Below are positions 1 to 64,000 of a stretch of 64,000 nt of DNA, in pieces. The notes beneath the pieces are model-generated. The model did not search any database. It was not told the origin of the DNA and worked only from the letters and a program-made list of their open reading frames with translations. This stretch comes from a bacterium (GTDB lineage: Bacteria > Oederibacteriota > JAAXVQ01 > JAUVAV01). The position numbers and the translations under genes were made by a program. Location of the stretch: contig JAIORK010000008.1 in the NCBI GenBank assembly GCA_021108215.1, positions 62,001 through 126,000 of the forward strand. Reading direction: 5' to 3'. Every line of letters starts with the position of its first letter. The stretch's first letter is position 1.

Positions 1-897
1 TTTCCGAAAATGACGACCGATTTAGCAACGCTTCCATTATCAGATAACAGTCAAATGGCGATCATTGAATACGAAGGGATTACCAAAGCATATTCTTTAG
101 ACTATGTCATTCATCATCACATTATAAATGATAAGTTTGACGACAAAATAGTTGCGCTTACTTATTGTGCTATGTGTCGGAGTATTATTCCTTTTGACGT
201 TACAGAAATAGGACCGCTATTCGTTGCTTCTTTCAAAAATGCCAATATGATTGTGGCAGATAGAAAAACAGGAACGTTCTTTCAACAAGTGACATTTAAT
301 TCGATTATTGGGAAATTATATCCCTACTCGCTAAAGATGATTATGTTTCAAATTTTACCTTGGCAAGCAGTAAAAAAATTAAACCCTGTGCCGCAAGTTG
401 CGGTGATAACTAAAAATGACCTCAGACCTTTTAGACTTCCAATGCCCGGTGTTTGGAAAAAAGTAATGTCATCAGAACTAACACCGGGTCTTTCAACTAT
501 AGATAAGACGTTTCCATCAAAAATACGTGTTATTGGCATCAGTGACGCGTCAATGAACACAAAGATAGTTTATTTGAAATCAGAAATACTCCAACAAGGC
601 GTTGTAAGAAATGATGAATTGGGTATCACCCTTATTTCTATGGGTGACACTATCAATGGCTATAAAAACACTGTGGTTTCGGAAACAATTAACTTAAGAC
701 TTAAGGACGGACAAATAATTGAGGATAGTATAAGCGGGACCCACTGGGATATTACAGCGAAATATCTTAATGGAACGATTAAGCATAATCTGGAAAAAAT
801 TGCGAGCTCGGATGAATACTGGTTTTCCTGGAAGAAATTTCACCCGGAAAGCAAATTAGTAAGAATAAGCAACAGCGAAAGTACAACACGTATGTAG
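1..897 (+). CDS. DUF3179-family protein, 5'-truncated by the window edge
   Basis: The frame is open from base 1, with an in-frame ATG at 10. The reading resembles the DUF3179 family: a segment like AYSLDYVIHHHIIND is followed by a Cys-x2-Cys motif in TYCAMCRSIIPFD, which corresponds to the family's TYCPLCGSA.FD signature. The two cysteines may bind metal or heme, but the biochemical role of the family is not established. Family members usually have more sequence before this point, including a signal or anchor, so the true start probably lies upstream of the window. No co-transcribed partner is evident; a 72-base gap separates it from the next gene. Confidence 0.6.
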   Translation, partial: FPKMTTDLATLPLSDNSQMAIIEYEGITKAYSLDYVIHHHIINDKFDDKIVALTYCAMCRSIIPFDVTEIGPLFVASFKNANMIVADRKTGTFFQQVTFNSIIGKLYPYSLKMIMFQILPWQAVKKLNPVPQVAVITKNDLRPFRLPMPGVWKKVMSSELTPGLSTIDKTFPSKIRVIGISDASMNTKIVYLKSEILQQGVVRNDELGITLISMGDTINGYKNTVVSETINLRLKDGQIIEDSISGTHWDITAKYLNGTIKHNLEKIASSDEYWFSWKKFHPESKLVRISNSESTTRM

Positions 898-969
898 TGG
901 GGGGCGTAGTTCGGTAATGACGTTTGATGCCGGAATTTAAATATTCAAATAAATTATCAATGAGGTATT

Positions 970-1551
970 ATGAAAAAAATAGTATTGCTATTTGCATGCT
1001 TGATCATTTTTATTTTCCCAAAGGAGGCGGAAGTGTCGCAAATTCATATTGAGGAAGTTGATGCGGTTCCTTTGGGGGAATATATCCAGGAAAGGGTATC
1101 GGAAGATACGCATATTCTTCTGGTCAAGGGTTCAATTAAAAGTGAACTGTTCAAGGATGTGACATTCCCGAAAGAGACGCATTACCAGAAGGGAAAAGAG
1201 ACTGGCTATCAGGAATTTGTATTTCAATATCAGGTTGAAGCCGTGATCCGATCTGATAAGTTCAAAGCCAAGGATGTGTTTTGGGTTTGGAAAGAGCCTG
1301 CCTATACATATGATGACATGAAACGATATCATGAAGAAGGTATGCTGGGATCGCCAATTGTTTTGGAAGAAAAACCGAACTATCCCATCAAGGGTGACCG
1401 GTTGATTGTGTTTATTACCAACTCGGAATTGGAAAATAAGGCATGCCCGGAAACGTATATAATCAATAAAAAAGAGGGTATGGGTGCTTCTGAGGAAATC
1501 ACAAACTTGTTGGGAAAGAAGCTGAAAGTATGGTGGCAATTCTGGTTGTAG
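970..1551 (+). CDS. hypothetical exported protein
   Basis: A 193-residue protein starts at ATG 970 behind a GAGGT ribosome-binding site. Residues 1-22 are a Lys-Lys start plus a hydrophobic stretch (IVLLFACLIIFIF), a likely signal peptide. There is no lipobox. The mature part is mixed charged and aromatic with no motif I recognise. The last codons (Trp-Leu-stop) lie inside a 38-bp perfect palindrome, so a repeat insertion may have set the present C-terminus. Function unknown. Confidence 0.6.
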   Translation: MKKIVLLFACLIIFIFPKEAEVSQIHIEEVDAVPLGEYIQERVSEDTHILLVKGSIKSELFKDVTFPKETHYQKGKETGYQEFVFQYQVEAVIRSDKFKAKDVFWVWKEPAYTYDDMKRYHEEGMLGSPIVLEEKPNYPIKGDRLIVFITNSELENKACPETYIINKKEGMGASEEITNLLGKKLKVWWQFWL

Positions 1552-1580
1552 AGACGTTGCATGCAACGTCTCTACAACCA
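1543..1580. repeat. 38-bp perfect palindrome, GTAGAGACGTTGCA family (REP-like)
   Basis: The left arm TGGTTGTAGAGACGTTGCA is followed immediately by its exact reverse complement. The 28-bp core begins GTAG and ends CTAC. It supplies the TAG stop of the preceding gene at 1549-1551. The core recurs at 3541-3568, and half-sites recur inside the adjacent transposase gene. Confidence 0.9.
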
Positions 1581-1698
1581 ATGTTGCGCATGTTCGCATC
1601 CATGACAAAAACCCCAAAAAACATAATTTGGTTTGCAAGAAATATCACCCTTTTGTGTCTAAACCTATGAAAAGCAAATAGACCCAAGGGGGTGTTGT

Positions 1699-2163
1699 AT
1701 GTCTGAAATGGAGCGCTACAAAAACAAATACCGTGTCGGAACAATCCGCTTGAAGGATTGGGATTATTCATCAAATGGATGTTATTTTGTCACGATCTGC
1801 ACAAAAAACCAGGAACCGTTTTTTGGTGATTGGGTTGATGGCAGATTGGTTTTAAAGGATGTTGGGAAAATCGCGGAATGTTATTGGCGGGAAATTCCTG
1901 TGCATTTTCCGTGCGTGAAATTGGATGCGTTTGTGGTTATGCCGAATCATGTGCACGGGATTATTAATATTGAAAAACCGGTAGGTGGCAATGTAGAGAC
2001 GTTGCATTGCGTCGGTAGAGACGTTGCCGGACATTGTAGAGATGTTGCGATTGTAAATCGTAGAGACGTTGCATGGCAATCCCGGTTTTATGAGAAAATC
2101 ATCCGGGGTGAAAGGGATTTTCACCACATCCGTCAATACATCATGAATAATCCGGGGAATTAG
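1699..2163 (+). CDS. REP-associated tyrosine transposase (Y1/HUH), internally degraded
   Basis: This 154-residue protein has the RAYT pattern: an N-terminal KYRVGTIRLKDWDY, then YFVTICTKNQEPFFG, then the HUH metal-binding motif in MPNHVHGII. The C-terminal SRFYEKIIRGERDFHHIRQY contains the candidate nucleophilic tyrosine. RAYTs nick and join single-stranded REP hairpins. Here the central helix region expected between HUH and tyrosine is replaced by roughly 28 residues encoded by four in-frame half-palindromes (1993-2072), giving repeated GRDVA-like text. The protein is therefore shorter than usual RAYTs and may be inactive, although the frame is intact. It starts at ATG 1699 behind AAGGGGGTG. 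Confidence 0.8.
   Translation: MSEMERYKNKYRVGTIRLKDWDYSSNGCYFVTICTKNQEPFFGDWVDGRLVLKDVGKIAECYWREIPVHFPCVKLDAFVVMPNHVHGIINIEKPVGGNVETLHCVGRDVAGHCRDVAIVNRRDVAWQSRFYEKIIRGERDFHHIRQYIMNNPGN
1993..2072 (+). repeat. four direct half-palindromes inside the transposase gene
   Basis: GTAGAGACGTTGC begins at 1993, 2015 and 2060, and a one-mismatch copy (GTAGAGATGTTGC) begins at 2036. Spacing is 21-24 bp. They are half-sites of the palindrome at 1543-1580, all in one orientation and without a frame break. Confidence 0.9.
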
Positions 2164-2224
2164 CGGAATGACGGGAACCGGTCGCACCCAACGGAAAAAA
2201 AACGCTTTTTTGGGGCTTTTTGGC

Positions 2225-2253
2225 TTGACAGACGGGCCTGAATTGGGTAAATT
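2225..2253 (+). promoter_or_regulatory. sigma70-type promoter for rplM-rpsI
   Basis: TTGACA (2225-2230) and TAAATT (2248-2253) are separated by 17 bp. Transcription would start about 2260, giving a leader of about 40 nt before rplM. Confidence 0.65.
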
Positions 2254-2301
2254 AGCGACCTTGTTATTTATGATTTTGTAGGAAATGAAGGAGGATTTAC
2301 T

Positions 2302-2730
2302 ATGTCTACGCCTTTTCCCAAAACCGGAAAGGTGGAACGCAAATGGTTTTTAATCGACCTGGAGGGTAAAATACTGGGTCGTGCTGCTACGCGTGTGGCC
2401 ATAATTTTAAAGGGGAAACACAAAGCCATTTATACACCGCACCTGGATACCGGCGATCATGTTGTTGTGATCAATGCCGAGAAAATCAGATTGACCGGAA
2501 GAAAGCTTGAAAAAAAACTTAATTTTAGACATTCCGGATGGCCGGGCGGCGCGAAGTTCACACCTTATTCTGAGATGATGGCGAAAAAACCGGAAGAGGT
2601 TTTTAAGCTGGCTGTGAAAGGCATGCTGCCGAAAAATACGTTGGGCCGCAATATGCTTAAAAAACTTAAAATTTACAAGGGCGACAAGCATGAACAGATT
2701 GCACAACAGCCCCAGAAAATGGAGATTTAA
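2302..2730 (+). CDS. rplM: 50S ribosomal protein L13
   Basis: A 142-residue protein of the standard L13 length. Recognisable segments are KWFLIDLEGKILGRAATRVA near the N-terminus, GDHVVVINAEKIRLTG, and the C-terminal MLPKNTLGRNMLKKLKIYKG. L13 is an early-assembly large-subunit protein that binds 23S rRNA. The start is ATG 2302 behind AAGGAGG. It is followed after 3 bases by rpsI, the usual bacterial pair, and both share the upstream promoter and downstream terminator. Confidence 0.97.
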   Translation: MSTPFPKTGKVERKWFLIDLEGKILGRAATRVAIILKGKHKAIYTPHLDTGDHVVVINAEKIRLTGRKLEKKLNFRHSGWPGGAKFTPYSEMMAKKPEEVFKLAVKGMLPKNTLGRNMLKKLKIYKGDKHEQIAQQPQKMEI

Positions 2731-2733
2731 CGT

Positions 2734-3162
2734 ATGACGGAAACAAGTACACCCACCCCGCCGGTTGAACAGGCGGCAGTAGAATTTTTGGGAACCGGCC
2801 GCCGGAAATGTTCAGTGGCACGTGTTCGTTTGAAACCAGGCCAGGGAAATATTTTTATTAACCATCGTCCGGCGGAAGAATATTTTTCACGCCTGGTTCA
2901 CCGCACACGTATTCGTCAGCCGCTGGAAGCGACTGCGACTGCCAACAAATTTGATGTTCATGTGAATGTGCATGGTGGCGGCTCGACAGGTCAAGCCGGC
3001 GCTATTTTACATGGCGTGGCTCGTGCCTTGATTAAGGCGGATGCGGATATGAGAAGTACGCTTTCCAAAGCCGGTTTTTTAACCCGTGATTCCCGGATGG
3101 TTGAGCGTAAGAAATACGGCCAGCCCGGCGCGCGTAAACGCTTCCAGTTTTCCAAGCGTTAA
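2734..3162 (+). CDS. rpsI: 30S ribosomal protein S9
   Basis: A 142-residue S9 with [31 protein letters not shown] and the C-terminal [15 protein letters not shown] whose basic tail reaches the P-site tRNA. It is about a dozen residues longer than many S9 proteins because of a Thr/Pro-rich N-terminal extension ([12 protein letters not shown]). It abuts rplM and ends just before a strong terminator. Confidence 0.97.
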
Positions 3163-3180
3163 TTTTTATCAGGTTATCCA

Positions 3181-3210
3181 GGGCGTTTCCTTCGGGAAAC
3201 GCCCTTTTTT
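3181..3210 (+). terminator. rho-independent terminator of rplM-rpsI
   Basis: A 10-bp perfect stem GGGCGTTTCC/GGAAACGCCC closes on a TTCG tetraloop and is followed by six T. Confidence 0.95.
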
Positions 3211-3667
3211 ATTGTGTTTAAAATAAAGGCTTGATCCACAGATTACTCCCTACTCTCTGATATTAAAGCATTTGATTCGTAGGACCGGCAGATTTCGCAG
3301 ATGAGATCCAAAGGATAAAACCTTAAAGAAAATATTTTTAAAGTTTTTAAAAATCCGTGTAATCTGCGTAATCGGTGGATGAGATTTTGACTTTATTTGG
3401 ACAAATCAGTTAAAATATTATGGTATAAATCTAAAAAAACCTCTGCGTCCTCAGCGTCTCAGCGGTGATAGATGTTTGTACGGGTGGCTGAACCTGTTGA
3501 ATCTTTTTTTCCCACATATTGTATGTATTGTGCCCCGCCCGTAGAGACGTTGCATGCAACGTCTCTACAACCACCTATATCCTAATTAATCCCGCATCGT
3601 TTAAACATCAAACTCTGGAAATTCCTGGAAAACCCTGTGAAAAAAGTGGGGAGATTTATTTTATGTG
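3211..3667. other. gene-free stretch of dispersed-repeat fragments
   Basis: No coding frame is credible. It carries fragments typical of dispersed environmental repeats: CCACAGATTAC near 3235, CAGATTTCGCAGATGAG near 3290, GTAATCTGCGTAATCGGTGG near 3360 (an inverted counterpart of the first), and CTCAGCGTCTCAGCGGT near 3450. One 28-bp palindrome (3541-3568) lies inside. Confidence 0.6.
3541..3568. repeat. 28-bp perfect palindrome, GTAGAGACGTTGCA family
   Basis: GTAGAGACGTTGCA is followed by its exact reverse complement. This is the same core as 1543-1580. Flanks are unlike those of the first copy on the left, but ACAACC continues on the right. Confidence 0.92.
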
Positions 3668-3696
3668 TTGACAAAATGGGGAGATAGGGGTAAATT
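3668..3696 (+). promoter_or_regulatory. promoter of the dcw operon
   Basis: TTGACA (3668-3673), a 17-bp spacer and TAAATT (3691-3696) mirror the rplM promoter exactly. A start near 3703 would put the MraZ repeats in the early transcribed region. Confidence 0.7.
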
Positions 3697-3706
3697 ATCC
3701 CATGAT

Positions 3707-3736
3707 GTGGGGAAAAGTGGTGGAAAGTGGGGAAAA
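3707..3736 (+). promoter_or_regulatory. MraZ operator: three 10-bp direct repeats
   Basis: GTGGGGAAAA, GTGGTGGAAA and GTGGGGAAAA sit at 3707, 3717 and 3727, in perfect 10-bp phase. Known MraZ boxes are tandem GTGG/TGGG-type repeats upstream of mraZ, so autoregulation is the likely role. The last repeat also lies where the ribosome-binding site would be, so repressor and ribosome could compete. Confidence 0.75.
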
Positions 3737-3739
3737 CAT

Positions 3740-4177
3740 ATGTTCCTAGGAACGTATACACATACAGTCGATGAGAAAGGCCGTTTATCCATACCCTCGC
3801 GTTTTCGGGATGTGCTGTCGGAAAAGCAGCTGCCGGAAAAAGTGATTGTTACGCAGGGGTTGGATGCCTGTCTTGTGGGATATCCAGTCAATGAATGGAA
3901 AATTTTCCAGGAAAAAATAGTGAACCGGCCCATGAATAAAAGTGATGACCGGTATTTTATACGGCGTCTTCTGGCAGGTGCGACTGAATGCACCCTGGAC
4001 AAACAAGGCCGTATTATGCTGCCGGCTGCGCTGCGGAATTATGCGGGTGTCACCCGTGAAGCGGTGGTGGTGGGTGTTTCCAATCGTATAGAAATTTGGT
4101 CGCCCGAACGTTGGGAAAAATATTTGCATGATGGTAAATCGCTGGAAGAAATTGCGGAGCAGATAGAAGATTTGTAG
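3740..4177 (+). CDS. mraZ: transcriptional regulator MraZ
   Basis: The 145-residue protein has two AbrB-like swapped-hairpin halves: FLGTYTHTVDEKGRLSIPSRF at the N-terminus and TECTLDKQGRIMLPAALRNY near residue 80. MraZ is the DNA-binding regulator at the head of dcw clusters. An upstream in-frame ATG at 3665 would add 25 low-complexity residues and lies before the promoter spacer; ATG 3740 gives the canonical MFLG start and directly follows the operator repeats. Its TAG stop (4175-4177) lies within a 30-bp palindrome. Confidence 0.95.
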   Translation: MFLGTYTHTVDEKGRLSIPSRFRDVLSEKQLPEKVIVTQGLDACLVGYPVNEWKIFQEKIVNRPMNKSDDRYFIRRLLAGATECTLDKQGRIMLPAALRNYAGVTREAVVVGVSNRIEIWSPERWEKYLHDGKSLEEIAEQIEDL

Positions 4178-4202
4178 GGGCACGGCGCGCCGTGCCCCTA
4201 CA
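4173..4202. repeat. 30-bp perfect palindrome, GTAGGGGCACGGCG family
   Basis: TGTAGGGGCACGGCG is followed by its exact reverse complement. It has the same 28-bp GTAG...CTAC format as the other palindromes but a different core. It overlaps the mraZ stop codon and fills half the gap before the STAS gene. Confidence 0.9.
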
Positions 4203-4236
4203 GCATTGAATCAAAAAGAGAGGAGGTGATTGGAAG

Positions 4237-4593
4237 GTGAGTATCAAACTTTTGAACGAGGAAGATGTCGCGGTGATTGGTTTGCTGGGTGACATTGATA
4301 TGCAGGAGGTTGTTAACATTCGCAACACCATTGCCTCTGTTTTGGACAGCGGCTGCAATCAACTCGTTTTGGATTTGTCACGGGTGCAACATATCAATGC
4401 CACCGGCATGGGTATTTTAACCGAAAGTCTCCGCCGCATTCGACATTTACAGGGTGATATGAAATTAGCCGGCGTGAATCCCTACGTGGAAAACATTTTT
4501 GAATTGACCGGCATAAAACGCTTTTTTGAAATTCACGCAACCCGTGGGGATGCAGTAAAAAGTTTTAAACGCTATAAATACGCTGCCGCATGA
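4237..4593 (+). CDS. STAS-domain protein (anti-sigma factor antagonist-like)
   Basis: A 118-residue single STAS domain starts at GTG 4237, behind AGGAGGTGAT. The signature loop reads LDLSRVQHINATGMGILTES, where SpoIIAA-type proteins have D-S-S-G-L-G; here it is N-A-T-G-M-G, so Thr replaces the phosphorylatable Ser and Asn replaces Asp. The family binds anti-sigma kinases or acts as a phospho-switch, and other STAS proteins link to envelope lipid transport. No kinase or sigma gene is nearby. The gene overlaps rsmH by ATGA, so it is translationally coupled into the dcw operon, which is not the usual order. Confidence 0.88.
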   Translation: MSIKLLNEEDVAVIGLLGDIDMQEVVNIRNTIASVLDSGCNQLVLDLSRVQHINATGMGILTESLRRIRHLQGDMKLAGVNPYVENIFELTGIKRFFEIHATRGDAVKSFKRYKYAAA

Positions 4594-5468
4594 CAGAGCA
4601 TAAAACCGTGATGCTGCAAGAGGCCGTCCAGTGGTTGGCACCGAAGGGTGACGGCTGGTGGGCTGATTGTACAGTAGGCGGCGGTGGACATACTGAGGCA
4701 CTCTTGGCGGCAACCGCACCCCATGGTCGGGTCCTCGGCCTGGACCAGGATGAAGCGGCCTTGGACCGTGCGCAGGAAAGGCTGGCATCCTATGGGTCGC
4801 GGCTGGTGCTGGTCCGGAATAATTTTCGTAATCTGGTGGCAGTTGCCGGGGAAATGAAAATTACAGGATTTTCAGGAGTGCTGATGGACTTGGGCGTTTC
4901 TTCTTTCCAGATCGACACTGCGACACGCGGATTTTCCTTTCTCCAACCCGGCCCTCTGGATATGCGCATGGATCAACGGCATGGCGTCACGGCAGCCGAT
5001 ATCGTCAATCATGCCGATGAAAAAGAACTGGCAGACATTTTTTATCGCCTCGGCGAGGAGCGGCGCTCCCGGCAGTTGGCACATCTGGTGGTTAAGAATC
5101 GGCCGCTGCAAAGCACGGATGAACTGGCCGCATTGGCCCGAAGAGCGGTCGGGCGGTCGGGGAAAATTCATCCGGCGACCCGGGCATTTCAAGCGCTGCG
5201 GATTGCGGTAAATGAGGAACTGGATAGTCTGCGCGAGGTGCTTGCAGCAGCTTCGCAGACAATGTGCCTGGGAGGACGGATGGTTGTGATCAGCTTTCAT
5301 TCTTTGGAGGACCGGATCGTCAAAGAGACATTTCGCCTCAGCGGCTGGGAGCGGCTCACCAAGCATGTCATTCGGCCGAGTGAGGCGGAAACTGCCGGGA
5401 ATTCACGTGCACGCAGTGCGCGTTTGCGTGCTGCGATATGGCAGGGAGGGGATCAAAATGACCGGTAG
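4590..5468 (+). CDS. rsmH: 16S rRNA (cytosine1402-N4)-methyltransferase
   Basis: A 292-residue RsmH/MraW. It begins MTEHKTVMLQEAVQWL, with the SAM-binding loop DCTVGGGGHTEALL, then GLDQDEAAL, LMDLGVSSFQID and the C-terminal VVISFHSLEDRIVK. It methylates C1402 in the decoding centre of 16S rRNA. It overlaps the STAS gene by 4 bases and ftsL by 11 bases. Confidence 0.97.
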   Translation: MTEHKTVMLQEAVQWLAPKGDGWWADCTVGGGGHTEALLAATAPHGRVLGLDQDEAALDRAQERLASYGSRLVLVRNNFRNLVAVAGEMKITGFSGVLMDLGVSSFQIDTATRGFSFLQPGPLDMRMDQRHGVTAADIVNHADEKELADIFYRLGEERRSRQLAHLVVKNRPLQSTDELAALARRAVGRSGKIHPATRAFQALRIAVNEELDSLREVLAAASQTMCLGGRMVVISFHSLEDRIVKETFRLSGWERLTKHVIRPSEAETAGNSRARSARLRAAIWQGGDQNDR

Positions 5469-6027
5469 AACACTTACCGGAGAGCTGGACCGCGAGTTTA
5501 TTACGATCTATTTTCTCCAGGAGGAGAAAGAAAAACGCCGTCTGGCGGTTCGCCGTCTTTCATTGGTTCTCGGGGTTATCTTTTTTTTGTTTGCGATTAT
5601 CGGACTTCGCGTTTGGCAGCAAATGCAGGTGGTGAAGCTGGGGTACGAAATAAACCAGTACCGGCAGCAGTATCATCAACTGTTGGATGAAAACCGGATT
5701 CTGTTGAGCCGGCGCAATGCTTTGGCCAGCATGGAAAGAATTGAGACAATTGCCCGCGAGGCATTTGGACTGGAAATGCCCCAATCGCAGCAATTGATTT
5801 TTCTGGTGGACCCGGCTGCCAAGCCCGAGGGTATCGGCGGTTGGTTTTCAAAGGACGGTTTTTGGGGACGCTGGTTTAATATGTTAACCACGAATTCCCC
5901 GGGTTTTAAACCGGGGATGAAGTGGAATAGTAATAATGATCTTTTACAGATCATATCCAAATCTTCGCTCTCTTGCCCGGCGAATGCCGGGTACCGGGTT
6001 AGAGCGGGGAAATTGAAAAAGACTTAG
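5458..6027 (+). CDS. ftsL: cell division protein FtsL-like, with a repeat-derived tail
   Basis: The 189-residue protein lies at the ftsL position between rsmH and ftsI. A short cytoplasmic segment is followed by a transmembrane helix (about 38-55, VLGVIFFLFAIIGLRVW) and a periplasmic coiled coil (about 60-100, INQYRQQYHQLLDENRILL). FtsL forms the FtsQLB divisome complex. ATG 5458 is chosen over an upstream start at 5365 that would run through rsmH. The last 60-70 residues are atypical: they include a GC-rich hairpin (5896-5917) and a CCCGGC-GAAT-GCCGGG repeat (5976-5991), coding CPANAGYR. FtsLs are usually nearer 100-120 residues, so the tail is probably acquired. Confidence 0.8.
   Translation: MTGRTLTGELDREFITIYFLQEEKEKRRLAVRRLSLVLGVIFFLFAIIGLRVWQQMQVVKLGYEINQYRQQYHQLLDENRILLSRRNALASMERIETIAREAFGLEMPQSQQLIFLVDPAAKPEGIGGWFSKDGFWGRWFNMLTTNSPGFKPGMKWNSNNDLLQIISKSSLSCPANAGYRVRAGKLKKT
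5976..5991. repeat. CCCGGCGAATGCCGGG repeat inside ftsL
   Basis: The 6-bp arms CCCGGC and GCCGGG flank GAAT. The same element, preceded by TTGCCCGG-like text, recurs at 32587-32602 and, with T/A ends, at 27890-27905. Confidence 0.8.
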
Positions 6028-6119
6028 AACAAGTCACATTTTGAAAATGAGGCATTTTATGGAACGATTATCACGATTCAGGCAATGCACCATGACGGGT
6101 TGCCTGACGGGGGCGAGAG

Positions 6120-8255
6120 TTGCGAAACGAAGCCATTGAACGACGCACAATTCTTTTTATACTCGGCTTCGGAGCGCTACTTACGATTCTAACGACACGT
6201 CTTTTCTACCTACAAATTATACAACACCAACATCTTTCGCAACTCGCCCTCCGACAACAGGAACGTACGATTGAGATCCAACCGGCGCGGGGCCGGATCT
6301 TTGATCGTGAGGGTCGTTCTTTGGCATTGAACCGCCAATCCAGTTCTTTTTATGCTGTGCCGGGAGAAATAAAAAATCCCAAAGCTGTGGCAACTAAATT
6401 ATCCAGGACGCTGGGCGTTTCTCAGGGTCGGCTGGAGCGGCGCTTTCGCAGTCGCAAGGCATTTGTCTGGATTAAACGCAAGGTAGGCGATCAGGTTGCC
6501 AAGCAGGTGGACGGGCTGGGGATTGCGGGGGTGCATGAACTCAAAGAAACCACCCGGGTTTATCCGGAAGGCAAGCTGGCCTGCCACATACTGGGATTTG
6601 TCGGGATGGATAATCAGGGTTTGGGCGGTGTGGAACTGAAATTTGACAGTGCCATCCGGGGGCAAAGCGGGTGGATACGAATTAATCGCGATGCCAAGGG
6701 ACGCAGGCTGCCGACCGCGACACGGGTGCACAAGCAGTCACAATCCGGTCAGGATGTCTATCTGACAATTGACAAAGTCATCCAGCATATTGCTGAGCGG
6801 GAATTGGGGCGCGCGATGACTGAGAGCCGCGCCAAGGCGGGGTCTGTCGTGATTATGAATTCGAAAACCGGTGAGGTTCTGGCCATGGCCAATAAACCGG
6901 ATTTTGATCCCAATTATTTTAATCGTGTTAAAGCGGATCACCGGCGCAATCGTGCGATCACCGATGTGTATGAACCTGGCTCCACCATGAAAATTGTGGC
7001 TGCTTCAGCAGCGCTGGAAGAAGGGGTCTATCTGGACGCGGATATTATTGATTGTGAAAACGGCCGGGCAAAATTTTATGGCATGACGGTTCGGGACCAC
7101 GAACCGCGCGGACGATTAACCTTTCGGGATGTGATCGTGTATTCGAGTAACATTGGTGCTGTGAAAATCGGGATCCGTCTGGGTGCAAAAAAAATGGCGC
7201 AGTATTTACAAATGTACGGTTTTGGGAAACCGACTGGTATTGAGCTGCCCGGGGAGTCGAGGGGGATTGTAAAGCCATTTGCCAAGTGGAAGCGATGGAC
7301 GGAAGCTTCGGTACCTTTCGGGCAGGGCATGGCAGTGACTTCCATTCAATTGATGGCGGCGTATACTGCGATTGCAAATAATGGCCGGGTGTTAAAACCC
7401 TGGATTATCAAGGAAATGCGCCATCCGGATGAAATCCGCACCAAGGTTGGAAAAACAGAATATCAGTCGCAGGTGGTATCACCGGGAACAGCGGCTGCAA
7501 TGCGCAGTATTTTACGGGACGTGGTGGTGCGGGGGTCAGGTGTGGCTGCCGGGTTGGATAATTATCAGGTGGCCGGCAAAACCGGCACAGCACAAAAACC
7601 GCTTTCCAATGGTCGCGGTTATGACCCGGTTTATCATGTTGCATCATTTATTGGTTTTTTTCCGGCAGATGAACCGGAATTTTTAATCGGTGTGATGATT
7701 GATGCGCCCCAGGGTGTCCAATGGGGCGGGGTGGTGGCAGGACCGGTTTTTCGGAAAATCAGCCGGAAGCTGGTGTCTTATCTCGGCATTCCGCCCGGAC
7801 CCCAGAAAGTTTATGCATTTGCCAAGGATTATGAAAAAGATCCCATGGTGCAATTAGAGGGGATCGTTCGTGTTCCTAAGGTGACAGGGCTCAGTGTGAG
7901 GGAATCCAAAGCGGTATTGAAAAAAGAGGGGTTGCTCCCAGTTTGTCTGGGCAAGGGGACGCAGGTGGTGAGTCAGCGTCCGTTTGCCGATCAGTGGAGC
8001 AATCGTGATTCGCGTGTGATTTTATATATGGCGGATTCGGAGGGGGTAACGGTTTCGGAAGCGACACTGACGAAGAGTATTGTACCCAACCTTTCGGGAC
8101 AGAGCATGCGCAATGCACTTTTGATATTGGAGCAATACGGATTGCATGCAGATATTTCAGGAAGCGGTGTGGTGAAACACCAGGACCCTAAACCGTATGC
8201 CAGGATCAGTCTGGGAGAACATTGTTCGATTGTGTGTGAGGACCCGGAGGAATGA
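6120..8255 (+). CDS. ftsI: peptidoglycan transpeptidase FtsI/PBP2B-type with PASTA domains
   Basis: A 711-residue class B penicillin-binding protein. A transmembrane helix lies at about 9-27, then the dimerisation domain beginning PARGRIFDREG, then the transpeptidase with S-x-x-K in EPGSTMKIV, S-x-N in YSSNIG and K-T-G in AGKTGTAQ. Two PASTA repeats (about 580-705) make it SpoVD-like. It cross-links septal peptidoglycan with FtsW. A TTG at 6120 is the only start between the upstream in-frame stop at 6105 and the transmembrane helix; a GGGGG run lies close upstream. The first 150 bases differ in codon style from the rest. It overlaps murE. Confidence 0.95.
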   Translation: MRNEAIERRTILFILGFGALLTILTTRLFYLQIIQHQHLSQLALRQQERTIEIQPARGRIFDREGRSLALNRQSSSFYAVPGEIKNPKAVATKLSRTLGVSQGRLERRFRSRKAFVWIKRKVGDQVAKQVDGLGIAGVHELKETTRVYPEGKLACHILGFVGMDNQGLGGVELKFDSAIRGQSGWIRINRDAKGRRLPTATRVHKQSQSGQDVYLTIDKVIQHIAERELGRAMTESRAKAGSVVIMNSKTGEVLAMANKPDFDPNYFNRVKADHRRNRAITDVYEPGSTMKIVAASAALEEGVYLDADIIDCENGRAKFYGMTVRDHEPRGRLTFRDVIVYSSNIGAVKIGIRLGAKKMAQYLQMYGFGKPTGIELPGESRGIVKPFAKWKRWTEASVPFGQGMAVTSIQLMAAYTAIANNGRVLKPWIIKEMRHPDEIRTKVGKTEYQSQVVSPGTAAAMRSILRDVVVRGSGVAAGLDNYQVAGKTGTAQKPLSNGRGYDPVYHVASFIGFFPADEPEFLIGVMIDAPQGVQWGGVVAGPVFRKISRKLVSYLGIPPGPQKVYAFAKDYEKDPMVQLEGIVRVPKVTGLSVRESKAVLKKEGLLPVCLGKGTQVVSQRPFADQWSNRDSRVILYMADSEGVTVSEATLTKSIVPNLSGQSMRNALLILEQYGLHADISGSGVVKHQDPKPYARISLGEHCSIVCEDPEE

Positions 8256-9808
8256 GTATGACCCAAGTGCCCCTGTCATTGTTGGCAGCCGCCTTACCGG
8301 CGGCGGTGTTGTCGGGTAAGGCGGATCATATGATTACAGCCATTGCGGATGATTCCCGGAAGGTCCAAGCGGGTGCGCTTTATGCCTGTCTTCGCGGAGC
8401 GCGCTATGATGGACATGCATTTGCAGCGGATGCGGTCGTTGCCGGGGCCAGGGCATTGCTGGTGGACAAACCGGTGAAGGGGATTGACCGGCATGCGGTG
8501 GGTGTGATCACCGTGAAAAATGTTGCTCAAACACTGAAATGGCTGGCACCCCTATTTTACAATTATCCCAGTTTGGCACTGCGGATGGTCGGGATTACCG
8601 GGACAAATGGTAAGACAACGGTGACTTATTTACTGCGCGCTATTTTGGAAAAATCCGGAATGCGGCAGGGACGAAAAAGCCAGGTGGGTCTTTTGGGGAC
8701 GATTCACCATGTGATTGCGGGAAAAATTATACCAGCGAAGAATACGACGCCCATGGCCTGGGATGTTCAACGTTTTTTGGCGGAAATGGTAAGCCAACAC
8801 TGTCAAGCCGCCGTGATGGAGGTATCTTCTCATGCCCTGGCGGAAGACCGCGTCTGCGGGTGTGACTTTGATGTTGCGGTGTATACGAATTTAACCCCCG
8901 AACATCTGGATTATCATAAGACCATGGCGGCTTATGCCAGGACAAAACGGAAATTATTTTCTTCGCTGGGCAGGCCGGGTCTGAAAAAAAGTAAACGCTT
9001 TGCAGTGATTAACCTGGATGACCCGCATGCCGGTATGATGATGCAGGCGGCCAAAGGCGCGAAGGTGATTACCTACGGGATGACGTCCCGGGCAAAGGTC
9101 ACAGCACACGCGATCAAGCTGGGTCCGGACGGGACACGATTTTTATTGAAAAGCGCGTCCCAAAAGATTCCGGTCCGGCTGCGTCTTTTGGGACGCTACA
9201 ATTTGAGCAATGCCCTGGCTGCGGCAGCGGCGGCGCAGGCAATGGGTGTACCGCTGAAAAAAATCAAACAGGGATTGGAATCCATGATTGCGGTGAGCGG
9301 CCGGATGGAGCGCGTTCCCGGTCTGCAGAAATTCAATGTGGTGGTGGATTACGCACATACACCGGATGCATTGAAAAATGCTTTGCAGGCCATTCGGGAG
9401 ACTACCGCAGGCCGGGTTATTCTGGTTTTTGGCTGCGGCGGGAACCGCGACGTTTCCAAGCGGGCGCCCATGGGGCGGCTGGCAGTTGAACTGGCCGAGG
9501 TGGTGGTTATCACCTCGGATAATCCCCGCCGCGAGGACCCGGAAAAAATTATCAAAGATATTCTCGTCGGGTGTCAGGTCAGGACAAAGCGCGGCGCTCA
9601 GGCAGACAAGGTATTGGTGGTGCAGGACCGGTCCCGGGCAATCAGAAGGGCCCTGGCCCTGGCCCAGCCCAAAGATACGGTTTTGATTGCGGGTAAGGGG
9701 CATGAAGCCTATCAGATTTTAAAAGACAAGACCATTGCGTGTGATGATCGCAGCATTGCCCGTGAAAGCATCAAGCAATTCATCCGGAGGAAATCATGGA
9801 AGGCATGA
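8252..9808 (+). CDS. murE: UDP-MurNAc-L-Ala-D-Glu:meso-diaminopimelate ligase
   Basis: A 518-residue Mur ligase. The P-loop GITGTNGKTTVTYLL starts near residue 115, with a central domain (NLTPEHLDYH) and a C-terminal domain carrying DNPRREDP. The DNPR motif marks meso-DAP specificity rather than L-lysine. It adds the third residue to the peptidoglycan stem peptide in the cytoplasm. The start overlaps the ftsI stop in ATGA; a second ATG lies 6 bases downstream. It overlaps murF by 13 bases. Confidence 0.96.
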   Translation: MSMTQVPLSLLAAALPAAVLSGKADHMITAIADDSRKVQAGALYACLRGARYDGHAFAADAVVAGARALLVDKPVKGIDRHAVGVITVKNVAQTLKWLAPLFYNYPSLALRMVGITGTNGKTTVTYLLRAILEKSGMRQGRKSQVGLLGTIHHVIAGKIIPAKNTTPMAWDVQRFLAEMVSQHCQAAVMEVSSHALAEDRVCGCDFDVAVYTNLTPEHLDYHKTMAAYARTKRKLFSSLGRPGLKKSKRFAVINLDDPHAGMMMQAAKGAKVITYGMTSRAKVTAHAIKLGPDGTRFLLKSASQKIPVRLRLLGRYNLSNALAAAAAAQAMGVPLKKIKQGLESMIAVSGRMERVPGLQKFNVVVDYAHTPDALKNALQAIRETTAGRVILVFGCGGNRDVSKRAPMGRLAVELAEVVVITSDNPRREDPEKIIKDILVGCQVRTKRGAQADKVLVVQDRSRAIRRALALAQPKDTVLIAGKGHEAYQILKDKTIACDDRSIARESIKQFIRRKSWKA

Positions 9809-11169
9809 CATTAGGGAAAATTGCCAATGCAGTACAAGGCCGGTTGGTCAATGTGCCGCGTAACCGCAAGGTGACCGGGGTTTCCATTGATTCACGTACG
9901 GTTCGTTCCGGGCAGCTTTTTGTCGCGCTGGCCGGCACACAGACTGATGGACATGATTATATGGAAGTTGCTGTTGCGGGCGGTGCGGTGGCGGGGATTT
10001 GTCAAAAAGCGATGGGAAAACTTCCTTATATTAAAGTTCGCAATGCGCGCAAAGCGCTGGGTGACTTGGCCGCTGCCTATCGACAGCTCTTTCCCTCCCT
10101 CCGGGTGGCGGCCATTACCGGCAGCAGCGGAAAGACCGTAACCAAGGAAATGCTGGCGGTGATACTCAACAAGCGGAGTAAAGTCCTGGAGAGTGAAGGT
10201 AATTTTAACAATGATCTGGGGCTGCCTTTGACGCTTTTTAATCTTGCGCTGCGGCATAAAATTGCGGTGGTAGAAATGGGAATGAATGCGCCGGGAGAGA
10301 TCCGGCGGTTGGCTCGGATTGCGTTGCCGGAAGTGGGCATCCTTACAAATATCGGTGATGCCCACTTGGGAAATTTTACGAGCAAACGCGCTCTGGCCAA
10401 TGCCAAACTGGAGCTGGTCCAGGAATTGAACGATGGGGGAACTGCGGTTTTAAATGCAGATGATCCTTATTTGAATAAGGCAGCGGAAAAATGCGAGCGT
10501 GTTCTGACTTTCGGCATGCATCCCCGGGCCGATGTCCGCGTGGTTTCGGCAGGTGTTCACTTGAACGGGACCCGTGTTGTACTCGCTTTTGCCGATCAAA
10601 AAGAGGAATTTCGCATGAAGGTGTTGGGTGTCCATCAAGCCTGGAATGCGGCGGCAGCCGTGGCAGGTGCAATTGCCATGGGAATTGGTTTTGATTCGGC
10701 GTGTGCCGCTTTGGAAGGGTTTCGGAACATGACCCGGATGCGGCTTGAACTGCTGCGCATTGGACAGCATCGTATTATCAATGATGCTTACAACAGCAAT
10801 CCGCAATCTGCGGTGGCAGCGCTGAAACTTCTGGCTGAATTGCCCTCGCCGGGTAAAAAATATTTTATTGCCGGGTCCATGCTTGAGTTGGGTCGGCATT
10901 CAGGCGACGCGCACCGTGAATTGGGACATCAAGCCGCGATGCTGGGTGTGGATGGTTTAGTTACCGTAGGGAGTGAAGCGCGCAGTATTGCTGTTGGTGC
11001 CCGGCGCGCCGGCGGCATTCGGTGGATTACCAAATTAGATGGGGTCCATGAGGTCGCAGAAGCCTTGCGGCCCCAGTTGAGCCTGCAGGGGGACCTGATT
11101 TTGGTGAAAGGCTCGCGGGGCATTGGATTGGAACAATTTGTTGATGATCTCAGAAGGAGGACCGCGTAG
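9796..11169 (+). CDS. murF: UDP-MurNAc-tripeptide:D-Ala-D-Ala ligase
   Basis: A 457-residue MurF. The N-terminal domain has VSIDSRTVRSGQLFVALAG. The P-loop reads AITGSSGKTVTKEML, with TNIGDAHLGNF and the C-terminal INDAYNSNPQS. It attaches the D-Ala-D-Ala dipeptide to the nucleotide-linked tripeptide. The start is ATG 9796 with GGAGG 5 bases before it, inside the end of murE. Confidence 0.96.
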   Translation: MEGMTLGKIANAVQGRLVNVPRNRKVTGVSIDSRTVRSGQLFVALAGTQTDGHDYMEVAVAGGAVAGICQKAMGKLPYIKVRNARKALGDLAAAYRQLFPSLRVAAITGSSGKTVTKEMLAVILNKRSKVLESEGNFNNDLGLPLTLFNLALRHKIAVVEMGMNAPGEIRRLARIALPEVGILTNIGDAHLGNFTSKRALANAKLELVQELNDGGTAVLNADDPYLNKAAEKCERVLTFGMHPRADVRVVSAGVHLNGTRVVLAFADQKEEFRMKVLGVHQAWNAAAAVAGAIAMGIGFDSACAALEGFRNMTRMRLELLRIGQHRIINDAYNSNPQSAVAALKLLAELPSPGKKYFIAGSMLELGRHSGDAHRELGHQAAMLGVDGLVTVGSEARSIAVGARRAGGIRWITKLDGVHEVAEALRPQLSLQGDLILVKGSRGIGLEQFVDDLRRRTA

Positions 11170-11395
11170 CAAACCATTGTGCTGATGGTTGAATGTTGAA
11201 TGGGCGACATACTTGCGACGTTACGATAACGACGACAGCGCTGCCCAGTACCTTACCGACACCACGCGAACGTTTTCCACCGACGCGAACGACTATGACG
11301 ATACAGACGCTATATAAAATCATTCAACATTCAATTATCAGCATAATCAAAGTGGTTGCAAGGCAGGTCGTTTATGACAGGAGGGTGGTTGAAAC
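11170..11395. other. murF-mraY gap with a 132-bp-spaced inverted repeat
   Basis: This is the only sizeable gap in the middle of the dcw operon. TTGAATGTTGAATG at 11189-11202 is repeated as its reverse complement at 11321-11334. Between them lies an ACG/CGA-rich stretch (11215-11310) unlike neighbouring sequence. A 76-codon frame across it resembles no protein. The layout suggests a small inserted element, but no target duplication was identified. Confidence 0.5.
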
Positions 11396-12481
11396 GTGCT
11401 TTATTATTTTCTCTATCCATTAGCGGATATCTGGACAGGCTTTAATGTTTTTCGATACATCACATTCCGTTCTGTGTATGCGGCACTAACCGCGTTTTTG
11501 GTGTGCTTGCTGTTGGGTCCGGTGATCATCCGTATGCTGCGCAAGCGCGGGATCGGTCAAAATATCCGCAAGGACGGTCCGGACCGTCATCAAAAAAAAG
11601 CCGGGACACCGACCATGGGCGGTTTGATCATCCTGCCGGCGATTCTGCTGAGCATCGGCTTGTGGGCGCGGTGGGAATATTCAGGCATGTGGATTGTGAC
11701 CATTGCATTGGTTTGGTTCGGGATGGTCGGTTTTTTGGATGATTATTTGAAAATAATCAAAAAACAGTCTCAGGGTTTGATTGCAAAAAAGAAACTGGTC
11801 CTCCAGCTGGTCGGGAGCGGCCTGATTATGCTGCTGTTCCTTTACTGGAATCAGGCTTGGGCACAGCGCGCCAGCATCAACCTGCCTTTTTTCAGTCAAT
11901 CGGTGGACTTGCCGGTCTGGATATATTTTATTTTGGGTGTCTTGGTAATCACGTATGCCAGCAATGCGGTGAATCTGACCGATGGGTTGGACGGACTGGC
12001 GATCGGATCGCTGGCCCTGGTGGCCGGAACGTTTACGGTCATGAGCTATTTAGTCACGCATGTGAAATTTGCCGGTTATTTGAAAATTATTTTAATTCCC
12101 GGCGGAGCTGAACTCACTGTGGTGTGCAGTGCCATGGTCGGTGCAGCGCTGGGCTTCTTATGGTTTAATACGCATCCGGCCGAAATTTTTATGGGAGATA
12201 CAGGCTCGCTTTCTCTCGGGGGCGTCTTGGGAACCCTGGCGGTATTGATTAAACAGGAAGTTCTGTTGGTGATTGTCGGCGGTATTTTTGTCGCAGAGGT
12301 CCTTTCGGTGATTCTGCAGGTGGGGTCGTTTAAGTTGACCGGAAAACGGATTTTTCTGATGGCGCCTTTGCATCATCATTTTGAGATGAAAGGGTGGTCT
12401 GAACCGAAAATTATTGTGCGTTTTTGGATCGTAGGCATCATGCTGGCGGTCATTGCTTTAAGTACGCTCAAACTGCGTTGA
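11396..12481 (+). CDS. mraY: phospho-MurNAc-pentapeptide transferase
   Basis: A 361-residue polytopic membrane enzyme that makes lipid I from UDP-MurNAc-pentapeptide and undecaprenyl phosphate. Typical MraY segments are KKAGTPTMGGLIIL, FLDDYLKIIKK, NAVNLTDGLDGLAIG, EIFMGDTGSLSLGG and MAPLHHHFEMKGW near the C-terminus. It uses a GTG start at 11396, with AGGAGGG about 11 bases upstream. Confidence 0.96.
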   Translation: MLYYFLYPLADIWTGFNVFRYITFRSVYAALTAFLVCLLLGPVIIRMLRKRGIGQNIRKDGPDRHQKKAGTPTMGGLIILPAILLSIGLWARWEYSGMWIVTIALVWFGMVGFLDDYLKIIKKQSQGLIAKKKLVLQLVGSGLIMLLFLYWNQAWAQRASINLPFFSQSVDLPVWIYFILGVLVITYASNAVNLTDGLDGLAIGSLALVAGTFTVMSYLVTHVKFAGYLKIILIPGGAELTVVCSAMVGAALGFLWFNTHPAEIFMGDTGSLSLGGVLGTLAVLIKQEVLLVIVGGIFVAEVLSVILQVGSFKLTGKRIFLMAPLHHHFEMKGWSEPKIIVRFWIVGIMLAVIALSTLKLR

Positions 12482-12509
12482 CCGGCTATTTGGAAAATGG
12501 AGACAGTTG

Positions 12510-13892
12510 ATGAAAGAAAAAATTGAAGTCAAAGATAAATCGGTCTTGATTATTGGTATGGCGCGCAGCGGCTGCGCGGCGGCACGCTTGCTGCATGCGC
12601 AAGGTGCCAAGGTAACCATTACCGATATCAAACCGGCGGAGGAACTGGAATCCGCGATTGAGGCATTGACACCTTTGGGAATCACCATTGAGACGGGCGG
12701 CCATAATCCGGAGAGCCTTAAAACAGCGGAACTGGTCGTGATCTCACCCGGTGTGCCGGCCGCCCAGCCGGTGGTGCAGGAAGCGGAAAATCTCAAGATC
12801 GAGATGATCTCCGAATTGGAACTGGCATATAATTTTTGTGATAATAAAATTGCGGCAATCACCGGGACCAACGGCAAAACCACAACTGTTCATCTTTTGG
12901 ATGCCATGCTGCGGGATGCCGGTATTTCCTGTGTGATGGCGGGTAATATGGGGAGACCTTTTTCCGAGGTCGTGCTTGATCTTTCAAAAAATACAATAGT
13001 GATTCTGGAAGTTTCCAGCTTTCAGCTGGAAAGAATAAAAAATTTTCGGGCCAATGTGGCGGCTATTCTCAACGTCACGCCCGACCATTTGGACCGGTAC
13101 ACCGGCATGCAGGCTTATGTAGAAGCCAAGACCCGGATTGTCCGGTCACAACAGTCAAGTGACGTTTTAATTCTCAATGGCGAGGATAAATATACCCCCT
13201 TGCTGGTCAATCAAGCATCCGGCCGGCTTTTGACGTTTTCCGCACTGCGTCCACCGGAGATTGAAGGGACCTGGGTGGAACGCGGGAAAATTTTTTACCG
13301 GCTGTTCGGGCTCGGTCAGGATGAAATGATGTTGGCCGATGAAATGCTGATACCCGGACCGCATAATCTTGAGAACGCCTTGGCGGCCATTGCCATGGGT
13401 TTGAGCCTGGGGATCGGTGCGAAAAATATGGTTAAAACATTGCGTCAGTTTCGCGGTGTGCCGCATCGGTTGGAACCGGTTAAGCGGTCCCGCGGCATTT
13501 GGTTTATTAATGATTCCAAGGGAACCAATGTGGATGCGGTGGAAAAGGCGCTGCAAAGTTACAAGTCGCCGGTGATTTTGATTTTGGGCGGCCGGGATAA
13601 AAACGGAGATTTTCGCCGGTTGCGGGAATTGATACTGCAACGCGCCAGAGCGGTGGTGGTCATGGGTGAAGCAGCCAAGACCATTGCGGAGCAGCTCGAA
13701 GGCACGGTACAGATTATTCATGAAAATGAATTGGGCGGAGCAGTTCATGCGGCGGTAAGCATAGCGAGTGAGGGTGATGTGGTGTTGTTCTCGCCCGGGT
13801 GTGCAAGTTTTGATCAATTTAAAAATTTTGAGGAACGGGGCGAGACTTTCAAGCAGCTGGTGGAAGAGATGGCCCAAGTGACGGGAGACTAG
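12510..13892 (+). CDS. murD: UDP-MurNAc-L-Ala:D-glutamate ligase
   Basis: A 460-residue Mur ligase. It opens with a Rossmann-like VLIIGMARSGCAAARLL, has the P-loop AITGTNGKTTTVHLL, NVTPDHLDRY and a C-terminal INDSKGTNVDAVEKAL. ATG 12510 is preferred over TTG 12507 because GGAG lies 7 bases before it. It adds D-Glu to UDP-MurNAc-L-Ala. Confidence 0.96.
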   Translation: MKEKIEVKDKSVLIIGMARSGCAAARLLHAQGAKVTITDIKPAEELESAIEALTPLGITIETGGHNPESLKTAELVVISPGVPAAQPVVQEAENLKIEMISELELAYNFCDNKIAAITGTNGKTTTVHLLDAMLRDAGISCVMAGNMGRPFSEVVLDLSKNTIVILEVSSFQLERIKNFRANVAAILNVTPDHLDRYTGMQAYVEAKTRIVRSQQSSDVLILNGEDKYTPLLVNQASGRLLTFSALRPPEIEGTWVERGKIFYRLFGLGQDEMMLADEMLIPGPHNLENALAAIAMGLSLGIGAKNMVKTLRQFRGVPHRLEPVKRSRGIWFINDSKGTNVDAVEKALQSYKSPVILILGGRDKNGDFRRLRELILQRARAVVVMGEAAKTIAEQLEGTVQIIHENELGGAVHAAVSIASEGDVVLFSPGCASFDQFKNFEERGETFKQLVEEMAQVTGD

Positions 13893-13929
13893 GCAATGTT
13901 TTTTTGCGGGCAGCTCATGGGGGCGCAAG

Positions 13930-15048
13930 ATGGAGACTAGACGGGAAATGCGCGGCAATATTGATATCACGTTTTTGGCACTGACAGCCATTTTAGTCGG
14001 TATCGGCCTGATTATGGTTTATTCTTCGTCGACCATTTTGGCGATGAAAAATTTTGGTGATTCCTATTTTTTCATCAAGCGTCAAATGGTATGGGCAACC
14101 ATGGGATTTATCGCTCTTTTGGTGATTGCACGGTATCCCTATGCGTCGCTGCGTAAGTGGATCAAACCGGCAATGGTGATGTGCGGTGTTTTATTGATCG
14201 CGGTCTTGGTACTCTCGATTGGAAAAACCGTTGGGGGTGCCCGGCGTTGGCTTTTTTTTGGACCGATTTCTTTTCAACCGGCTGAATTTTTGAAGGTTGT
14301 ACTCGTGCTTTATATGGCGGATTCCCTGGTGCGCAAAGAAAAAGTCATGGGCTCGTTTGTTCAAGGCGTACTGCCCCATCTGATGGTGTTGGGCGCGATT
14401 TCCATGTTGTTATTAATGCAGCCTGATTTGGGAACGGCGATTATATGTATTCTGGTAGGCGGCGGGATGATTTATCTGGCCGGTGCACGGTTATCGCATT
14501 TGGTCAGTTTGGGGTTGGCCGCACTGCCGGTTATGTTTTTATTAATTTATCAGGTTGATTATCGCCGTCGTCGTCTGGATGCTTTTTTGGATCCCTGGCA
14601 GGAACCTTTGGGCAAAGGGTTTCAGGTGATTCAGTCTTATTTGGCAATGGGAAGCGGGGGGTTGTGGGGAAGGGGTTTATGCGAAAGCCAACAAAAACTT
14701 TTTTATCTTCCTGCACCGCATACGGATTTTATTTTTAGTATTTTAGGTGAGGAATTAGGCTTTGTCGGAACCTTTGGATTGGTGCTCGTTTTTGGTTTTT
14801 TTCTCTGGCGGGGATTTCAGATTGCCCGAAATTGCAAAGACCGCTTTGGAAAACTGCTGGCCCTGGGGCTGGTGCTTTTGCTGGGTGTGCAGATTGTCAT
14901 TAATATGGGTGTGACTACGGGTCTGGTTCCCACCAAGGGGACCACGCTGCCGCTGATCAGTACCGGCGGGTCCTCGCTCTTTTTTTCGATGGTGGCAATC
15001 GGCATCTTGCTCTCGATATCCCGTTACCATCCGCAGGAGCAGGGATGA
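13930..15048 (+). CDS. ftsW: septal peptidoglycan glycosyltransferase FtsW
   Basis: A 372-residue SEDS polytopic membrane protein with about ten hydrophobic segments. SEDS signatures include GLIMVYSSST near the N-terminus, GGARRWLFFGPISFQPAE and, near the C-terminus, TGLVPTKGTTLPLISTGGSS. It polymerises lipid II with FtsI. Its stop overlaps the murG start in ATGA. Confidence 0.96.
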   Translation: METRREMRGNIDITFLALTAILVGIGLIMVYSSSTILAMKNFGDSYFFIKRQMVWATMGFIALLVIARYPYASLRKWIKPAMVMCGVLLIAVLVLSIGKTVGGARRWLFFGPISFQPAEFLKVVLVLYMADSLVRKEKVMGSFVQGVLPHLMVLGAISMLLLMQPDLGTAIICILVGGGMIYLAGARLSHLVSLGLAALPVMFLLIYQVDYRRRRLDAFLDPWQEPLGKGFQVIQSYLAMGSGGLWGRGLCESQQKLFYLPAPHTDFIFSILGEELGFVGTFGLVLVFGFFLWRGFQIARNCKDRFGKLLALGLVLLLGVQIVINMGVTTGLVPTKGTTLPLISTGGSSLFFSMVAIGILLSISRYHPQEQG

Positions 15049-16181
15049 CGGCCGCGCCCGGGGTTTATGGCATCTGCGGCGGCGGCACCGGCGGGCATAT
15101 TTTTCCGGCACTGGCTGTGGTCCGGGAATTACAGAAACTGGCGCCGGATGCCAAGGTGTACTATTTTGGGAAAGAGAAGGGGATGGAGGAAGACTTGGCG
15201 CAGCAACGGAAGCTTTCCTTTATTGGTTTAAAGCTCAGCGGCTTGTCCCGTTCTTTGACCTGGAAAAATGCGGTCAGCCTTTGGCAGGCAGGGGCCGGAA
15301 TAGGGCGGGCACGGCACACGATTAATCAAACCGGCATCCAGGCAATCTTGGGGACCGGCGGCTATGTTTGCGGTCCGGTAATGCTGGCCGCAGCCAACTT
15401 GGGAATTCCCAGTATTATTCATGAAAGCAATTTTTTTCCCGGTCTTACCAACCGCTGGTTGGGACGCTGGGTGACGCAGGTGGCAGTGAGCCATGCCCCG
15501 ACGGGAAAACATTTTTCTGCAGATAAAGTGGTGGTCACTGGATTTCCCTTGCGGGAAGGTCTGGATGCGCTTGACCGGGAAAGCGGCTGTAAAGTTTTTG
15601 GTTTGGATCCGGCGCGAAAAATATTATTTGTTTTTCCGGGATCTCAGGCCGCCCGGCGGATTAACCGGGCGATTGCCGATTTACTGCCCCGGTTGAACCA
15701 GGCGCTGCCTGGGTTGCAAATGATTTGGATGACCGGTGAGGCGGATTATGCGATGGCGAAACGCGTTTGCGAAAAAAGCAGTGTGAAGGTATCGTTGCAT
15801 GCTTTTGTTCATGAGGTGCCGCAGGCTTATGCAGCTGCGGATTTGGTCCTGGCCCGGGCCGGTGCGGGGACGATTGCGGAATTATCCACGACCGGGAAAC
15901 CGGCGTTATTGGTTCCTTATCCGCATGCCGCCGCCAACCACCAAGTGCACAATGCCGAGGTGCTGCAAAAATACGGATCGGCTGAGATGATGGAAGATGA
16001 CGGCCTTAATGATGAAACGCTTTTGGCACGGCTGATGAAGGTGTTCAAACGCTTGCGGTATATGAATGATTGTGGTGCGGTGTTACGGGCGGGTTATCCC
16101 AAATACGCAGCGCGTGATCTGGCCGGGATGCTCATTGCACTGGCGGCAAAGAAAACCAAAGAAAGAAGCCGGTTGGGATGA
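15045..16181 (+). CDS. murG: lipid II-forming GlcNAc transferase
   Basis: A 378-residue GT-B enzyme. The N-terminal glycine loop CGGGTGGHIFPALAV, HESNFFPGLTNRWL and the C-terminal ARAGAGTIAEL and PHAAANHQVHNA motifs are all MurG hallmarks. It transfers GlcNAc from UDP-GlcNAc to lipid I at the inner face of the membrane. It overlaps ftsW and precedes murC by 24 bases. Confidence 0.96.
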   Translation: MTAAPGVYGICGGGTGGHIFPALAVVRELQKLAPDAKVYYFGKEKGMEEDLAQQRKLSFIGLKLSGLSRSLTWKNAVSLWQAGAGIGRARHTINQTGIQAILGTGGYVCGPVMLAAANLGIPSIIHESNFFPGLTNRWLGRWVTQVAVSHAPTGKHFSADKVVVTGFPLREGLDALDRESGCKVFGLDPARKILFVFPGSQAARRINRAIADLLPRLNQALPGLQMIWMTGEADYAMAKRVCEKSSVKVSLHAFVHEVPQAYAAADLVLARAGAGTIAELSTTGKPALLVPYPHAAANHQVHNAEVLQKYGSAEMMEDDGLNDETLLARLMKVFKRLRYMNDCGAVLRAGYPKYAARDLAGMLIALAAKKTKERSRLG

Positions 16182-16205
16182 AGCGAAAATTGAAAAGAGA
16201 CGTTT

Positions 16206-17627
16206 ATGCGGCATAAACAGAAAATACATTTTGTGGGGATTGGCGGATCGGGTATGAGCGGCATTGCCGAAGTATTGCTTAACCTGGGCTATCAGGTTAC
16301 CGGTTCGGACCTGAAAGAATCGGAAATCGTCCGCCGGTTGCGCCGGCTTGGTGCCAAGGTGAAGATTGGGCACCGTCCTGAGCATCTTTCCGAGACCGTG
16401 GATGTGACCGTGGTCTCGAATGCCGTGCCGGAGACCAATCCGGAGATTCGGGTTGCGCGGGAACGCAATATACCGGTTGTACCGCGCGCGCAGATTCTTA
16501 ATGATCTTATGCGTCTTAAACAAGGGGTTGCGATTGCGGGCACGCATGGGAAAACGTCGACCACATCGGTATTGGCTTGGATTTTGGCGCAAGCCGGTTT
16601 GGATCCTACCATGGTGATCGGCGGTGTCTTGAATAATATCAACCGCGGTGCGCGGATGGGAAAAGGAAATTATTTTGTGGTGGAAGCCTGCGAAGCCTAT
16701 TCCTCGTTTTTGCATCTTTCGCCGGTTGCGGTTGCGATTACCAATATTGACGATGACCATATCGAAAACTATGGTACGCGTGATGCGCTGGATGATGCGT
16801 TCGTCGAATTTATCAATCGTGTGCCTTTTTGGGGGACCACCGTATTGAATTTTGATGACCCGGGTGTGCGTACGATTTTGCCGCGCGTGGTCAGGCGCAA
16901 GGTGACATATGGCTTTGATACCGAAGCGGAGATCCGGGCGGATGAACCGGTGGTGTCGGAGTTGAATCAGAGTTTTATGGTATTTAGAAAGAACCGGCGT
17001 TTGGGGCGTGTGCAGCTTCAGCTCCCCGGGCGTTTTAATGTGTCCAATGTACTTGCCGCAACCGGGTTGGCGCTTGAGTTGGGCGTGCCGTTTACCACCA
17101 TCCAAAAGGCGGTGGCCGCTTTTACCGGCGTTCGACGGCGTTTTGAGAAAAAAGGCGTTGTTAATCAGGTAAGGATTTTTGATGATTATGCCCATCATCC
17201 GACGGAGGTGGCGGCAACATTAAAGGCGGCCCGCTCCTTAAAACCGGGTCGGCTGGTCGTGGTGTTTCAACCGCATTTGTTTTCCAGGACCCAGCGTCTC
17301 TACCAAGCATTTGCACGGGCACTGTTGTTGGCGGATGTGATCTATCTGGCGGACATTTATCCTGCGCGCGAGCGTCCTGTGCCGGGTGTGACATCTCAGT
17401 TGATTGCGGATCAGATGCGTATCGAGGGATATGCGCCGGATTGCGGCCCCCTGCCGCTGGCGCGTTTAGCCGGGAAATTAAAAAAAGAATTAAAGGCGAA
17501 TGATTTGCTTTTAACCATGGGGGCCGGTGATGTTTATAAATTGGGCGAGCAGCTTGTGGCCGGGAAAGCAATCCGAAAGAAATCAGCGGTGAAAAAGTAT
17601 ATGAAGAAGAGGAAGAAAAAAGCATGA
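16206..17627 (+). CDS. murC: UDP-MurNAc:L-alanine ligase
   Basis: A 473-residue Mur ligase. It begins with FVGIGGSGMSGIAEVL, and the ATP loop is IAGTHGKTSTTSVLAW. DDYAHHPTEV is the family's C-terminal signature. It commits UDP-MurNAc to stem-peptide assembly. The C-terminus is lysine-rich (KKYMKKRKKKA). murB, which often follows murC, is missing; ddl follows directly with an ATGA overlap. Confidence 0.96.
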   Translation: MRHKQKIHFVGIGGSGMSGIAEVLLNLGYQVTGSDLKESEIVRRLRRLGAKVKIGHRPEHLSETVDVTVVSNAVPETNPEIRVARERNIPVVPRAQILNDLMRLKQGVAIAGTHGKTSTTSVLAWILAQAGLDPTMVIGGVLNNINRGARMGKGNYFVVEACEAYSSFLHLSPVAVAITNIDDDHIENYGTRDALDDAFVEFINRVPFWGTTVLNFDDPGVRTILPRVVRRKVTYGFDTEAEIRADEPVVSELNQSFMVFRKNRRLGRVQLQLPGRFNVSNVLAATGLALELGVPFTTIQKAVAAFTGVRRRFEKKGVVNQVRIFDDYAHHPTEVAATLKAARSLKPGRLVVVFQPHLFSRTQRLYQAFARALLLADVIYLADIYPARERPVPGVTSQLIADQMRIEGYAPDCGPLPLARLAGKLKKELKANDLLLTMGAGDVYKLGEQLVAGKAIRKKSAVKKYMKKRKKKA

Positions 17628-18607
17628 AACCGAATAGAAACAAAGTCGGAACAATGCCGGCGGGTTTGATGACCACTGCTGAGATCGTTCGGAAAATCGG
17701 GCGAAAAAAAATTGTGGTGATCATGGGCGGTTTCTCGGCGGAAAGAGAGATTTCCCTGCTGACCGGCCAGGCCATGTTTCGCGCGCTGCGTACGCTGCGC
17801 TGCAATGTCAGTCTCAAGGATATTAAATCTCCGAAAGATCTTTCGGCTGTCACAGCCATGCAACCGGCGGTGGTGGTGAATGGACTGCACGGGCCCGGCG
17901 GCGAAGATGGATCAGTGCAGGCTGCATTGGCATGGCAGGGAATTGTCTGTACAGGTTCGGGAACATTGGCCTCGGCCCTGGCAATGGATAAGCATCGCGC
18001 CAAGATGATGTTTCGTGCCAACGGTTTACCGACCGCAGATTGGACATTGATTGACAAGCAAACCGGTCGTATGCAGAAGCAACTGCGGCTGCCGGTGGTG
18101 GTGAAGCCCAATCGCTTGGGATCGGCCATCGGCATTTCGGTGGTCAAACAGCCGCGCCAATGGAAAGCGGCGTTGGAGCAGGCCCGTGGGTTCGGGGATG
18201 ATGTGCTGGTGGAAAAATATTGCGCGGGACGTGAAATTTCAGTGGGTGTGGTCAAGGGGCGGCCCTTGCCGATCATCGAGATTGTTTCGAAAAAAGAATT
18301 TTATGATTATGAAGCTAAATATGTTGCGGGGATGTCAGAGCATATTATTCCGGCGCGGATTTCTTCTTTTCAGAGTGCGAGAGCCAAGACGATGGCAAAG
18401 TTGGCGATAGCCGTGCTCGGTTGTCAAGGCACACCCCGCGTCGATATGATTGTTATGAAAAACGGCCGGATGGTTATCTTGGAAGTCAACACACTGCCCG
18501 GCATGACCGCAACCAGTTTGCTGCCGGAGGCGGCACGCTCTGCGGGTATTGAGTTTGAACAGTTGGTAGGATTGCTGGTGTTGGATGCCTGGGATGCGCT
18601 GCGATGA
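17624..18607 (+). CDS. ddl: D-alanine:D-alanine ligase
   Basis: A 327-residue ATP-grasp enzyme. The substrate motif VIMGGFSAEREISLL follows an unusual N-terminal extension of about 28 residues. Further markers are NGLHGPGGEDGSVQAALAW, DKHRAKMMF, VKPNRLGSAIGI and the C-terminal metal site LEVNTLPGMTATSLLPEAA. It supplies D-Ala-D-Ala for murF. ATGA overlaps couple it to murC and ftsQ. Confidence 0.95.
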   Translation: MKPNRNKVGTMPAGLMTTAEIVRKIGRKKIVVIMGGFSAEREISLLTGQAMFRALRTLRCNVSLKDIKSPKDLSAVTAMQPAVVVNGLHGPGGEDGSVQAALAWQGIVCTGSGTLASALAMDKHRAKMMFRANGLPTADWTLIDKQTGRMQKQLRLPVVVKPNRLGSAIGISVVKQPRQWKAALEQARGFGDDVLVEKYCAGREISVGVVKGRPLPIIEIVSKKEFYDYEAKYVAGMSEHIIPARISSFQSARAKTMAKLAIAVLGCQGTPRVDMIVMKNGRMVILEVNTLPGMTATSLLPEAARSAGIEFEQLVGLLVLDAWDALR

Positions 18608-19401
18608 ACAGCTTTTATGGGTGGACCTATGCCGGCCGACTCAATGTTGCGGTGCGCCGGAATTCCCGGAGAAACAGCTACCTGCCGCAACGCAGGAAAA
18701 CGCAAAAATTAAACAGCGCCCCGGCGCCCCGGCATGGTCGGCAACTGTCGTTGGGCCGGAGCGGGAGAATTGTGGTTGCAGTTCTTCTCGTCATGCTGAG
18801 TTTAATCGTGATGGGAAAAGAAGCGAGTCTAAGGGCGTCTGTTGAGCAGGCGGTGATCAATGGATGGCGGGAATTACAGCAGGTGCTGGGTTGGGAAGGT
18901 AAGCAGACGGTCCTGAACAGCGTTCCGGATGCGGCGGTGCGCGAGGATGTTACCATGGCAACGACGGATAAACTGGAATCGGTGGCGTGGGTGCTGGATA
19001 AAAATTTGTTTGCTTTGGATAAAAAAGGCGGGGTTTGGAGCTTGCCGGACGATGCCATGCCGGCTGATTTGCCGGTGATTACCGGTCTGGTGGTTCGGGA
19101 AGAACCGGGGAAAATGGGCATGCGGTTGCAGGTTGACTACAACACAGTTTTGATTCAGAAGATACTCAATACGCCTTATATCGGGCAGCTCTCTGAGATC
19201 CATCTGGGGTCGCCGGCCGGCGTCATTTTGTATACCCGGGATGGCATAAAAGTACTGCTGCAAAACAGTCCGGACCTTGACCGTGATCTCAAACGGTTGG
19301 GGGCGGTGATCGGGGACATTCGCGTAAAAGAAAAACGAATCGCATTGGTGGATCTGCGTTACAGCCGGCATGTTGTGGTTCGGCCGAAGCACAGGAGGTG
19401 A
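18604..19401 (+). CDS. ftsQ: FtsQ/DivIB-like division protein, POTRA domain not recognisable
   Basis: The 265-residue protein occupies the ftsQ slot between ddl and ftsA. It has a long basic cytoplasmic tail (1-54), one transmembrane helix (about 55-71), then a C-terminal part resembling the FtsQ beta domain (LDKNLFALDKKGGVWSLP, DLPVITGL, VALVDLRY-like end). The V-x-GN POTRA motif that normally follows the membrane helix is not visible; the 18890-18990 segment is short and unlike POTRA. Identity rests mainly on position and topology. Confidence 0.72.
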   Translation: MNSFYGWTYAGRLNVAVRRNSRRNSYLPQRRKTQKLNSAPAPRHGRQLSLGRSGRIVVAVLLVMLSLIVMGKEASLRASVEQAVINGWRELQQVLGWEGKQTVLNSVPDAAVREDVTMATTDKLESVAWVLDKNLFALDKKGGVWSLPDDAMPADLPVITGLVVREEPGKMGMRLQVDYNTVLIQKILNTPYIGQLSEIHLGSPAGVILYTRDGIKVLLQNSPDLDRDLKRLGAVIGDIRVKEKRIALVDLRYSRHVVVRPKHRR

Positions 19402-19404
19402 AAG

Positions 19405-20652
19405 ATGGGAAAAAATATGTATGAAGATCTGATTGTAGGATTGGATCTCGGGACGACCAAGATATGCGCCGTGATTGCCGAAGTGCTGGCAGATGAACAG
19501 GTAAATATCATCGGTGTGGGCATCAAACCGTCCAAAGGGCTGCGCAAGGGCGTGGTGGTCAATATTGAAACGACGATTGAGTCGGTCAAAGCGGCGGTGG
19601 CTGAAGCGGAACGCATGGCAGGTGTTTCGGTTGGCTCGGTTTTTACCGGCATTGCCGGCGGGCATATCAAAGGGTTGAACTCACACGGCGTCATTGCGGT
19701 TTCGCGCAAGGATAAGGAAATTCATCAGGAGGATGTGGACCGCGTCATTGATGCCGCCAAGGCCATTGCGCTGCCTTTGGACCGTGAAGTGATTCATGTG
19801 ATTCCGCAGGAATTCATCATTGACAATCAAGACGGTATTAAAGAACCGATCGGCATGTCAGGTGTGCGTTTGGAAGCGGAAGTCCATATGGTGACCGGCG
19901 CGGTAACCAGTGTGCAAAATATTATTAAAAGTGTGGAACGTGCAGGGTATGCGGTTGAGGATATTGTACTCCAGCCGTTGGCGAGTGCCGAGGCAGTGCT
20001 TAGTCCGGATGAAAAGGAGCTGGGTATTGTATTGGTGGATATCGGCGGCGGTACGACGGATATCGCGATTTTTGTAGATGGTTCGCTGTGGCATTCGAGT
20101 GTGCTCGCCATTGGCGGCAACATGCTTACGTCCGATATTGCCATCGGCATGCGGACGCCCAACCATGATGCGGAGCAGATTAAGCGCGAGTATGGCTGTG
20201 CCATGGTTTCCATGATCAATGAGGGGCAGGAAATTACGGTTCCCGGTGTCGGCGGACGCGAGCCGCGGATTATGCCGCGGCGCGACTTGGCTGAAATTAT
20301 TCAACCGCGGATGGAAGAGATTTTTGAATTAGTTGATATGGAAATTAAAAAGAATGGTTTTGAAGAAAAAGCGGCGGCCGGAGTGGTGCTCACCGGCGGG
20401 TCCTCGCTTTTAGAGGGGACGGAAGTTTTGGCGGAGGAGATTTTGCAAGTCCCGGTCCGGATAGGCGCACCCAAAAATGTTACCGGAATGATTGATGTGA
20501 TTACATCACCCAAATATTCAACCGCAGTGGGTTTGGTTTGCTTTGGGGCCAAGAGCCGACCTGCCGGGAAACCGGCGCGGTTTACCACTGAGCGCAACCT
20601 GTTTAACCGGACAATGGAGAGAATGAAAGAATGGTTTTCGGATTATTTTTAA
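19405..20652 (+). CDS. ftsA: cell division protein FtsA
   Basis: A 415-residue actin-fold ATPase that tethers FtsZ to the membrane. Signatures are [16 protein letters not shown] at the N-terminus, [16 protein letters not shown] in the middle, [13 protein letters not shown], and a C-terminal amphipathic [12 protein letters not shown] that fits the membrane-targeting helix. The ribosome-binding site AGGAGGTGA lies just before ATG 19405. Confidence 0.97.
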
Positions 20653-20719
20653 GAGAAACACCGGTGTGCCGGGTGATACGGCACCTGGAACGATTTTCCC
20701 CAAAAGGAGGAGAGGCATC

Positions 20720-21865
20720 ATGAGATTTGATTTTGATGAAGATTTGGCTGAACTTTCCGCAAAAATAAAAGTGGTGGGCGTTGGCGGCGGCGGCAACAAT
20801 GCAGTGAATCGTATGATTGATATCGGGATTCGCGGCGTGGAGTATCTGTCTGTGAATACGGATGCCCAGGATTTGATTTCTTCCAAGGCCCCGGTACGCC
20901 TGCAGATTGGCAGGCAGCTGACCAGTGGGCTGGGCGCAGGTGCTGATCCTGAAGTTGGGCGTAAGGCGGCGTTGGAGAGTCAGGAAGAAATCGCGGCTGC
21001 CATCGCAGGCGCGCATATGGTGTTTGTTACGGCCGGATTGGGCGGCGGGACCGGGACCGGTGCTGCACCGGTGGTGGCGGAATTGGCGCGTAAGCAGGGA
21101 TCACTCACGGTGGCTGTGGTCACGCGGCCGTTTAATTTTGAGGGCCGAACGCGTAAGCAACAGGCGGAGATCGGCTATGTTGCTCTGCAGGAAGCCTGTG
21201 ATACGGTCATCACAGTGCCCAATGAACGCTTGCTGCAGGTGGTTAGCCAGCAAACCTCGCTGGTGGACGCCTTTAAGTATGCCGATGATATTCTGCGCCA
21301 AGCGGTACAAAGCATTGCGGAATTGATTACGGTTCCGGGAATTATTAATCTTGATTTTGCGGATATTAAAACAGTGATGTCGGAAATGGGCGGAGCATTG
21401 ATGGGTACCGGAACAGCGAGCGGCGAGCAGCGGGCCTTAAAAGCGGCTCGGGAAGCCATCTCCAGTCCCTTGTTGGAGGATGTGAATATTTCCGGGGCCA
21501 AGGGTCTCTTGATTAATATTACCGGTGGCAGGACCTTGACCCTGCATGAAGCCAGCGAAGCTTCAGATGCTATTTTTGACTGGGCAGGCAAAGATGCCAA
21601 TGTAATTTTTGGATCTGTCGTTGATGAAGATATGAATGACGAAGTGAAAGTTACGGTGATTGCCACGGGGTTTGAGCTGCAAAATACGCAGCAGGAAAAA
21701 GCACCGCTTAAATATCGCGGTTCCAAATCGCTTGATTTACAGACGTACTTGAAGGGCAAAGAGTCACAGCGGCGAAACACAGAGGGGTTCGTGCTTGATC
21801 CGGAAAACCATGAATCGGATCTGGATATTCCGACGTTTTTAAGACGCAAAGTTGAGGCGCGCTGA
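20720..21865 (+). CDS. ftsZ: cell division protein FtsZ
   Basis: A 381-residue tubulin homologue. [18 protein letters not shown], the tubulin signature [31 protein letters not shown] and a C-terminal conserved peptide-like [15 protein letters not shown], the usual FtsA-binding tail. ATG 20720 is chosen over a GTG at 20666 because AAAGGAGG lies 9 bases upstream and the product begins MRFDFDED. Confidence 0.98.
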
Positions 21866-21868
21866 TTT

Positions 21869-23044
21869 ATGCAACGCGGGCATGATCGCTATAGCACCGG
21901 GGTGATATTGGTTTTATTCGGATTGATTGCAATGGGCGCGTCTGTTTGGGCTGCCGAACAGTCCGGGATTCGCATGGAACATTTTCGGAAGCCGGAGGTT
22001 AAAAATCTGTCGACACACAGCGAGGCCGGCGCGTTGCTGATGCCTTTAAAACCTGCGGTGGCGTATTTGGGCGGAGAAACCACATGGCACGGCACGACCC
22101 GCAAGGTGGTCGTCAAGGGCACGTCGGGCCGTACGGCAGTGATAACACTGGGCATGCCAAAAGTATTAATCGGACGCAATCAATTTGTGCGCATCCCGCA
22201 TCTGCCCCGATTGCGCAAAGGGCAGGTGGTGCTCTCGCCGGAATCTTTGGTTGTCATCTGGAAGCGCATTGGCAATCAGCCGCCGATTTACGATCCCAAG
22301 ACGGCTGTTTTTAAAATCGGGAAAAGTGGACAGGCGTCGTCTGCAACCGGAGCGATGTCGGGGCCGGTTCCTCAAAAAACCAGCAAAAAAACTCCGCCGA
22401 TCATTGTCGTGGATGCCGGGCATGGCGGCAGAGATCCGGGAGCCATTGGGCCCTCCCGGCTAAAAGAAAAAACAGTGACCCTGGAGGTTGCAACCCAGCT
22501 GGCAGGATATTTGAAAAAACGCGGTTACAAAGTTGTGATGACCCGGAATAAAGATGTGTATATATCATTAAAAGAAAGAGCCGGGATCGCCAACCGGTTA
22601 AAAGCGGATTTATTTATTTCGGTTCATGCCAATGCTTCGCGCAATCGCAAAGCCCGTGGCAGCCAGGTTTTTATTTACAACCGGGAAGCATCGTCTAAAC
22701 ATGCGGCGGAAGCCGCGCGTTTGGAAAATCAGGATGCCAATTATCTTGAGATTATCAAAGATGATCTGCGTCAGGGTGTGCATGAAACGTCGAGCATTAA
22801 TGCTTCCGGTTTTGTCAGTCAGGAACTTAAAAAAATGGGGCTTGAGACCCGGCGCATTGAACGTGCCCCGTTTTACGTGTTGGCAAAATCGCACATGCCG
22901 TCGATTTTAATTGAGACCGCTTTTATCAGCAATCGCAGCGAGGAACAAAAATTACGCAGCCGCGCTTTTTGCCGGAAATTGGCGGAAGGCATTGATCGCG
23001 GTATCTCGCAATATTACCGGGAACGTATGCGCGCGCAGCAGTAA
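21869..23044 (+). CDS. exported N-acetylmuramoyl-L-alanine amidase (Amidase_3)
   Basis: The 391-residue protein has a hydrophobic N-terminal signal (about 10-30), a region resembling a copper-amine-oxidase-like beta domain (about 45-140) and a C-terminal zinc amidase domain. Metal and catalytic positions are visible in VVDAGHGGRDPGA (His), ISVHANAS (His), a Glu in EAARLEN, and the catalytic Glu in ILIETAFISN. It cleaves the amide bond between MurNAc and the stem peptide, probably in daughter-cell separation, matching its place 3 bases after ftsZ. Confidence 0.92.
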   Translation: MQRGHDRYSTGVILVLFGLIAMGASVWAAEQSGIRMEHFRKPEVKNLSTHSEAGALLMPLKPAVAYLGGETTWHGTTRKVVVKGTSGRTAVITLGMPKVLIGRNQFVRIPHLPRLRKGQVVLSPESLVVIWKRIGNQPPIYDPKTAVFKIGKSGQASSATGAMSGPVPQKTSKKTPPIIVVDAGHGGRDPGAIGPSRLKEKTVTLEVATQLAGYLKKRGYKVVMTRNKDVYISLKERAGIANRLKADLFISVHANASRNRKARGSQVFIYNREASSKHAAEAARLENQDANYLEIIKDDLRQGVHETSSINASGFVSQELKKMGLETRRIERAPFYVLAKSHMPSILIETAFISNRSEEQKLRSRAFCRKLAEGIDRGISQYYRERMRAQQ

Positions 23045-23064
23045 ACGGCCCGGCGGGAAGTGAA

Positions 23065-23093
23065 TTGACAAGATTAAGCGGCGGACCTATAAT
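23065..23093 (+). promoter_or_regulatory. consensus sigma70-type promoter
   Basis: TTGACA (23065-23070), 17-bp spacer and TATAAT (23088-23093) are perfect consensus. It starts transcription about 50 bases before the beta-propeller gene. Confidence 0.85.
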
Positions 23094-23148
23094 TTCTTCA
23101 TCAGTCGATTGCGCGAGCAAGCGCATTTTTTTTAAGTGAGGAATTTCT

Positions 23149-24237
23149 ATGAGACGTTTGGTGTTGAGTTGCTGTCTGCTTTTTTTGTCCGCCGGTTTTT
23201 TCGGCTGCGTTGCCGTTGAAACGCAGCCCGAGTTCATGCCCGACGATTCCAGTGATCCTAATCCACGTGTGATACGGAAAATTCGTGTGGGACTCAATCC
23301 CATTGGTGTTCAGGTCACCGGGGATGATGCGTATGTTTATGTGGCCAATAGCGGCGATAATTCTGTTTCCAAAATCAGTACAGCGACCTGGCAGGTGGTC
23401 TCCAACCTTCAGGTTGAAAAAAATCCCGCTTGGCTGACGATTGATTCCGAGGACAAAAAAATTTATATCACATCCCGAGAGGGGCGCGCTGTCAGTCTTT
23501 TGGATGTTCAGGGAAATTATCTGCTCAATGCGATTGATCTGCCGTATACACCGGAAAAAATTGTTCTTCATCCGGAAAAATTGATTGCGTATGTCGGTTC
23601 GAGTCATTCATCCCATTTAATGGTTATCGATATCGTTCGGGCCAAGGTTATTCAGAATATGGTGCTCAATGGGGAATGCATTGGGCTCGCCATTACACCG
23701 GATGGCAGTGATATCTATGTCAGTACCCGCGCGGATCGTTACAATCTCCAGGTTATTTCAACCGCAGATCATGGTGTGGTTTTCAGGACCGATGTGGGAT
23801 CTTCACCCCAGGCAGTCGCCATTGATACAAAAGGGGAGTATGCTTATGTCGCCAACCACGGCTCGAATGACTTAACAGTTGTGCATATCCCCACGCGGCA
23901 TCCGGTAATTTCCATTCCGGTGGGCCAGGGACCGCTTGATGTTGCGCTTACTCCCAGTGGTAAATATGCTTATGTGGCCTGTCAGTTTGATAATTCCGTG
24001 GTGGTGGTTGATACAGCCAAAAATCAGGTTGTGACAAAAATTGAGCTGGAAGTGGTGCCTTATGGTATGGATTTCTCCTCAAATGGATCACGCCTGTTTG
24101 TTGCCAATTATAAGCAAAAAAGTCAGGGAAAAAATACTCAGGGAATTTCCGGACCGCAATTGACCCTGGGGACCGGTGCGGGGAACCGTATTGACAACAA
24201 TATGCTGCTGGTGATTGATACACGCAGTTATCACTAA
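23149..24237 (+). CDS. YVTN-type beta-propeller lipoprotein
   Basis: The 362-residue protein starts with a signal peptide ending LSAGFFGC, a near-lipobox with Cys at about residue 23. It then carries seven-fold-like repeats of about 42 residues of the YVTN type, such as DAYVYVANSGDNSVSKI, YAYVANHGSNDLTVV and KYAYVACQFDNSVVVV. Such propellers are surface or periplasmic scaffolds with variable partners, so substrate cannot be inferred. It has its own strong promoter and is probably transcribed apart from the dcw operon. Confidence 0.85.
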   Translation: MRRLVLSCCLLFLSAGFFGCVAVETQPEFMPDDSSDPNPRVIRKIRVGLNPIGVQVTGDDAYVYVANSGDNSVSKISTATWQVVSNLQVEKNPAWLTIDSEDKKIYITSREGRAVSLLDVQGNYLLNAIDLPYTPEKIVLHPEKLIAYVGSSHSSHLMVIDIVRAKVIQNMVLNGECIGLAITPDGSDIYVSTRADRYNLQVISTADHGVVFRTDVGSSPQAVAIDTKGEYAYVANHGSNDLTVVHIPTRHPVISIPVGQGPLDVALTPSGKYAYVACQFDNSVVVVDTAKNQVVTKIELEVVPYGMDFSSNGSRLFVANYKQKSQGKNTQGISGPQLTLGTGAGNRIDNNMLLVIDTRSYH

Positions 24238-24315
24238 TTTCAGGGAGGATTTCGGCGCCTTTTGCGATTCTGATATAGAAGATGTGGTGGGAAATAAAGT
24301 CGCAGTGCCGTTGTA

Positions 24316-25758
24316 ATGCAATCCATGAATATTCTTTTTCCGGTTTCCGAATGTGTCCCGTTTGCCAAGACCGGCGGTTTGGCGGATGTGGCCGGTGCGC
24401 TTCCGCAATCCCTGGTCTTGCTGGGTCATACAGTTCATGTTGTGATGCCTTTTTACCGTCAGGTTCAAAATACCTCCATGGAAATTATCGATACAGGCGA
24501 GTGTCTCCAGGTGCCGGTGGGAAATGAATTGATTGAGGCACGTATTCACCGGACACGTCTTAGCGAAAATGGTCCGGTGATTCATTTTTTGAAAAATGAT
24601 GCCTTGTTTTTCAGGGATGCGTTGTATCGCGGTTATGATGATAATGATAAGCGTTTTGTGTTTTTGAGCCGGGGAGCTTTGGAGCTGGGCAAGCATTTGA
24701 AAAAACAATGGGATATTGTTCATTGTCATGACTGGCATACCGGATTGGTGCCGGTGATGCTTAAAACATTTTATCAAGATACCACGGCGTTTCATAAGAC
24801 CAAGAGTTTGGTGACGATACATAATTTGGCCTATCAGGGCCATTTTTCGAAAGCGGCAATGCAGCTGGCACAGCTTCCCTGGGAGTTGTTTCATCCTGAT
24901 GGATTGGAATTCTATGACGGCCTTAACTTTCTTAAAGCCGGACTTGTGTATGCCGATTGGATCAGTACTGTTTCGCGGACGTATGCCCGCGAGATTGTAT
25001 TGCCGGAGATGGGATGCGGCCTTGAGGGTGTCCTGGCGGCCCGTCAAGCAAAGCTTTCCGGTATTGTTAACGGTATTGACTATACAGTATGGGATCCTGC
25101 CCGGGATCAAAGCCTGCCGACTCAGTATGCCGCAGCGAGCCTATTGAAAAAACAAGCAGTCAAGCATGCCTTGTTGGACCGTGCCCGCCTGCTGCCGATA
25201 GAGCATGCACCGGTGATAGGTATGATCACCCGGCTGGACGACCAAAAAGGTCTGGATATTTTTGCTAATGCATTGGAACAACTGATGCAGCTGGAAATCC
25301 AGATCGTGATTCTGGGCACAGGTGAGCAAAAATATCACAATTTGCTTTTACAAGCCAAGTCCCGTTATCCGCGCAAACTCTCGGTGAATCTTGAATTTAA
25401 TAATGATTTTGCCCACCTGATCTATGGAGGGACAGATATGTTTCTTATGCCCAGCAAGTATGAACCCTGCGGATTGGGCCAGTTGATCAGCATGAAATAC
25501 GGGAGTATACCTGTGGTGCGCCGTATTGGGGGCCTGGCGGATACTGTCCAAGAATTTGACGGGAAGAATGGAACCGGATTTTCTTTTGTCCACTATTCTT
25601 CCTCCGCGCTGTACAGGGTGATTGCAAGAGCGCTGGATACGTATCACAATCAATCCACATGGCAAATTGTTGTCAACAACGCTATGAATCAGGACTATTC
25701 TTGGGACCGGTCTGCCGGTGACTATGTTGCGCTCTATAATAGTATGATTCAAAAATAA
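24316..25758 (+). CDS. glgA: glycogen/starch synthase (ADP-glucose type)
   Basis: A 480-residue GT5 enzyme. The N-terminal MNILFPVSECVPFAKTGGLAD contains the KTGGL substrate loop. VHCHDWHTGLVPV, VNGIDYTVWDP and the C-terminal PSKYEPCGLGQLISMKYGS with IGGLADTV are GlgA hallmarks. It extends alpha-1,4-glucan from a nucleotide-glucose donor. ATG at 24316 or 24325 could be the start; neither has a clear ribosome-binding site. Confidence 0.95.
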   Translation: MQSMNILFPVSECVPFAKTGGLADVAGALPQSLVLLGHTVHVVMPFYRQVQNTSMEIIDTGECLQVPVGNELIEARIHRTRLSENGPVIHFLKNDALFFRDALYRGYDDNDKRFVFLSRGALELGKHLKKQWDIVHCHDWHTGLVPVMLKTFYQDTTAFHKTKSLVTIHNLAYQGHFSKAAMQLAQLPWELFHPDGLEFYDGLNFLKAGLVYADWISTVSRTYAREIVLPEMGCGLEGVLAARQAKLSGIVNGIDYTVWDPARDQSLPTQYAAASLLKKQAVKHALLDRARLLPIEHAPVIGMITRLDDQKGLDIFANALEQLMQLEIQIVILGTGEQKYHNLLLQAKSRYPRKLSVNLEFNNDFAHLIYGGTDMFLMPSKYEPCGLGQLISMKYGSIPVVRRIGGLADTVQEFDGKNGTGFSFVHYSSSALYRVIARALDTYHNQSTWQIVVNNAMNQDYSWDRSAGDYVALYNSMIQK

Positions 25759-25879
25759 GCTTTTTTGTAACAATCGTTTGGTTTTTACCAGACGTCTTTA
25801 GGGTGTTCTGGATTGTTTTATGGGTGGCTGAGATGGAAAGTTTTTTTAAAACAAAAAAACGGCAGTGCTTAAAAATCAC

Positions 25880-25908
25880 TTGCATTCAAGGCGTGAATCC
25901 TTTATATT
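25880..25908 (+). promoter_or_regulatory. promoter of tRNA-Glu
   Basis: TTGCAT (25880-25885), 17-bp spacer, TATATT (25903-25908), about 55 bases before the mature tRNA. Confidence 0.55.
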
Positions 25909-25962
25909 ATCCATCCGTTAATCAGTGGCAGAGAACCAAGTTTTGATCTGCTGTCAGCTTGT

Positions 25963-26038
25963 GTCCCCATCGTCTAGTGGCCTAGGACATCGCCCTTTCA
26001 CGGCGATGACAGGGGTTCGAATCCCCTTGGGGATGCCA
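25963..26038 (+). tRNA. tRNA-Glu (anticodon UUC)
   Basis: The acceptor stem is GTCCCCA with TGGGGAT (a G-T first pair). The anticodon arm TCGCC-CTTTCAC-GGCGA puts TTC at positions 34-36. The T arm contains GGTTCGAATCC. CCA is encoded at 26036-26038. A terminator follows within 10 bases, so it is a single-gene unit. Confidence 0.95.
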
Positions 26039-26044
26039 AAATAG

Positions 26045-26073
26045 AAACCCCGCACCAAAAGGTGCGGGGTTTT
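26045..26073 (+). terminator. terminator of tRNA-Glu
   Basis: A 12-bp stem AAACCCCGCACC/GGTGCGGGGTTT with an AAAA loop and a T run. Confidence 0.9.
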
Positions 26074-26137
26074 ATATTAAGAATAGTATTTTGGGATTCG
26101 AAGCGAGAGAGCGCCGAGCGAATAGGAATCCGCCGGA

Positions 26138-26165
26138 GTAGGGAACGGTCGCGACCGTTCCCTAC
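26138..26165. repeat. 28-bp perfect palindrome, GTAGGGAACGGTCG family
   Basis: GTAGGGAACGGTCG is followed by its exact reverse complement. It shares length and GTAG/CTAC ends with the palindromes near 1.5, 3.5 and 4.2 kb. A copy with one altered end base is at 38673-38700. Confidence 0.92.
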
Positions 26166-26186
26166 CACACCTAACCGGAAAAATAA

Positions 26187-26197
26187 GTGCCAGCCAC
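26187..26197 (+). repeat. GTGCCAGCCAC motif, copy 1
   Basis: This is the first of eight copies of an 11-bp motif between 26 and 39 kb. It is preceded by AA and followed by C. Confidence 0.75.
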
Positions 26198-26343
26198 CAT
26201 TTTCAGAATTTTACCGCAGAGCCGCAGACTGCTTTTGACCGGCAAAAAGAGTGCCTAATCGCAGTAAAATTCTTTTCAAAATTTTGTCTGGATAGTACAA
26301 TATTTAGATTGATTTGTATCTTTTTGAGGAGGGTCGTTCTGTT

Positions 26344-27837
26344 TTGAAAGCATTAATGATTAGTCCTAACTACCGTGAATCCTTCTGGAGTTATACCGAT
26401 GTTATGAAAATCATCGCAAAAAAAACCCCCACAGCACCCTTGGGATTGTTGACCATTGCAGCCATGCTGCCTCCGACATGGGAGAAAAAAATTGTGGATA
26501 TGAATGCCGGGATGTTGCGGGACAGGGATATTCAATGGGCGGAGATTATTTTTATCAGTTCGACCCATATTCAGCAGATAGCTGCCCGGGATGTGATTTC
26601 GCGCTGTAAGCAAATGGGTAAAAAAGTTGTTTGCGGAGGACCCCTGTTCACCACAGAGTGGGAAAAATTTCCTGAAGTGGACCATTTGGTTTTGAATGAA
26701 GCGGAATTGACGCTCCAGCCTTTTTTAGATGATTTTGAAAAAGGCAATCCGCAGCGGGTCTACAAAACAGAGCAATGGGCAAATTTGCACGAGACCCCGA
26801 TGCCGCTTTGGGAGTTGGTGGATATTCAGGATTATTTTATGCTGAGCATTCAATTTTCCCGCGGATGTCCGTTCCAGTGTGAGTTTTGTGACGTGATCAA
26901 GCTTTACGGTCAGCGTTCCCGCACCAAGACAACCGAACAAATTATTCATGAGCTGGACCGGCTTTATGCACTGGGCTGGCGCGAAGCGATTCTTTTTGTG
27001 GATGATAATTTTATTGGGAATAGTCAGCAATTGAAAAGCGAGGTGCTGCCCGCCATGATGACTTGGCAGCAGGAACGGGGTTATCCGTTTCATTTTTATA
27101 CTCAGGCATCAGTTAATATTGCGGATGATGACGAATTGCTCCGGTTGATGACACGGGTTGGATTTAACCGTGCTTTTTTGGGTATTGAGACCATTCATGA
27201 GGAAAGCCTGAAAGAATGTAATAAATATAACAATATGAAGCGGGACCTGGCGGCATGTGTCCGGAAATGCCATGTGGCCGGATTGCAGGTGCAGGGCGGG
27301 TTCATCGTGGGATTTGACAGTGATCCGCCTGAAATATTTGACCGGCTGATTCATTTTATTGAGCAAGCCGGGGTGGTCACTGCCATGATTTCTACGCTCA
27401 AGGCTATTCCGGGGACGCCAATGGCCAAGCGGCTGGCAGCTGAGAATCGGATTACCGGCGGGTTTACCGGGGATACTTCGGATGATGAGCTGAATTTTAT
27501 TCCGAAGATGGATGAGAAATTATTGCATGACGGGTTTGAAAAAATCACCACCACAATTTATTCTCCGGAAAAGTATTATGGCCGGCTTAAACGATTCTTG
27601 CTCGCGTATCAACATGCGATTCCTGAGTCGCCCTTGCGCTTCCGCGCAGATATGCTTTTGCGTCTCTTCTGGGTTCTGGGTGTAAAAGCGCCTGCGCGGA
27701 AATATTTTTGGAATCTGTTTTTCTGGATTTTTAAAAACTGTTTTCATCAACTGCGCACCGGTATGTTTTTGGCGGCATTTGGCCATCATCATCATGATTT
27801 TTATGTTAAATATAACAAGGGTAGAAGGAAGATGTGA
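26344..27837 (+). CDS. B12-binding-domain radical SAM protein
   Basis: A 497-residue protein from TTG 26344, which lies 10 bases after GAGGAGGG; the open frame extends 10 codons further upstream through that site, so the later start is preferred. The N-terminal part (about 1-150) resembles a cobalamin-binding Rossmann domain without a clear DxHxxG. The radical SAM cluster motif is [12 protein letters not shown] (C-x3-C-x2-C). [11 protein letters not shown] and [10 protein letters not shown] fit the family, and the C-terminal region resembles DUF4070. Relatives act on lipids, hopanoids or cofactors; substrate unknown. Confidence 0.88.
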
Positions 27838-27927
27838 GGCGTTTATCGCGCCGGCGCGAACACAATGGGCAGCTTGCCCGGCGTGCTTGTCCGGCGAATG
27901 CCGGATGTCGGGTAAGCCTGTGGATTT
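27838..27927. repeat. repeat-rich gap between convergent genes
   Basis: It contains GCGCGAACACAATGGGC (27855-27871), which recurs near 38757, the TCCGGC-GAAT-GCCGGA element (27890-27905), and GCCTGTGGATTTTT, which recurs near 32728. Short GC-rich inverted arms could terminate both flanking genes. Confidence 0.55.
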
Positions 27928-29022
27928 TTATTGAAACCGGTTTTTACGCAGTTTATTGATTTCTTTAATGAGCCGGCCCATCTGTTTTTGTTCTGATTTA
28001 ATTGCCTGCATCTTGGCAGGATCATATTTGCTCTCCTGATAATCCGCTTCTTTTTTTAATTGATGAAAATGTGTTAACCGTTCCGATGCCAATTGGCTTT
28101 TTTCAACGGCGCTTAAAACAGCACATCCGGGTTCTGCGGTATGTGAGCAATCTTTGAATCGGCACATTTTTGATAAAAGGGTAATGTCCTCAAAGGTGTG
28201 CGCCAGTCCTTCCGGATTTCCGGTCAGTCCAAATTCGCGCAATCCCGGGGTGTCGATTAAGATGCCGCCTTGGGGTAGCAGGAAGAGTTTTCTTGTGGTT
28301 GTGGCGTGTCGGCCTTTGTCATCATCCTCGCGGATGGTCAGGGTTTTTAACTGGGTTTGGCAAAGCGCGTTGACTAATGTGGATTTACCTACACCTGAAG
28401 AACCGATCAAACAACCGGTCTTGTTGGAATGGAAGTACTGTAAAATTGCATCCAGTCCTTCATGTTTTAAACTGCTGATGGCATGTACCGCGACACCCAG
28501 GGCGACATCTTCCGCCTGCGCGATTTTGGCAGGATAATCCGGGCATAGATCGGATTTGCTCAACAGCACCACTGGTGTGGCGCCGCTATTCCAGACCAGG
28601 ATCAAGGTACGTTCCAGGCGGGAGGCGCTGAAATCCTGATTCAGACTCATAACTATAAATATGTAGTCCAAATTGGCGGCAATCGCCTGGGTCTCAAAGG
28701 ATAGTTTGAATGAATTGCGGTCCATGGGCCTGCGTCTTATTAGCTGGGATTTGCGAGCTAAGATTTTCTCGATTAAGGCGCCGCCTTGACCGGAGTGATG
28801 AGCCAAAACCCAATCGCCGGCCACAGGCAGGAGATGTTCTTTATCAGTCTGGAATAAGAATTTGCCGGATAATTTTCCTTGAAATTCGTTTTGACCATCA
28901 GAGAGTGCCAAGAGGTTTTTGTGAACAGCGATTACCCGGAACGGGCAAAATGCAGCAAGATCCGTTTGCGAGAGCTGGTCCTGGAAAAAGGTTTGCCATC
29001 CAAGATGTGTGAGTGAATTCAT
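27928..29022 (-). CDS. rsgA: small ribosomal subunit biogenesis GTPase RsgA
   Basis: A 364-residue, circularly permuted GTPase. An N-terminal OB fold is followed by the G4 motif LLSKSDLC, G1 IGSSGVGKSTLVNAL, G3 DTPGLREFG, and a C-terminal zinc finger with CRFKDCSHTAEPGCAV. It matures the 30S subunit. It is the only clear minus-strand housekeeping gene here and converges on the radical SAM gene. Confidence 0.95.
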   Translation of the reverse strand: MNSLTHLGWQTFFQDQLSQTDLAAFCPFRVIAVHKNLLALSDGQNEFQGKLSGKFLFQTDKEHLLPVAGDWVLAHHSGQGGALIEKILARKSQLIRRRPMDRNSFKLSFETQAIAANLDYIFIVMSLNQDFSASRLERTLILVWNSGATPVVLLSKSDLCPDYPAKIAQAEDVALGVAVHAISSLKHEGLDAILQYFHSNKTGCLIGSSGVGKSTLVNALCQTQLKTLTIREDDDKGRHATTTRKLFLLPQGGILIDTPGLREFGLTGNPEGLAHTFEDITLLSKMCRFKDCSHTAEPGCAVLSAVEKSQLASERLTHFHQLKKEADYQESKYDPAKMQAIKSEQKQMGRLIKEINKLRKNRFQ

Positions 29023-29302
29023 GATTTCTATCCTCGTTTTTGTCTGTTTTTTATAGCATAGAAATAATAAAAAAGTTATAAAAACAATAATCGTATCGGA
29101 TAGGGAGATTTAAAAAAATGAATATTCAGCTTGAAAATAAGGACTCAAATCGTCATAATTGGGGAATCATTTCAAAAAAGAATGTTTTGGAGGGATTTTG
29201 TTTATTCTTAAGCATAAAGCAGTATTCACACTTGGACTCAAACCTAAATTTCAGACACCTATTTACATTAGTATAATTTAAAAAACGGAAGGAGAGGAAC
29301 GC
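29023..29302. other. divergent regulatory region between rsgA and the PorV-like gene
   Basis: TATAAT at 29272-29277 is a good -10 element for the rightward gene, but the -35 is weak. CTATAAAA-like text near 29050 may serve rsgA on the other strand. AT-rich, no gene. Confidence 0.45.
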
Positions 29303-30262
29303 ATGAGAACAGTGAAAATGTGTTTACTTGGACTGGTAATTGCACTGGCATGCATTTTAACGAATGGTTCGGTTATGGCGGATCAGACCAATTACGCCAT
29401 CGGTGAGGAAGCAGCTTCGGAATTGAAAATACCCTTGGGGGCAGGACCGGTTGGCATGGGTGAGGCCTTTGTCGGCAAGGCGGATGATGTTAATGCCACA
29501 GCGTGGAATCCTGCCGGGCTGGCTCAGATTACCAATCATCAGGCGGGTTTTATGCATAATATTTATCTTCAGGAAACGTCACTCGAATATGTCGCGTATG
29601 CCCAGCAACTGTTTGAAGGTGCCGGCGCGGGTGTTAATGTGATGTATCTTAACTATGGTACTATGGAAAAAGTCGACATCACCAGCAGCGGATTGCCCGA
29701 AATCGTTGGCGAATTTACCCCCTGGCTGGCAGCGGTGACGTTGGGCTATGGTCAGACCGTTATGACCGACCTCTCCGTAGGCGGCAGTGTGAAAATAGTC
29801 GCACAAAATATTGATGAAGAGAGCTATTCCGCCTTTGCAGTGGACTTGGCCGCATTATACAAAGTCGCGGCAGTTGAAGGTTTACAAACCGGCCTGGTTA
29901 TTCAGAATTTGGGCAGCCAGATGGGTGATGCCAGCTTGCCTATGAATATCAAAGCCGGTGCCGCGTATTTACTGCCAATCAAAGCCAATGAAGGGGATGC
30001 TTTGACCGCAGTTTTGGACATCAACCTACCGATCAATGATTTAAACTATTTCTCCGCCAATGTTGGTGCAGAGTATATTTATAATAATTTGGCAGCTGTA
30101 CGCGTTGGATATAAAATTAAAGACGCAGGAGAACTCGATGGCCTGGTTGGATTGACTGCCGGCGCAGGGATCAAACTCCAGATGTTCAATCTTGACTATG
30201 CTTTGGTTTCCTACGGTGACTTGGGCATGACCCATCAGATCATGGCCTCCGTCGGTTTCTGA
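29303..30262 (+). CDS. PorV/PorQ-family outer-membrane beta-barrel protein
   Basis: A 319-residue protein with a signal peptide (1-26, ending SVMA-D). The mature start reads AASELKIPLGAGPVGMGEAF and NATAWNPAGLAQI, the conserved N-terminal pattern of PorV/PorQ (UPF0164-like) proteins. The rest alternates short amphipathic strands and ends in Phe, as expected of a barrel (MASVGF). Relatives are outer-membrane proteins, some linked to type IX secretion; no such genes are nearby. It has its own promoter and terminator and a GGAGAGG ribosome-binding site. Confidence 0.85.
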   Translation: MRTVKMCLLGLVIALACILTNGSVMADQTNYAIGEEAASELKIPLGAGPVGMGEAFVGKADDVNATAWNPAGLAQITNHQAGFMHNIYLQETSLEYVAYAQQLFEGAGAGVNVMYLNYGTMEKVDITSSGLPEIVGEFTPWLAAVTLGYGQTVMTDLSVGGSVKIVAQNIDEESYSAFAVDLAALYKVAAVEGLQTGLVIQNLGSQMGDASLPMNIKAGAAYLLPIKANEGDALTAVLDINLPINDLNYFSANVGAEYIYNNLAAVRVGYKIKDAGELDGLVGLTAGAGIKLQMFNLDYALVSYGDLGMTHQIMASVGF

Positions 30263-30294
30263 TTAAAGTAGTTATTTTAAAATAAACACAAAAA

Positions 30295-30324
30295 GCCCGG
30301 TTTCTTTATAGAACCGGTTTTTTT
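30295..30324. terminator. terminator after the PorV-like gene
   Basis: CCGGTTTC/GAACCGG stem followed by seven T. A-rich text on the left and T-rich text on the right (AAACACAAAAA / TTTTTGTGTTT) extend the symmetry. Confidence 0.85.
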
Positions 30325-30568
30325 GTGTTTTCTAACCTCGCAACTTCGGTGTCCTCGCAACCTCGGTGTTCTGTCAAGTGCCAGCCACTTTTCTCCATTT
30401 TTTTCAATCCACGCAATCTGTCGTTTTTTTTCCAGCCCCACCTACCCACACCCAAAGGTGCCCACACACACAAAGGCACAAAGGTGCCAGCCACTTTTAT
30501 AAAAAAAAGTGAAAGGAAATTGGGAAATGTCTGTCTAACTCAGTAAAACCAAAATAAGGAGGCAGGCA
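30325..30568. other. repeat-rich leader of the second transposase
   Basis: Dispersed-repeat text (CCTCGCAACCTCGGTGTTCTGT) precedes two GTGCCAGCCAC motifs. CCCACACCCAAAGGTGCC and CACACAAAGGCACAAAGGTGCC are imperfect direct repeats. No credible gene before ATG 30569. Confidence 0.55.
30378..30494 (+). repeat. GTGCCAGCCAC motifs, copies 2 and 3, upstream of the transposase
   Basis: Copies at 30378-30388 and 30484-30494, same orientation, each followed by TTTT. With the inverted copy at 31221 they flank the transposase gene. Confidence 0.75.
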
Positions 30569-31201
30569 ATGGGAAGGCTCTTGCGTTTAAAAGCACCGAA
30601 TTTAACGTATCACATCACATCTCGTACCAATGGTAAGCGACTATTTATTAAGAAAAGCAAGGATCGTAAAGCACTCTGTCGTATATTGCAGCGTATTAAA
30701 CTGAAATATGCCGCTAAAATATACGGATTCACACCCATGGGAAATCATTTCCATCTCATTATTAAAACAGAAGAAAAATCTGATATTTCAAGCTTTATGT
30801 GTGAATTCAAGACTGCCTATGCAAAATATTATAATACTAAGTACATGATATCCGGCCATTTTTGGGGAGACCGATTTCGTTCTACAATTATAGCAGAGGA
30901 TAACCATATGCTGGCATGTTTGCGATATATTGACCGTAATCCGGTTAAGGCCGGAATTGTAGATTATCCGGAAAAATATGGCTGTTCCAGTTATGCCTGT
31001 TATGCATTTGGTAAAAGTCATGAAGCTATTAACATAGATCACCATCCGACATATTTGCAGTTATCCGGAGATGAAAAGACACGACAGCGCCTGTACCGGG
31101 AATATGTTGCGGGAGCGGATGAAATGTCGGATAATTTGCATGGTCGGTTGGAAAAATACCAGACATTCGGAAACGTGTCATTTGAAACCAGTTTGATATA
31201 A
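30569..31201 (+). CDS. Y1 (IS200-like/REP-associated) transposase
   Basis: A 210-residue protein of the LRLKAPNLTYHITSRTNG class. The HUH metal motif lies in GNHFHLIIK, followed by GHFWGDRFRSTII and CLRYIDRNPVKAGIV; the candidate nucleophilic Tyr is in the latter half. These enzymes cut single-stranded DNA at hairpins. The frame appears intact. AAGGAGG precedes the ATG. It belongs to a different subgroup from the degraded gene at 1.7 kb and is flanked by 11-bp motifs, its possible substrates. Confidence 0.88.
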   Translation: MGRLLRLKAPNLTYHITSRTNGKRLFIKKSKDRKALCRILQRIKLKYAAKIYGFTPMGNHFHLIIKTEEKSDISSFMCEFKTAYAKYYNTKYMISGHFWGDRFRSTIIAEDNHMLACLRYIDRNPVKAGIVDYPEKYGCSSYACYAFGKSHEAINIDHHPTYLQLSGDEKTRQRLYREYVAGADEMSDNLHGRLEKYQTFGNVSFETSLI

Positions 31202-31220
31202 ATAGTAATTGAGTAATTGA

Positions 31221-31231
31221 GTGGCTGGCAC
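31221..31231 (-). repeat. GTGCCAGCCAC motif, copy 4, inverted
   Basis: GTGGCTGGCAC on the plus strand, 20 bases after the transposase stop and opposite in orientation to the two upstream copies. Confidence 0.75.
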
Positions 31232-31245
31232 AATAGGGGATTGTG

Positions 31246-31857
31246 ATGCAGGAGTATCTTTTGGCAGGTTTACTATTGGGAATCAATGCCGCACTTGCTC
31301 CTGGACCTTTGCTGGTGCTAACAATTTCAGAAACATTGCGGCATGGGTTTAAAGCGGGCGTGGAAGTGGCATTGGCACCTTTTATTACCGATTTACCTGT
31401 GATTGTATTGGTGTTGGTTTTGCTTCGTAAGATGGGACAATCCGAACCCATCATGGGCTTGATTACTTTGGCAGGTGGAGTATATTTGCTTTTTCTCGCA
31501 TATGGGAATTTTAAAGCAGGAAAAATAATAGCAATAGAGTTTGAAGAGACAAAAAAACGAAAATCATTTCAAAAAGCGATTATAACTAATTTTCTCAATC
31601 CCAATCCATATCTTTTTTGGAGCACAATAGGCGGGGGTTACTTAATTAACGGAAGTGCCAGGCACAATATTGTTTTTTTAACAATTTTTTATATGATGTT
31701 AGTGGGAGGGAAGGTGGTTTTGGCATTTTTGGCGTATTATGGTCGTGCGTATTTACAAAGCCACGTTTACCGTTTTTGTATGGGTGGGCTGGGTGTGTTT
31801 ATGCTGTTTTTTTCAGGAATGTTTTTTTATAAAGCGATGAAATTATTGTTTTATTAG
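31246..31857 (+). CDS. LysE-family amino-acid/metabolite exporter
   Basis: The 203-residue polytopic protein has about six hydrophobic segments. The N-terminal signature LLGINAALAPGPLLVLTISETLRHG with APGP followed by a Gly-His-containing loop is typical of LysE/RhtB exporters. FLNPNPYLFW in the middle is also family-like. ATG 31246 is preferred to GTG 31243. A motif variant GTGCCAGGCAC (31655-31665) lies within the coding frame (SARH), so that repeat has been accommodated or arose there. Confidence 0.85.
   Translation: MQEYLLAGLLLGINAALAPGPLLVLTISETLRHGFKAGVEVALAPFITDLPVIVLVLVLLRKMGQSEPIMGLITLAGGVYLLFLAYGNFKAGKIIAIEFEETKKRKSFQKAIITNFLNPNPYLFWSTIGGGYLINGSARHNIVFLTIFYMMLVGGKVVLAFLAYYGRAYLQSHVYRFCMGGLGVFMLFFSGMFFYKAMKLLFY
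31655..31665. repeat. GTGCCAGGCAC motif variant inside the LysE gene, copy 5
   Basis: A near-palindromic variant of the dispersed 11-mer; its reverse complement form GTGCCTGGCAC occurs at 31863-31873 just after the gene. Confidence 0.65.
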
Positions 31858-31862
31858 AAAAA

Positions 31863-31873
31863 GTGCCTGGCAC
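31863..31873. repeat. GTGCCTGGCAC motif variant, copy 6
   Basis: It lies 6 bases after the LysE gene stop and is preceded by AAAAA. Confidence 0.65.
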
Positions 31874-31921
31874 CGATGGGGGATGAGAGCGGTTTTTATG
31901 TGTGCTTAGCACTTTTTGTTT

Positions 31922-32275
31922 TTATTCGGTCTCAGGTACTGCATTCAAAATGGTGGTAATTATTTTTAGATGGTGTGCGACAATTTGCGGGGGTGTTCCC
32001 ATTTGGTTTGATTTTTTAGCCAGATGTTCAATCACAGTTTTGAGTTCCAAGACGGTGGGTTGATTAAAATGTCCCTTAGTTTCTTTGAAAATTTCTTTAA
32101 CGATCAGCACAACACTGGCCCGCGCTTCTTTTTGGGCGGTTGGATTCATCAATAATTCAGGGTTGTGAACGAGGTTCTCTTTTTGTGATTCGTAGAAGCA
32201 CTGAATAATGAGATCTCTAACTTTTAGGGTGTCCAGATGACGTAGATCATCTTCGCTGGGGAACCACAATGGCAT
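31922..32275 (-). CDS. hypothetical protein
   Basis: A 117-residue, mostly helical soluble protein starting MPLWFPSEDDLRHLDTLKV. It has no signal or membrane segment, and no motif I recognise. The ribosome-binding site on the minus strand is GGAG in TGAGGAGTTAAATCC. It is flanked on both sides by the dispersed 11-mer. Function unknown; it could be an orphan gene carried with the repeat-rich segment. Confidence 0.55.
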   Translation of the reverse strand: MPLWFPSEDDLRHLDTLKVRDLIIQCFYESQKENLVHNPELLMNPTAQKEARASVVLIVKEIFKETKGHFNQPTVLELKTVIEHLAKKSNQMGTPPQIVAHHLKIITTILNAVPETE

Positions 32276-32306
32276 GGATTTAACTCCTCAGTTATATACA
32301 GTTAAA

Positions 32307-32317
32307 GTGGCTGGCAC
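32307..32317 (-). repeat. GTGCCAGCCAC motif, copy 7, inverted
   Basis: GTGGCTGGCAC preceded by AAA; it lies just upstream of the minus-strand hypothetical gene. Confidence 0.7.
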
Positions 32318-32390
32318 TAATGGTTGATTAATAGCATTTTATAGTAAAAGTGTTCGGAGCGACAGTAAAATGTATTTTTTTTGAAATAGG

Positions 32391-32419
32391 TTGACGAACG
32401 CTTTGGGTTTCGGTATGAT
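32391..32419 (+). promoter_or_regulatory. promoter of the phosphomutase-GH65 gene
   Basis: TTGACG (32391-32396), 17-bp spacer and TATGAT (32414-32419). It implies a leader of about 350 nt full of GC-rich inverted repeats. Confidence 0.6.
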
Positions 32420-32779
32420 TTGGAGCGAATTAACACAATTGTTGTGATTATGTCCCCCGATGCGTCTTTTTCAGGACCGGCGGGGGTTTGTTTTGTTCGC
32501 CGGCTTATTGTGCTACGCGAATACGCTGGGCTGCGTAGTGTCCCGGAAATGATGGCCCTTCAGGTCGGGACGGTCTGCCCGGCTTGCCCGGCGAATGCCG
32601 GGTGGACTGTGTCCGGCGCACTTGCCCAGCTTGCCCCGCGTATGCGGGGGCGAATGCCGGGTGTCGGATGCTGGGTGCCGGGTAAGTCTCGACTGGAATA
32701 AATATCGATCCTTGGAACGCTTTGCAGCCTGTGGATTTTTATCGCTTGCAATTCCATTTTTTTAGAAAGGAATAAGGAT
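32420..32779. repeat. GC-rich repeat leader before the fusion gene
   Basis: It contains CCCGGCGAATGCCGGG (32587-32602), a related GGGCGAATGCCGGGTGTCGG (near 32648), CCCCGCGTATGCGGGG (near 32633) and GCCTGTGGATTTTT (near 32728). A 93-codon frame across it reads only repeat text. Strong hairpins could affect expression of the downstream gene. Confidence 0.6.
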
Positions 32780-35767
32780 ATGAAAAAGGCGGTTCTTTTT
32801 GATTTGGATGGTGTGATTGTTGATACGGCGCTCTACCATTATAAAGGGTGGAAAATGCTGGCTGATAAACTGGGCGTGCCTTTTGATGAAAAGGCCAATG
32901 AAAAGCTGCGGGGTGTTCCGCGGAGGGAATCGTTGCTGATGCTGCTGGGTAGAAATCCGGGTGAAGCTAAAATCAAGGAATATTCGGATTTGAAAAATGC
33001 GTACTATCTTCAAAAAGTTAAGGATATTAAACCCAAGGATGCGTTGCCGGGTGCGGTGGAAATGCTGCGGGGGCTGCGCAAGGCGGGATACAAAATCGGT
33101 CTGGGATCTTCTTCCAAAAACGCCAGGCTGGTATTGCGTCTGCTGAAATTGACAGATGCATTTGACACTATTGTCGACGGGACTCAAATTATCAAAGGCA
33201 AACCTGATCCGGAGTTGTTTGTAAAAGGTGCGCAGCGCCTGGGCGTTTTGCCGGAAAATTGTCTGGTGGTTGAAGATGCCGAGTCCGGCATTGAAGCTGC
33301 CATTGCGGCAGGGATGCATACGCTGGGTATCGGCAATCCGAAAAATTTAGGCAATGCAGAATGGGTGGTTGACGGTTTGCATCAAATTGATGTTGAAGGA
33401 ATTGCGGGGATTTTGGAAGGACCGCCGGCTCCGGGTGATATAGATATTCATCCTGCCAAGATGGCAACGGTTGATTCAACTTGGTTGGTCACGGAAAACG
33501 GTTTCCGTCAAAAGCAGCAAGCCTGGCGGGAATCGCTTTTTGCTTTGGGCAATGGGTATATGGGGATACGGGGAAGCGTGGAAGAATATGACCTGCCTTA
33601 TCCGGATTCCCGGCCGGATACGCTGGTGGCGGGTATTTTTGATAAGTATGAATCCTGGTACCAGGCGATTGTTAATTTGCCGTTTCCTTTTGCTGCGCGC
33701 ATTCACCTTAACGGTGAAACCATTCGCATGGCATCCGGACAGGTTAAAAAGTACCGGCGTCACCTGGATATGTATCGCGGTGTTTTGACCCGCCGTTTTA
33801 TCTGGCAGGATAAAAAAGGCCGCGAGACGGATGTGTGCTATGAACGGTTTGTCTCGATGGCCAACCGGCATCTGGCAGCCATGAAGGTCTCGGTCACACC
33901 GCTGAATTGGTCGGGGAGCGTGTCATTGGAAAATTTTATTGATGCCGAGGTGGATAATATTGATTTCCACAAAGGCGGTTATCAGATGCGTCCCGAACGG
34001 TATTATTTTGTGGAATTGGAATCATCCGGGAGTAGTGAGAAAAACGGGATACATACAACGGTGAAGACCAAGACCAATCCCCATCGTGTTTCCGAAGCGA
34101 TTCGGATGTGGTTGTTCTGTGAGGGTGAAAAAGTTGCGTCTACGGGTAAAGTGGAGAAGTCGGCGAAGCGGGTTACCCGCCAGGATACGGTCAAGGTCAC
34201 TAAAGGTAAAACCTATGTTATGGAAAAAATGATTGGTATTACCACCAGTCGTGATGGTTACAAAGGTGCGGCACTGTTGAAAGCGGCGGACCGGATTGCG
34301 GTCAAGGCGCTGGAACGCGGATTTGATTATGTACTGGCGGATCATTGTACTGCCTGGATCAAGCGGTGGCGCGCCGGCGATGTGGTGGTCTCGGGGCACG
34401 GTAGCGACCAGCAGGCATTGCGTTTTTCTATTTTTCATCTCTGTCAGTTTGTGAGTCCGGATGACAACCGTGTTAATATTGGTTCCCGGGGATTGACGGC
34501 AGAGATGCACTATGGCAATTGTTTTTGGGATACGGAACTCTTTATTCTGCCGTATTACATTTACACGTGGCCGGAAGCTGCGCGGGCATTGCTCGAGTAC
34601 CGCTATCAGACTCTGCCGGAGGCAAGGAATAAGGCCAAACGGCTGTTTTTCGAGGGGGCCATGTATCCCTGGATGTCTTCTTATCCAGGCAAAGAACAGG
34701 CGGATTACTGGGAGTATGCCAATATTGCCATTCATATTGTTGGTGATGTTCATTATGCGCTTCAACACTATCGTAAGGCCACGGCGGATTGTGATTTTAT
34801 GGAAAAATACGGGGCGGAGATTATTTTTGAGACGGCCCGTTTTTGGAACAGCCGTGCTTATTATAATCCCCGCCGCAAGGCGTATGTGATCAATACGGTG
34901 AAAGGGCCCAATGAATATGATGGTGTGGTGAATAATAATACCTATACCAATTGGCAGGCGCGTTTTAACTTGTCCGAAGCAGTCAGTGTGGCCAAGATAC
35001 TTAAAAAGGAAAAAGCCGGACTCTATCGCAGTCTGGCCAAGAAGCTTAAATTGACGGACACAGAACTGCACGCTTGGGACAAAACCGCCCGGGGCATGGT
35101 TATTAATTATGATAAAAAGCGGAATCTGTATATTGAAGATGATTTGTTTATGGATAAAGAACCCGTTGATATGAAAAAACTTAAACCCGGTCAGGAGATA
35201 ATTACAGAACTCGGTGTTTCCTGGGATACGTTGTTGCGCCTGCAGATTGTCAAGCAGGCAGATATTCTGCTCCTGATGACATTGTTCCCGGATCGTTTTA
35301 CAGATGCTCAGAAAAAAAATGCCTGGAATTTTTATGAGCCCAAGACTTGTCACGACTCCTCGCTTTCGCCCAGTACGCATGCGATTGTGGCGGCACAGTT
35401 GGATATGCGGGAGCGTGCCATGCACTACTGGGACGAGACGGCGCGTTTGGATATTGACGATACTATGAAAAATTCTTTTTTAGGCGTGCATTCCGCTTGT
35501 GTCGGCGGGACTTGGCAGATTGTCATGCAGGGATTTGCCGGTATGCGTTTGCGGGACAATGGTTTTGCTTTTTCTCCCCGGGTTCCCAAGCGGTGGACTA
35601 AAATTCAGTTTCGTTTGCTGCATAAAAACCGGACACTGGAAGTGGTCATGCGTAAAAAGGACGCCACGTTTCGTTTGGCGGCGGGGGCGGAAAAATCACT
35701 CCAAATTGAGCTGGGGAAAAAGAAGCTTCTCTTGAAAAGCGGGGAACAGGTAACATTGCGGTATTGA
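32780..35767 (+). CDS. beta-phosphoglucomutase fused to a GH65 disaccharide phosphorylase
   Basis: A 995-residue fusion. Residues 1-about 215 are a HAD phosphomutase: the nucleophile loop FDLDGVIVDTALYHYKGW, GVPRRESL as in beta-PGM, GSSSKNARL and KPDPELF. Residues about 230-995 are a GH65 enzyme with HCTAWIKRW, a likely catalytic Glu in KGPNEYDGVVNNNTYTNW, and a C-terminal beta sandwich. GH65 enzymes phosphorolyse maltose, trehalose or kojibiose to beta-glucose-1-phosphate, which beta-PGM converts to glucose-6-phosphate. The two steps are usually adjacent genes; here they are one chain. The substrate cannot be fixed from sequence alone. Confidence 0.93.
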   Translation: MKKAVLFDLDGVIVDTALYHYKGWKMLADKLGVPFDEKANEKLRGVPRRESLLMLLGRNPGEAKIKEYSDLKNAYYLQKVKDIKPKDALPGAVEMLRGLRKAGYKIGLGSSSKNARLVLRLLKLTDAFDTIVDGTQIIKGKPDPELFVKGAQRLGVLPENCLVVEDAESGIEAAIAAGMHTLGIGNPKNLGNAEWVVDGLHQIDVEGIAGILEGPPAPGDIDIHPAKMATVDSTWLVTENGFRQKQQAWRESLFALGNGYMGIRGSVEEYDLPYPDSRPDTLVAGIFDKYESWYQAIVNLPFPFAARIHLNGETIRMASGQVKKYRRHLDMYRGVLTRRFIWQDKKGRETDVCYERFVSMANRHLAAMKVSVTPLNWSGSVSLENFIDAEVDNIDFHKGGYQMRPERYYFVELESSGSSEKNGIHTTVKTKTNPHRVSEAIRMWLFCEGEKVASTGKVEKSAKRVTRQDTVKVTKGKTYVMEKMIGITTSRDGYKGAALLKAADRIAVKALERGFDYVLADHCTAWIKRWRAGDVVVSGHGSDQQALRFSIFHLCQFVSPDDNRVNIGSRGLTAEMHYGNCFWDTELFILPYYIYTWPEAARALLEYRYQTLPEARNKAKRLFFEGAMYPWMSSYPGKEQADYWEYANIAIHIVGDVHYALQHYRKATADCDFMEKYGAEIIFETARFWNSRAYYNPRRKAYVINTVKGPNEYDGVVNNNTYTNWQARFNLSEAVSVAKILKKEKAGLYRSLAKKLKLTDTELHAWDKTARGMVINYDKKRNLYIEDDLFMDKEPVDMKKLKPGQEIITELGVSWDTLLRLQIVKQADILLLMTLFPDRFTDAQKKNAWNFYEPKTCHDSSLSPSTHAIVAAQLDMRERAMHYWDETARLDIDDTMKNSFLGVHSACVGGTWQIVMQGFAGMRLRDNGFAFSPRVPKRWTKIQFRLLHKNRTLEVVMRKKDATFRLAAGAEKSLQIELGKKKLLLKSGEQVTLRY

Positions 35768-35803
35768 TCGACGATTGCTTGCGGGGAATTCAAAAAGACT
35801 AGT

Positions 35804-35997
35804 GTAGTGTCTCTTGAATAACTTTACATTTGTCATTGCGAGCGAAGCGAAGCCCCGACCGGATGGGGGATCGTATGGGACTTCCGTTGGTTGCAATCCT
35901 GCTTTTATCATCATTTTGCAATCAAAACAGATTGCTTCGTCACCAAAAACGTTCTTCGCAATGACAATCAAATGTAAAGAAGTGTTGGAGACACTAC
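35804..35997. mobile_element. 194-bp MITE-like element
   Basis: Terminal inverted repeats GTAGTGTCTC (35804-35813) and GAGACACTAC (35988-35997) enclose inner inverted text TTTACATTTGTCATTGCGAG / TTCGCAATGACAATCAAATGTAAA. No coding frame. Like the 28-bp palindromes it begins GTAG and ends CTAC. Confidence 0.75.
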
Positions 35998-36031
35998 GCG
36001 AGTGTCGTATCTCTTAAATGCCGGAGCGTCT

Positions 36032-37027
36032 ATGGCCGTTAAACAACGCAAACATATTTGGCGGGTTGTGTCGGGTGACCTGGAAATTGAGATTGACTGT
36101 TTGGCCGGAGGTAAAATCCGGCGACTGCTTTCCCGGAAGAGCAAACGGAATTTTTTTTTCAAGGACCCGCGCAAGCAGCTGAACGGCAAGGCATATCTGG
36201 AACATGATATTAGCGGGTTTGACGAGTGTTTTCCTACGGTGGGCAAGTCGCAGGGGCGGTTCGGCATGGACCATGGTGTGCTTTGGAATACGTCCTGGCA
36301 GGCTTCGCGTCAGGGTGATCAACTCATTACCCGGGTGGTCCGGCCGCACGGTATGCCGGTTATTTTCACACGCATTGTTTCGAAAAGCGGACCCAATAAA
36401 ATTCATCTTGATTACACCATTGTCAATACCGGGAAAACCGCATTTCCGTTTATTTATTCCAGTCATCCTATTCTTGCACTGGATACTCAGTCGCGTATTG
36501 TATTGCCCGGCGTGAAGCAGCTTTCAGTTTTGGGCCATAACGGCGCGCTTAAGGCGGGGAATCGTCAGCCCTGGCCGTTGGCAGTTTTGAAAAACGGTAC
36601 GCCCACGCGGTTGGATACTCATTTTAGTGCCCGGCGCCAACTTGCAGGCAAATGGTTTGCCAAGGGGATTGGTTCGGCGGAAATTTCTTTTCCCAGCACC
36701 AAGGAGCGTTTGACACTTACCTGGGACCAGGAGAAACTGCCGTATATGGGATTGTGGCTCTCTTTAGGTATACCGCTCGATAAGCGGCATACGGAATCCA
36801 AAGATTGGATTTGTGCGGCATTAGAACCTTGTTCCCATAACCACGATATCATTAACTCGCGGAAGATTGCTGCGCTCAAACCGGGAGAACCCTATTCTTT
36901 CTGGATGGAATGGGAATTGGATTCACGGAAAAAGGCAGCTAAACGTGTTCGGCGTAAGATACTTATTAAAAAAATCCGGCGGATGCTCCCGGTACGCAAT
37001 AAAAGAAATTCAAAGAAAAAAGGCTAA
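36032..37027 (+). CDS. aldose 1-epimerase-like (galactose mutarotase fold) protein
   Basis: A 331-residue protein. The beta-supersandwich pattern of mutarotases is suggested by VSGDLEIEIDCLAGGKIRRLL, HDISGFDECFPTVG, DHGVLWNTSW, IYSSHPILAL and a C-terminal ICAALEPC. It probably interconverts sugar anomers for the phosphorylases next to it, but some relatives only bind sugars. ATG 36032 has GGAG 5 bases upstream; the open frame also reaches GTG 36002, next to the MITE end. Confidence 0.75.
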   Translation: MAVKQRKHIWRVVSGDLEIEIDCLAGGKIRRLLSRKSKRNFFFKDPRKQLNGKAYLEHDISGFDECFPTVGKSQGRFGMDHGVLWNTSWQASRQGDQLITRVVRPHGMPVIFTRIVSKSGPNKIHLDYTIVNTGKTAFPFIYSSHPILALDTQSRIVLPGVKQLSVLGHNGALKAGNRQPWPLAVLKNGTPTRLDTHFSARRQLAGKWFAKGIGSAEISFPSTKERLTLTWDQEKLPYMGLWLSLGIPLDKRHTESKDWICAALEPCSHNHDIINSRKIAALKPGEPYSFWMEWELDSRKKAAKRVRRKILIKKIRRMLPVRNKRNSKKKG

Positions 37028-37038
37028 GGGGACGTAAG

Positions 37039-37440
37039 GTGAATGCTCAACAGCATCAAAATTTTCAGGATTTTTCCATCACAGCATTTGTCGTATTGCT
37101 GATAAATATTTTAGTGATTCTGTTAAGTACAACCACACATTTTGTGATTGATAATCCCTGGCCCCAGCTATTGTTTTTAGAGATTTTTAAACAACCGCAG
37201 GTACAATTGTTGACTGTGATCATGACACCCATGCCGCTTTTTTCGCCGGCTTTAAATGTGCTGCTGGTCAGTTTGATGCCGTTATTGCTCCATCTGTATG
37301 CCCTGGTACTCTTGGGCCGAGTGATTGCCCATTGGGAACTTAAAGCGCGCGTGATTTATGTGTTGATGGCTTGCATTCCGGTTTTTGGGCCGATTGCCAC
37401 CCAAATAGTTATGAAAAGTTTTCGTGAATTTAAAGAGTGA
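37039..37440 (+). CDS. small integral membrane protein, unknown
   Basis: A 133-residue protein with three or four hydrophobic segments (about 17-31, 70-100, 108-125). It starts at GTG 37039 behind AAGGGGA, 11 bases after the mutarotase gene, so it is likely co-transcribed. I see no recognisable domain. Confidence 0.6.
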   Translation: MNAQQHQNFQDFSITAFVVLLINILVILLSTTTHFVIDNPWPQLLFLEIFKQPQVQLLTVIMTPMPLFSPALNVLLVSLMPLLLHLYALVLLGRVIAHWELKARVIYVLMACIPVFGPIATQIVMKSFREFKE

Positions 37441-37480
37441 TTTTTTTAGTGGAAAAGATGACCGGGAGCGGGCTTGTGCA

Positions 37481-37509
37481 TTGACAGTGAAAAACGTCTT
37501 TGGTATAAT
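37481..37509 (+). promoter_or_regulatory. consensus promoter of the GH130 gene
   Basis: TTGACA (37481-37486), 17 bp, TATAAT (37504-37509): perfect consensus, about 58 bases before ATG 37567. Confidence 0.88.
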
Positions 37510-37566
37510 TCCCGAAATTTTGAGAAATTGGTTTTCCATTTTAGAGGAAAAGAAGGAGTCGACCCG

Positions 37567-38559
37567 ATGTTATTTAAAAAATATGAAAAAAACCCTATTT
37601 TGGAACCGGTTTTGGGCAGTCCATGGGAAGGGCATGCTGTTTGCAATCCGGGGGTGATTGAGGATGGCGGGAAAGTTTACATGCTCTACCGTGCGTCGGG
37701 GGAGACGGATGTCTATCGGATTTATTTCGGTTTGGCAGTGAGCGATGACGGATACACTTTCAAGCGTGTTTCTGAGAAACCGAATTATACCGGTATGCAT
37801 GGGTTTGATTCGGGGTGCGTCGAGGATCCGCGGATTGTTAAAATGGAAGACGGTTATTTTTATGTAACGTATGCTTGCCGCGTGACGCCTTTTACCGCTT
37901 TTGTACAAGGCGATCACGCAGCGTTTCCGGAAGGGGCGCCCAAAAGTATGACTGAGAATTTTACCCGTACCGGCCTGATGCGCACAAAAGATTTTAAGTC
38001 CTATGAAAATCTTGGTGCCATCACACCGGATGATATTGATGATCGCGATGTGGTTATTTTTCCGGAAAAAGTAAACGGGAAGTATGTGATGTTCCGCCGC
38101 CCGGCGCATTATGTGGGAGCGCAATACGGGACTGAAAAACCCGGCATCTGGATGGCATTCTCCGATGATATGAAAACATGGAAAGATGATGTGTTGATTG
38201 CCAGGCCGGAAGTGGATTGGGATTGCTGCAAGATTGGCGCGAGCACACCGCCCATTAAGACTGAACAGGGCTGGTTGGTGATGTATCATGGTGTGGATGA
38301 AAAACGTATTTACCGTCAGGGTCTGATGATGCTCGATCTTCATGAGCCGACAAAAATTATTGCCCGGCCAAAAGGATTTATTCTTGAGCCGACTGAAAAA
38401 TGGGAGATTACGGGTGTGGAGCATGATGTGGTTTTTGCCGTGGGCAATATTATTCTCGGTGAAAACATGCTGGTTTACTATGGTGGTGCGGACAAGGTGA
38501 TTGGTGTTGCTACAGCCAAATTTAAGGATGTGGTTGAGTATGTCATGCAGGCAAAATAA
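37567..38559 (+). CDS. GH130-family glycoside phosphorylase (mannoside-type)
   Basis: A 330-residue five-bladed propeller enzyme. NPILEP, WEGHAVCNPGVIEDGGKVYMLYR, CVEDPRIVKMEDGYFYVTY with the conserved Asp, RDVVIFPEKVNGKYVMFRRP and LVMYHGVD fit GH130. Members phosphorolyse beta-mannosides to mannose-1-phosphate. ATG 37567 is chosen because AAGGAG lies 8 bases before it and the promoter sits inside the longer open frame beginning at 37474. Mannose-1-phosphate is also the substrate of the guanylyltransferase domain in the giant gene downstream. Confidence 0.9.
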   Translation: MLFKKYEKNPILEPVLGSPWEGHAVCNPGVIEDGGKVYMLYRASGETDVYRIYFGLAVSDDGYTFKRVSEKPNYTGMHGFDSGCVEDPRIVKMEDGYFYVTYACRVTPFTAFVQGDHAAFPEGAPKSMTENFTRTGLMRTKDFKSYENLGAITPDDIDDRDVVIFPEKVNGKYVMFRRPAHYVGAQYGTEKPGIWMAFSDDMKTWKDDVLIARPEVDWDCCKIGASTPPIKTEQGWLVMYHGVDEKRIYRQGLMMLDLHEPTKIIARPKGFILEPTEKWEITGVEHDVVFAVGNIILGENMLVYYGGADKVIGVATAKFKDVVEYVMQAK

Positions 38560-38594
38560 TCTTTTAAAAATCAGGTAAATGAGTAGGATAAAAA

Positions 38595-38623
38595 AAGCGG
38601 GGTTAATATCAACCCCGCTTTTT
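38595..38623 (+). terminator. terminator of the GH130 gene
   Basis: AAGCGGGGTT/AACCCCGCTT stem, AATATC loop, followed by T-rich sequence. Confidence 0.93.
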
Positions 38624-39223
38624 ATTATTTAATGAAAAGTGGCTGGCACCCCAAACAGGCACCCCAAACAGAGTAGGGAACGGTCGCGACCGTTCCCTGC
38701 GTCATACCCGGTGGGATTTGTTGATATATTGGTTAATGAAGGATTTATCATGTTGGCGCGAACACAATGGGCGTGAGCCCATTGATGAAGCGAGTGAATA
38801 TCGCCGCCCTGACCGGAAAAAATATGCAAACATCGGGAGGCTTCGCACAAGGCGAACATCTTATGACAAAAATACCACAGGCGTAAGCCTGTGGTATTTT
38901 TATTCTTAAGTGTACTTTTTTTTATGCGAGCTCCGCGTCTCAGCGGTAAGGTTTTTGTTCCTGCACCGTACGGAAAAAATACTGAAAATGCAAATTTTAG
39001 GTAATTTTTTGGATTACGAGGCACTTTTGGCAAAACAAGCATGTTGTGGCATTTTTATTCATCTGGGTACTGTTTGTTTTGTTCGGATTTCTCTTTGTTT
39101 TTTCACTCTTTTTAATTCCTTTAAATATTACATTTTATCTTACAAAAGCCAAACAAGAGTGTTTCACTATGAAACTAGCGCTTTTTTATAAAATAATTTT
39201 AGTGTTTTTATGCAGTCATAAAT
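38624..39223. other. intergenic repeat region before the giant gene
   Basis: It holds GTGGCTGGCAC (38639-38649, motif copy 8), a duplicated CACCCCAAACAG unit (38647-38670), a palindrome (38673-38700), GCGCGAACACAATGGGC (near 38757) and GCGTCTCAGCGGTAAG (near 38935). The 39046-39240 stretch has a hydrophobic 66-codon frame from GTG without a clear ribosome-binding site; I do not call it. Confidence 0.55.
38673..38700. repeat. palindrome, GTAGGGAACGGTCG family, second copy
   Basis: GTAGGGAACGGTCG followed by its reverse complement with one change near the right end (CTGC for CTAC); 24 bp at 38675-38698 are perfect. Confidence 0.88.
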
Positions 39224-39252
39224 TTGACTCACCTTTTTTTTTGTGATATTTT
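39224..39252 (+). promoter_or_regulatory. candidate promoter of the giant gene
   Basis: TTGACT (39224-39229), 17-bp spacer and TATTTT (39247-39252) lie about 60 bases before the start. The spacing matches the other promoters in the window, but the hexamers are imperfect. Confidence 0.45.
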
Positions 39253-39314
39253 AGTAATACGATTTTCCACGGATTTATATTTCAAAATCCTTGAACAAAA
39301 GGAGTGCTTGCCCC

Positions 39315-39482
39315 ATGAAAAATATTTCTTTTTTTCCAAAAAACAGTATTGAGGTCAAAGACGTAACATCGATGCGATGGTGGCGTCATCCCATCCGAAA
39401 AAGTCTGACGCGCGTGATCGCCTTGTTGGTGACCATAACATTTGTGTTTCCGTATCTGACCTGGGCGTTTGAAGCGGATGCG
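39315..39482 (+). other. giant protein: N-terminal signal anchor
   Basis: Residues 21-33 are Arg/Trp-rich and 33-51 are hydrophobic (VIALLVTITFVFPYLTWA), followed by FEADAYPAAGS. It could be a cleaved signal peptide or a membrane anchor. An alternative start at Met20 (39372) would give a more ordinary signal-peptide length but lacks the ribosome-binding site. Confidence 0.7.
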
Positions 39483-42400
39483 TATCCGGCCGCAGGGTCA
39501 GCGGTGACGTTCAATGACGCTAAGGTGGAGATACCGGATGACTATGCGATGACATTGGATGCGAACCAGGGGCAGGCGCATCTGATCGTGCATGTGCAGG
39601 ATCTGCATTGCAACTACGAGGTGCAGAGCAATATCGCGAATATTATTGACTATATGGCAGACAAACACGCGTTGAAATTGGTGGCATTGGAAGGGGCATC
39701 CAAGCCGGTCAATACAACGCATCTCTCCAGTTTTCCGAATGAACAAGTGAAAAAAGAAACCGGGCAATATTTTATGCGCCAGGGCAAGATCAGCGGTGCG
39801 GAGTATTATGCAGCCACCGGCCGTCACAAAATCAGTCTGAATGGTATTGAAAAAGCGGAGTTGTATGATGACAGCCGTGAGATGGTGATGAGCTTTTTAA
39901 ATGATGAGAGCCAGGGTTATATTTATGATTTGTGTGACCTGCTTGATGAGATCAAAGGCGGCATTTACAACGATGGGCTGAAAAAAATTGATGCGCAAAA
40001 GCAGGCCTATCGCGAAGGTGATACCTCACAATTGAAGTATGGCGCTTTTTTATGCGGGGCGGCAAAAAAGCAGGGGATTCATTTGGATGCCTATCCGCAG
40101 CTGTTGGGATATGTTTCGAAGCGGCAAAATATTATTCCGCAAGATGTTGATCCGGATTTGGTATACAACCAGGTGGATGCACTGGACCGTGAAATTCGCA
40201 GAACGCTTTACACCGACAATGCTCAGCAGACCTTGGATATATTCAAACATCGTTTGGAAGTGATGGAAAAGCTGTTGAATATTTCCGCCACCCCGGAAGA
40301 ATTGATTGAGTATCAGAGCAATCCGCAAGCCTTCCGTGTGGAACCCATTGTCGCATTTATTCAAAAGTATGATGCCATGGGTGACCTGGGCATGGATTTG
40401 GAAGTATTTGGTCTGGATACCTATCTGACCAAGGTAATGAAATTTTACCATTTGGCGGATTTGCGTTCGGATGCATTTGTGGAAAATACCCTGTCGGATA
40501 TGAAAGCCGAAGGCACCAATCTGGCGGTGATGGTAACCGGCGGTTTTCATACTGAACGTGTTTTGGCAGTGATGAAGGCAAGGGGACTTTCTTATATTTC
40601 GGTCCGGCCGCGTATGACACATGAAGACTTGGTTAATCCGTATTTCGCATTGTTGCGTAACCGCCGTACGCCGTTGGAAAAATTGTTGGCTGAAAATCAG
40701 AATATTCTGGCTTTGGCACCGAGCTTCCCGCAGGTGGGAGAACCCAACACCGTTTTGAGCGCCCAGGATGAAGCCGTTCAGCCGGAGAATGTCAGGATCT
40801 TTTTGAATCTGATGCGAATGGTATTGCAGGAAACCGAGATTGCAGCGTTGGTGGAAAATGGTCAGACCACACTGGCCGGTCTGCGTGAGTCAGCCGAAGC
40901 CAGCCAGGCAGCCTATCCGTATGCCAATGAAATCCAGATTGATTGGGAAAATGCTCAGGCCAGTGAAAATGCATTTATCGTACCGTTTGCCGGATTGAAT
41001 GTCTCGGCTGTGATTTTGCCCAAGGAGGCCAAGACGGTTGAAGGCGTGGCTTTGGCAACAATTGAGGGTGAGGGAGCTTATACGGTTACCGTGCTGGACA
41101 ACGCGACGGTTGCCAAAACGCAGGAAAGAATTTTAAGCACCGGAACGCGTGTGGCTGGAACCGGTGTGCGCGGATTGTTGATGCCGTTGATGAGCCCGGC
41201 AGCTGTGATGACTGCCGGCGGCATGGTGATTGCAGCGCTGCAGCCGGTTGCCGGCAACGCCTTTGGTATCGGTAATATGATGAGCGGATTGAGCAATATG
41301 GTGAGCGGAATTCGTGGACCGCAGATGCCGGGCGGGCTGAACAATGCTTTGCGAAATCTTCGCGCTGCCAACAGTGAAGCCGGATTTATCTCGCGAAATC
41401 TTGCCATCGCACTGGGTGGATTGGCGGTTGCAGGTGTGGGCGTGTATGCATTGATTACATTGGGGGGATTTGCCCTGCTGCCGGTAGCGGCGATTGTGGT
41501 CGGTGTGGGGATATTTGCATTTCCGATTATAAGGACGGCGCTAAGCAGAGGCCGGGAAACTCAAGCTGCAGCGAAGCCGGTGGCAGCCCAGACGCGGATC
41601 GGAAAAATAGTGCAAAGTCAGGAACCGGATCAGACTAAAACAGAACTCAACACATATTTATATACAATTAAGAATATGCAGAGCAAAGAAGTATTGAAAG
41701 CGGAAGTGAAAGAATATGCGGTCGCACTGGAGGCAGGCGAGTTTGTCAGTGACCAGCAGGCGTTGGCAGTGCTTTCAAGTATGCTGGCCGCAGCCTATCA
41801 AAATCAAAATGTGGCCAATGTCAGTTACCTAATTCAGGCCTATGTTCTGGGAAACGATGTGATTACAGGGCATTTTGAAATGGATCGGTTGGATGCAGCC
41901 AATGTACTGGCGCATGCGACGGTCAGTCCTGAGATTACCGGCACCATCGGTGAACACAACACGGTTGTGCAGGAGACGATGGTTGATTTGTTGGCTTCAT
42001 CCCTGGTGCAGCTATATGCTTTTGATGCCGAAGCGATGTTGACTAAAAAAGGCCGTATCGCGCGCGGCCATCGTATTAAGGGATTTTATGCCAACCTGGA
42101 AAGCAAACTGCAAAGCAGCCGGGCGGAAGCAATCGCATATATGCGGGCCAATATTAATAATCCTGATTTATTGGATCATCGCATGGCCGGAGAATTAAAT
42201 ACCATCCAGTTAACCAGTCGTGTTCTGTATCAAGTGGCCAATAGTAAGGTGGATATGAATAAACTGGTGGAAATGGGCGCTGACCGGACACGGTCATTTG
42301 AATTTCGCGGAGCAGTGAAAAACGTTGTTTCCATGAATAAAATAGCGGCGATTCAGGAGCCGCTCACCGTTTATATGACCTTTGCAGCGTATGGTGAGCA

Positions 42401-45400
42401 TGCCAGAATGTTTAATGAAAATTTTCTTTATCATAAATTTGAGCAGGTTAAATTACTGTCTGAAGTTAATCCTAAATTAAAAATGGAAATTATCATTAGT
42501 GATGATGAATTTGCCAATACCTATCCTGCCCAGAAAATTAGCGGAAAAGATGAAAACGGCCGGGACTATGAAGAGCCCTTGGGATCAGTGAATATTCATA
42601 TGGGGGAATTGTTCGGTTTGTTTACCGAGGCATTGACCGGCAATGGCAAGCAGGAAGCAGATGTTCATAACAGCTGGACATCTGAAATAAATGATAATGT
42701 GCGTTTGAGAATTGTGGATGTCGACAGTGCGATAAAACGCGAAAAAGCCGATCCCGGAAGCGTACCGGTGATGGCGGAATACATTAATGAAGCTGCCAGC
42801 CGCAAGGGCGGGTCCATTGCCTATGCATTGTGGCTGGGCGAGCAGCTTTCGCAGCAGAATCCTGATCGGTCTTTTGTTGCGTATACGGATGCGGATATTT
42901 CAACGGACTTGCTGCAAACCGGCTTGCTGGTGGAAAAAATGCTGGACGGTGCCGATGTCACCATTGCCAGTACGGAATTATCGGATTCGGTGATGGAAGG
43001 CAAAACCGCCGGCCGTAAAGTTCAGAGTATTGGCATGAATACTTTTTCAAATGGATTGTTGGATTTTAGTACGCAGATAGCGGCGATCTATCATTTGGGG
43101 AATGGTGTGCTGAATATACTTGGGCGCAAAGCCATTGCACCCAAGTGGGGAGGACGTATTACAGATACACAGCGTGGATTTAAAATGTTCACCCCCAAGA
43201 CACTCCGCAAAATGATGGAAACATTCACTCAGTATCCGCAGGAAATGGCCATCGATACATCGTTGTTGGTGCAATTGAACAATATTGGCGCGAGAATTGA
43301 CGAAGCGGGAATCGCCTGGAAACCGCTGGAAGAAGATTCCACCACCCGTCCGGCGGATGGTGTGAATATGTTGTATCGCTTGTTTACGCAGCGTATCGCG
43401 TATGTGCTGCCACGATTAAGCTTTGGTAAACGATTGGCGGCAACCTGGGTTGTTTTGTTGGCAGGCGCTTATTTGAAATTTGCTTTACGCGCTTTTGAAC
43501 CTGCCAGCCATCCGTTTAAAGGCAAGGCCATCAACCGATTTAAAGCGGAAATGGTTGCCATGGAAGCGAAAGCGACCGGCAAAAGTGTGACGGAAATAAC
43601 AGCAGAGATGAATGCTTATTACAGCCGGGCAGCGATCGGGGATGCAACTGCCGAAGCCTATGTGGAAGAATTCAAACAAAAAGAAATGGAACGTGTCAGC
43701 CAGGCGGAACCGGAAAATGCGGAAGCGATCATCGCGAATTTGAATAAGGTGAAAGTCAAAGCTTATGGTGTAAATGGCATGGTCAATTCGATCATTTTGA
43801 CGAATCTGTCTTTGTTCGGAGGTCGGACGCAGGAAGTTAAAGTGGCCCTAACCACCAAAAATATCTTAAAGGAAATGGGACTGCTCAAGCTGGTCATGAG
43901 TATGTTTTTAGGCGGCGTGGCTGCTTTTGGAGTTTTGTCCATTGTGCTGGCAGGTGTTACACCGGCGGCAATTATAACGATAATCACGGCCGGCGTTTTA
44001 GCGTTTTTACCGGCTGTTACCGCGATGAGGAATATCCGGTCCATTAATGTATCGGCATCGGCCAATGAATTGGGACAAAAAGTAATTACAGAAGTGCGCA
44101 ATCTGGGTATTGCCATCCCGGAAGATACAGCCATTGAAATCCGGGTGGGTGAGTTGAAATCAACCGGTAATAATATGAAAGAATTGGCCAAATGGGATGC
44201 GTTGACCAACCGCATCACTGTCAACCGGGAATTGTTGAAAAAAGAGAATCAAGCGGTGTTGGCCGGAACGCTTGCGCAGCAATTGGCGCAGGTATTTGGC
44301 GAAGAACTGGATTATGCTCAATTATATGAGATAGGAAAAAAAGTGGTTGAGAGACAAGGTCTATCGGTTGATGAATATATGGAGAGCCAGCGTATTAAGA
44401 TTGGCTTGGTTTCTGCGTATGCCGGTCAGGGCGGTCTCAAAGAGTATGTAAATCATCTCTTAAATGGTTATGCGCATTTGGTAAAGGATGGACTTGTCAA
44501 AGTCGAAGTTTTTGGTCATACCACCGATCTGATGGAAAAGGATAAAATTGAACAAGGTGATAAGGAAAAAGGTCCCGGGTTGGTAGGGTTTGGACCGGAC
44601 ACAAAATTAGGCGGCTATGCTACTTTGACGGAACAAGTAGAAATGGCGCGAAAGATGTTTCAGGAAAATTTAACCTTGAGCGGTCGGACAGTCGCAATTT
44701 TGGACGGGACAGGCCGGTTACCTGCGGAGACTACCGGTGTTTTGGTTATTTCGCAGTCAGATGTGCAAACAGCTATTCGAAAAGGTGAATTGATCCGCGG
44801 CAATAAAGACAGCTATCGCAAATGGATTGGCGTCCGGGCCGAACAAGCCCGGGTCAATATTGTCGTGCGGGAGGGATTAGCGCAGGATGCAGAGCTTTTT
44901 AGCTCCCAACAGCAGGCAGATACCCGCAATATCCTGGATCAGAAATTTATTGGCGAACAGGAAATTACCAATGAATTTGGTACCGTGGTTAAGTTTGTTG
45001 TTACGTTACCAGAGGTGGATGAGCGTACGGTGAAAATAAATCTGGCCTCCGGTGAGAAAGTTGGCGTGCCGGTGCGCATCAATCGTGTTACACGCTTTAA
45101 CGTCACCAGCAATGAGCAACTGATTCAGTCTTTGGCTGAACGCGGGGTGGATATTGTCAATTTTCAGTGGCTGATCACTTCGGCGGTAGATGCGGCGTCC
45201 GGTATGTTTAATGCATTTATGCCTGCCGCTGTACGGAAAATTGCTAATATTCCTACCACGGTCACCATGCATCATACCGCGTATACGATGGATATGGAAG
45301 CGGCGGGTAAGGTCCCGGATCTTAAATCGAAAGCAATCGTCATGGCAGGATCTGAATTGATTGAAAACGCGTTGTCAGCGACGGATCAGGTCTATGTGCT

Positions 45401-48400
45401 GCTCAATCGTTATGTGGATGCTTATCGTGATATTCGCAACATTCGTGCGCGGCGTATGCATCATGGCTATTTCAAACTTAAATCAAGGGTAGACCGGAAA
45501 GACGGTAAACTATTTATTGGGTCGGTAGGTAAATGGGGTGACTATAAAAAAGTTGAAGATGTGGTCCAATCATTGCAGGAAATGTTTAAACAGGATGCTT
45601 CTTTGAAGGGCAAGGCAATCGGTTTGATCGGCGGGGGAGACAACCCGAATGCTCTGGGCTATACCAAGTACATGAAAGAGTATTATCGCAATCATCCGGA
45701 AGAAGGTGTTTTGGTGATTGAAGCACGGGAAGTGGTTGAAGCGATCAGGGCTAAAAAACTTTTAGCAGATGATACGGATAGTTATCGTCAATGGATTGCC
45801 GGTCGCGCCAAAGAAGCCGGTGTGAATATTGTTTACCGTCCTGGATTTATTGAAAATGCAGAATTTGGACCGATCAATGCAGCCTATGATCTTAGCTTGC
45901 AGCCGTATCGGGCAACAACCGGTACTTCCGGTCCGGTACATGAAGCAGCGGGTTATGGCGGTACGCCGACCATTACATCCCTCCAGGAAAAATGGGCGGA
46001 TGACATGGGTGATTTGCGAGAAGAGGGTATTTTCATCAATGGTATTCGTAACATTGAAGTGACTGATGAAAATGGCAAGAAAAAAATGATGGTGAATGTC
46101 CAGGCATTTGGTGCAAAGCTGGTGGAATTGGCAAACAACCCGGAAATGCGGGCAGAGCAGGCAGCGCAAAATTATGCGGCCGGCAAGATATTATTGCCTG
46201 TGGATGTTGCGCAACAATACTTTTCGGATTATCAGCGGATATTGGGCAAGGATCAATCGGATGTTGTGGTTGGGAAAGTAGCTTCTGACATGTCATCTCG
46301 CGCACCACCGACCGGTATCCGTTTTTGGGTTGGTTTTTTAGGTGTTGGGCTGCGTCTGGTACCGCGTATTTTTGTATCGGTTACCAATACAATTCAGTAT
46401 ACAGCCGGGCGGATAAAGAAGTTCGCGTTTAGTCATGCCAAGGGAGCCAAAGCGAACGAGACAAAGTTTGCTGAAACATGGGATGAAACCCAAGTTGTGA
46501 AATCCCGTAAACGCCAGATTTTGGCTGCTTCCGGTATTACAGCTGCTGCATTTGGTTTCTCGTTGATTTCTTATTTCAGTCTGGGCACAGCCGGCCAGGC
46601 GCAGATATTGAGCAATGTGACAACCTTTCTGGTCAATAACCAGCAATATTTAATCAATGGCGGAATCTTCGCCGTACTGACGGCGTTACAGGATATTATT
46701 GGACAGAAATTATCAGATCGTCCCACCTTCAATTGGAAACAGACATTTTTCTCAGCCATCCTGGGCGGTACGGTAGGCGTACAAGTCGCGCTTCTTTTCA
46801 CTGCAATTGATTGGGCGTTTCCGCTGACCGGGATTGCAGATTCCAATTTCTTTAAACTTTTCGGAATGAACGAGATACTGAGTGTTTTACCCGGAATAAC
46901 CATCAAGTTTATCCGTATGTTCGGTGCCCTGGTTGCCGGACTCATGATTTCGCTGGAGTACAACGTACTGACCATGATTTTTGGGAAGAATCTGGGGAAT
47001 TACACTGTCAAGGACCAGGCGATCAAAGCAGTGGACTTTAATATATTAAAGTCCCCCTTTGCCCTGCTGTGGGGATTTTTTAATCAAAATTATTCCCCGG
47101 CAATCATTTCTGTTTTTGGCATGGCGTTTCCTTTTAGGGCGGCGGCGCAGGGATTTTACGATTTTCTGTGGGGCGGGATTCAGGCCTGGGCCTTCAATGC
47201 GCAGGAGCCGCTGCGGTATAAATTACAGCGTCTGCTTTATCGTGTTACCGGGCGTGGTTTCACCAATGAAAAGGCAGCGTATGGGATGATTGCGGACGGT
47301 CGTGTGTTAACGGTGAGTGAATTTGCCGGATTGGTCAACATTAATGAGGCGGCGGCGAAAAAAGCACTCGAATATCTGGCCTCGCCTTTGGGTGAGAAAG
47401 TGGAAATGGGTGGTATTGATAAAAAGATCGCAGCCGATGGTCAAGAGGTCTACTATCAGATCAAAGCTGCTGATATGTCTAAAGCGCGCGTGGTCATTTT
47501 AGCCGGCGGCGGCGGGGAGCGGGTTTGGCCGGCCAGTGACGGCACCTATCCCAAACAATTTCAGTCTTTTTCCAAAGACGGTAAAACCATGCTGGCAAAG
47601 ACGGTTGCGCGTGTCATGAGCATGGGTATTGCCAAAGAACAGATTTTGATTGCCACGCGTTCATCATTTGTAACTCAGGTTCAGGAATCATTACCCACTG
47701 ATTTCCCTGTAGAAAATATTATCGGTGAACCGGGAAAGAAAGATACCGGTGCAGCCATTGCCCTAAATTTGGCGCATATGGAACCTGGCACCACGGGTGT
47801 GTTTTTACCGGCAGATCATGTTATTTCAGAGCATCTCACCGGCGCTGAACAGGCAGAAGCGCTGGATACATTCCGTCAGGCAATTGAGGCGGGTGTGAAA
47901 GCATCGCAGAATAAGGAACGTGTGGTCTCGACCATTGGTATTCGCCCCAGTTATGCGGCTACCGGATATGGTTATATCCAGACCGGCGACCAAACAAAAA
48001 TGGGTGTGGATAAAACCAATGTATTGCAGGGAAAAGGTTTTCAGGAAAAACCAAAAAAAGACGTAGCAATCGAGATGGTGCAAAGCGGCGATTATGTCTG
48101 GAATGCCGGTATGTTTGTGATGCAGCGTGACTTTGGACTCGAACTTTTTGAAAAACATGCGCCTGCGATTTCTCAAGCTATGGACGGTATCCGGAATCGG
48201 TTGAGTACTATCGCAGAGCTCCGGGCGCAACAGCTTGGTGATGGCTTTGTTGAACCTCGGCAAAGAGCGATTGAACGAAATCAGCGTGAAATTGCCGAGC
48301 TCTATAATGGTATTCCCAAAGAAGCGGCTGTTTCGGTTGATTTTGCGATTATGGAAAATCTTAAGCAGGAATTGATGACCGTGGAAGGGACTTTTCCCTG

Positions 48401-51400
48401 GTTTGATGAGGGAGACTGGGGTTCTATGACTGAGGCCAAGGATCAGGATGGTAATCAGGAAATCGGACCGGGCCAAGTGCGGCTGGAGGGTACGCAGAAC
48501 ACCGTGGTTTATGCCGGCCAAAATATCAATGTGACTGTGCGCGGTTTGGATGATCATGTGGTGGCAGTCAAAGACGGTATGGTGCTGGTGATGCCCAAAG
48601 CACTTTCGGATAAATTGAAAACATTAACCGCAGAGTTAAATACGGATGCGGCAATGAAACAGTTTGTTGCCGGTACGGCGTCGGACCGCGGAGCCGGATT
48701 GGTCCACCAAAAGGATTCTGAAAACAGCCGGGTGGATACGGATAACGGGTTAGTGGCGCTTTTTGGTGTGACCGGTGTGCGGGTAAAACAAACCGGTGAC
48801 CGTGTGATTGTGGAAAAGGATGTTGCGACCGGAATCACCCGCCGCGGACAGCGCGGTTCGGCAACCCTGGATTTTGCCATGCTCTTGGGTGGGATTGGCA
48901 TGATTGGTTTGGGTGTGTTTCTTGGCATTACCGGTGCTGGATTGATGATGGTGGTCGGCGGATTGGCAGCCTCGCTCGGCGTCGCGCTGGCGGTTATGCC
49001 GGCATTGTACCGGGTTTGGCAGAACCGGGGTGCGGTGAAGGCCGAGACCCGTCTGGAAAAAGCACTGGATACGGCTACGGGAATTGCGGCGATTTCAGGT
49101 TTTATCTGGTTGGGTGCGGTGGTGCTGGGGTCAGTGGTTTCCATGGTAGGTTTCCTGATTGCCACTCTGGGCGGGAGTCCGGATGTTTTTCAATTGGTGG
49201 AATTTGTCTCAGCGTATGGTTATTTGGCGATGACCGGACTCTACGGCGTGGCCTTGTCCAGTTTTGGTGCGCTCTATGTTATGAACAGGATTAAACGCTG
49301 GTTTTCCGATGGTCTGACAAAAGCATCCTGGACCAAGAACAAAGCACTCAAATTTGGAACCTCGGGCCTGCGCGGTTTGGTAACGGATATGACGGATGCT
49401 GAGTGCTATATAAATACTAAAGGTTATGTTGAATATTTGATTGATACCAACCAAATTAAGCGCGGTGACACGATCACTATTGGCGGTGATCTTCGCAGCT
49501 CAACCGACCGGATCATGGAAGCGGTGGCACGCGGTGTCTTGGACGCAGGCTGTAAGGTGGAAAATATCGGTAAGGTGCCGAGTCCGACTGTCATGTTCCA
49601 TGCCATGCAAAAGGGGCAGGCCAGCGTGATGGTGACCGGATCGCATATTCCGGATGACCGCAATGGCATCAAATTTAACAAAGCGGATGGCGAGGTCTTA
49701 AAAGCGGATGAGGCAGGTGTTCTTGCCTCAGTGAATAAGGTTCGTGCAGAAGAAGTCGCTAAAAATGTACTTAAAAGTAATTTTGACAATGAAGGCATGC
49801 TCAAGGCCGGTGTGGAAAAAGCTCTGGGAAAAGAAAATACTGCAGCCTATACCCAGTTTGTCAGACGCTATCTGGATATTTTTCCGGCAAATGCGCTTAA
49901 GGGGCGGAAGATCGTGGTGGAACAGCATTCCGCTGTCGGGCGCGACATGCTGGTCGAGATTCTGGAAGGTCTGGGTGCCGAGGTGGTCGCAGCGCAGCGC
50001 AGCGAGGCCTTTGTTCCCAAGGATACGGAAAATATTACCCAGGAGACGCGGGATAATTTTAGAGTACTGGCCAAAGAGCACCAACCCTTTGCTATTGTCT
50101 CGACGGACGGTGATTCGGACCGGCCCTTTGTAGTGGATGAAAATGGTTTGTTTAACCGTGGTGATGAATTGGGTATTGTGGTGGCAAGATTCCTGGGTGC
50201 GGATTTTGCAGCCGTACCGATCAGTTCGAATGACGCAGTGCTTAATGTGCTGGGGAGTGAAAGCGTACCACTGCAGCTGACCCGGATTGGATCACCGTAT
50301 GTGATTGCAGCCATGAATGAGGCCATGGCCCAGGGGAAACAACGGGTGGTGTCCTGGGAAGTCAACGGCGGATTTTTGACAGCCAATGACATGGAAATCA
50401 ATGGCAAAATTCTGAAAGCATTGCCCACACGGGATGCCATTCTGCCGATTATTGTGGCACTATTGGCTGCGCATGAAAAGGGAAGTGTCTCGCAGGTGTT
50501 TGGTGAATTGCCGCAGCGGTTTACCCAGGCCGGGTTGCTGGATAATTTCCCACAGTCGGTGAGCCAGGCATTGCTTACCATGCTCAAACCGAGCGATGGA
50601 ACCATCCTGCAGGTGAATTATCTGATAGGCACCATCGAGGTGGAGCGCAGCGACGGGAGCAAAGAGTCCATCCCCATGGATGGGGAGCTGGCGAAAGAAA
50701 TGCTGGCAGTGAAAGCGACGCTGGAGAATCAATATTTTACTTCGGAAAATGGTTTCGGCGAGCTGGCCTCCATGAATTTTATTGACGGTGTGCGGATGCG
50801 TTTTTCAAATCAGGATGTGGCGCATATTCGTCCGTCAGGCAACGCACCGCAGTTGCGGATGTATACTAACACGGATTCGCAGGAACGGGCCAACCAGGTC
50901 GTGGACCAGGGGATTGCAGATGGCGGCATTCTGCGTCAGATGGAAAAAGATTTGAAAGGTGCGGATCAGACAACAACGCGCCAACGCAGCGGCGAGGCGG
51001 GATTTGTCACGCTGCCAGTGATGGCATCTGTTGCCGGTCTGGGTATGCTGGCAGGAGCAATTATTTTGGCAATCGGAGCCGGAACGCTGATTATGCCGGC
51101 AATTATTTTGGGCGCGGCCGGGTTTGTGTTTTTTATGGGAGGTATTTTATTCGCGCTGCGTGATAACGTCCTGGGAACTCGGGGATTTGTGAATCAGGTC
51201 CGGGTCCGGATCAATGGCAAGCGCGCCAACATCCGGATTGATCTCCATCAAGCTGAGACAGTGAAAGGCGCGATTGTTCCGCGTTTTGTCAGTAAACAAC
51301 AGAATTTCACACTTCGGTTTGAGGATCGTGCGTTATCCGGGAAATTGCTTGAAGTTGAAGGGAAAACCTACCTGAAAATTGGAGAGCGCTGGGTTATGGT

Positions 51401-54400
51401 CCAGCAAACCGATTTGAATACCCTGCCCCTGGCGGAATTGGTCAACAGCGAATTGTTGTTGGGCAACCCGGGGTTGCGTACTTTCCTGGGGATCAAAGCG
51501 GTGACAGCGGATCATTTGGCAATGAAGCTGCCGGAAAATATCCGGGCAGTCACTGAATTGCCGGGTATTGCAGAAACCCGCTATGACCAAACCGTGATTG
51601 ATGATGCTTTGGAAACCCTGGCAGCAACCGATTTGATCCGTCTGATGGAAAGTGATAATTTACGTACGGAGCATTTGGTTGATTATCTGGATGGCCTGGC
51701 AGTGATTGCCGGCAAACAAGCGTTGCATTATGATGAATTCAAAGTCGCCATGGACAAACTTCAGATTTTTCTGGGCATTGCTCCGACGCTAATGGGGTTG
51801 AACATATCCCAAGAAATGCAGGCAGATGCCGGCCAACTGATGGTCTATTTTACCAAATTAAAAATGGGCTATCCTGAGCTGCTCATGGATAGAATAAAAC
51901 AGGATATAAGCCAGATAAAAACCGAAGTGGACAATATGGGGACCATCGTGGATGGCAAGACCGGTGCCATTGCGGAAGGCGACCTGGTCAATGTTAATTT
52001 CCTGGATGTAACCCAAAAACAGGATTTGGAAAATCAATTTGCCGCCCAGGGAATTAATCCGGCAGACTATAAAACCATTGCTGAGATCGGCATTGCCGGT
52101 CAGGGCAGCCGGATTCTCAAAGATTATTTCCGGCGCAACAAAATGGATACGCAAGTTTTCCCGGCAGCAGATGCTTTTATGAATTACCTGCGCGGCAAAG
52201 GCGTGGCAGGCAAAGCGTTGGCGGCCAGGCTTGCCAATCAAACGTATACCGGTCTTATTGGCATGATGGCGGCGCGCAATCCGGGTGCCATCTGGATTGG
52301 CGGGATGCCCACCATTCAGTCGATTGAAAAATTAGTAGGCAAGGGCCGACGGATTTTAACCCAGGCAGTGGTCCACTACCTTAATTTGGACGGGACATTT
52401 CAAAAGGAAAAAGTCGATGTTGGGGGCCACGGATTTTTGCCCCGGACCTTGGCCAATGATGCGGAAGCATTGGTCGGCATGATTGAGCAAGGCGCGGTCT
52501 GGGAGCATATCCAGGGCGATGATCTGGGCAATGAATTTAACTCGGGTGCCATGGCCTGGATGATCAAGACCGGGCAGACGCCGTTCTCGCCTTTGGTCAC
52601 ACCCCAGGAAATACATTTTAATGACCGGTTGGCGAGTATTGTCCGTTTGGTTGAAGCCGGTCGGACGGTGACCATAGCCGGTAAAAAGGTTGCCGCAGTT
52701 GAGGGGCGGGTTATTGTTCTGGAAGATGGTGTCCGTCTGGATGTGGAAGCGGAGATGGATAAATTCCGTCAGGACCGGGATGCCATGAATGCAATGGTAG
52801 CCCGGGCCGGCGCCCTGAAAGCCGATCCAATTGCACAGCGGGACAGCATCATTGCGGCCATGACGTTTTTTATGGAAAGTATTTATCAACCGGTTGCAGC
52901 TGTGAATTATACGGCGGACGGTAAGACCAAGCCTTTATTTGCCTATTCGCAAAAAGCCGGCGGCTCACTCATTGAAGTGGCCGGCGGTGCGCGGTTTGCT
53001 GAACAAAGTAATTATACGGATGAAGTAACAATGACCAACAGCCAGGGACGAACATCCGCCTTTCCGCGTAATGTTTTCCTGGCAATTATGCAGCGTGATT
53101 TTAATACGAACCATTTCAGCGTTGATCCGATTGCGATTGCAGCCAACCGGGACAGTGAGATTAAAAATGCCTATCATGCGTTTCTGGAATATGCCCAGGT
53201 TCTCCGGGAAAATCCGGCTGCGCTGGCAAAGCGGCGCCGGATTTTGGAAGAAAAGGTGGCGGCCCGGATACGTGTTATCGGGACAACCGATTGGGCCTAT
53301 CGCGGTCTGGCAGTGGAGCGGCTTATGCTGGCGGTTTTCCCGATTCCGTGTGAGTACAAGGGTAAAGGTGAGACAGCATTTATCAAGCTGAATATGATGG
53401 CCCAGGATGTAATTTCATTTGAAGCCATGCTGGCATTGAGTAAAACAACTGCTGAGGATATCACGCTTGATCAACTGGATGAGATTATGCAGAGTGCCGG
53501 CAGCCGGGAAACGTTTGCGGATAAAGCAGTGGTGAAAAATGAAATGTTTAAGCGGTCGGGAATTGATTTGGCACCGGCGGATGGTTTGGAAAACATTCCC
53601 CGTTTTAAATCGATTATGGTGGATATGAATGATTTTACCCAGGCCAAGGATGATTTTTCCCAGGTGAATTTAAGACTTAACCCGGTGGTGGGTAATTTCT
53701 TTGATGACACGTTGGGTGATCTGCAGCGCCAGGCCTTGACCGGTATCTGGTGGGCACAGGAAGCACAGCAACTTGGTTTGATTGGTGAGAAGGCACAAGC
53801 AGTATTCCAGGCAGTCTGTCAAGCAGTGGTTATCAATGGGCCGAAATTGGAGGACAATGCCCCGGCTCAGGAAAAAATAGACTATGCGAAAAAGCTTGAA
53901 TTGCTGCATGCGATTCGCGAATTAGTGTTTGCTGAAAATATTGCACAGATTTATAACTGGAGCAAACTGATTGACGAGAGTACGGATACACCTTCCGCTG
54001 AAACAATGCTGGGTTATTCTGCGCAAAAACCCGCGACCGTGGTGGCGGCGGTTACGCCGCAAACACCGGCGGAAACAGTGCGGAAGCTTAATTTTGTTTC
54101 GCGTCGCAATCTGGCAGTGGCGGCAGTGGGCGCGATTATTGCCGTCTCGATCACAGCGACGATTTTAACCGGAACACCTGAGACAGCCAACGGCGCTGCC
54201 TTGCTCGGCTTCTGGCGGACGATTGAGCCGTATGCGCTCTCCGCGCTGACCGGCGGCGCCATGGCGGGGATTGCCGATGCCATCGGACAAAAATTATCCG
54301 ACCGTCCGGCAAACAATCGGAAGCAGACCCTGTGGGCGGCGATTATTGGTTTGAGTTTTGGCATCCAGACCCAGTTGATTTTTCAGTTTATTGATTATGC

Positions 54401-57400
54401 CGCACCTTTGGCAGGTTGGGGTGCTTCCGGGCTTATTCAATCGCTGGGATTGACCGGCACAATGGTTGGCTGGGATTGGGCTGTGCCTTGGGTGCGCATG
54501 GTGATGGGAGCCGGGACAGCCATCATGATGGTTGAGTACTGGGTCATCACCACGTTTTTTGCCAAGAATCTTAAGACGTATAACTTTAAAAATGAGGGTA
54601 ATAAATTTATTGATTTCTTTATTGCCAAAACACCGATCGCGCTGGCCTACAATTATGCTTTACAGAATTTGGTGCCGATGAGCTTGGTTATGGCGGCATT
54701 TATTTTGCCGATTCGTTCCATTGCCCAGATTGTCACAGATCAGATTTTTGCAATTTTACAGGCGTGGGCATTTAATCAGTCTCATCCCCTGCGTTATTAT
54801 GCAGCCCGGGCGTTTAATCGTCTGCTGGGGCGTACACCGCAAGGTCCGGGTGCGGATGAACCGCAGACCCGGTTTGGTCAAATAGCGCAGATAAAGGAGC
54901 ACGAAACGAAAAAAGCGGCCATGAATGATCTGGCCTGGCAGGTGCGGCAGATGGAAAATTCCGCACAGTTTGATGAACTCATCCGGGAATTTGATCAGGC
55001 CCTGGCAGCCGGAGAATTTACCAGTGAAGGCGAGTCTCTGGCGGTTTTGGCCAGTTTGCTGGCAGCAGCGTATCAGACGCCGGCCCTGAATTTTGAAGGT
55101 GCTGTGGAACTTGAAAATCTTAATGAAGATGTAACCAAGAAAAATGAAATGCTGCAAGCAGCGGACCAGGTTGCCCGTGCAACCACGGATGAGGCCGCAT
55201 CCCGGGCGCTCTCAGCTGCCAGTGAAACCCTGAATCTTTATACCGTCGCCCTGCTCTCTGAACCAACGCTTAATCTTTTTGCCTATGATGCGGTGCAGAC
55301 CTTCACGGCCGGTGATATCGCGCGCCAACAGAATGTGACCAAATTTTATCAGGAACTGGAGAGCCGTTTGGCAAGTGATCGCAGTGCTGCGGTTGCTTAT
55401 ATGCGTGAGCATCTGACAGATACGGAACTTTATGATCAGAAAAATCTGGCGGAACTCAATGGTCAGCGGGTCATGAGCAGCTTGCTGTTTAATGTTTCGC
55501 AAAGCGCGGTGGGTTACGCTGTAATTGAGAGCGTTGCAAAACAAGACGGAGCGTCTTACTGGTTTAAGTCGGCTGACAAAAATGTTGAATCCATGATCAA
55601 GCTGACGCAGGTGAAGGAGCCTACCACGGTCTATATGTCCTTTGCGGTCTACGGCGAACAGATGCGTCTCTTTAATGAGGATTTTCTGCGCATGAAGGTC
55701 CGGCAGATGCAGGAATTAATTGATATCAATCCTAATCTGCGGGTTGAATTTATCATTAGTGATGATGAATACGCCACCGCATTTCCCAAAGCCGCCCAGG
55801 GCATTCAAGTCCATTCGGGCGATGTGATGACACTTTTCCTGGATGCCATGCTGGAAACTCCGGGGCAGGAAACCAACGATCGTTTTGGCGCCTGGCGTGC
55901 ACAAGCTCATGAAAATATGGGCTTTCGGGTTGTCAATGTTGAGGCGGCGGTTCAACGGGAAATAGCCAATCCGGGCAGCGTGCCGGTCATGGCTGAGTAC
56001 GCAAATGAAACCCGGAGCCGCAAGGGCGGTTCGATCCAGTATTTGCTCTGGATGGGCGAACAGCTGTCGCATGAGCAGTCAGACCGTCGTTCTTATGTGG
56101 CGTATACGGATGCGGATATTTCCACGGACATGATGCAGACCGGTCTTTTGATTCATGGCATCCGCGAGGGCGCCAGCGCAGCCATCGGTACCAGCGAGGC
56201 AAGTACATCCGTGCTGGCTTCTAAATCTTTGGGGCGTAAGCTCAAGAGCCTGGTTTACAATATTTTGGTTAATGGTTTGCTGCAGTTGAGCAGCGCCACC
56301 ATACCGGTAACCGGCCGGATCACAGATACACAGCGCGGGTTCAAGATGTTCTCGCCCGGTGTTTTGCAGCGTATGCACAGCGCCTTTACGCAATATCCGC
56401 AGGAGATGGCGATTGATACGGCGCTGCTTTCTCAGCTTAGACTTATGGGCGAACCGATTGTGGAAGCACCGATTGCGTGGCTGGCCTCGGAAGCTGAATC
56501 AACGGTTCGTGCTCAGGATAACAGCGATATGCTTTATCGTGTTCTTCAGCAGCGTCGTGATTATGTGCGTCCGCGTCAGATGGGTGCTCAGACCGGCTTG
56601 CTTAAGCAGGCGGTCGGATTTGTCTGGTTGATGGGCGGCGCGATGATGCTGCGTTTGCTGGTTGCGATGATCAACACGGATCGTCAGCTGCATGGCAGTG
56701 CGATTGCCAAATTTAAACAGGTCATGATCACGGCGGAGGCGGACGCCACCGGAAAATCAATTGAGCAGATTGAACAAGACATGGATGCCTTTTACAAGCG
56801 GGAAGGTATTGATACGGAAAGTATTGAAGGCTATATCGCGGATTTTAAAATGAAGGAACCCATCCGTTTGTTTCAGGCTGAGGCAGATCAGGCGCCGGCT
56901 TTGGTTTCACAGATTGAAGCGATTACGTTGAAGGACTATGCGGTTGGCGGTATCACTAAAAATATGACCCGTATCCGTAATTTGTTTCAGATGGGTGACT
57001 ATAAGGTGGCGGTCGGGAAAATCCTTCGCGATAATCTGCGCCAACCGGAAGCAATCAATGCGATTGAACTCAATGCGGTTGGGAAGCAAGTTCGGGCGCA
57101 GTTGGCAGCGCAGGGTATTGCTGTACCGGCCAATGTGTCGTTTGCGTCAGCCGGTCTGAAAAAAACCGGGCGCAATCTCCAGGAATTGAGCCGCTGGTCG
57201 GATAGTCAAAATCGCGTGCTGGTGGCACGGGAACTCTTGCGTTCGGAAAACCAAGCTGTTTTGGCCGGTGTCCTGGCCCAGCAGCTGGCCAAACAATACG
57301 GCGATGAGATGAACAAAATTGAACTGTATCAGTTGGGACGCAGCGTGGTTGAGGGAATGGATCTTGAGGTCCGGGAATATGCTGCCAGCCAGCGGATTAA

Positions 57401-60400
57401 AATCGGTGTGGTCAGTGCCTATGCTCACTTAGGCGGATTGAAGGAATTTGTGAATCATACGCTTAATGGCTACGGTCCGCTGATCAAAGACGGTGTTGTG
57501 GAAGTGGAAGTCTTCGGACATGAGGATGTCCGTAAAGGAAAGGCTTTGCCTGAAGTGGATGTGCGTAATGTCAAAGTCACGGCAGCCGACGGCTTCAAGA
57601 CAACCGTGCCGGTGCGTATCAATCGCGTGACCAAGTTTAATGATTCCACAAGTATTGAACGCGTCGGTTATGCTGTGGCGCAGCGCGACTGTGATGTTGT
57701 CAATTTCACCTGGCTGCTCACCTCGGCGGCAGATGATCCCAAAGGTGTTTTGGGAGCATTTGCACCGGCTGTCATTGAAAAAATCGCGGGTGTGCCTACC
57801 ACCGTGACCATGCATCATACTGTGCATACCATGGATCTTGAAGCCGGCCAGAAAGTGACGGGTTTTGTTTCGAAGATCAAGGTGGTGGCGGGTTCGGAAT
57901 TAATTGAGCGCAGCCTTGGTTTGGTTTCTCAGGTGTATGTATTGCTGGATCGTTATATTGATGCTTACCGTGACAATTACGGCATCCAGGCACGGCGCAT
58001 GCATCACGGATTTTTCCAGTTGAAAGAAGATCTGCCGCGGGAAGATGATATGGTTTTTATCGGCTCGGTGGGCAAATGGGGCGACTATAAGTTGGTGGAA
58101 GATCAGGTGAAGGGACTCCAGGAGATGTTTAAACAGGACACCAGCCTCAAGGACAAGGCTATCGGTCTTTTGGGGGGCGGAGACAATCCCAATGCGCTTG
58201 GTTACACCAAACGTATGGAGGAATTTTACCGCAGCCATCCGGAAGAAGGTGTGCTGGTGATTACCGGTGCCGAGGTGGTCGCTGCGGTGGAGGCCGCCGG
58301 GGATATGGATATGAACAGTTACCGCGCCTGGATTGCGGCCCGTGCTGCTGAGGCGGATGCGACCATTGTTTACCGCTCCGGATTTATTGAAGATGCCGAG
58401 TTCGGACCGATTAATGATACCTATGATATCGCTTTGCTGCTTTACCGCTCCACCACCGGAACTTCCGGACCGGCGCATGAAGCCGCCGGTATCGGCGGGA
58501 CGCCGATTGTGGCATCTTTGCAGGAACCGCGTTATGACGATCTGGCGGATTTGCGCCAGGAAGGTTTGTTTGTTAACGGTGTTCAGACAGTCGAGACCAC
58601 GGGTCCGGAAGGCCAAAAAGTGATGATTCCCAACGCGGAAGAGTGCGGCAGTGTCCTGGCGGAATTGGTTAAAAATGACACCATGCGTCATGAGCAGCAG
58701 GCACGTAATTTTGCCGCCGGTCAGAGTCTGGTGCCGGCGCGCATTGGGGAACAATACTACAATGATTTTACGCGCATCCTGAAAATGGACCAGGCCGACA
58801 CTGTGGTGGGAAAATTGCGCACCAGCCGGAGCACACAACTGCCTGCGCGCGGCGCCATGTTCTGGGCACGCTTCAGTGTGATGTTTGTGTTCAGCTTAGG
58901 GCCGCGTATCGTGGCATCCATTCTTTCTGCGGTTAATTATGCGCGCGGCAATCTGGTGGGGATCGCTTTTACCCGCCGTGCTTACGATCAGATTATGCAG
59001 GGGAAAGAATTGACCGCTGAGGCGATGGCACAAGAGCAGGGTATTTCTGTGAAAAAAGCCCGCCGCGCTTTAGAGAAAATGGCATCTGTAGAAGCCGAAA
59101 CTTCGCATCATCCCGGCGTGGACCGTGTGGTACGCGCCGATGGTACTGTGGCCTATGTTTCGGTTGGTTATAAAAACGCGAACCTTAGTGAATTGCGTAA
59201 TGTGGTTAAAAAGAACCTGGGTCCCAAAGAAGCACTGGTTATCACCAATGGCGGTGATGATGTGATTGCGGAACAAAAATTTCAGTCCCAGGCGAAATCA
59301 ATTTTCCGGAAAGACGGCAAGGTTGCCATTATGGCGCATCCTGAGGTGGTGCGGCGTGGTCAGTTCCAGGGTCTTTTAGATGCGATCCGGAGCTTTGTCA
59401 AGCGTCATGGAGCCCTTGATAAAAATGATGTTTCCGTGGGGATCATGATGCCCGGCAAGGGCACACGCATGAGTCCGCTGACCCAGCGTGCATTTGGGAT
59501 CAAGCCTTTTTTACCCATGCTGGTCCGCTCCTCGCGTACTGGTGCCTGGTTCTCCGGTGCAGAAGCCTCGCTCTATACATGGAGTCTGGTGGCGAATCAT
59601 CTCAAGCGCATGGGATTCAGAGGGATGGCCTGGAAATGGGGGGATGAACCTCAGATCGCAGCCAACCATATGGCTGCTATGAATCTTGAACTTTCGGAAG
59701 CGGACGCGGTCCGTTTTGGAGCTCAGACAGTGATTACCGAAGATCTGGCTGCCAACAAGGAATGGCTCCATGTGGATGCGAAGACCGGTGAATTTAAGCA
59801 GGTCCGGCGTCGTTCGCGTGATGCCTTGCTGGAACGGTTGGGGGTTGAGGATACGGTGGATGCCAAGGCATTTGTCCATATCGGCAGCCCGGCCTTTTCG
59901 TATACTTTCCTGGAAGCGGCTGAACAGGCGTTTAGCGATCTGACCGAGGGTTGGATTGATGTGGATGGTTATATTTTTGAAGCCCTGACGCAGGACCAGG
60001 CAACCTGGAATGCTGAAGTTGCCAAAGATTCCGGATTGCAGAAGGTCTTGTCGGATTATCCTGATTTTTACGAACGTGTCCAGAATATGAAGGCGATTAT
60101 CAATGCCAAGCGCGGCCGCGCAGCAGATTCATCACTCAATATTCAAGTGATTGATTTTGGTGAGGGTCTGTACTGGGGTGATATCGGCCAGCTGGCCAAA
60201 GCCCGTGATACGCTCTGGGCAGTGAATGACCGCACCGGGAAAAACGGCGAGTTTGCCCGGCGCATGGCTGCGATTGACCATATTAAACCGGATCAATACG
60301 GCAACATTGTAGTGGGTGACTCACGTGTGCCGCAAGACGGCAGTGTGCGCAACAGTGTGATTATTAATACAAAAATTCACGGCCAAGCCGCCATCAGCGG

Positions 60401-63400
60401 CGCAGTGCTGGTGGATAGCGAACTTAACAATGCATCCATTGCCCAAGGCGCGGTTGTCTTTGAATCCACCGTGGCTGATCTCACGATGGGTGAAAATGCA
60501 TATGCTCACGGCTCTGTGGCGGAGACGGTCGATGTTCCGGCGCAGTTTGTGCATACCAGTATGCCGGTTAATCCGAAAAACACAGCAGCGGGTCTGGAAA
60601 ACTGGATGGCGGATTCCCGTGAAAATGTTGGTAAGGGTAATTTATATGAAAAACCCCAGTGGGGAAATTCCATGTCGCTCCAGGCCAAGTTTGATCAGAT
60701 GCGGCAGCGCGAGGTTATGCCCGATGCTATTGAAGCGGAGATCAGCATTATCCGCGAACAGATTGCACAGCAGTTCCGGAGGGTTGATATAGACCAACAG
60801 GGTCCGGGAACGGGTCAAGGCCGGTTTGGCAATATTCGTGTACTCCCCATCATTGTTGGCCTGGGACTTGCCGGTCTGGGTATTGCCGGTGTGATCACGA
60901 TGGCATTGCCCCTGATCTGGATCGCGCCCATTGCATTGGTCGGAGCGCTGGTGGCAATAATACCGGTGACTTTGCCGGGCATACGGCAGATGTTACAGAA
61001 TCGGCCGGTCTGGACGATTGTATCTTCTCTGGTACTATTGCTGCCCATGCTCGCATTGACAGCTGTGCCGTTTCATGGTGTGTTGGGTGAGATAATTATG
61101 CCCATTGTTGAGACCACGGGATCAGCCTGGGTTTTCTTTGGTTTGTTTGTTCCGTTCCTGACATTGTATATGGGAACCACGGTTTTGGTGACAGCCAGCC
61201 TGATTGGCGGGGTGTATGGTGTAATAAATGTTCTGCGCAGTTCGCGCAGGACATCCCGGACAAAGGACCAAACACGCCAACCGGGTCGCGGCGAGGGCGG
61301 GTTTATCAACCTGAATGTGTTAGGCTCAATCGCCGGTGTTGCGGCAACTATTTTAGGTGTTGTGATGTTGGGAACGGTGGGACTCACAGTGGCATCCGGT
61401 TTGACAGTGGCGCTTGGGCTGGGCCTGATCGGGATCGTTTTTTTGAGCAACCGTTCCAAGCTGGGTTTGATATCCAAACTGGTGATGGCATTTTTAGCCA
61501 GCGGCGGGTTGGGCTTGCTCATGAGCCAGCCGGCTGTGAATTATACCCAGCAGGAGCGTTTTGCCATTGCGCAGCGGGATTACAGCAGTCTTTCAGACCA
61601 GGCATTGACACGCTACATGTTGAGCCAATCCAAGATTTCGACAGTGGCGTTTGCCTTTGTGGGTGAGCGGATTAAAGGCAATGCCCTTAATGGTTTGATT
61701 AAAGGGTATATGTCTTATTATGGATTTTATACCGGTGCTAAGGATATTGAAATTTTCTCTTCGCCGGACCAACTGGATATGGTGGATCGTGGAGATCTGC
61801 CCGCACCGGCGGCATATCATCATGCCTGGGGACACTCGGTGGTAGAAAGTCTGGATCGTGTGCTGGAAACCAAGCATGCCACACAGACGCATTACACAAT
61901 TCATTGGCCCAACTGGGACGATTATTTTTCAATCAAAGAGGGCGGTCCGGGTGTTGCAGACAGTCAGGACTTCCTGGCGTTCCATACAGACCGCGCCTTG
62001 GAAGCTGAGGTCAGAGCGGAAGAACTGGCTTTGCTCGACCGGGCAGCGCAGTCCAATACGGTGATTTTAATGGAGACCACCATTGGCTGGCGCTCTGAAC
62101 AACTGCTGGATAAGACCGGTCGTTCGCGCGCTGATTACATGCGTAACCTGATTGCTCATGTGCGTAAATTGCAGGATGCCTGGCTGGCACAGAATCCGGA
62201 CAAAACACGGGCGGAGGCGCCGATCGGCATCACACTCAATCCCTGGCATCTGGCCATGGATGTTTATGGTCCGCAAATTCAGCAATGGATCAGTGAAGGC
62301 AAGAGTGCGTCGGAAATTCGTGATGCCTTGTTGCCATTGATGACGGAATTTTACCAACAGACGCAGGGGATGGTACAACGCTTTTATTTCGGTAATTCAA
62401 CCCTGACGGATATGAACCTGCCGGTTGAACTTCAACGCGGCCGGATTCTTGCGGCTGAGGGGATTGTTCCGGAAATGCAGCTTTTCCGCATGGTGCTGGC
62501 GGATAATTCTGAAATTGTCAACAACAGCACGATGGAGGTTTCTCCGCAGGCAGCAGTCCAATCGCTGCAAGGCGAGCAGGCGGCTCAAGAGCGGCGCAGC
62601 GCAACCGTGAGTACGGTTGTGCTGGCCATCGGCGGAGCATTGCTGACTGCCGGATTGGTGGTATTTGCCGTGGTTGGATTAAGCGGCATCGCGGCCGGGC
62701 TGGCGATTGTCGGTGTGGCAGCCCTCACCGTGCGCAGTATTTTGCGGCGTAATCGTGTTCGCAATAGTTATCCACTCACCAATGAACAAGGCACACTGGC
62801 TGCCACAGACCGTGAAATCCTGCGGACGGTTTTTCAACAAGGCGGTGTTTCATTGAGTTGGACCATGGTTATGAACAATGTTAAAAATACTGTTGCGCTT
62901 CGAGGCTTGCAAGCTTTGGTGCCGTTTTTTGTCCGTTCTTATATGTGGGTAGCGGGACGCTTTTTAGGCATTCGCAAGGCTGAGATTTATGATGACGGTG
63001 TTCAGCCTGAAATAGCTTTGCGCATGGCACGTAAAGGTAAACTTGCGATCCAGACCATTCACAGTGCGGCCTGGAACGAGACGGTTGATCAGCTTTATCC
63101 CTTGTTCAACCGTACTTTTGAACCGCAGGAAGAAGCCAAAATGATCTTCCATACCGAGCTGATGAATGATTTGATCAGCGATTTTAAGGTCAAAGAAGGC
63201 ATGCAGGGTGCAGACCGCATGGATGTGCTCATGGCCATGGCCGAGCAGGCACGGGCCAATAATATTCAACTATTGATTGAACCGGTTTTTGAATTGACCA
63301 AGCAGAGCAGTCTGGCTAATTTTCAACAGTCGGTGGAAGAAGTCCGTGCCTGGCGTGAGGCTTGGGCAGTCAAATATCCGGGACAGGAAATTCCGATCCA

Positions 63401-64000
63401 GATTGTATTTGATGCGTGGCATTGGGTGTCGGAGTCACGGCCTGAACTTTATCAGCAGTATTTCCAGGCCAAGACCCATGGTGAGCGCGATCAGATTCGT
63501 GCTGAAGTTTTGGAAATAATGACTAAGACATTTGATTCTCTCCAGGATATGGTGGGCTGGATTCATATCACCAACGTTAATCCCAACATCAAGTCAGAGA
63601 TGCTGACTCATGGCGCAACCTTGTTCGGGAATGACACTTTCCTGGCCAATCGGGCGTACCTGCGGCATATTCACGCGCAGCGGCCGGACCTGCTGGGCAA
63701 GGTGACGCTCGAACTCGGTCCTCTGTATTTTTTGAGGGCCTGGTTCGGACACGAAGCAGCCATACGTCAAACCGGCAAGAGCCAAAAGGGTAGCGCGCTT
63801 AATTCGGATGGATTCAGCCTGAGCGGTAGGGGGCGTAATATTGTAGGCGGTCTGACAGTGGTGGCCGGTGTTGCTGCGGCACTACTGACAGGCAGTGTTT
63901 TTGCGGCTTTGCCGCTGGCATTGATTACGATTGGAAGCATGCTGGTTGCCGTACCGGTTATTATGAATTTCTTCAAAGGACCGCATGCATTTCGCGCCAT
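39315..64000 (+). CDS. giant multidomain membrane-threaded glycan-assembly protein, 3'-truncated by the window edge
   Basis: One reading frame stays open for 24,686 bases (8,228 complete codons) from ATG 39315 to the last base. I read it codon by codon and met no stop; all codons begin at positions divisible by 3. AAAAGGAG (39297-39304) lies 10 bases before the ATG. In order: signal anchor (33-51), unrecognised domain, helical region, GT2-like domain, GT-B-like domain, multi-pass module, guanylyltransferase, phosphomannomutase, UDPGP-like domain, multi-pass module, helical region, GT2, GT-B, nucleotidyltransferase, and two TIM-like domains, with hydrophobic hairpins between. Most catalytic motifs are intact. 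It has no close counterpart I can name; giant frames are known in Omnitrophota. The C-terminus is not in the window. Confidence 0.95.
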   Translation, partial: MKNISFFPKNSIEVKDVTSMRWWRHPIRKSLTRVIALLVTITFVFPYLTWAFEADAYPAAGSAVTFNDAKVEIPDDYAMTLDANQGQAHLIVHVQDLHCNYEVQSNIANIIDYMADKHALKLVALEGASKPVNTTHLSSFPNEQVKKETGQYFMRQGKISGAEYYAATGRHKISLNGIEKAELYDDSREMVMSFLNDESQGYIYDLCDLLDEIKGGIYNDGLKKIDAQKQAYREGDTSQLKYGAFLCGAAKKQGIHLDAYPQLLGYVSKRQNIIPQDVDPDLVYNQVDALDREIRRTLYTDNAQQTLDIFKHRLEVMEKLLNISATPEELIEYQSNPQAFRVEPIVAFIQKYDAMGDLGMDLEVFGLDTYLTKVMKFYHLADLRSDAFVENTLSDMKAEGTNLAVMVTGGFHTERVLAVMKARGLSYISVRPRMTHEDLVNPYFALLRNRRTPLEKLLAENQNILALAPSFPQVGEPNTVLSAQDEAVQPENVRIFLNLMRMVLQETEIAALVENGQTTLAGLRESAEASQAAYPYANEIQIDWENAQASENAFIVPFAGLNVSAVILPKEAKTVEGVALATIEGEGAYTVTVLDNATVAKTQERILSTGTRVAGTGVRGLLMPLMSPAAVMTAGGMVIAALQPVAGNAFGIGNMMSGLSNMVSGIRGPQMPGGLNNALRNLRAANSEAGFISRNLAIALGGLAVAGVGVYALITLGGFALLPVAAIVVGVGIFAFPIIRTALSRGRETQAAAKPVAAQTRIGKIVQSQEPDQTKTELNTYLYTIKNMQSKEVLKAEVKEYAVALEAGEFVSDQQALAVLSSMLAAAYQNQNVANVSYLIQAYVLGNDVITGHFEMDRLDAANVLAHATVSPEITGTIGEHNTVVQETMVDLLASSLVQLYAFDAEAMLTKKGRIARGHRIKGFYANLESKLQSSRAEAIAYMRANINNPDLLDHRMAGELNTIQLTSRVLYQVANSKVDMNKLVEMGADRTRSFEFRGAVKNVVSMNKIAAIQEPLTVYMTFAAYGEHARMFNENFLYHKFEQVKLLSEVNPKLKMEIIISDDEFANTYPAQKISGKDENGRDYEEPLGSVNIHMGELFGLFTEALTGNGKQEADVHNSWTSEINDNVRLRIVDVDSAIKREKADPGSVPVMAEYINEAASRKGGSIAYALWLGEQLSQQNPDRSFVAYTDADISTDLLQTGLLVEKMLDGADVTIASTELSDSVMEGKTAGRKVQSIGMNTFSNGLLDFSTQIAAIYHLGNGVLNILGRKAIAPKWGGRITDTQRGFKMFTPKTLRKMMETFTQYPQEMAIDTSLLVQLNNIGARIDEAGIAWKPLEEDSTTRPADGVNMLYRLFTQRIAYVLPRLSFGKRLAATWVVLLAGAYLKFALRAFEPASHPFKGKAINRFKAEMVAMEAKATGKSVTEITAEMNAYYSRAAIGDATAEAYVEEFKQKEMERVSQAEPENAEAIIANLNKVKVKAYGVNGMVNSIILTNLSLFGGRTQEVKVALTTKNILKEMGLLKLVMSMFLGGVAAFGVLSIVLAGVTPAAIITIITAGVLAFLPAVTAMRNIRSINVSASANELGQKVITEVRNLGIAIPEDTAIEIRVGELKSTGNNMKELAKWDALTNRITVNRELLKKENQAVLAGTLAQQLAQVFGEELDYAQLYEIGKKVVERQGLSVDEYMESQRIKIGLVSAYAGQGGLKEYVNHLLNGYAHLVKDGLVKVEVFGHTTDLMEKDKIEQGDKEKGPGLVGFGPDTKLGGYATLTEQVEMARKMFQENLTLSGRTVAILDGTGRLPAETTGVLVISQSDVQTAIRKGELIRGNKDSYRKWIGVRAEQARVNIVVREGLAQDAELFSSQQQADTRNILDQKFIGEQEITNEFGTVVKFVVTLPEVDERTVKINLASGEKVGVPVRINRVTRFNVTSNEQLIQSLAERGVDIVNFQWLITSAVDAASGMFNAFMPAAVRKIANIPTTVTMHHTAYTMDMEAAGKVPDLKSKAIVMAGSELIENALSATDQVYVLLNRYVDAYRDIRNIRARRMHHGYFKLKSRVDRKDGKLFIGSVGKWGDYKKVEDVVQSLQEMFKQDASLKGKAIGLIGGGDNPNALGYTKYMKEYYRNHPEEGVLVIEAREVVEAIRAKKLLADDTDSYRQWIAGRAKEAGVNIVYRPGFIENAEFGPINAAYDLSLQPYRATTGTSGPVHEAAGYGGTPTITSLQEKWADDMGDLREEGIFINGIRNIEVTDENGKKKMMVNVQAFGAKLVELANNPEMRAEQAAQNYAAGKILLPVDVAQQYFSDYQRILGKDQSDVVVGKVASDMSSRAPPTGIRFWVGFLGVGLRLVPRIFVSVTNTIQYTAGRIKKFAFSHAKGAKANETKFAETWDETQVVKSRKRQILAASGITAAAFGFSLISYFSLGTAGQAQILSNVTTFLVNNQQYLINGGIFAVLTALQDIIGQKLSDRPTFNWKQTFFSAILGGTVGVQVALLFTAIDWAFPLTGIADSNFFKLFGMNEILSVLPGITIKFIRMFGALVAGLMISLEYNVLTMIFGKNLGNYTVKDQAIKAVDFNILKSPFALLWGFFNQNYSPAIISVFGMAFPFRAAAQGFYDFLWGGIQAWAFNAQEPLRYKLQRLLYRVTGRGFTNEKAAYGMIADGRVLTVSEFAGLVNINEAAAKKALEYLASPLGEKVEMGGIDKKIAADGQEVYYQIKAADMSKARVVILAGGGGERVWPASDGTYPKQFQSFSKDGKTMLAKTVARVMSMGIAKEQILIATRSSFVTQVQESLPTDFPVENIIGEPGKKDTGAAIALNLAHMEPGTTGVFLPADHVISEHLTGAEQAEALDTFRQAIEAGVKASQNKERVVSTIGIRPSYAATGYGYIQTGDQTKMGVDKTNVLQGKGFQEKPKKDVAIEMVQSGDYVWNAGMFVMQRDFGLELFEKHAPAISQAMDGIRNRLSTIAELRAQQLGDGFVEPRQRAIERNQREIAELYNGIPKEAAVSVDFAIMENLKQELMTVEGTFPWFDEGDWGSMTEAKDQDGNQEIGPGQVRLEGTQNTVVYAGQNINVTVRGLDDHVVAVKDGMVLVMPKALSDKLKTLTAELNTDAAMKQFVAGTASDRGAGLVHQKDSENSRVDTDNGLVALFGVTGVRVKQTGDRVIVEKDVATGITRRGQRGSATLDFAMLLGGIGMIGLGVFLGITGAGLMMVVGGLAASLGVALAVMPALYRVWQNRGAVKAETRLEKALDTATGIAAISGFIWLGAVVLGSVVSMVGFLIATLGGSPDVFQLVEFVSAYGYLAMTGLYGVALSSFGALYVMNRIKRWFSDGLTKASWTKNKALKFGTSGLRGLVTDMTDAECYINTKGYVEYLIDTNQIKRGDTITIGGDLRSSTDRIMEAVARGVLDAGCKVENIGKVPSPTVMFHAMQKGQASVMVTGSHIPDDRNGIKFNKADGEVLKADEAGVLASVNKVRAEEVAKNVLKSNFDNEGMLKAGVEKALGKENTAAYTQFVRRYLDIFPANALKGRKIVVEQHSAVGRDMLVEILEGLGAEVVAAQRSEAFVPKDTENITQETRDNFRVLAKEHQPFAIVSTDGDSDRPFVVDENGLFNRGDELGIVVARFLGADFAAVPISSNDAVLNVLGSESVPLQLTRIGSPYVIAAMNEAMAQGKQRVVSWEVNGGFLTANDMEINGKILKALPTRDAILPIIVALLAAHEKGSVSQVFGELPQRFTQAGLLDNFPQSVSQALLTMLKPSDGTILQVNYLIGTIEVERSDGSKESIPMDGELAKEMLAVKATLENQYFTSENGFGELASMNFIDGVRMRFSNQDVAHIRPSGNAPQLRMYTNTDSQERANQVVDQGIADGGILRQMEKDLKGADQTTTRQRSGEAGFVTLPVMASVAGLGMLAGAIILAIGAGTLIMPAIILGAAGFVFFMGGILFALRDNVLGTRGFVNQVRVRINGKRANIRIDLHQAETVKGAIVPRFVSKQQNFTLRFEDRALSGKLLEVEGKTYLKIGERWVMVQQTDLNTLPLAELVNSELLLGNPGLRTFLGIKAVTADHLAMKLPENIRAVTELPGIAETRYDQTVIDDALETLAATDLIRLMESDNLRTEHLVDYLDGLAVIAGKQALHYDEFKVAMDKLQIFLGIAPTLMGLNISQEMQADAGQLMVYFTKLKMGYPELLMDRIKQDISQIKTEVDNMGTIVDGKTGAIAEGDLVNVNFLDVTQKQDLENQFAAQGINPADYKTIAEIGIAGQGSRILKDYFRRNKMDTQVFPAADAFMNYLRGKGVAGKALAARLANQTYTGLIGMMAARNPGAIWIGGMPTIQSIEKLVGKGRRILTQAVVHYLNLDGTFQKEKVDVGGHGFLPRTLANDAEALVGMIEQGAVWEHIQGDDLGNEFNSGAMAWMIKTGQTPFSPLVTPQEIHFNDRLASIVRLVEAGRTVTIAGKKVAAVEGRVIVLEDGVRLDVEAEMDKFRQDRDAMNAMVARAGALKADPIAQRDSIIAAMTFFMESIYQPVAAVNYTADGKTKPLFAYSQKAGGSLIEVAGGARFAEQSNYTDEVTMTNSQGRTSAFPRNVFLAIMQRDFNTNHFSVDPIAIAANRDSEIKNAYHAFLEYAQVLRENPAALAKRRRILEEKVAARIRVIGTTDWAYRGLAVERLMLAVFPIPCEYKGKGETAFIKLNMMAQDVISFEAMLALSKTTAEDITLDQLDEIMQSAGSRETFADKAVVKNEMFKRSGIDLAPADGLENIPRFKSIMVDMNDFTQAKDDFSQVNLRLNPVVGNFFDDTLGDLQRQALTGIWWAQEAQQLGLIGEKAQAVFQAVCQAVVINGPKLEDNAPAQEKIDYAKKLELLHAIRELVFAENIAQIYNWSKLIDESTDTPSAETMLGYSAQKPATVVAAVTPQTPAETVRKLNFVSRRNLAVAAVGAIIAVSITATILTGTPETANGAALLGFWRTIEPYALSALTGGAMAGIADAIGQKLSDRPANNRKQTLWAAIIGLSFGIQTQLIFQFIDYAAPLAGWGASGLIQSLGLTGTMVGWDWAVPWVRMVMGAGTAIMMVEYWVITTFFAKNLKTYNFKNEGNKFIDFFIAKTPIALAYNYALQNLVPMSLVMAAFILPIRSIAQIVTDQIFAILQAWAFNQSHPLRYYAARAFNRLLGRTPQGPGADEPQTRFGQIAQIKEHETKKAAMNDLAWQVRQMENSAQFDELIREFDQALAAGEFTSEGESLAVLASLLAAAYQTPALNFEGAVELENLNEDVTKKNEMLQAADQVARATTDEAASRALSAASETLNLYTVALLSEPTLNLFAYDAVQTFTAGDIARQQNVTKFYQELESRLASDRSAAVAYMREHLTDTELYDQKNLAELNGQRVMSSLLFNVSQSAVGYAVIESVAKQDGASYWFKSADKNVESMIKLTQVKEPTTVYMSFAVYGEQMRLFNEDFLRMKVRQMQELIDINPNLRVEFIISDDEYATAFPKAAQGIQVHSGDVMTLFLDAMLETPGQETNDRFGAWRAQAHENMGFRVVNVEAAVQREIANPGSVPVMAEYANETRSRKGGSIQYLLWMGEQLSHEQSDRRSYVAYTDADISTDMMQTGLLIHGIREGASAAIGTSEASTSVLASKSLGRKLKSLVYNILVNGLLQLSSATIPVTGRITDTQRGFKMFSPGVLQRMHSAFTQYPQEMAIDTALLSQLRLMGEPIVEAPIAWLASEAESTVRAQDNSDMLYRVLQQRRDYVRPRQMGAQTGLLKQAVGFVWLMGGAMMLRLLVAMINTDRQLHGSAIAKFKQVMITAEADATGKSIEQIEQDMDAFYKREGIDTESIEGYIADFKMKEPIRLFQAEADQAPALVSQIEAITLKDYAVGGITKNMTRIRNLFQMGDYKVAVGKILRDNLRQPEAINAIELNAVGKQVRAQLAAQGIAVPANVSFASAGLKKTGRNLQELSRWSDSQNRVLVARELLRSENQAVLAGVLAQQLAKQYGDEMNKIELYQLGRSVVEGMDLEVREYAASQRIKIGVVSAYAHLGGLKEFVNHTLNGYGPLIKDGVVEVEVFGHEDVRKGKALPEVDVRNVKVTAADGFKTTVPVRINRVTKFNDSTSIERVGYAVAQRDCDVVNFTWLLTSAADDPKGVLGAFAPAVIEKIAGVPTTVTMHHTVHTMDLEAGQKVTGFVSKIKVVAGSELIERSLGLVSQVYVLLDRYIDAYRDNYGIQARRMHHGFFQLKEDLPREDDMVFIGSVGKWGDYKLVEDQVKGLQEMFKQDTSLKDKAIGLLGGGDNPNALGYTKRMEEFYRSHPEEGVLVITGAEVVAAVEAAGDMDMNSYRAWIAARAAEADATIVYRSGFIEDAEFGPINDTYDIALLLYRSTTGTSGPAHEAAGIGGTPIVASLQEPRYDDLADLRQEGLFVNGVQTVETTGPEGQKVMIPNAEECGSVLAELVKNDTMRHEQQARNFAAGQSLVPARIGEQYYNDFTRILKMDQADTVVGKLRTSRSTQLPARGAMFWARFSVMFVFSLGPRIVASILSAVNYARGNLVGIAFTRRAYDQIMQGKELTAEAMAQEQGISVKKARRALEKMASVEAETSHHPGVDRVVRADGTVAYVSVGYKNANLSELRNVVKKNLGPKEALVITNGGDDVIAEQKFQSQAKSIFRKDGKVAIMAHPEVVRRGQFQGLLDAIRSFVKRHGALDKNDVSVGIMMPGKGTRMSPLTQRAFGIKPFLPMLVRSSRTGAWFSGAEASLYTWSLVANHLKRMGFRGMAWKWGDEPQIAANHMAAMNLELSEADAVRFGAQTVITEDLAANKEWLHVDAKTGEFKQVRRRSRDALLERLGVEDTVDAKAFVHIGSPAFSYTFLEAAEQAFSDLTEGWIDVDGYIFEALTQDQATWNAEVAKDSGLQKVLSDYPDFYERVQNMKAIINAKRGRAADSSLNIQVIDFGEGLYWGDIGQLAKARDTLWAVNDRTGKNGEFARRMAAIDHIKPDQYGNIVVGDSRVPQDGSVRNSVIINTKIHGQAAISGAVLVDSELNNASIAQGAVVFESTVADLTMGENAYAHGSVAETVDVPAQFVHTSMPVNPKNTAAGLENWMADSRENVGKGNLYEKPQWGNSMSLQAKFDQMRQREVMPDAIEAEISIIREQIAQQFRRVDIDQQGPGTGQGRFGNIRVLPIIVGLGLAGLGIAGVITMALPLIWIAPIALVGALVAIIPVTLPGIRQMLQNRPVWTIVSSLVLLLPMLALTAVPFHGVLGEIIMPIVETTGSAWVFFGLFVPFLTLYMGTTVLVTASLIGGVYGVINVLRSSRRTSRTKDQTRQPGRGEGGFINLNVLGSIAGVAATILGVVMLGTVGLTVASGLTVALGLGLIGIVFLSNRSKLGLISKLVMAFLASGGLGLLMSQPAVNYTQQERFAIAQRDYSSLSDQALTRYMLSQSKISTVAFAFVGERIKGNALNGLIKGYMSYYGFYTGAKDIEIFSSPDQLDMVDRGDLPAPAAYHHAWGHSVVESLDRVLETKHATQTHYTIHWPNWDDYFSIKEGGPGVADSQDFLAFHTDRALEAEVRAEELALLDRAAQSNTVILMETTIGWRSEQLLDKTGRSRADYMRNLIAHVRKLQDAWLAQNPDKTRAEAPIGITLNPWHLAMDVYGPQIQQWISEGKSASEIRDALLPLMTEFYQQTQGMVQRFYFGNSTLTDMNLPVELQRGRILAAEGIVPEMQLFRMVLADNSEIVNNSTMEVSPQAAVQSLQGEQAAQERRSATVSTVVLAIGGALLTAGLVVFAVVGLSGIAAGLAIVGVAALTVRSILRRNRVRNSYPLTNEQGTLAATDREILRTVFQQGGVSLSWTMVMNNVKNTVALRGLQALVPFFVRSYMWVAGRFLGIRKAEIYDDGVQPEIALRMARKGKLAIQTIHSAAWNETVDQLYPLFNRTFEPQEEAKMIFHTELMNDLISDFKVKEGMQGADRMDVLMAMAEQARANNIQLLIEPVFELTKQSSLANFQQSVEEVRAWREAWAVKYPGQEIPIQIVFDAWHWVSESRPELYQQYFQAKTHGERDQIRAEVLEIMTKTFDSLQDMVGWIHITNVNPNIKSEMLTHGATLFGNDTFLANRAYLRHIHAQRPDLLGKVTLELGPLYFLRAWFGHEAAIRQTGKSQKGSALNSDGFSLSGRGRNIVGGLTVVAGVAAALLTGSVFAALPLALITIGSMLVAVPVIMNFFKGPHAFRA
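39540..40742 (+). other. giant protein: unrecognised N-terminal domain
   Basis: About residues 76-476. Conserved-looking motifs are HVQDLHCNYEVQSNI (His93, Asp96, His98), LVALEGAS, and MVTGGFHTERVL (His412). The His/Asp/Glu arrangement recalls ChaN/TraB-like (EreA-ChaN) folds with an early histidine and a late G-x-H, but this is a weak guess. It is the first folded part after the signal anchor. Confidence 0.45.
41397..41547 (+). other. giant protein: hydrophobic hairpin 1
   Basis: Residues about 695-745. NSEAGFISRNL is followed by two hydrophobic stretches (AIALGGLAVAGVGVYALI and ALLPVAAIVVGVGIFAF). It is the first of a series of similar spacers. Confidence 0.75.
41622..42356 (+). other. giant protein: helical region, copy 1
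   Basis: About residues 770-1014, Ala/Glu/Leu-rich and helical. AVALEAGEFVSDQQALAVL and EAIAYMRANINNPDLLDHR match AALAAGEF.SEGESLAVL and AAVAYMREHLTDTELYDQ in the second copy at 54867-55616. Function unknown. Confidence 0.7.
42357..43412 (+). other. giant protein: GT2-type glycosyltransferase domain, copy 1
   Basis: About residues 1015-1366. ASRKGGSIAYAL is like the NxGKGxAL step, YTDADIST holds the DxD-type metal site at 1192-1194, and ITDTQRGFKMF (Asp1284) with EMAIDTSLLVQL matches dolichol-phosphate-mannose-synthase/GtrB-like transferases. A single hydrophobic segment follows (43434-43490). Such enzymes move a sugar from NDP-sugar or to a polyprenyl carrier. Confidence 0.8.
43884..44036 (+). 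other. giant protein: hydrophobic hairpin between GT2 and GT-B, copy 1 only
   Basis: LLKLVMSMFLGGVAAFGVL and AIITIITAGVLAFLPAV form two membrane-length stretches. The matching stretch of copy 2 (near 57000) lacks them and reads KILRDNLRQPEAINAIEL instead. Confidence 0.7.
44391..46277 (+). other. giant protein: GT-B-type glycosyltransferase domain, copy 1
   Basis: About residues 1693-2321. The N-domain begins RIKIGLVSAYAGQGGLKEY (glycine loop), with VDIVNFQWLITS and TTVTMHHTAYT. The C-domain has FIGSVGKWGDYKKVEDVV, IGLIGGGDNPNALGY and PYRATTGTSGPVHEAAGYGG, which corresponds to the donor-binding GT4 region. The Glu of VHEAA is kept, but the first Glu of the usual E-x7-E pair is not evident. 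An insertion (44604-44927) interrupts the N-domain. Confidence 0.75.
44604..44927 (+). other. giant protein: degenerate extra copy of the GT-B C-domain
   Basis: About residues 1764-1871. KLGGYATLTEQVEMARKMF and then TGVLVISQSDVQTAIRKGEL and DSYRKWIGVRAEQARVNIV align by eye with KWGDYKKVEDVVQSLQEMF, EGVLVIEAREVVEAIRAKKL and DSYRQWIAGRAKEAGVNIV of the same protein (from about 45531). The glycine-rich middle and the GTSGP...E region are lost. It looks like a decayed partial duplication inserted into the N-domain. Confidence 0.7.
46308..47231 (+). other. giant protein: multi-pass membrane module A
   Basis: About residues 2332-2639. One hydrophobic segment at 46323-46380, then about five from 46505 to 47200. 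It contains LQDIIGQKLSDRPTFNWKQT, matched by IADAIGQKLSDRPANNRKQT in module B (54093-54842). The pattern of a polar D-x-x-x-Q in the first segment recalls Mpv17/PMP22 proteins, but that is only a resemblance. Confidence 0.65.
47232..47480 (+). other. giant protein: small helix-turn-helix-like linker, copy 1
   Basis: ADGRVLTVSEFAGLVNINEAAAKKALEYL resembles a winged-helix recognition pattern. Copy 2 at 58950-59150 reads GKELTAEAMAQEQGISVKKARRALEKM. Both precede a nucleotidyltransferase. Confidence 0.5.
47481..48644 (+). other. giant protein: mannose-1-phosphate guanylyltransferase domain
   Basis: About residues 2723-3110. The signature LAGGGGERVWPASDGTYPKQF keeps the GGxGxR...WPxS...PKQF positions, followed by GEPGKKDTGAAIAL, FLPADHVI, RPSYAATGYGYI, FQEKPKKDVA with YVWNAGMFVM, and FPWFDEGDWGSM. 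The domain makes GDP-mannose from GTP and mannose-1-phosphate. All the usual catalytic positions look present. Confidence 0.88.
48855..49310 (+). other. giant protein: two hydrophobic hairpins before the phosphomutase
   Basis: Preceded by TRRGQRGSATLDF. Four hydrophobic stretches: MLLGGIGMIGLGVFLGI, MMVVGGLAASLGVALAV, IAAISGFIWLGAVVLGSVV and LAMTGLYGVALSSFGALYV. Confidence 0.75.
49350..50966 (+). other. giant protein: phosphomannomutase/phosphoglucomutase domain
   Basis: About residues 3346-3884. All four alpha-D-phosphohexomutase loops are visible: KFGTSGLRG, the phosphoserine loop VTGSHIPDDRNGIKF (Ser3443), the metal loop DGDSDRPFVV (3598), the sugar loop SWEVNGGFLTAND, and the phosphate loop RPSGNAPQLRMY (3839). 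It would convert hexose-6-phosphate to hexose-1-phosphate, feeding the guanylyltransferase domain that precedes it. Confidence 0.9.
51006..51167 (+). other. giant protein: hydrophobic hairpin after the phosphomutase
   Basis: TRQRSGEAGFVTLPV then VAGLGMLAGAIILAIGAG and AIILGAAGFVFFMGGILFA. The same R-x-G-E-x-G-F lead-in appears at 61270. Confidence 0.75.
51183..53990 (+). other. giant protein: UDPGP-like nucleotidyltransferase region, tentative
   Basis: About residues 3957-4892. VDVGGHGFLPRTLANDAEAL (His4372) with WEHIQGDDLGNEF, then QKAGGSLIEVAGG and DFNTNHFSVDP (4597) are in the order seen in UTP-glucose-1-phosphate uridylyltransferase-like (UDPGP) proteins, which have G-GHG, N-DNL, KGG and FNTNN motifs. 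The N-terminal GGLGTRLG loop is not visible, so activity is doubtful. The first 280 residues (51183-52010) are helical and unrecognised. Confidence 0.5.
54093..54842 (+). other. giant protein: multi-pass membrane module B
   Basis: About residues 4927-5176, five or six hydrophobic stretches. IADAIGQKLSDRPANNRKQT, VPWVRMVMGAGTAIMMVEYW and ILQAWAFNQSHPLRYYAAR match module A (IKFIRMFGALVAGLMISLEY, IQAWAFNAQEPLRYKLQR). Confidence 0.7.
54867..55616 (+). other. giant protein: helical region, copy 2
   Basis: Second copy of the region at 41622-42356, clearly alignable by eye over its second half (AYMREHLTDTELYDQKNLAEL). Confidence 0.7.
55617..56579 (+). other. giant protein: GT2-type glycosyltransferase domain, copy 2
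   Basis: About residues 5435-5755. YTDADISTDMMQTGLL keeps the metal-site Asp (5599), and RITDTQRGFKMFSP (Asp5671) and TQYPQEMAIDTALL are almost identical to copy 1. A hydrophobic segment follows near 56620 as in copy 1. Confidence 0.8.
57393..58811 (+). other. giant protein: GT-B-type glycosyltransferase domain, copy 2
   Basis: About residues 6027-6499. RIKIGVVSAYAHLGGLKEF, VGKWGDYKLVEDQVKGLQEM, GLLGGGDNPNALGYTKRM and GTSGPAHEAAGIGGTP parallel copy 1. It lacks the 44604-44927 insertion and so shows the simpler, probably ancestral form. Confidence 0.77.
58950..59150 (+). other. giant protein: helix-turn-helix-like linker, copy 2
   Basis: GKELTAEAMAQEQGISVKKARRALEKM; see copy 1 at 47232. Also preceded by a hydrophobic segment (about 58855-58930). 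Confidence 0.5.
59160..60776 (+). other. giant protein: sugar nucleotidyltransferase with beta-helix-like tail
   Basis: About residues 6616-7154. GIMMPGKGTRMSPLTQRAF (6714 onward) with IKPFLPML fits the G-x-G-T-R-M-x-P-L-T...K-P loop of NDP-sugar pyrophosphorylases. From about 60290 a hexapeptide-like series (NIVVGDSRV, GSVRNSVIINTKI, AAISGAVLVDSEL, ASIAQGAVVFEST) suggests a left-handed beta helix, as in GlgC/GlmU-type proteins. The nucleotide and sugar are unknown. Confidence 0.65.
60828..61523 (+). other. giant protein: cluster of hydrophobic hairpins
   Basis: Roughly seven hydrophobic stretches, with a break RSSRRTSRTKDQTRQPGRG leading to GEGGFINLNV at about 61280. It separates the nucleotidyltransferase from the TIM-like domains. 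Confidence 0.7.
61590..62561 (+). other. giant protein: TIM-barrel-like domain 1
   Basis: About residues 7426-7749. VILMETTIGWRSEQLLD then IGITLNPWHLAMDVYG then VQRFYFGNSTL has a similar order to Glu, Asp/His, and strand motifs of xylose-isomerase-like barrels. It resembles domain 2 (62778-63788). Tentative. Confidence 0.45.
62610..62747 (+). other. giant protein: hydrophobic hairpin between the TIM-like domains
   Basis: VSTVVLAIGGALLTAGLVVF and GLSGIAAGLAIVGVAALTV, followed by basic RSILRRNRVRN. Confidence 0.72.
62778..63788 (+). other. giant protein: TIM-barrel-like domain 2
   Basis: About residues 7822-8158. LLIEPVFELTKQSSL, QIVFDAWHWVSESRPEL and MVGWIHITNVNPNIKSEM resemble the E...D-x-W/G-H...H pattern of xylose-isomerase-like (AP endonuclease 2) barrels. 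It parallels domain 1 and suggests a tandem duplication. Confidence 0.48.
63831..63989 (+). other. giant protein: last visible hydrophobic hairpin
   Basis: NIVGGLTVVAGVAAALLTG and LPLALITIGSMLVAVPVIM, after SDGFSLSGRGR. The frame continues past the window, so more domains are expected. Confidence 0.72.

Follow-up and report, generated by a model that had tools for sequence, protein, structure and literature searches.

Does the reading frame that opens at ATG 39315 in a 64,000-nucleotide stretch of bacterial DNA (hereafter the window), and leaves it without a stop codon, constitute one gene, and what kind of protein might a gene of this size specify? The window comprises positions 62001-126000 of contig C8 in a 3.56 Mb genome (G000; 97% complete, 67 contigs). 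A previous sequence-only reading had reported no stop between this ATG and the last base, which we confirmed (8,228 codons, 0 stops). The frame also reads through the final 386 bases of the contig, which ends at 126,386, and its 25,071 nt exceed the 20 kb above which a single uninterrupted ORF is classed as a giant bacterial gene. Translation past the window, proposed as a check, thus reached the contig end with no stop met, so that the total length, given as unknown, can now be bounded at 8,357 codons or more. The ribosome-binding site proposed for the frame could be read directly, whereas the accompanying promoter candidate is a weak extended -10-like site, near the level found in shuffled sequence (Table 1).

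The stop-free length of the frame precludes a chance origin, and GC content by codon position is steady along its entire length. Aligned paralogous segments retain 36-68% amino-acid identity with fourfold-degenerate third positions that are near random (0.30-0.38 identical), a combination indicating that selection acts on the encoded giant protein. The further claim that no standalone gene interrupts the frame also stood: in-frame pairs of Shine-Dalgarno sequence and ATG number 4, against 15 out of frame, and neither promoter-like nor terminator-like sites inside the ORF are in excess over shuffled controls. On these grounds a series of separate genes with internal translation starts was ruled out. 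The window contains one RNA element, a tRNA lying outside the giant ORF.

Table 1. Features of the window giant and its upstream flank (window coordinates; aa, residues of the giant protein).
Feature	Position	Strand	Basis or remark
Upstream GH130 mannooligosaccharide phosphorylase gene	37462..38556	+	
Terminator-like hairpin, 3' of GH130 gene	38592-38623		
Candidate extended -10 promoter, TTGACT-17-TATTTT	39224-39252	+	Consensus scan; weak, near shuffle level
Shine-Dalgarno AAAAGGAGTG, just 5' of start codon	within 39224..39305	+	Read directly
Giant ORF	39315..64000, continuing to C8:126386	+	8,357 codons to contig end
Signal peptide, W-x-x-P-x-x-R-x-x-T-K/R-x-I-A-L-L-V-x-x-T-F-V-F-P-Y-L-T-W-A-F	39315..39470	+	Conserved motif
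N-terminal bookend domain (N-module), aa 53-470	39471..40724	+	Alignment, AlphaFold, Foldseek
Block A, aa 743-2373	41541..46433	+	Internal homology to block B
Mannose-1-phosphate guanylyltransferase (ManC), aa 2,726-3,110	47490..48644	+	Pfam, NCBIfam, PDB
Two hydrophobic hairpins before PMM	48861..49178	+	Hydropathy, K/R-rich flanks
Phosphomannomutase (PMM), aa 3,341-3,890	49335..50984	+	PF02878-80, PF00408; PDB 4hjh, 6e-87
Hydrophobic hairpin after PMM	50997..51161	+	Hydropathy, K/R-rich flanks
Large domain, no known family, common to the G004:C14 giant of another genus	51126..53954	+	33-36% identity
Block B, aa 5171-6553, duplicate of block A	54825..58973	+	Segment alignment
Domain common to the G004:C14 giant	59142..60779	+	58-67% identity
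Hydrophobic segment cluster (TM region)	60828..61523	+	Hydropathy
Two related domains, aa 7427-7806 and 7831-8211	61593..63794	+	21% identity to each other

An exact repeat of 55 bases marks the point within the gene where the contig breaks off, and the gene must therefore be longer still. The last 55 bases of C8 recur exactly, on the reverse strand, at the left end of contig C4. A different 55-mer is common to the right ends of C4 and of contig C50, both of which open with an orphaned C-terminal domain belonging to the family described below (530 and 529 codons, respectively). The window giant itself runs off its contig before any such domain. Most simply, the assembly broke because a repeat inside giant genes was collapsed; were either orphan C-terminus to belong to the window giant, the gene would comprise no fewer than 8,887 codons, to which the collapsed repeat would be added.

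Using the N-terminal 640 residues as query, we located 10 copies of the N-module in this genome, all starting long frames. The nine other frames extend over 9,482, 9,337, 9,269, 8,763, 8,636, 5,753, 4,517, 3,500 and 2,270 codons, so that the family sums to approximately 72,000 codons (216 kb), or 6.1% of the genome. The module is present in all eight genomes of the order, with 8-33 copies in each of the seven others (all of which are MAGs), whereas 37 further genomes from the phylum yielded nothing beyond one marginal 51-residue fragment; the C-terminal domain (C-bookend) was found in 8/8 genomes of the order against 0/36 others of the phylum. The view that a bacterial gene of such size is rare consequently fails for this lineage. 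A scan of GTDB genomes with an alignment query returned 174 relatives, and the 78 loci retained all come from MAGs that bear the label FCPU426, Ca. Goldiibacteriota, Ca. Firestonebacteria or unclassified bacterium; a single-sequence genome scan gave no matches, its peptide patterns being poorly conserved. The comparison with Omnitrophota offered previously is correct in that giant frames are known there, but in view of these labels it is one of analogy only. Contig C36 of the same genome carries another frame of 7,831 codons (159586-183078), in which no N-module was detected, adjoined by an open frame of short near-identical repeats (183407-189169).

Two of the paralogues contain a frameshift near the 3' end (at C4:2956-2971 in the 9,337-codon frame and C12:36810-36852 in the 9,269-codon frame), past which family sequence resumes in the next frame for 990 and 1,013 codons, respectively, the latter including the C-bookend; these may be sequence errors or real damage. 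Together with the MAG quality of the contigs and the termination of the window giant at a k-mer repeat, they are what might be expected if the frame were an assembly or binning artefact or a decayed pseudogene. We nevertheless consider this highly improbable, as the family, with long open frames, is also present in seven MAGs obtained independently in other projects, and purifying selection is strong.

The window giant starts as a member of this family, with both the conserved signal peptide and the N-module. Among 62 N-module copies whose 5' end lies within a contig, every one is preceded by a leader segment with which the frame opens, and 60 have the signal-peptide motif. The module (approximately 420 residues) contains invariant DLHC..E, EG and GGFH motifs, and in an alignment of 24 sequences H47, E51, E75 and H361 (module numbering) are invariant; these His and Glu residues may correspond to the catalytic residues of EreC. 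A sequence search of the PDB detected no similarity to the module, and comparison with a viral fold library gave only weak giant-virus matches. When an AlphaFold model (pLDDT 82.5) was compared to the PDB with Foldseek, the best matches were EreC and two EreA-like entries, with ChaN lower down (top matches 6xcs, 6xcq, 3b55 and 2rad; probability 0.99-0.63, E 3e-3 and worse, TM approximately 0.22). Because these E-values and TM-scores are weak, we describe the module as distantly EreA/ChaN-like by predicted fold, rather than as a proven member. The C-bookend, of approximately 400 residues ending RR..FR..AA, closes most complete family frames; a fold search with its model (pLDDT 71) found no relative.

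The content of the frame can be read, and includes complete ManC and PMM domains and duplicated blocks. The ManC domain matches PF00483 (5e-28), TIGR01479 (2e-57, below the NCBIfam equivalog cut-off) and PDB 2x5s (2e-33), contains the catalytic motifs AGGGGERVWP, FQEKP and WNAGMF (pattern GGxGxRxWP, EKP, WNxGMF), and is the sole full ManC detected in the genome. PMM has all four PGM/PMM subdomains, with TGSHIP, DGDSDRP, EVNGG and IRPSGNAPQ, so that the phosphoserine loop (TxSHxP), metal loop (DGDxDR), sugar loop and phosphate loop are all present. Both enzymes use cytosolic sugar phosphates, and GTP. The GH130 phosphorylase makes mannose-1-phosphate, the substrate of ManC; shortly upstream of its gene lies one that fuses an HAD hydrolase to a full GH65 phosphorylase (window 32702-35764). 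The window also contains an IS200-like Y1 transposase gene (30539-31198).

The fused PMM is 57% identical to a standalone PMM gene located between two giants on C4 (G000:C4:31432-33099). Standalone PMM genes likewise lie beside the end and/or start of a giant in G004 (C340), G006 (C48), G003 (C181) and G007 (C371), and PMM is inside the giant frame both in the window and at G003:C146. Since the fused copy in the window giant has lost the ancestral start Met (KNKALKFGTSG, compared to LMFGTSG or MLKFGTSG), independent initiation there is unlikely, although this loss argues neither for nor against later proteolytic processing. The family may thus grow by in-frame capture of neighbouring genes, and also by internal duplication.

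Whole-chain self-BLAST gave no off-diagonal matches, and the duplications emerged with chunked BLAST, by which segments of blocks A and B are 35-64% identical. Examined by eye, block A comprises, in order, an unknown part, a nucleotide-diphospho-sugar-transferase-like part (AYTDADIS), a TM hairpin and a GT-B glycosyltransferase-like part; the transferase-like parts of both blocks matched no Pfam profile or PDB sequence. A piece of the GT-B-like part of block A is itself duplicated and inserted in the same domain (aa 1742-1861 and 2056-2184; 44538-45866), an insert that is missing from block B. A multi-TM region is also duplicated (46332-47294 and 54042-54887), with the motif DIIGQKLSDRP or DAIGQKLSDRP; by eye it is Mpv17/PMP22-like, and has no Pfam support. 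PDB sequence searches gave no useful match for the large domain of no known family, and none for the other domain in common with G004, which by eye appears nucleotidyltransferase-like followed by a left-handed beta-helix. By eye, the two related domains towards the contig end resemble TIM barrels; the first has no PDB sequence match, and the second shares 31% identity with the C4 paralogue.

Cargo in the other giants of this genome is diverse. The nearest paralogue contains GH5, GH99, GNAT and GH130 domains; the giant at C4:2956 contains SecY, SecA, a TolC-like OEP and GH5; another, glucosamine-phosphate isomerase, kinases, a glycosyltransferase and HD; that on C12, a rhomboid protease domain, a metallophosphatase and a SprT-like match; and yet another, PPDK, phosphorylase, glycosyltransferase and histidine-kinase ATPase domains. 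Many stretches contain no known Pfam domain. Homologous cargo is ordered differently in giants of different genera, and the SecY-SecA-OEP block at C4:2956 precedes a 3,230-residue stretch collinear (50%) with the other C4 giant; cargo has thus been shuffled, duplicated and fused among family members. In four genera a divergent SecY forms part of giant frames, and the genomes concerned also have one canonical standalone SecY. In G000 it lies at C4:26722-27651, followed by SecA and TolC-like domains within the giant frame, and it is also found in giant frames of G002, G003 and G005.

This mosaic cargo order, the partial internal duplications and the large stretches with no recognisable domain would all be in keeping with neutral accretion, in which stops were lost without cost and the cargo consists of independent tethered domains that gain no assembly-line benefit. 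Such an origin appears improbable, given that the same bookends have been kept in eight genomes of two families and that SecY2 and ManC have repeatedly been kept in giants.

Our preferred interpretation, the whole of which we hold with evenly balanced confidence, is that the uninterrupted frame is one functional gene, and that its product, a member of a bookended family specific to this lineage, is tethered to the membrane and assembles glycan with several enzymes on one chain. A selected frame, conserved bookends and enzymatically plausible variable cargo between hydrophobic hairpins are the observed components of this interpretation. The N-terminal domain would be exported and anchor the chain, whilst the cargo domains would face the cytoplasm, a placement suggested by the K/R-rich hairpin flanks (net non-negative on both sides in 7/9 long hairpins, by hydropathy and a simple charge count) and by the cytosolic substrates of ManC and PMM. 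PMM would then convert Man-6-P to Man-1-P, which the upstream GH130 enzyme could also supply, and ManC would convert Man-1-P to GDP-mannose; this may feed the duplicated glycosyltransferase-like domains, and the whole would then act as a tethered assembly line that builds an envelope glycan containing mannose. Several points weigh against this interpretation: the signal peptide could export the entire chain; the SecY, SecA and TolC-like domains of one paralogue would be hard to assemble as a single polypeptide; the transferase-like and TIM-barrel assignments by eye have no profile or PDB support; the topology derives from simple hydropathy and charge counting; and two giants of this genome (C4:2956, C12:36852) bear frameshifts near their 3' ends.

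The first of these points leads to the alternative that the whole chain is an exported surface or predation protein, acting on other cells or on extracellular glycans, for which the SecY2-SecA2 pair built into the paralogue could serve as a dedicated translocon. The near-universal signal peptide, the GH5, GH99 and GH130 domains of the nearest paralogue and the divergent SecY of four genera are consistent with this, but the requirement of PMM and ManC for cytosolic sugar phosphates and GTP, the location of the only full ManC detected in the genome within the giant, and hairpins with positive flanks on both sides are difficult to reconcile with it. Nor did Pfam and NCBIfam searches of the window giant reveal any repeats of adhesin or toxin type; no tandem-repeat arrays were found inside the ORF, by which a tandem-repeat adhesin was ruled out. 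We therefore regard export as unlikely overall, even though it has been proposed for Omnitrophota giants (PMC10066038, PMC12419801); within the family, whole-chain secretion is possible for glycosidase-rich members and less likely in the case of the window giant.

Alternatively, translation might yield the full chain, which would afterwards be cleaved, probably close to the hairpins, into membrane-associated enzymes; the product would be a polyprotein equivalent to a fused operon. This would accommodate cargo that normally consists of separate enzymes, and a paralogue mixing components of the inner membrane (SecY), cytosol (SecA) and outer membrane (TolC); the rhomboid protease domain and SprT-like match in the C12 giant, and the prepilin-like G-F motif that precedes some hairpins, also point in this direction. 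However, that motif (EAGFVTLPV, EGGFINLNV, SEAGFISRN) is limited, among the giants, to the window giant and C8:21324, and no short motif (5-mers) recurs at the junctions of a giant, although diverse sites could be used; a common cleavage motif was rejected on both counts, and we judge the polyprotein model, the main competitor of our interpretation, rather unlikely. In the window giant, prepilin- or Flp-pilin-like sequences (RGSATLDF, EAGFVTLP and EGGFINLN) precede hairpins in the regions of aa 3183, 3895 and 7329 (48861, 50997 and 61299); C8:21324 is the only other giant in which such sequences were found.

What began as a striking single ORF can thus be treated as a gene family open to testing, in which the ends are conserved and the cargo is exchanged. 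How such genes grow is also visible, since PMM lies beside giants in most sister genomes and within the giant here. It is possible, if on balance doubtful, that the whole order has rebuilt GDP-mannose synthesis, glycan assembly and a second SecY-SecA-TolC system as some ten or more bookended giants per genome, that is as rearranging, operon-replacing assembly lines with a shared signal and end module. If uncut, such proteins would place multi-step pathways on single chains of approximately 1 MDa, distinct from both adhesins and synthases of the polyketide type; if cut, they would constitute a chromosomal bacterial polyprotein system. Either outcome would help to explain the purpose of giant genes in bacteria.

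Giant bacterial genes are already known, but the bookended, FCPU426-labelled family and its plan appear undescribed in the journal papers searched, which yielded no account of FCPU426 giant genes or of a bookend-and-cargo plan. Giant ORFs are common in Omnitrophota, as exemplified by Ca. Velamenicoccus archaeovorus (39,678 aa; PMC10066038), and resemble those described here as very long single frames in an uncultured candidate phylum, several per genome, with multiple TM segments and few annotated domains. The cargo reported for Omnitrophia is of adhesion type (discoidin, laminin G, dockerin), whereas Pfam found none of these domains in any of the ten giants of the present genome, the window giant included, whose cargo instead comprises sugar-nucleotide enzymes and Sec components among others; no shared bookend pair is reported there, and the relatives of the present family are labelled FCPU426, Goldiibacteriota or Firestonebacteria. 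The Lipocone-containing Omnitrophota giants, read as predation effectors (PMC12419801), similarly mix TM segments with polysaccharide-biosynthesis enzymes, histidine-kinase parts, peptidases and methylases, but no Lipocone was found here and no EreA/ChaN-like N-terminal bookend is reported there. The giant genes of predatory bacteria (Omnitrophota, Elusimicrobia, CG03; thousands to 85,800 aa) of West-Roberts et al. 2023 (bioRxiv 10.1101/2023.11.21.568195), as cited in PMC12057145, also combine TM helices with carbohydrate-active domains. At the level of individual modules, the N-module shares its predicted fold and spaced His/Glu motifs with EreA/ChaN-like (Tiki-type) proteins such as EreC (6xcs), but differs in its lack of detectable PDB sequence similarity, its low TM-scores and its attachment to thousands of further residues. 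Finally, the divergent second SecY, with SecA, beside a canonical SecY recalls the accessory Sec system (SecA2/SecY2), from which the present arrangement differs in that one giant chain combines SecY and SecA with TolC-like domains.
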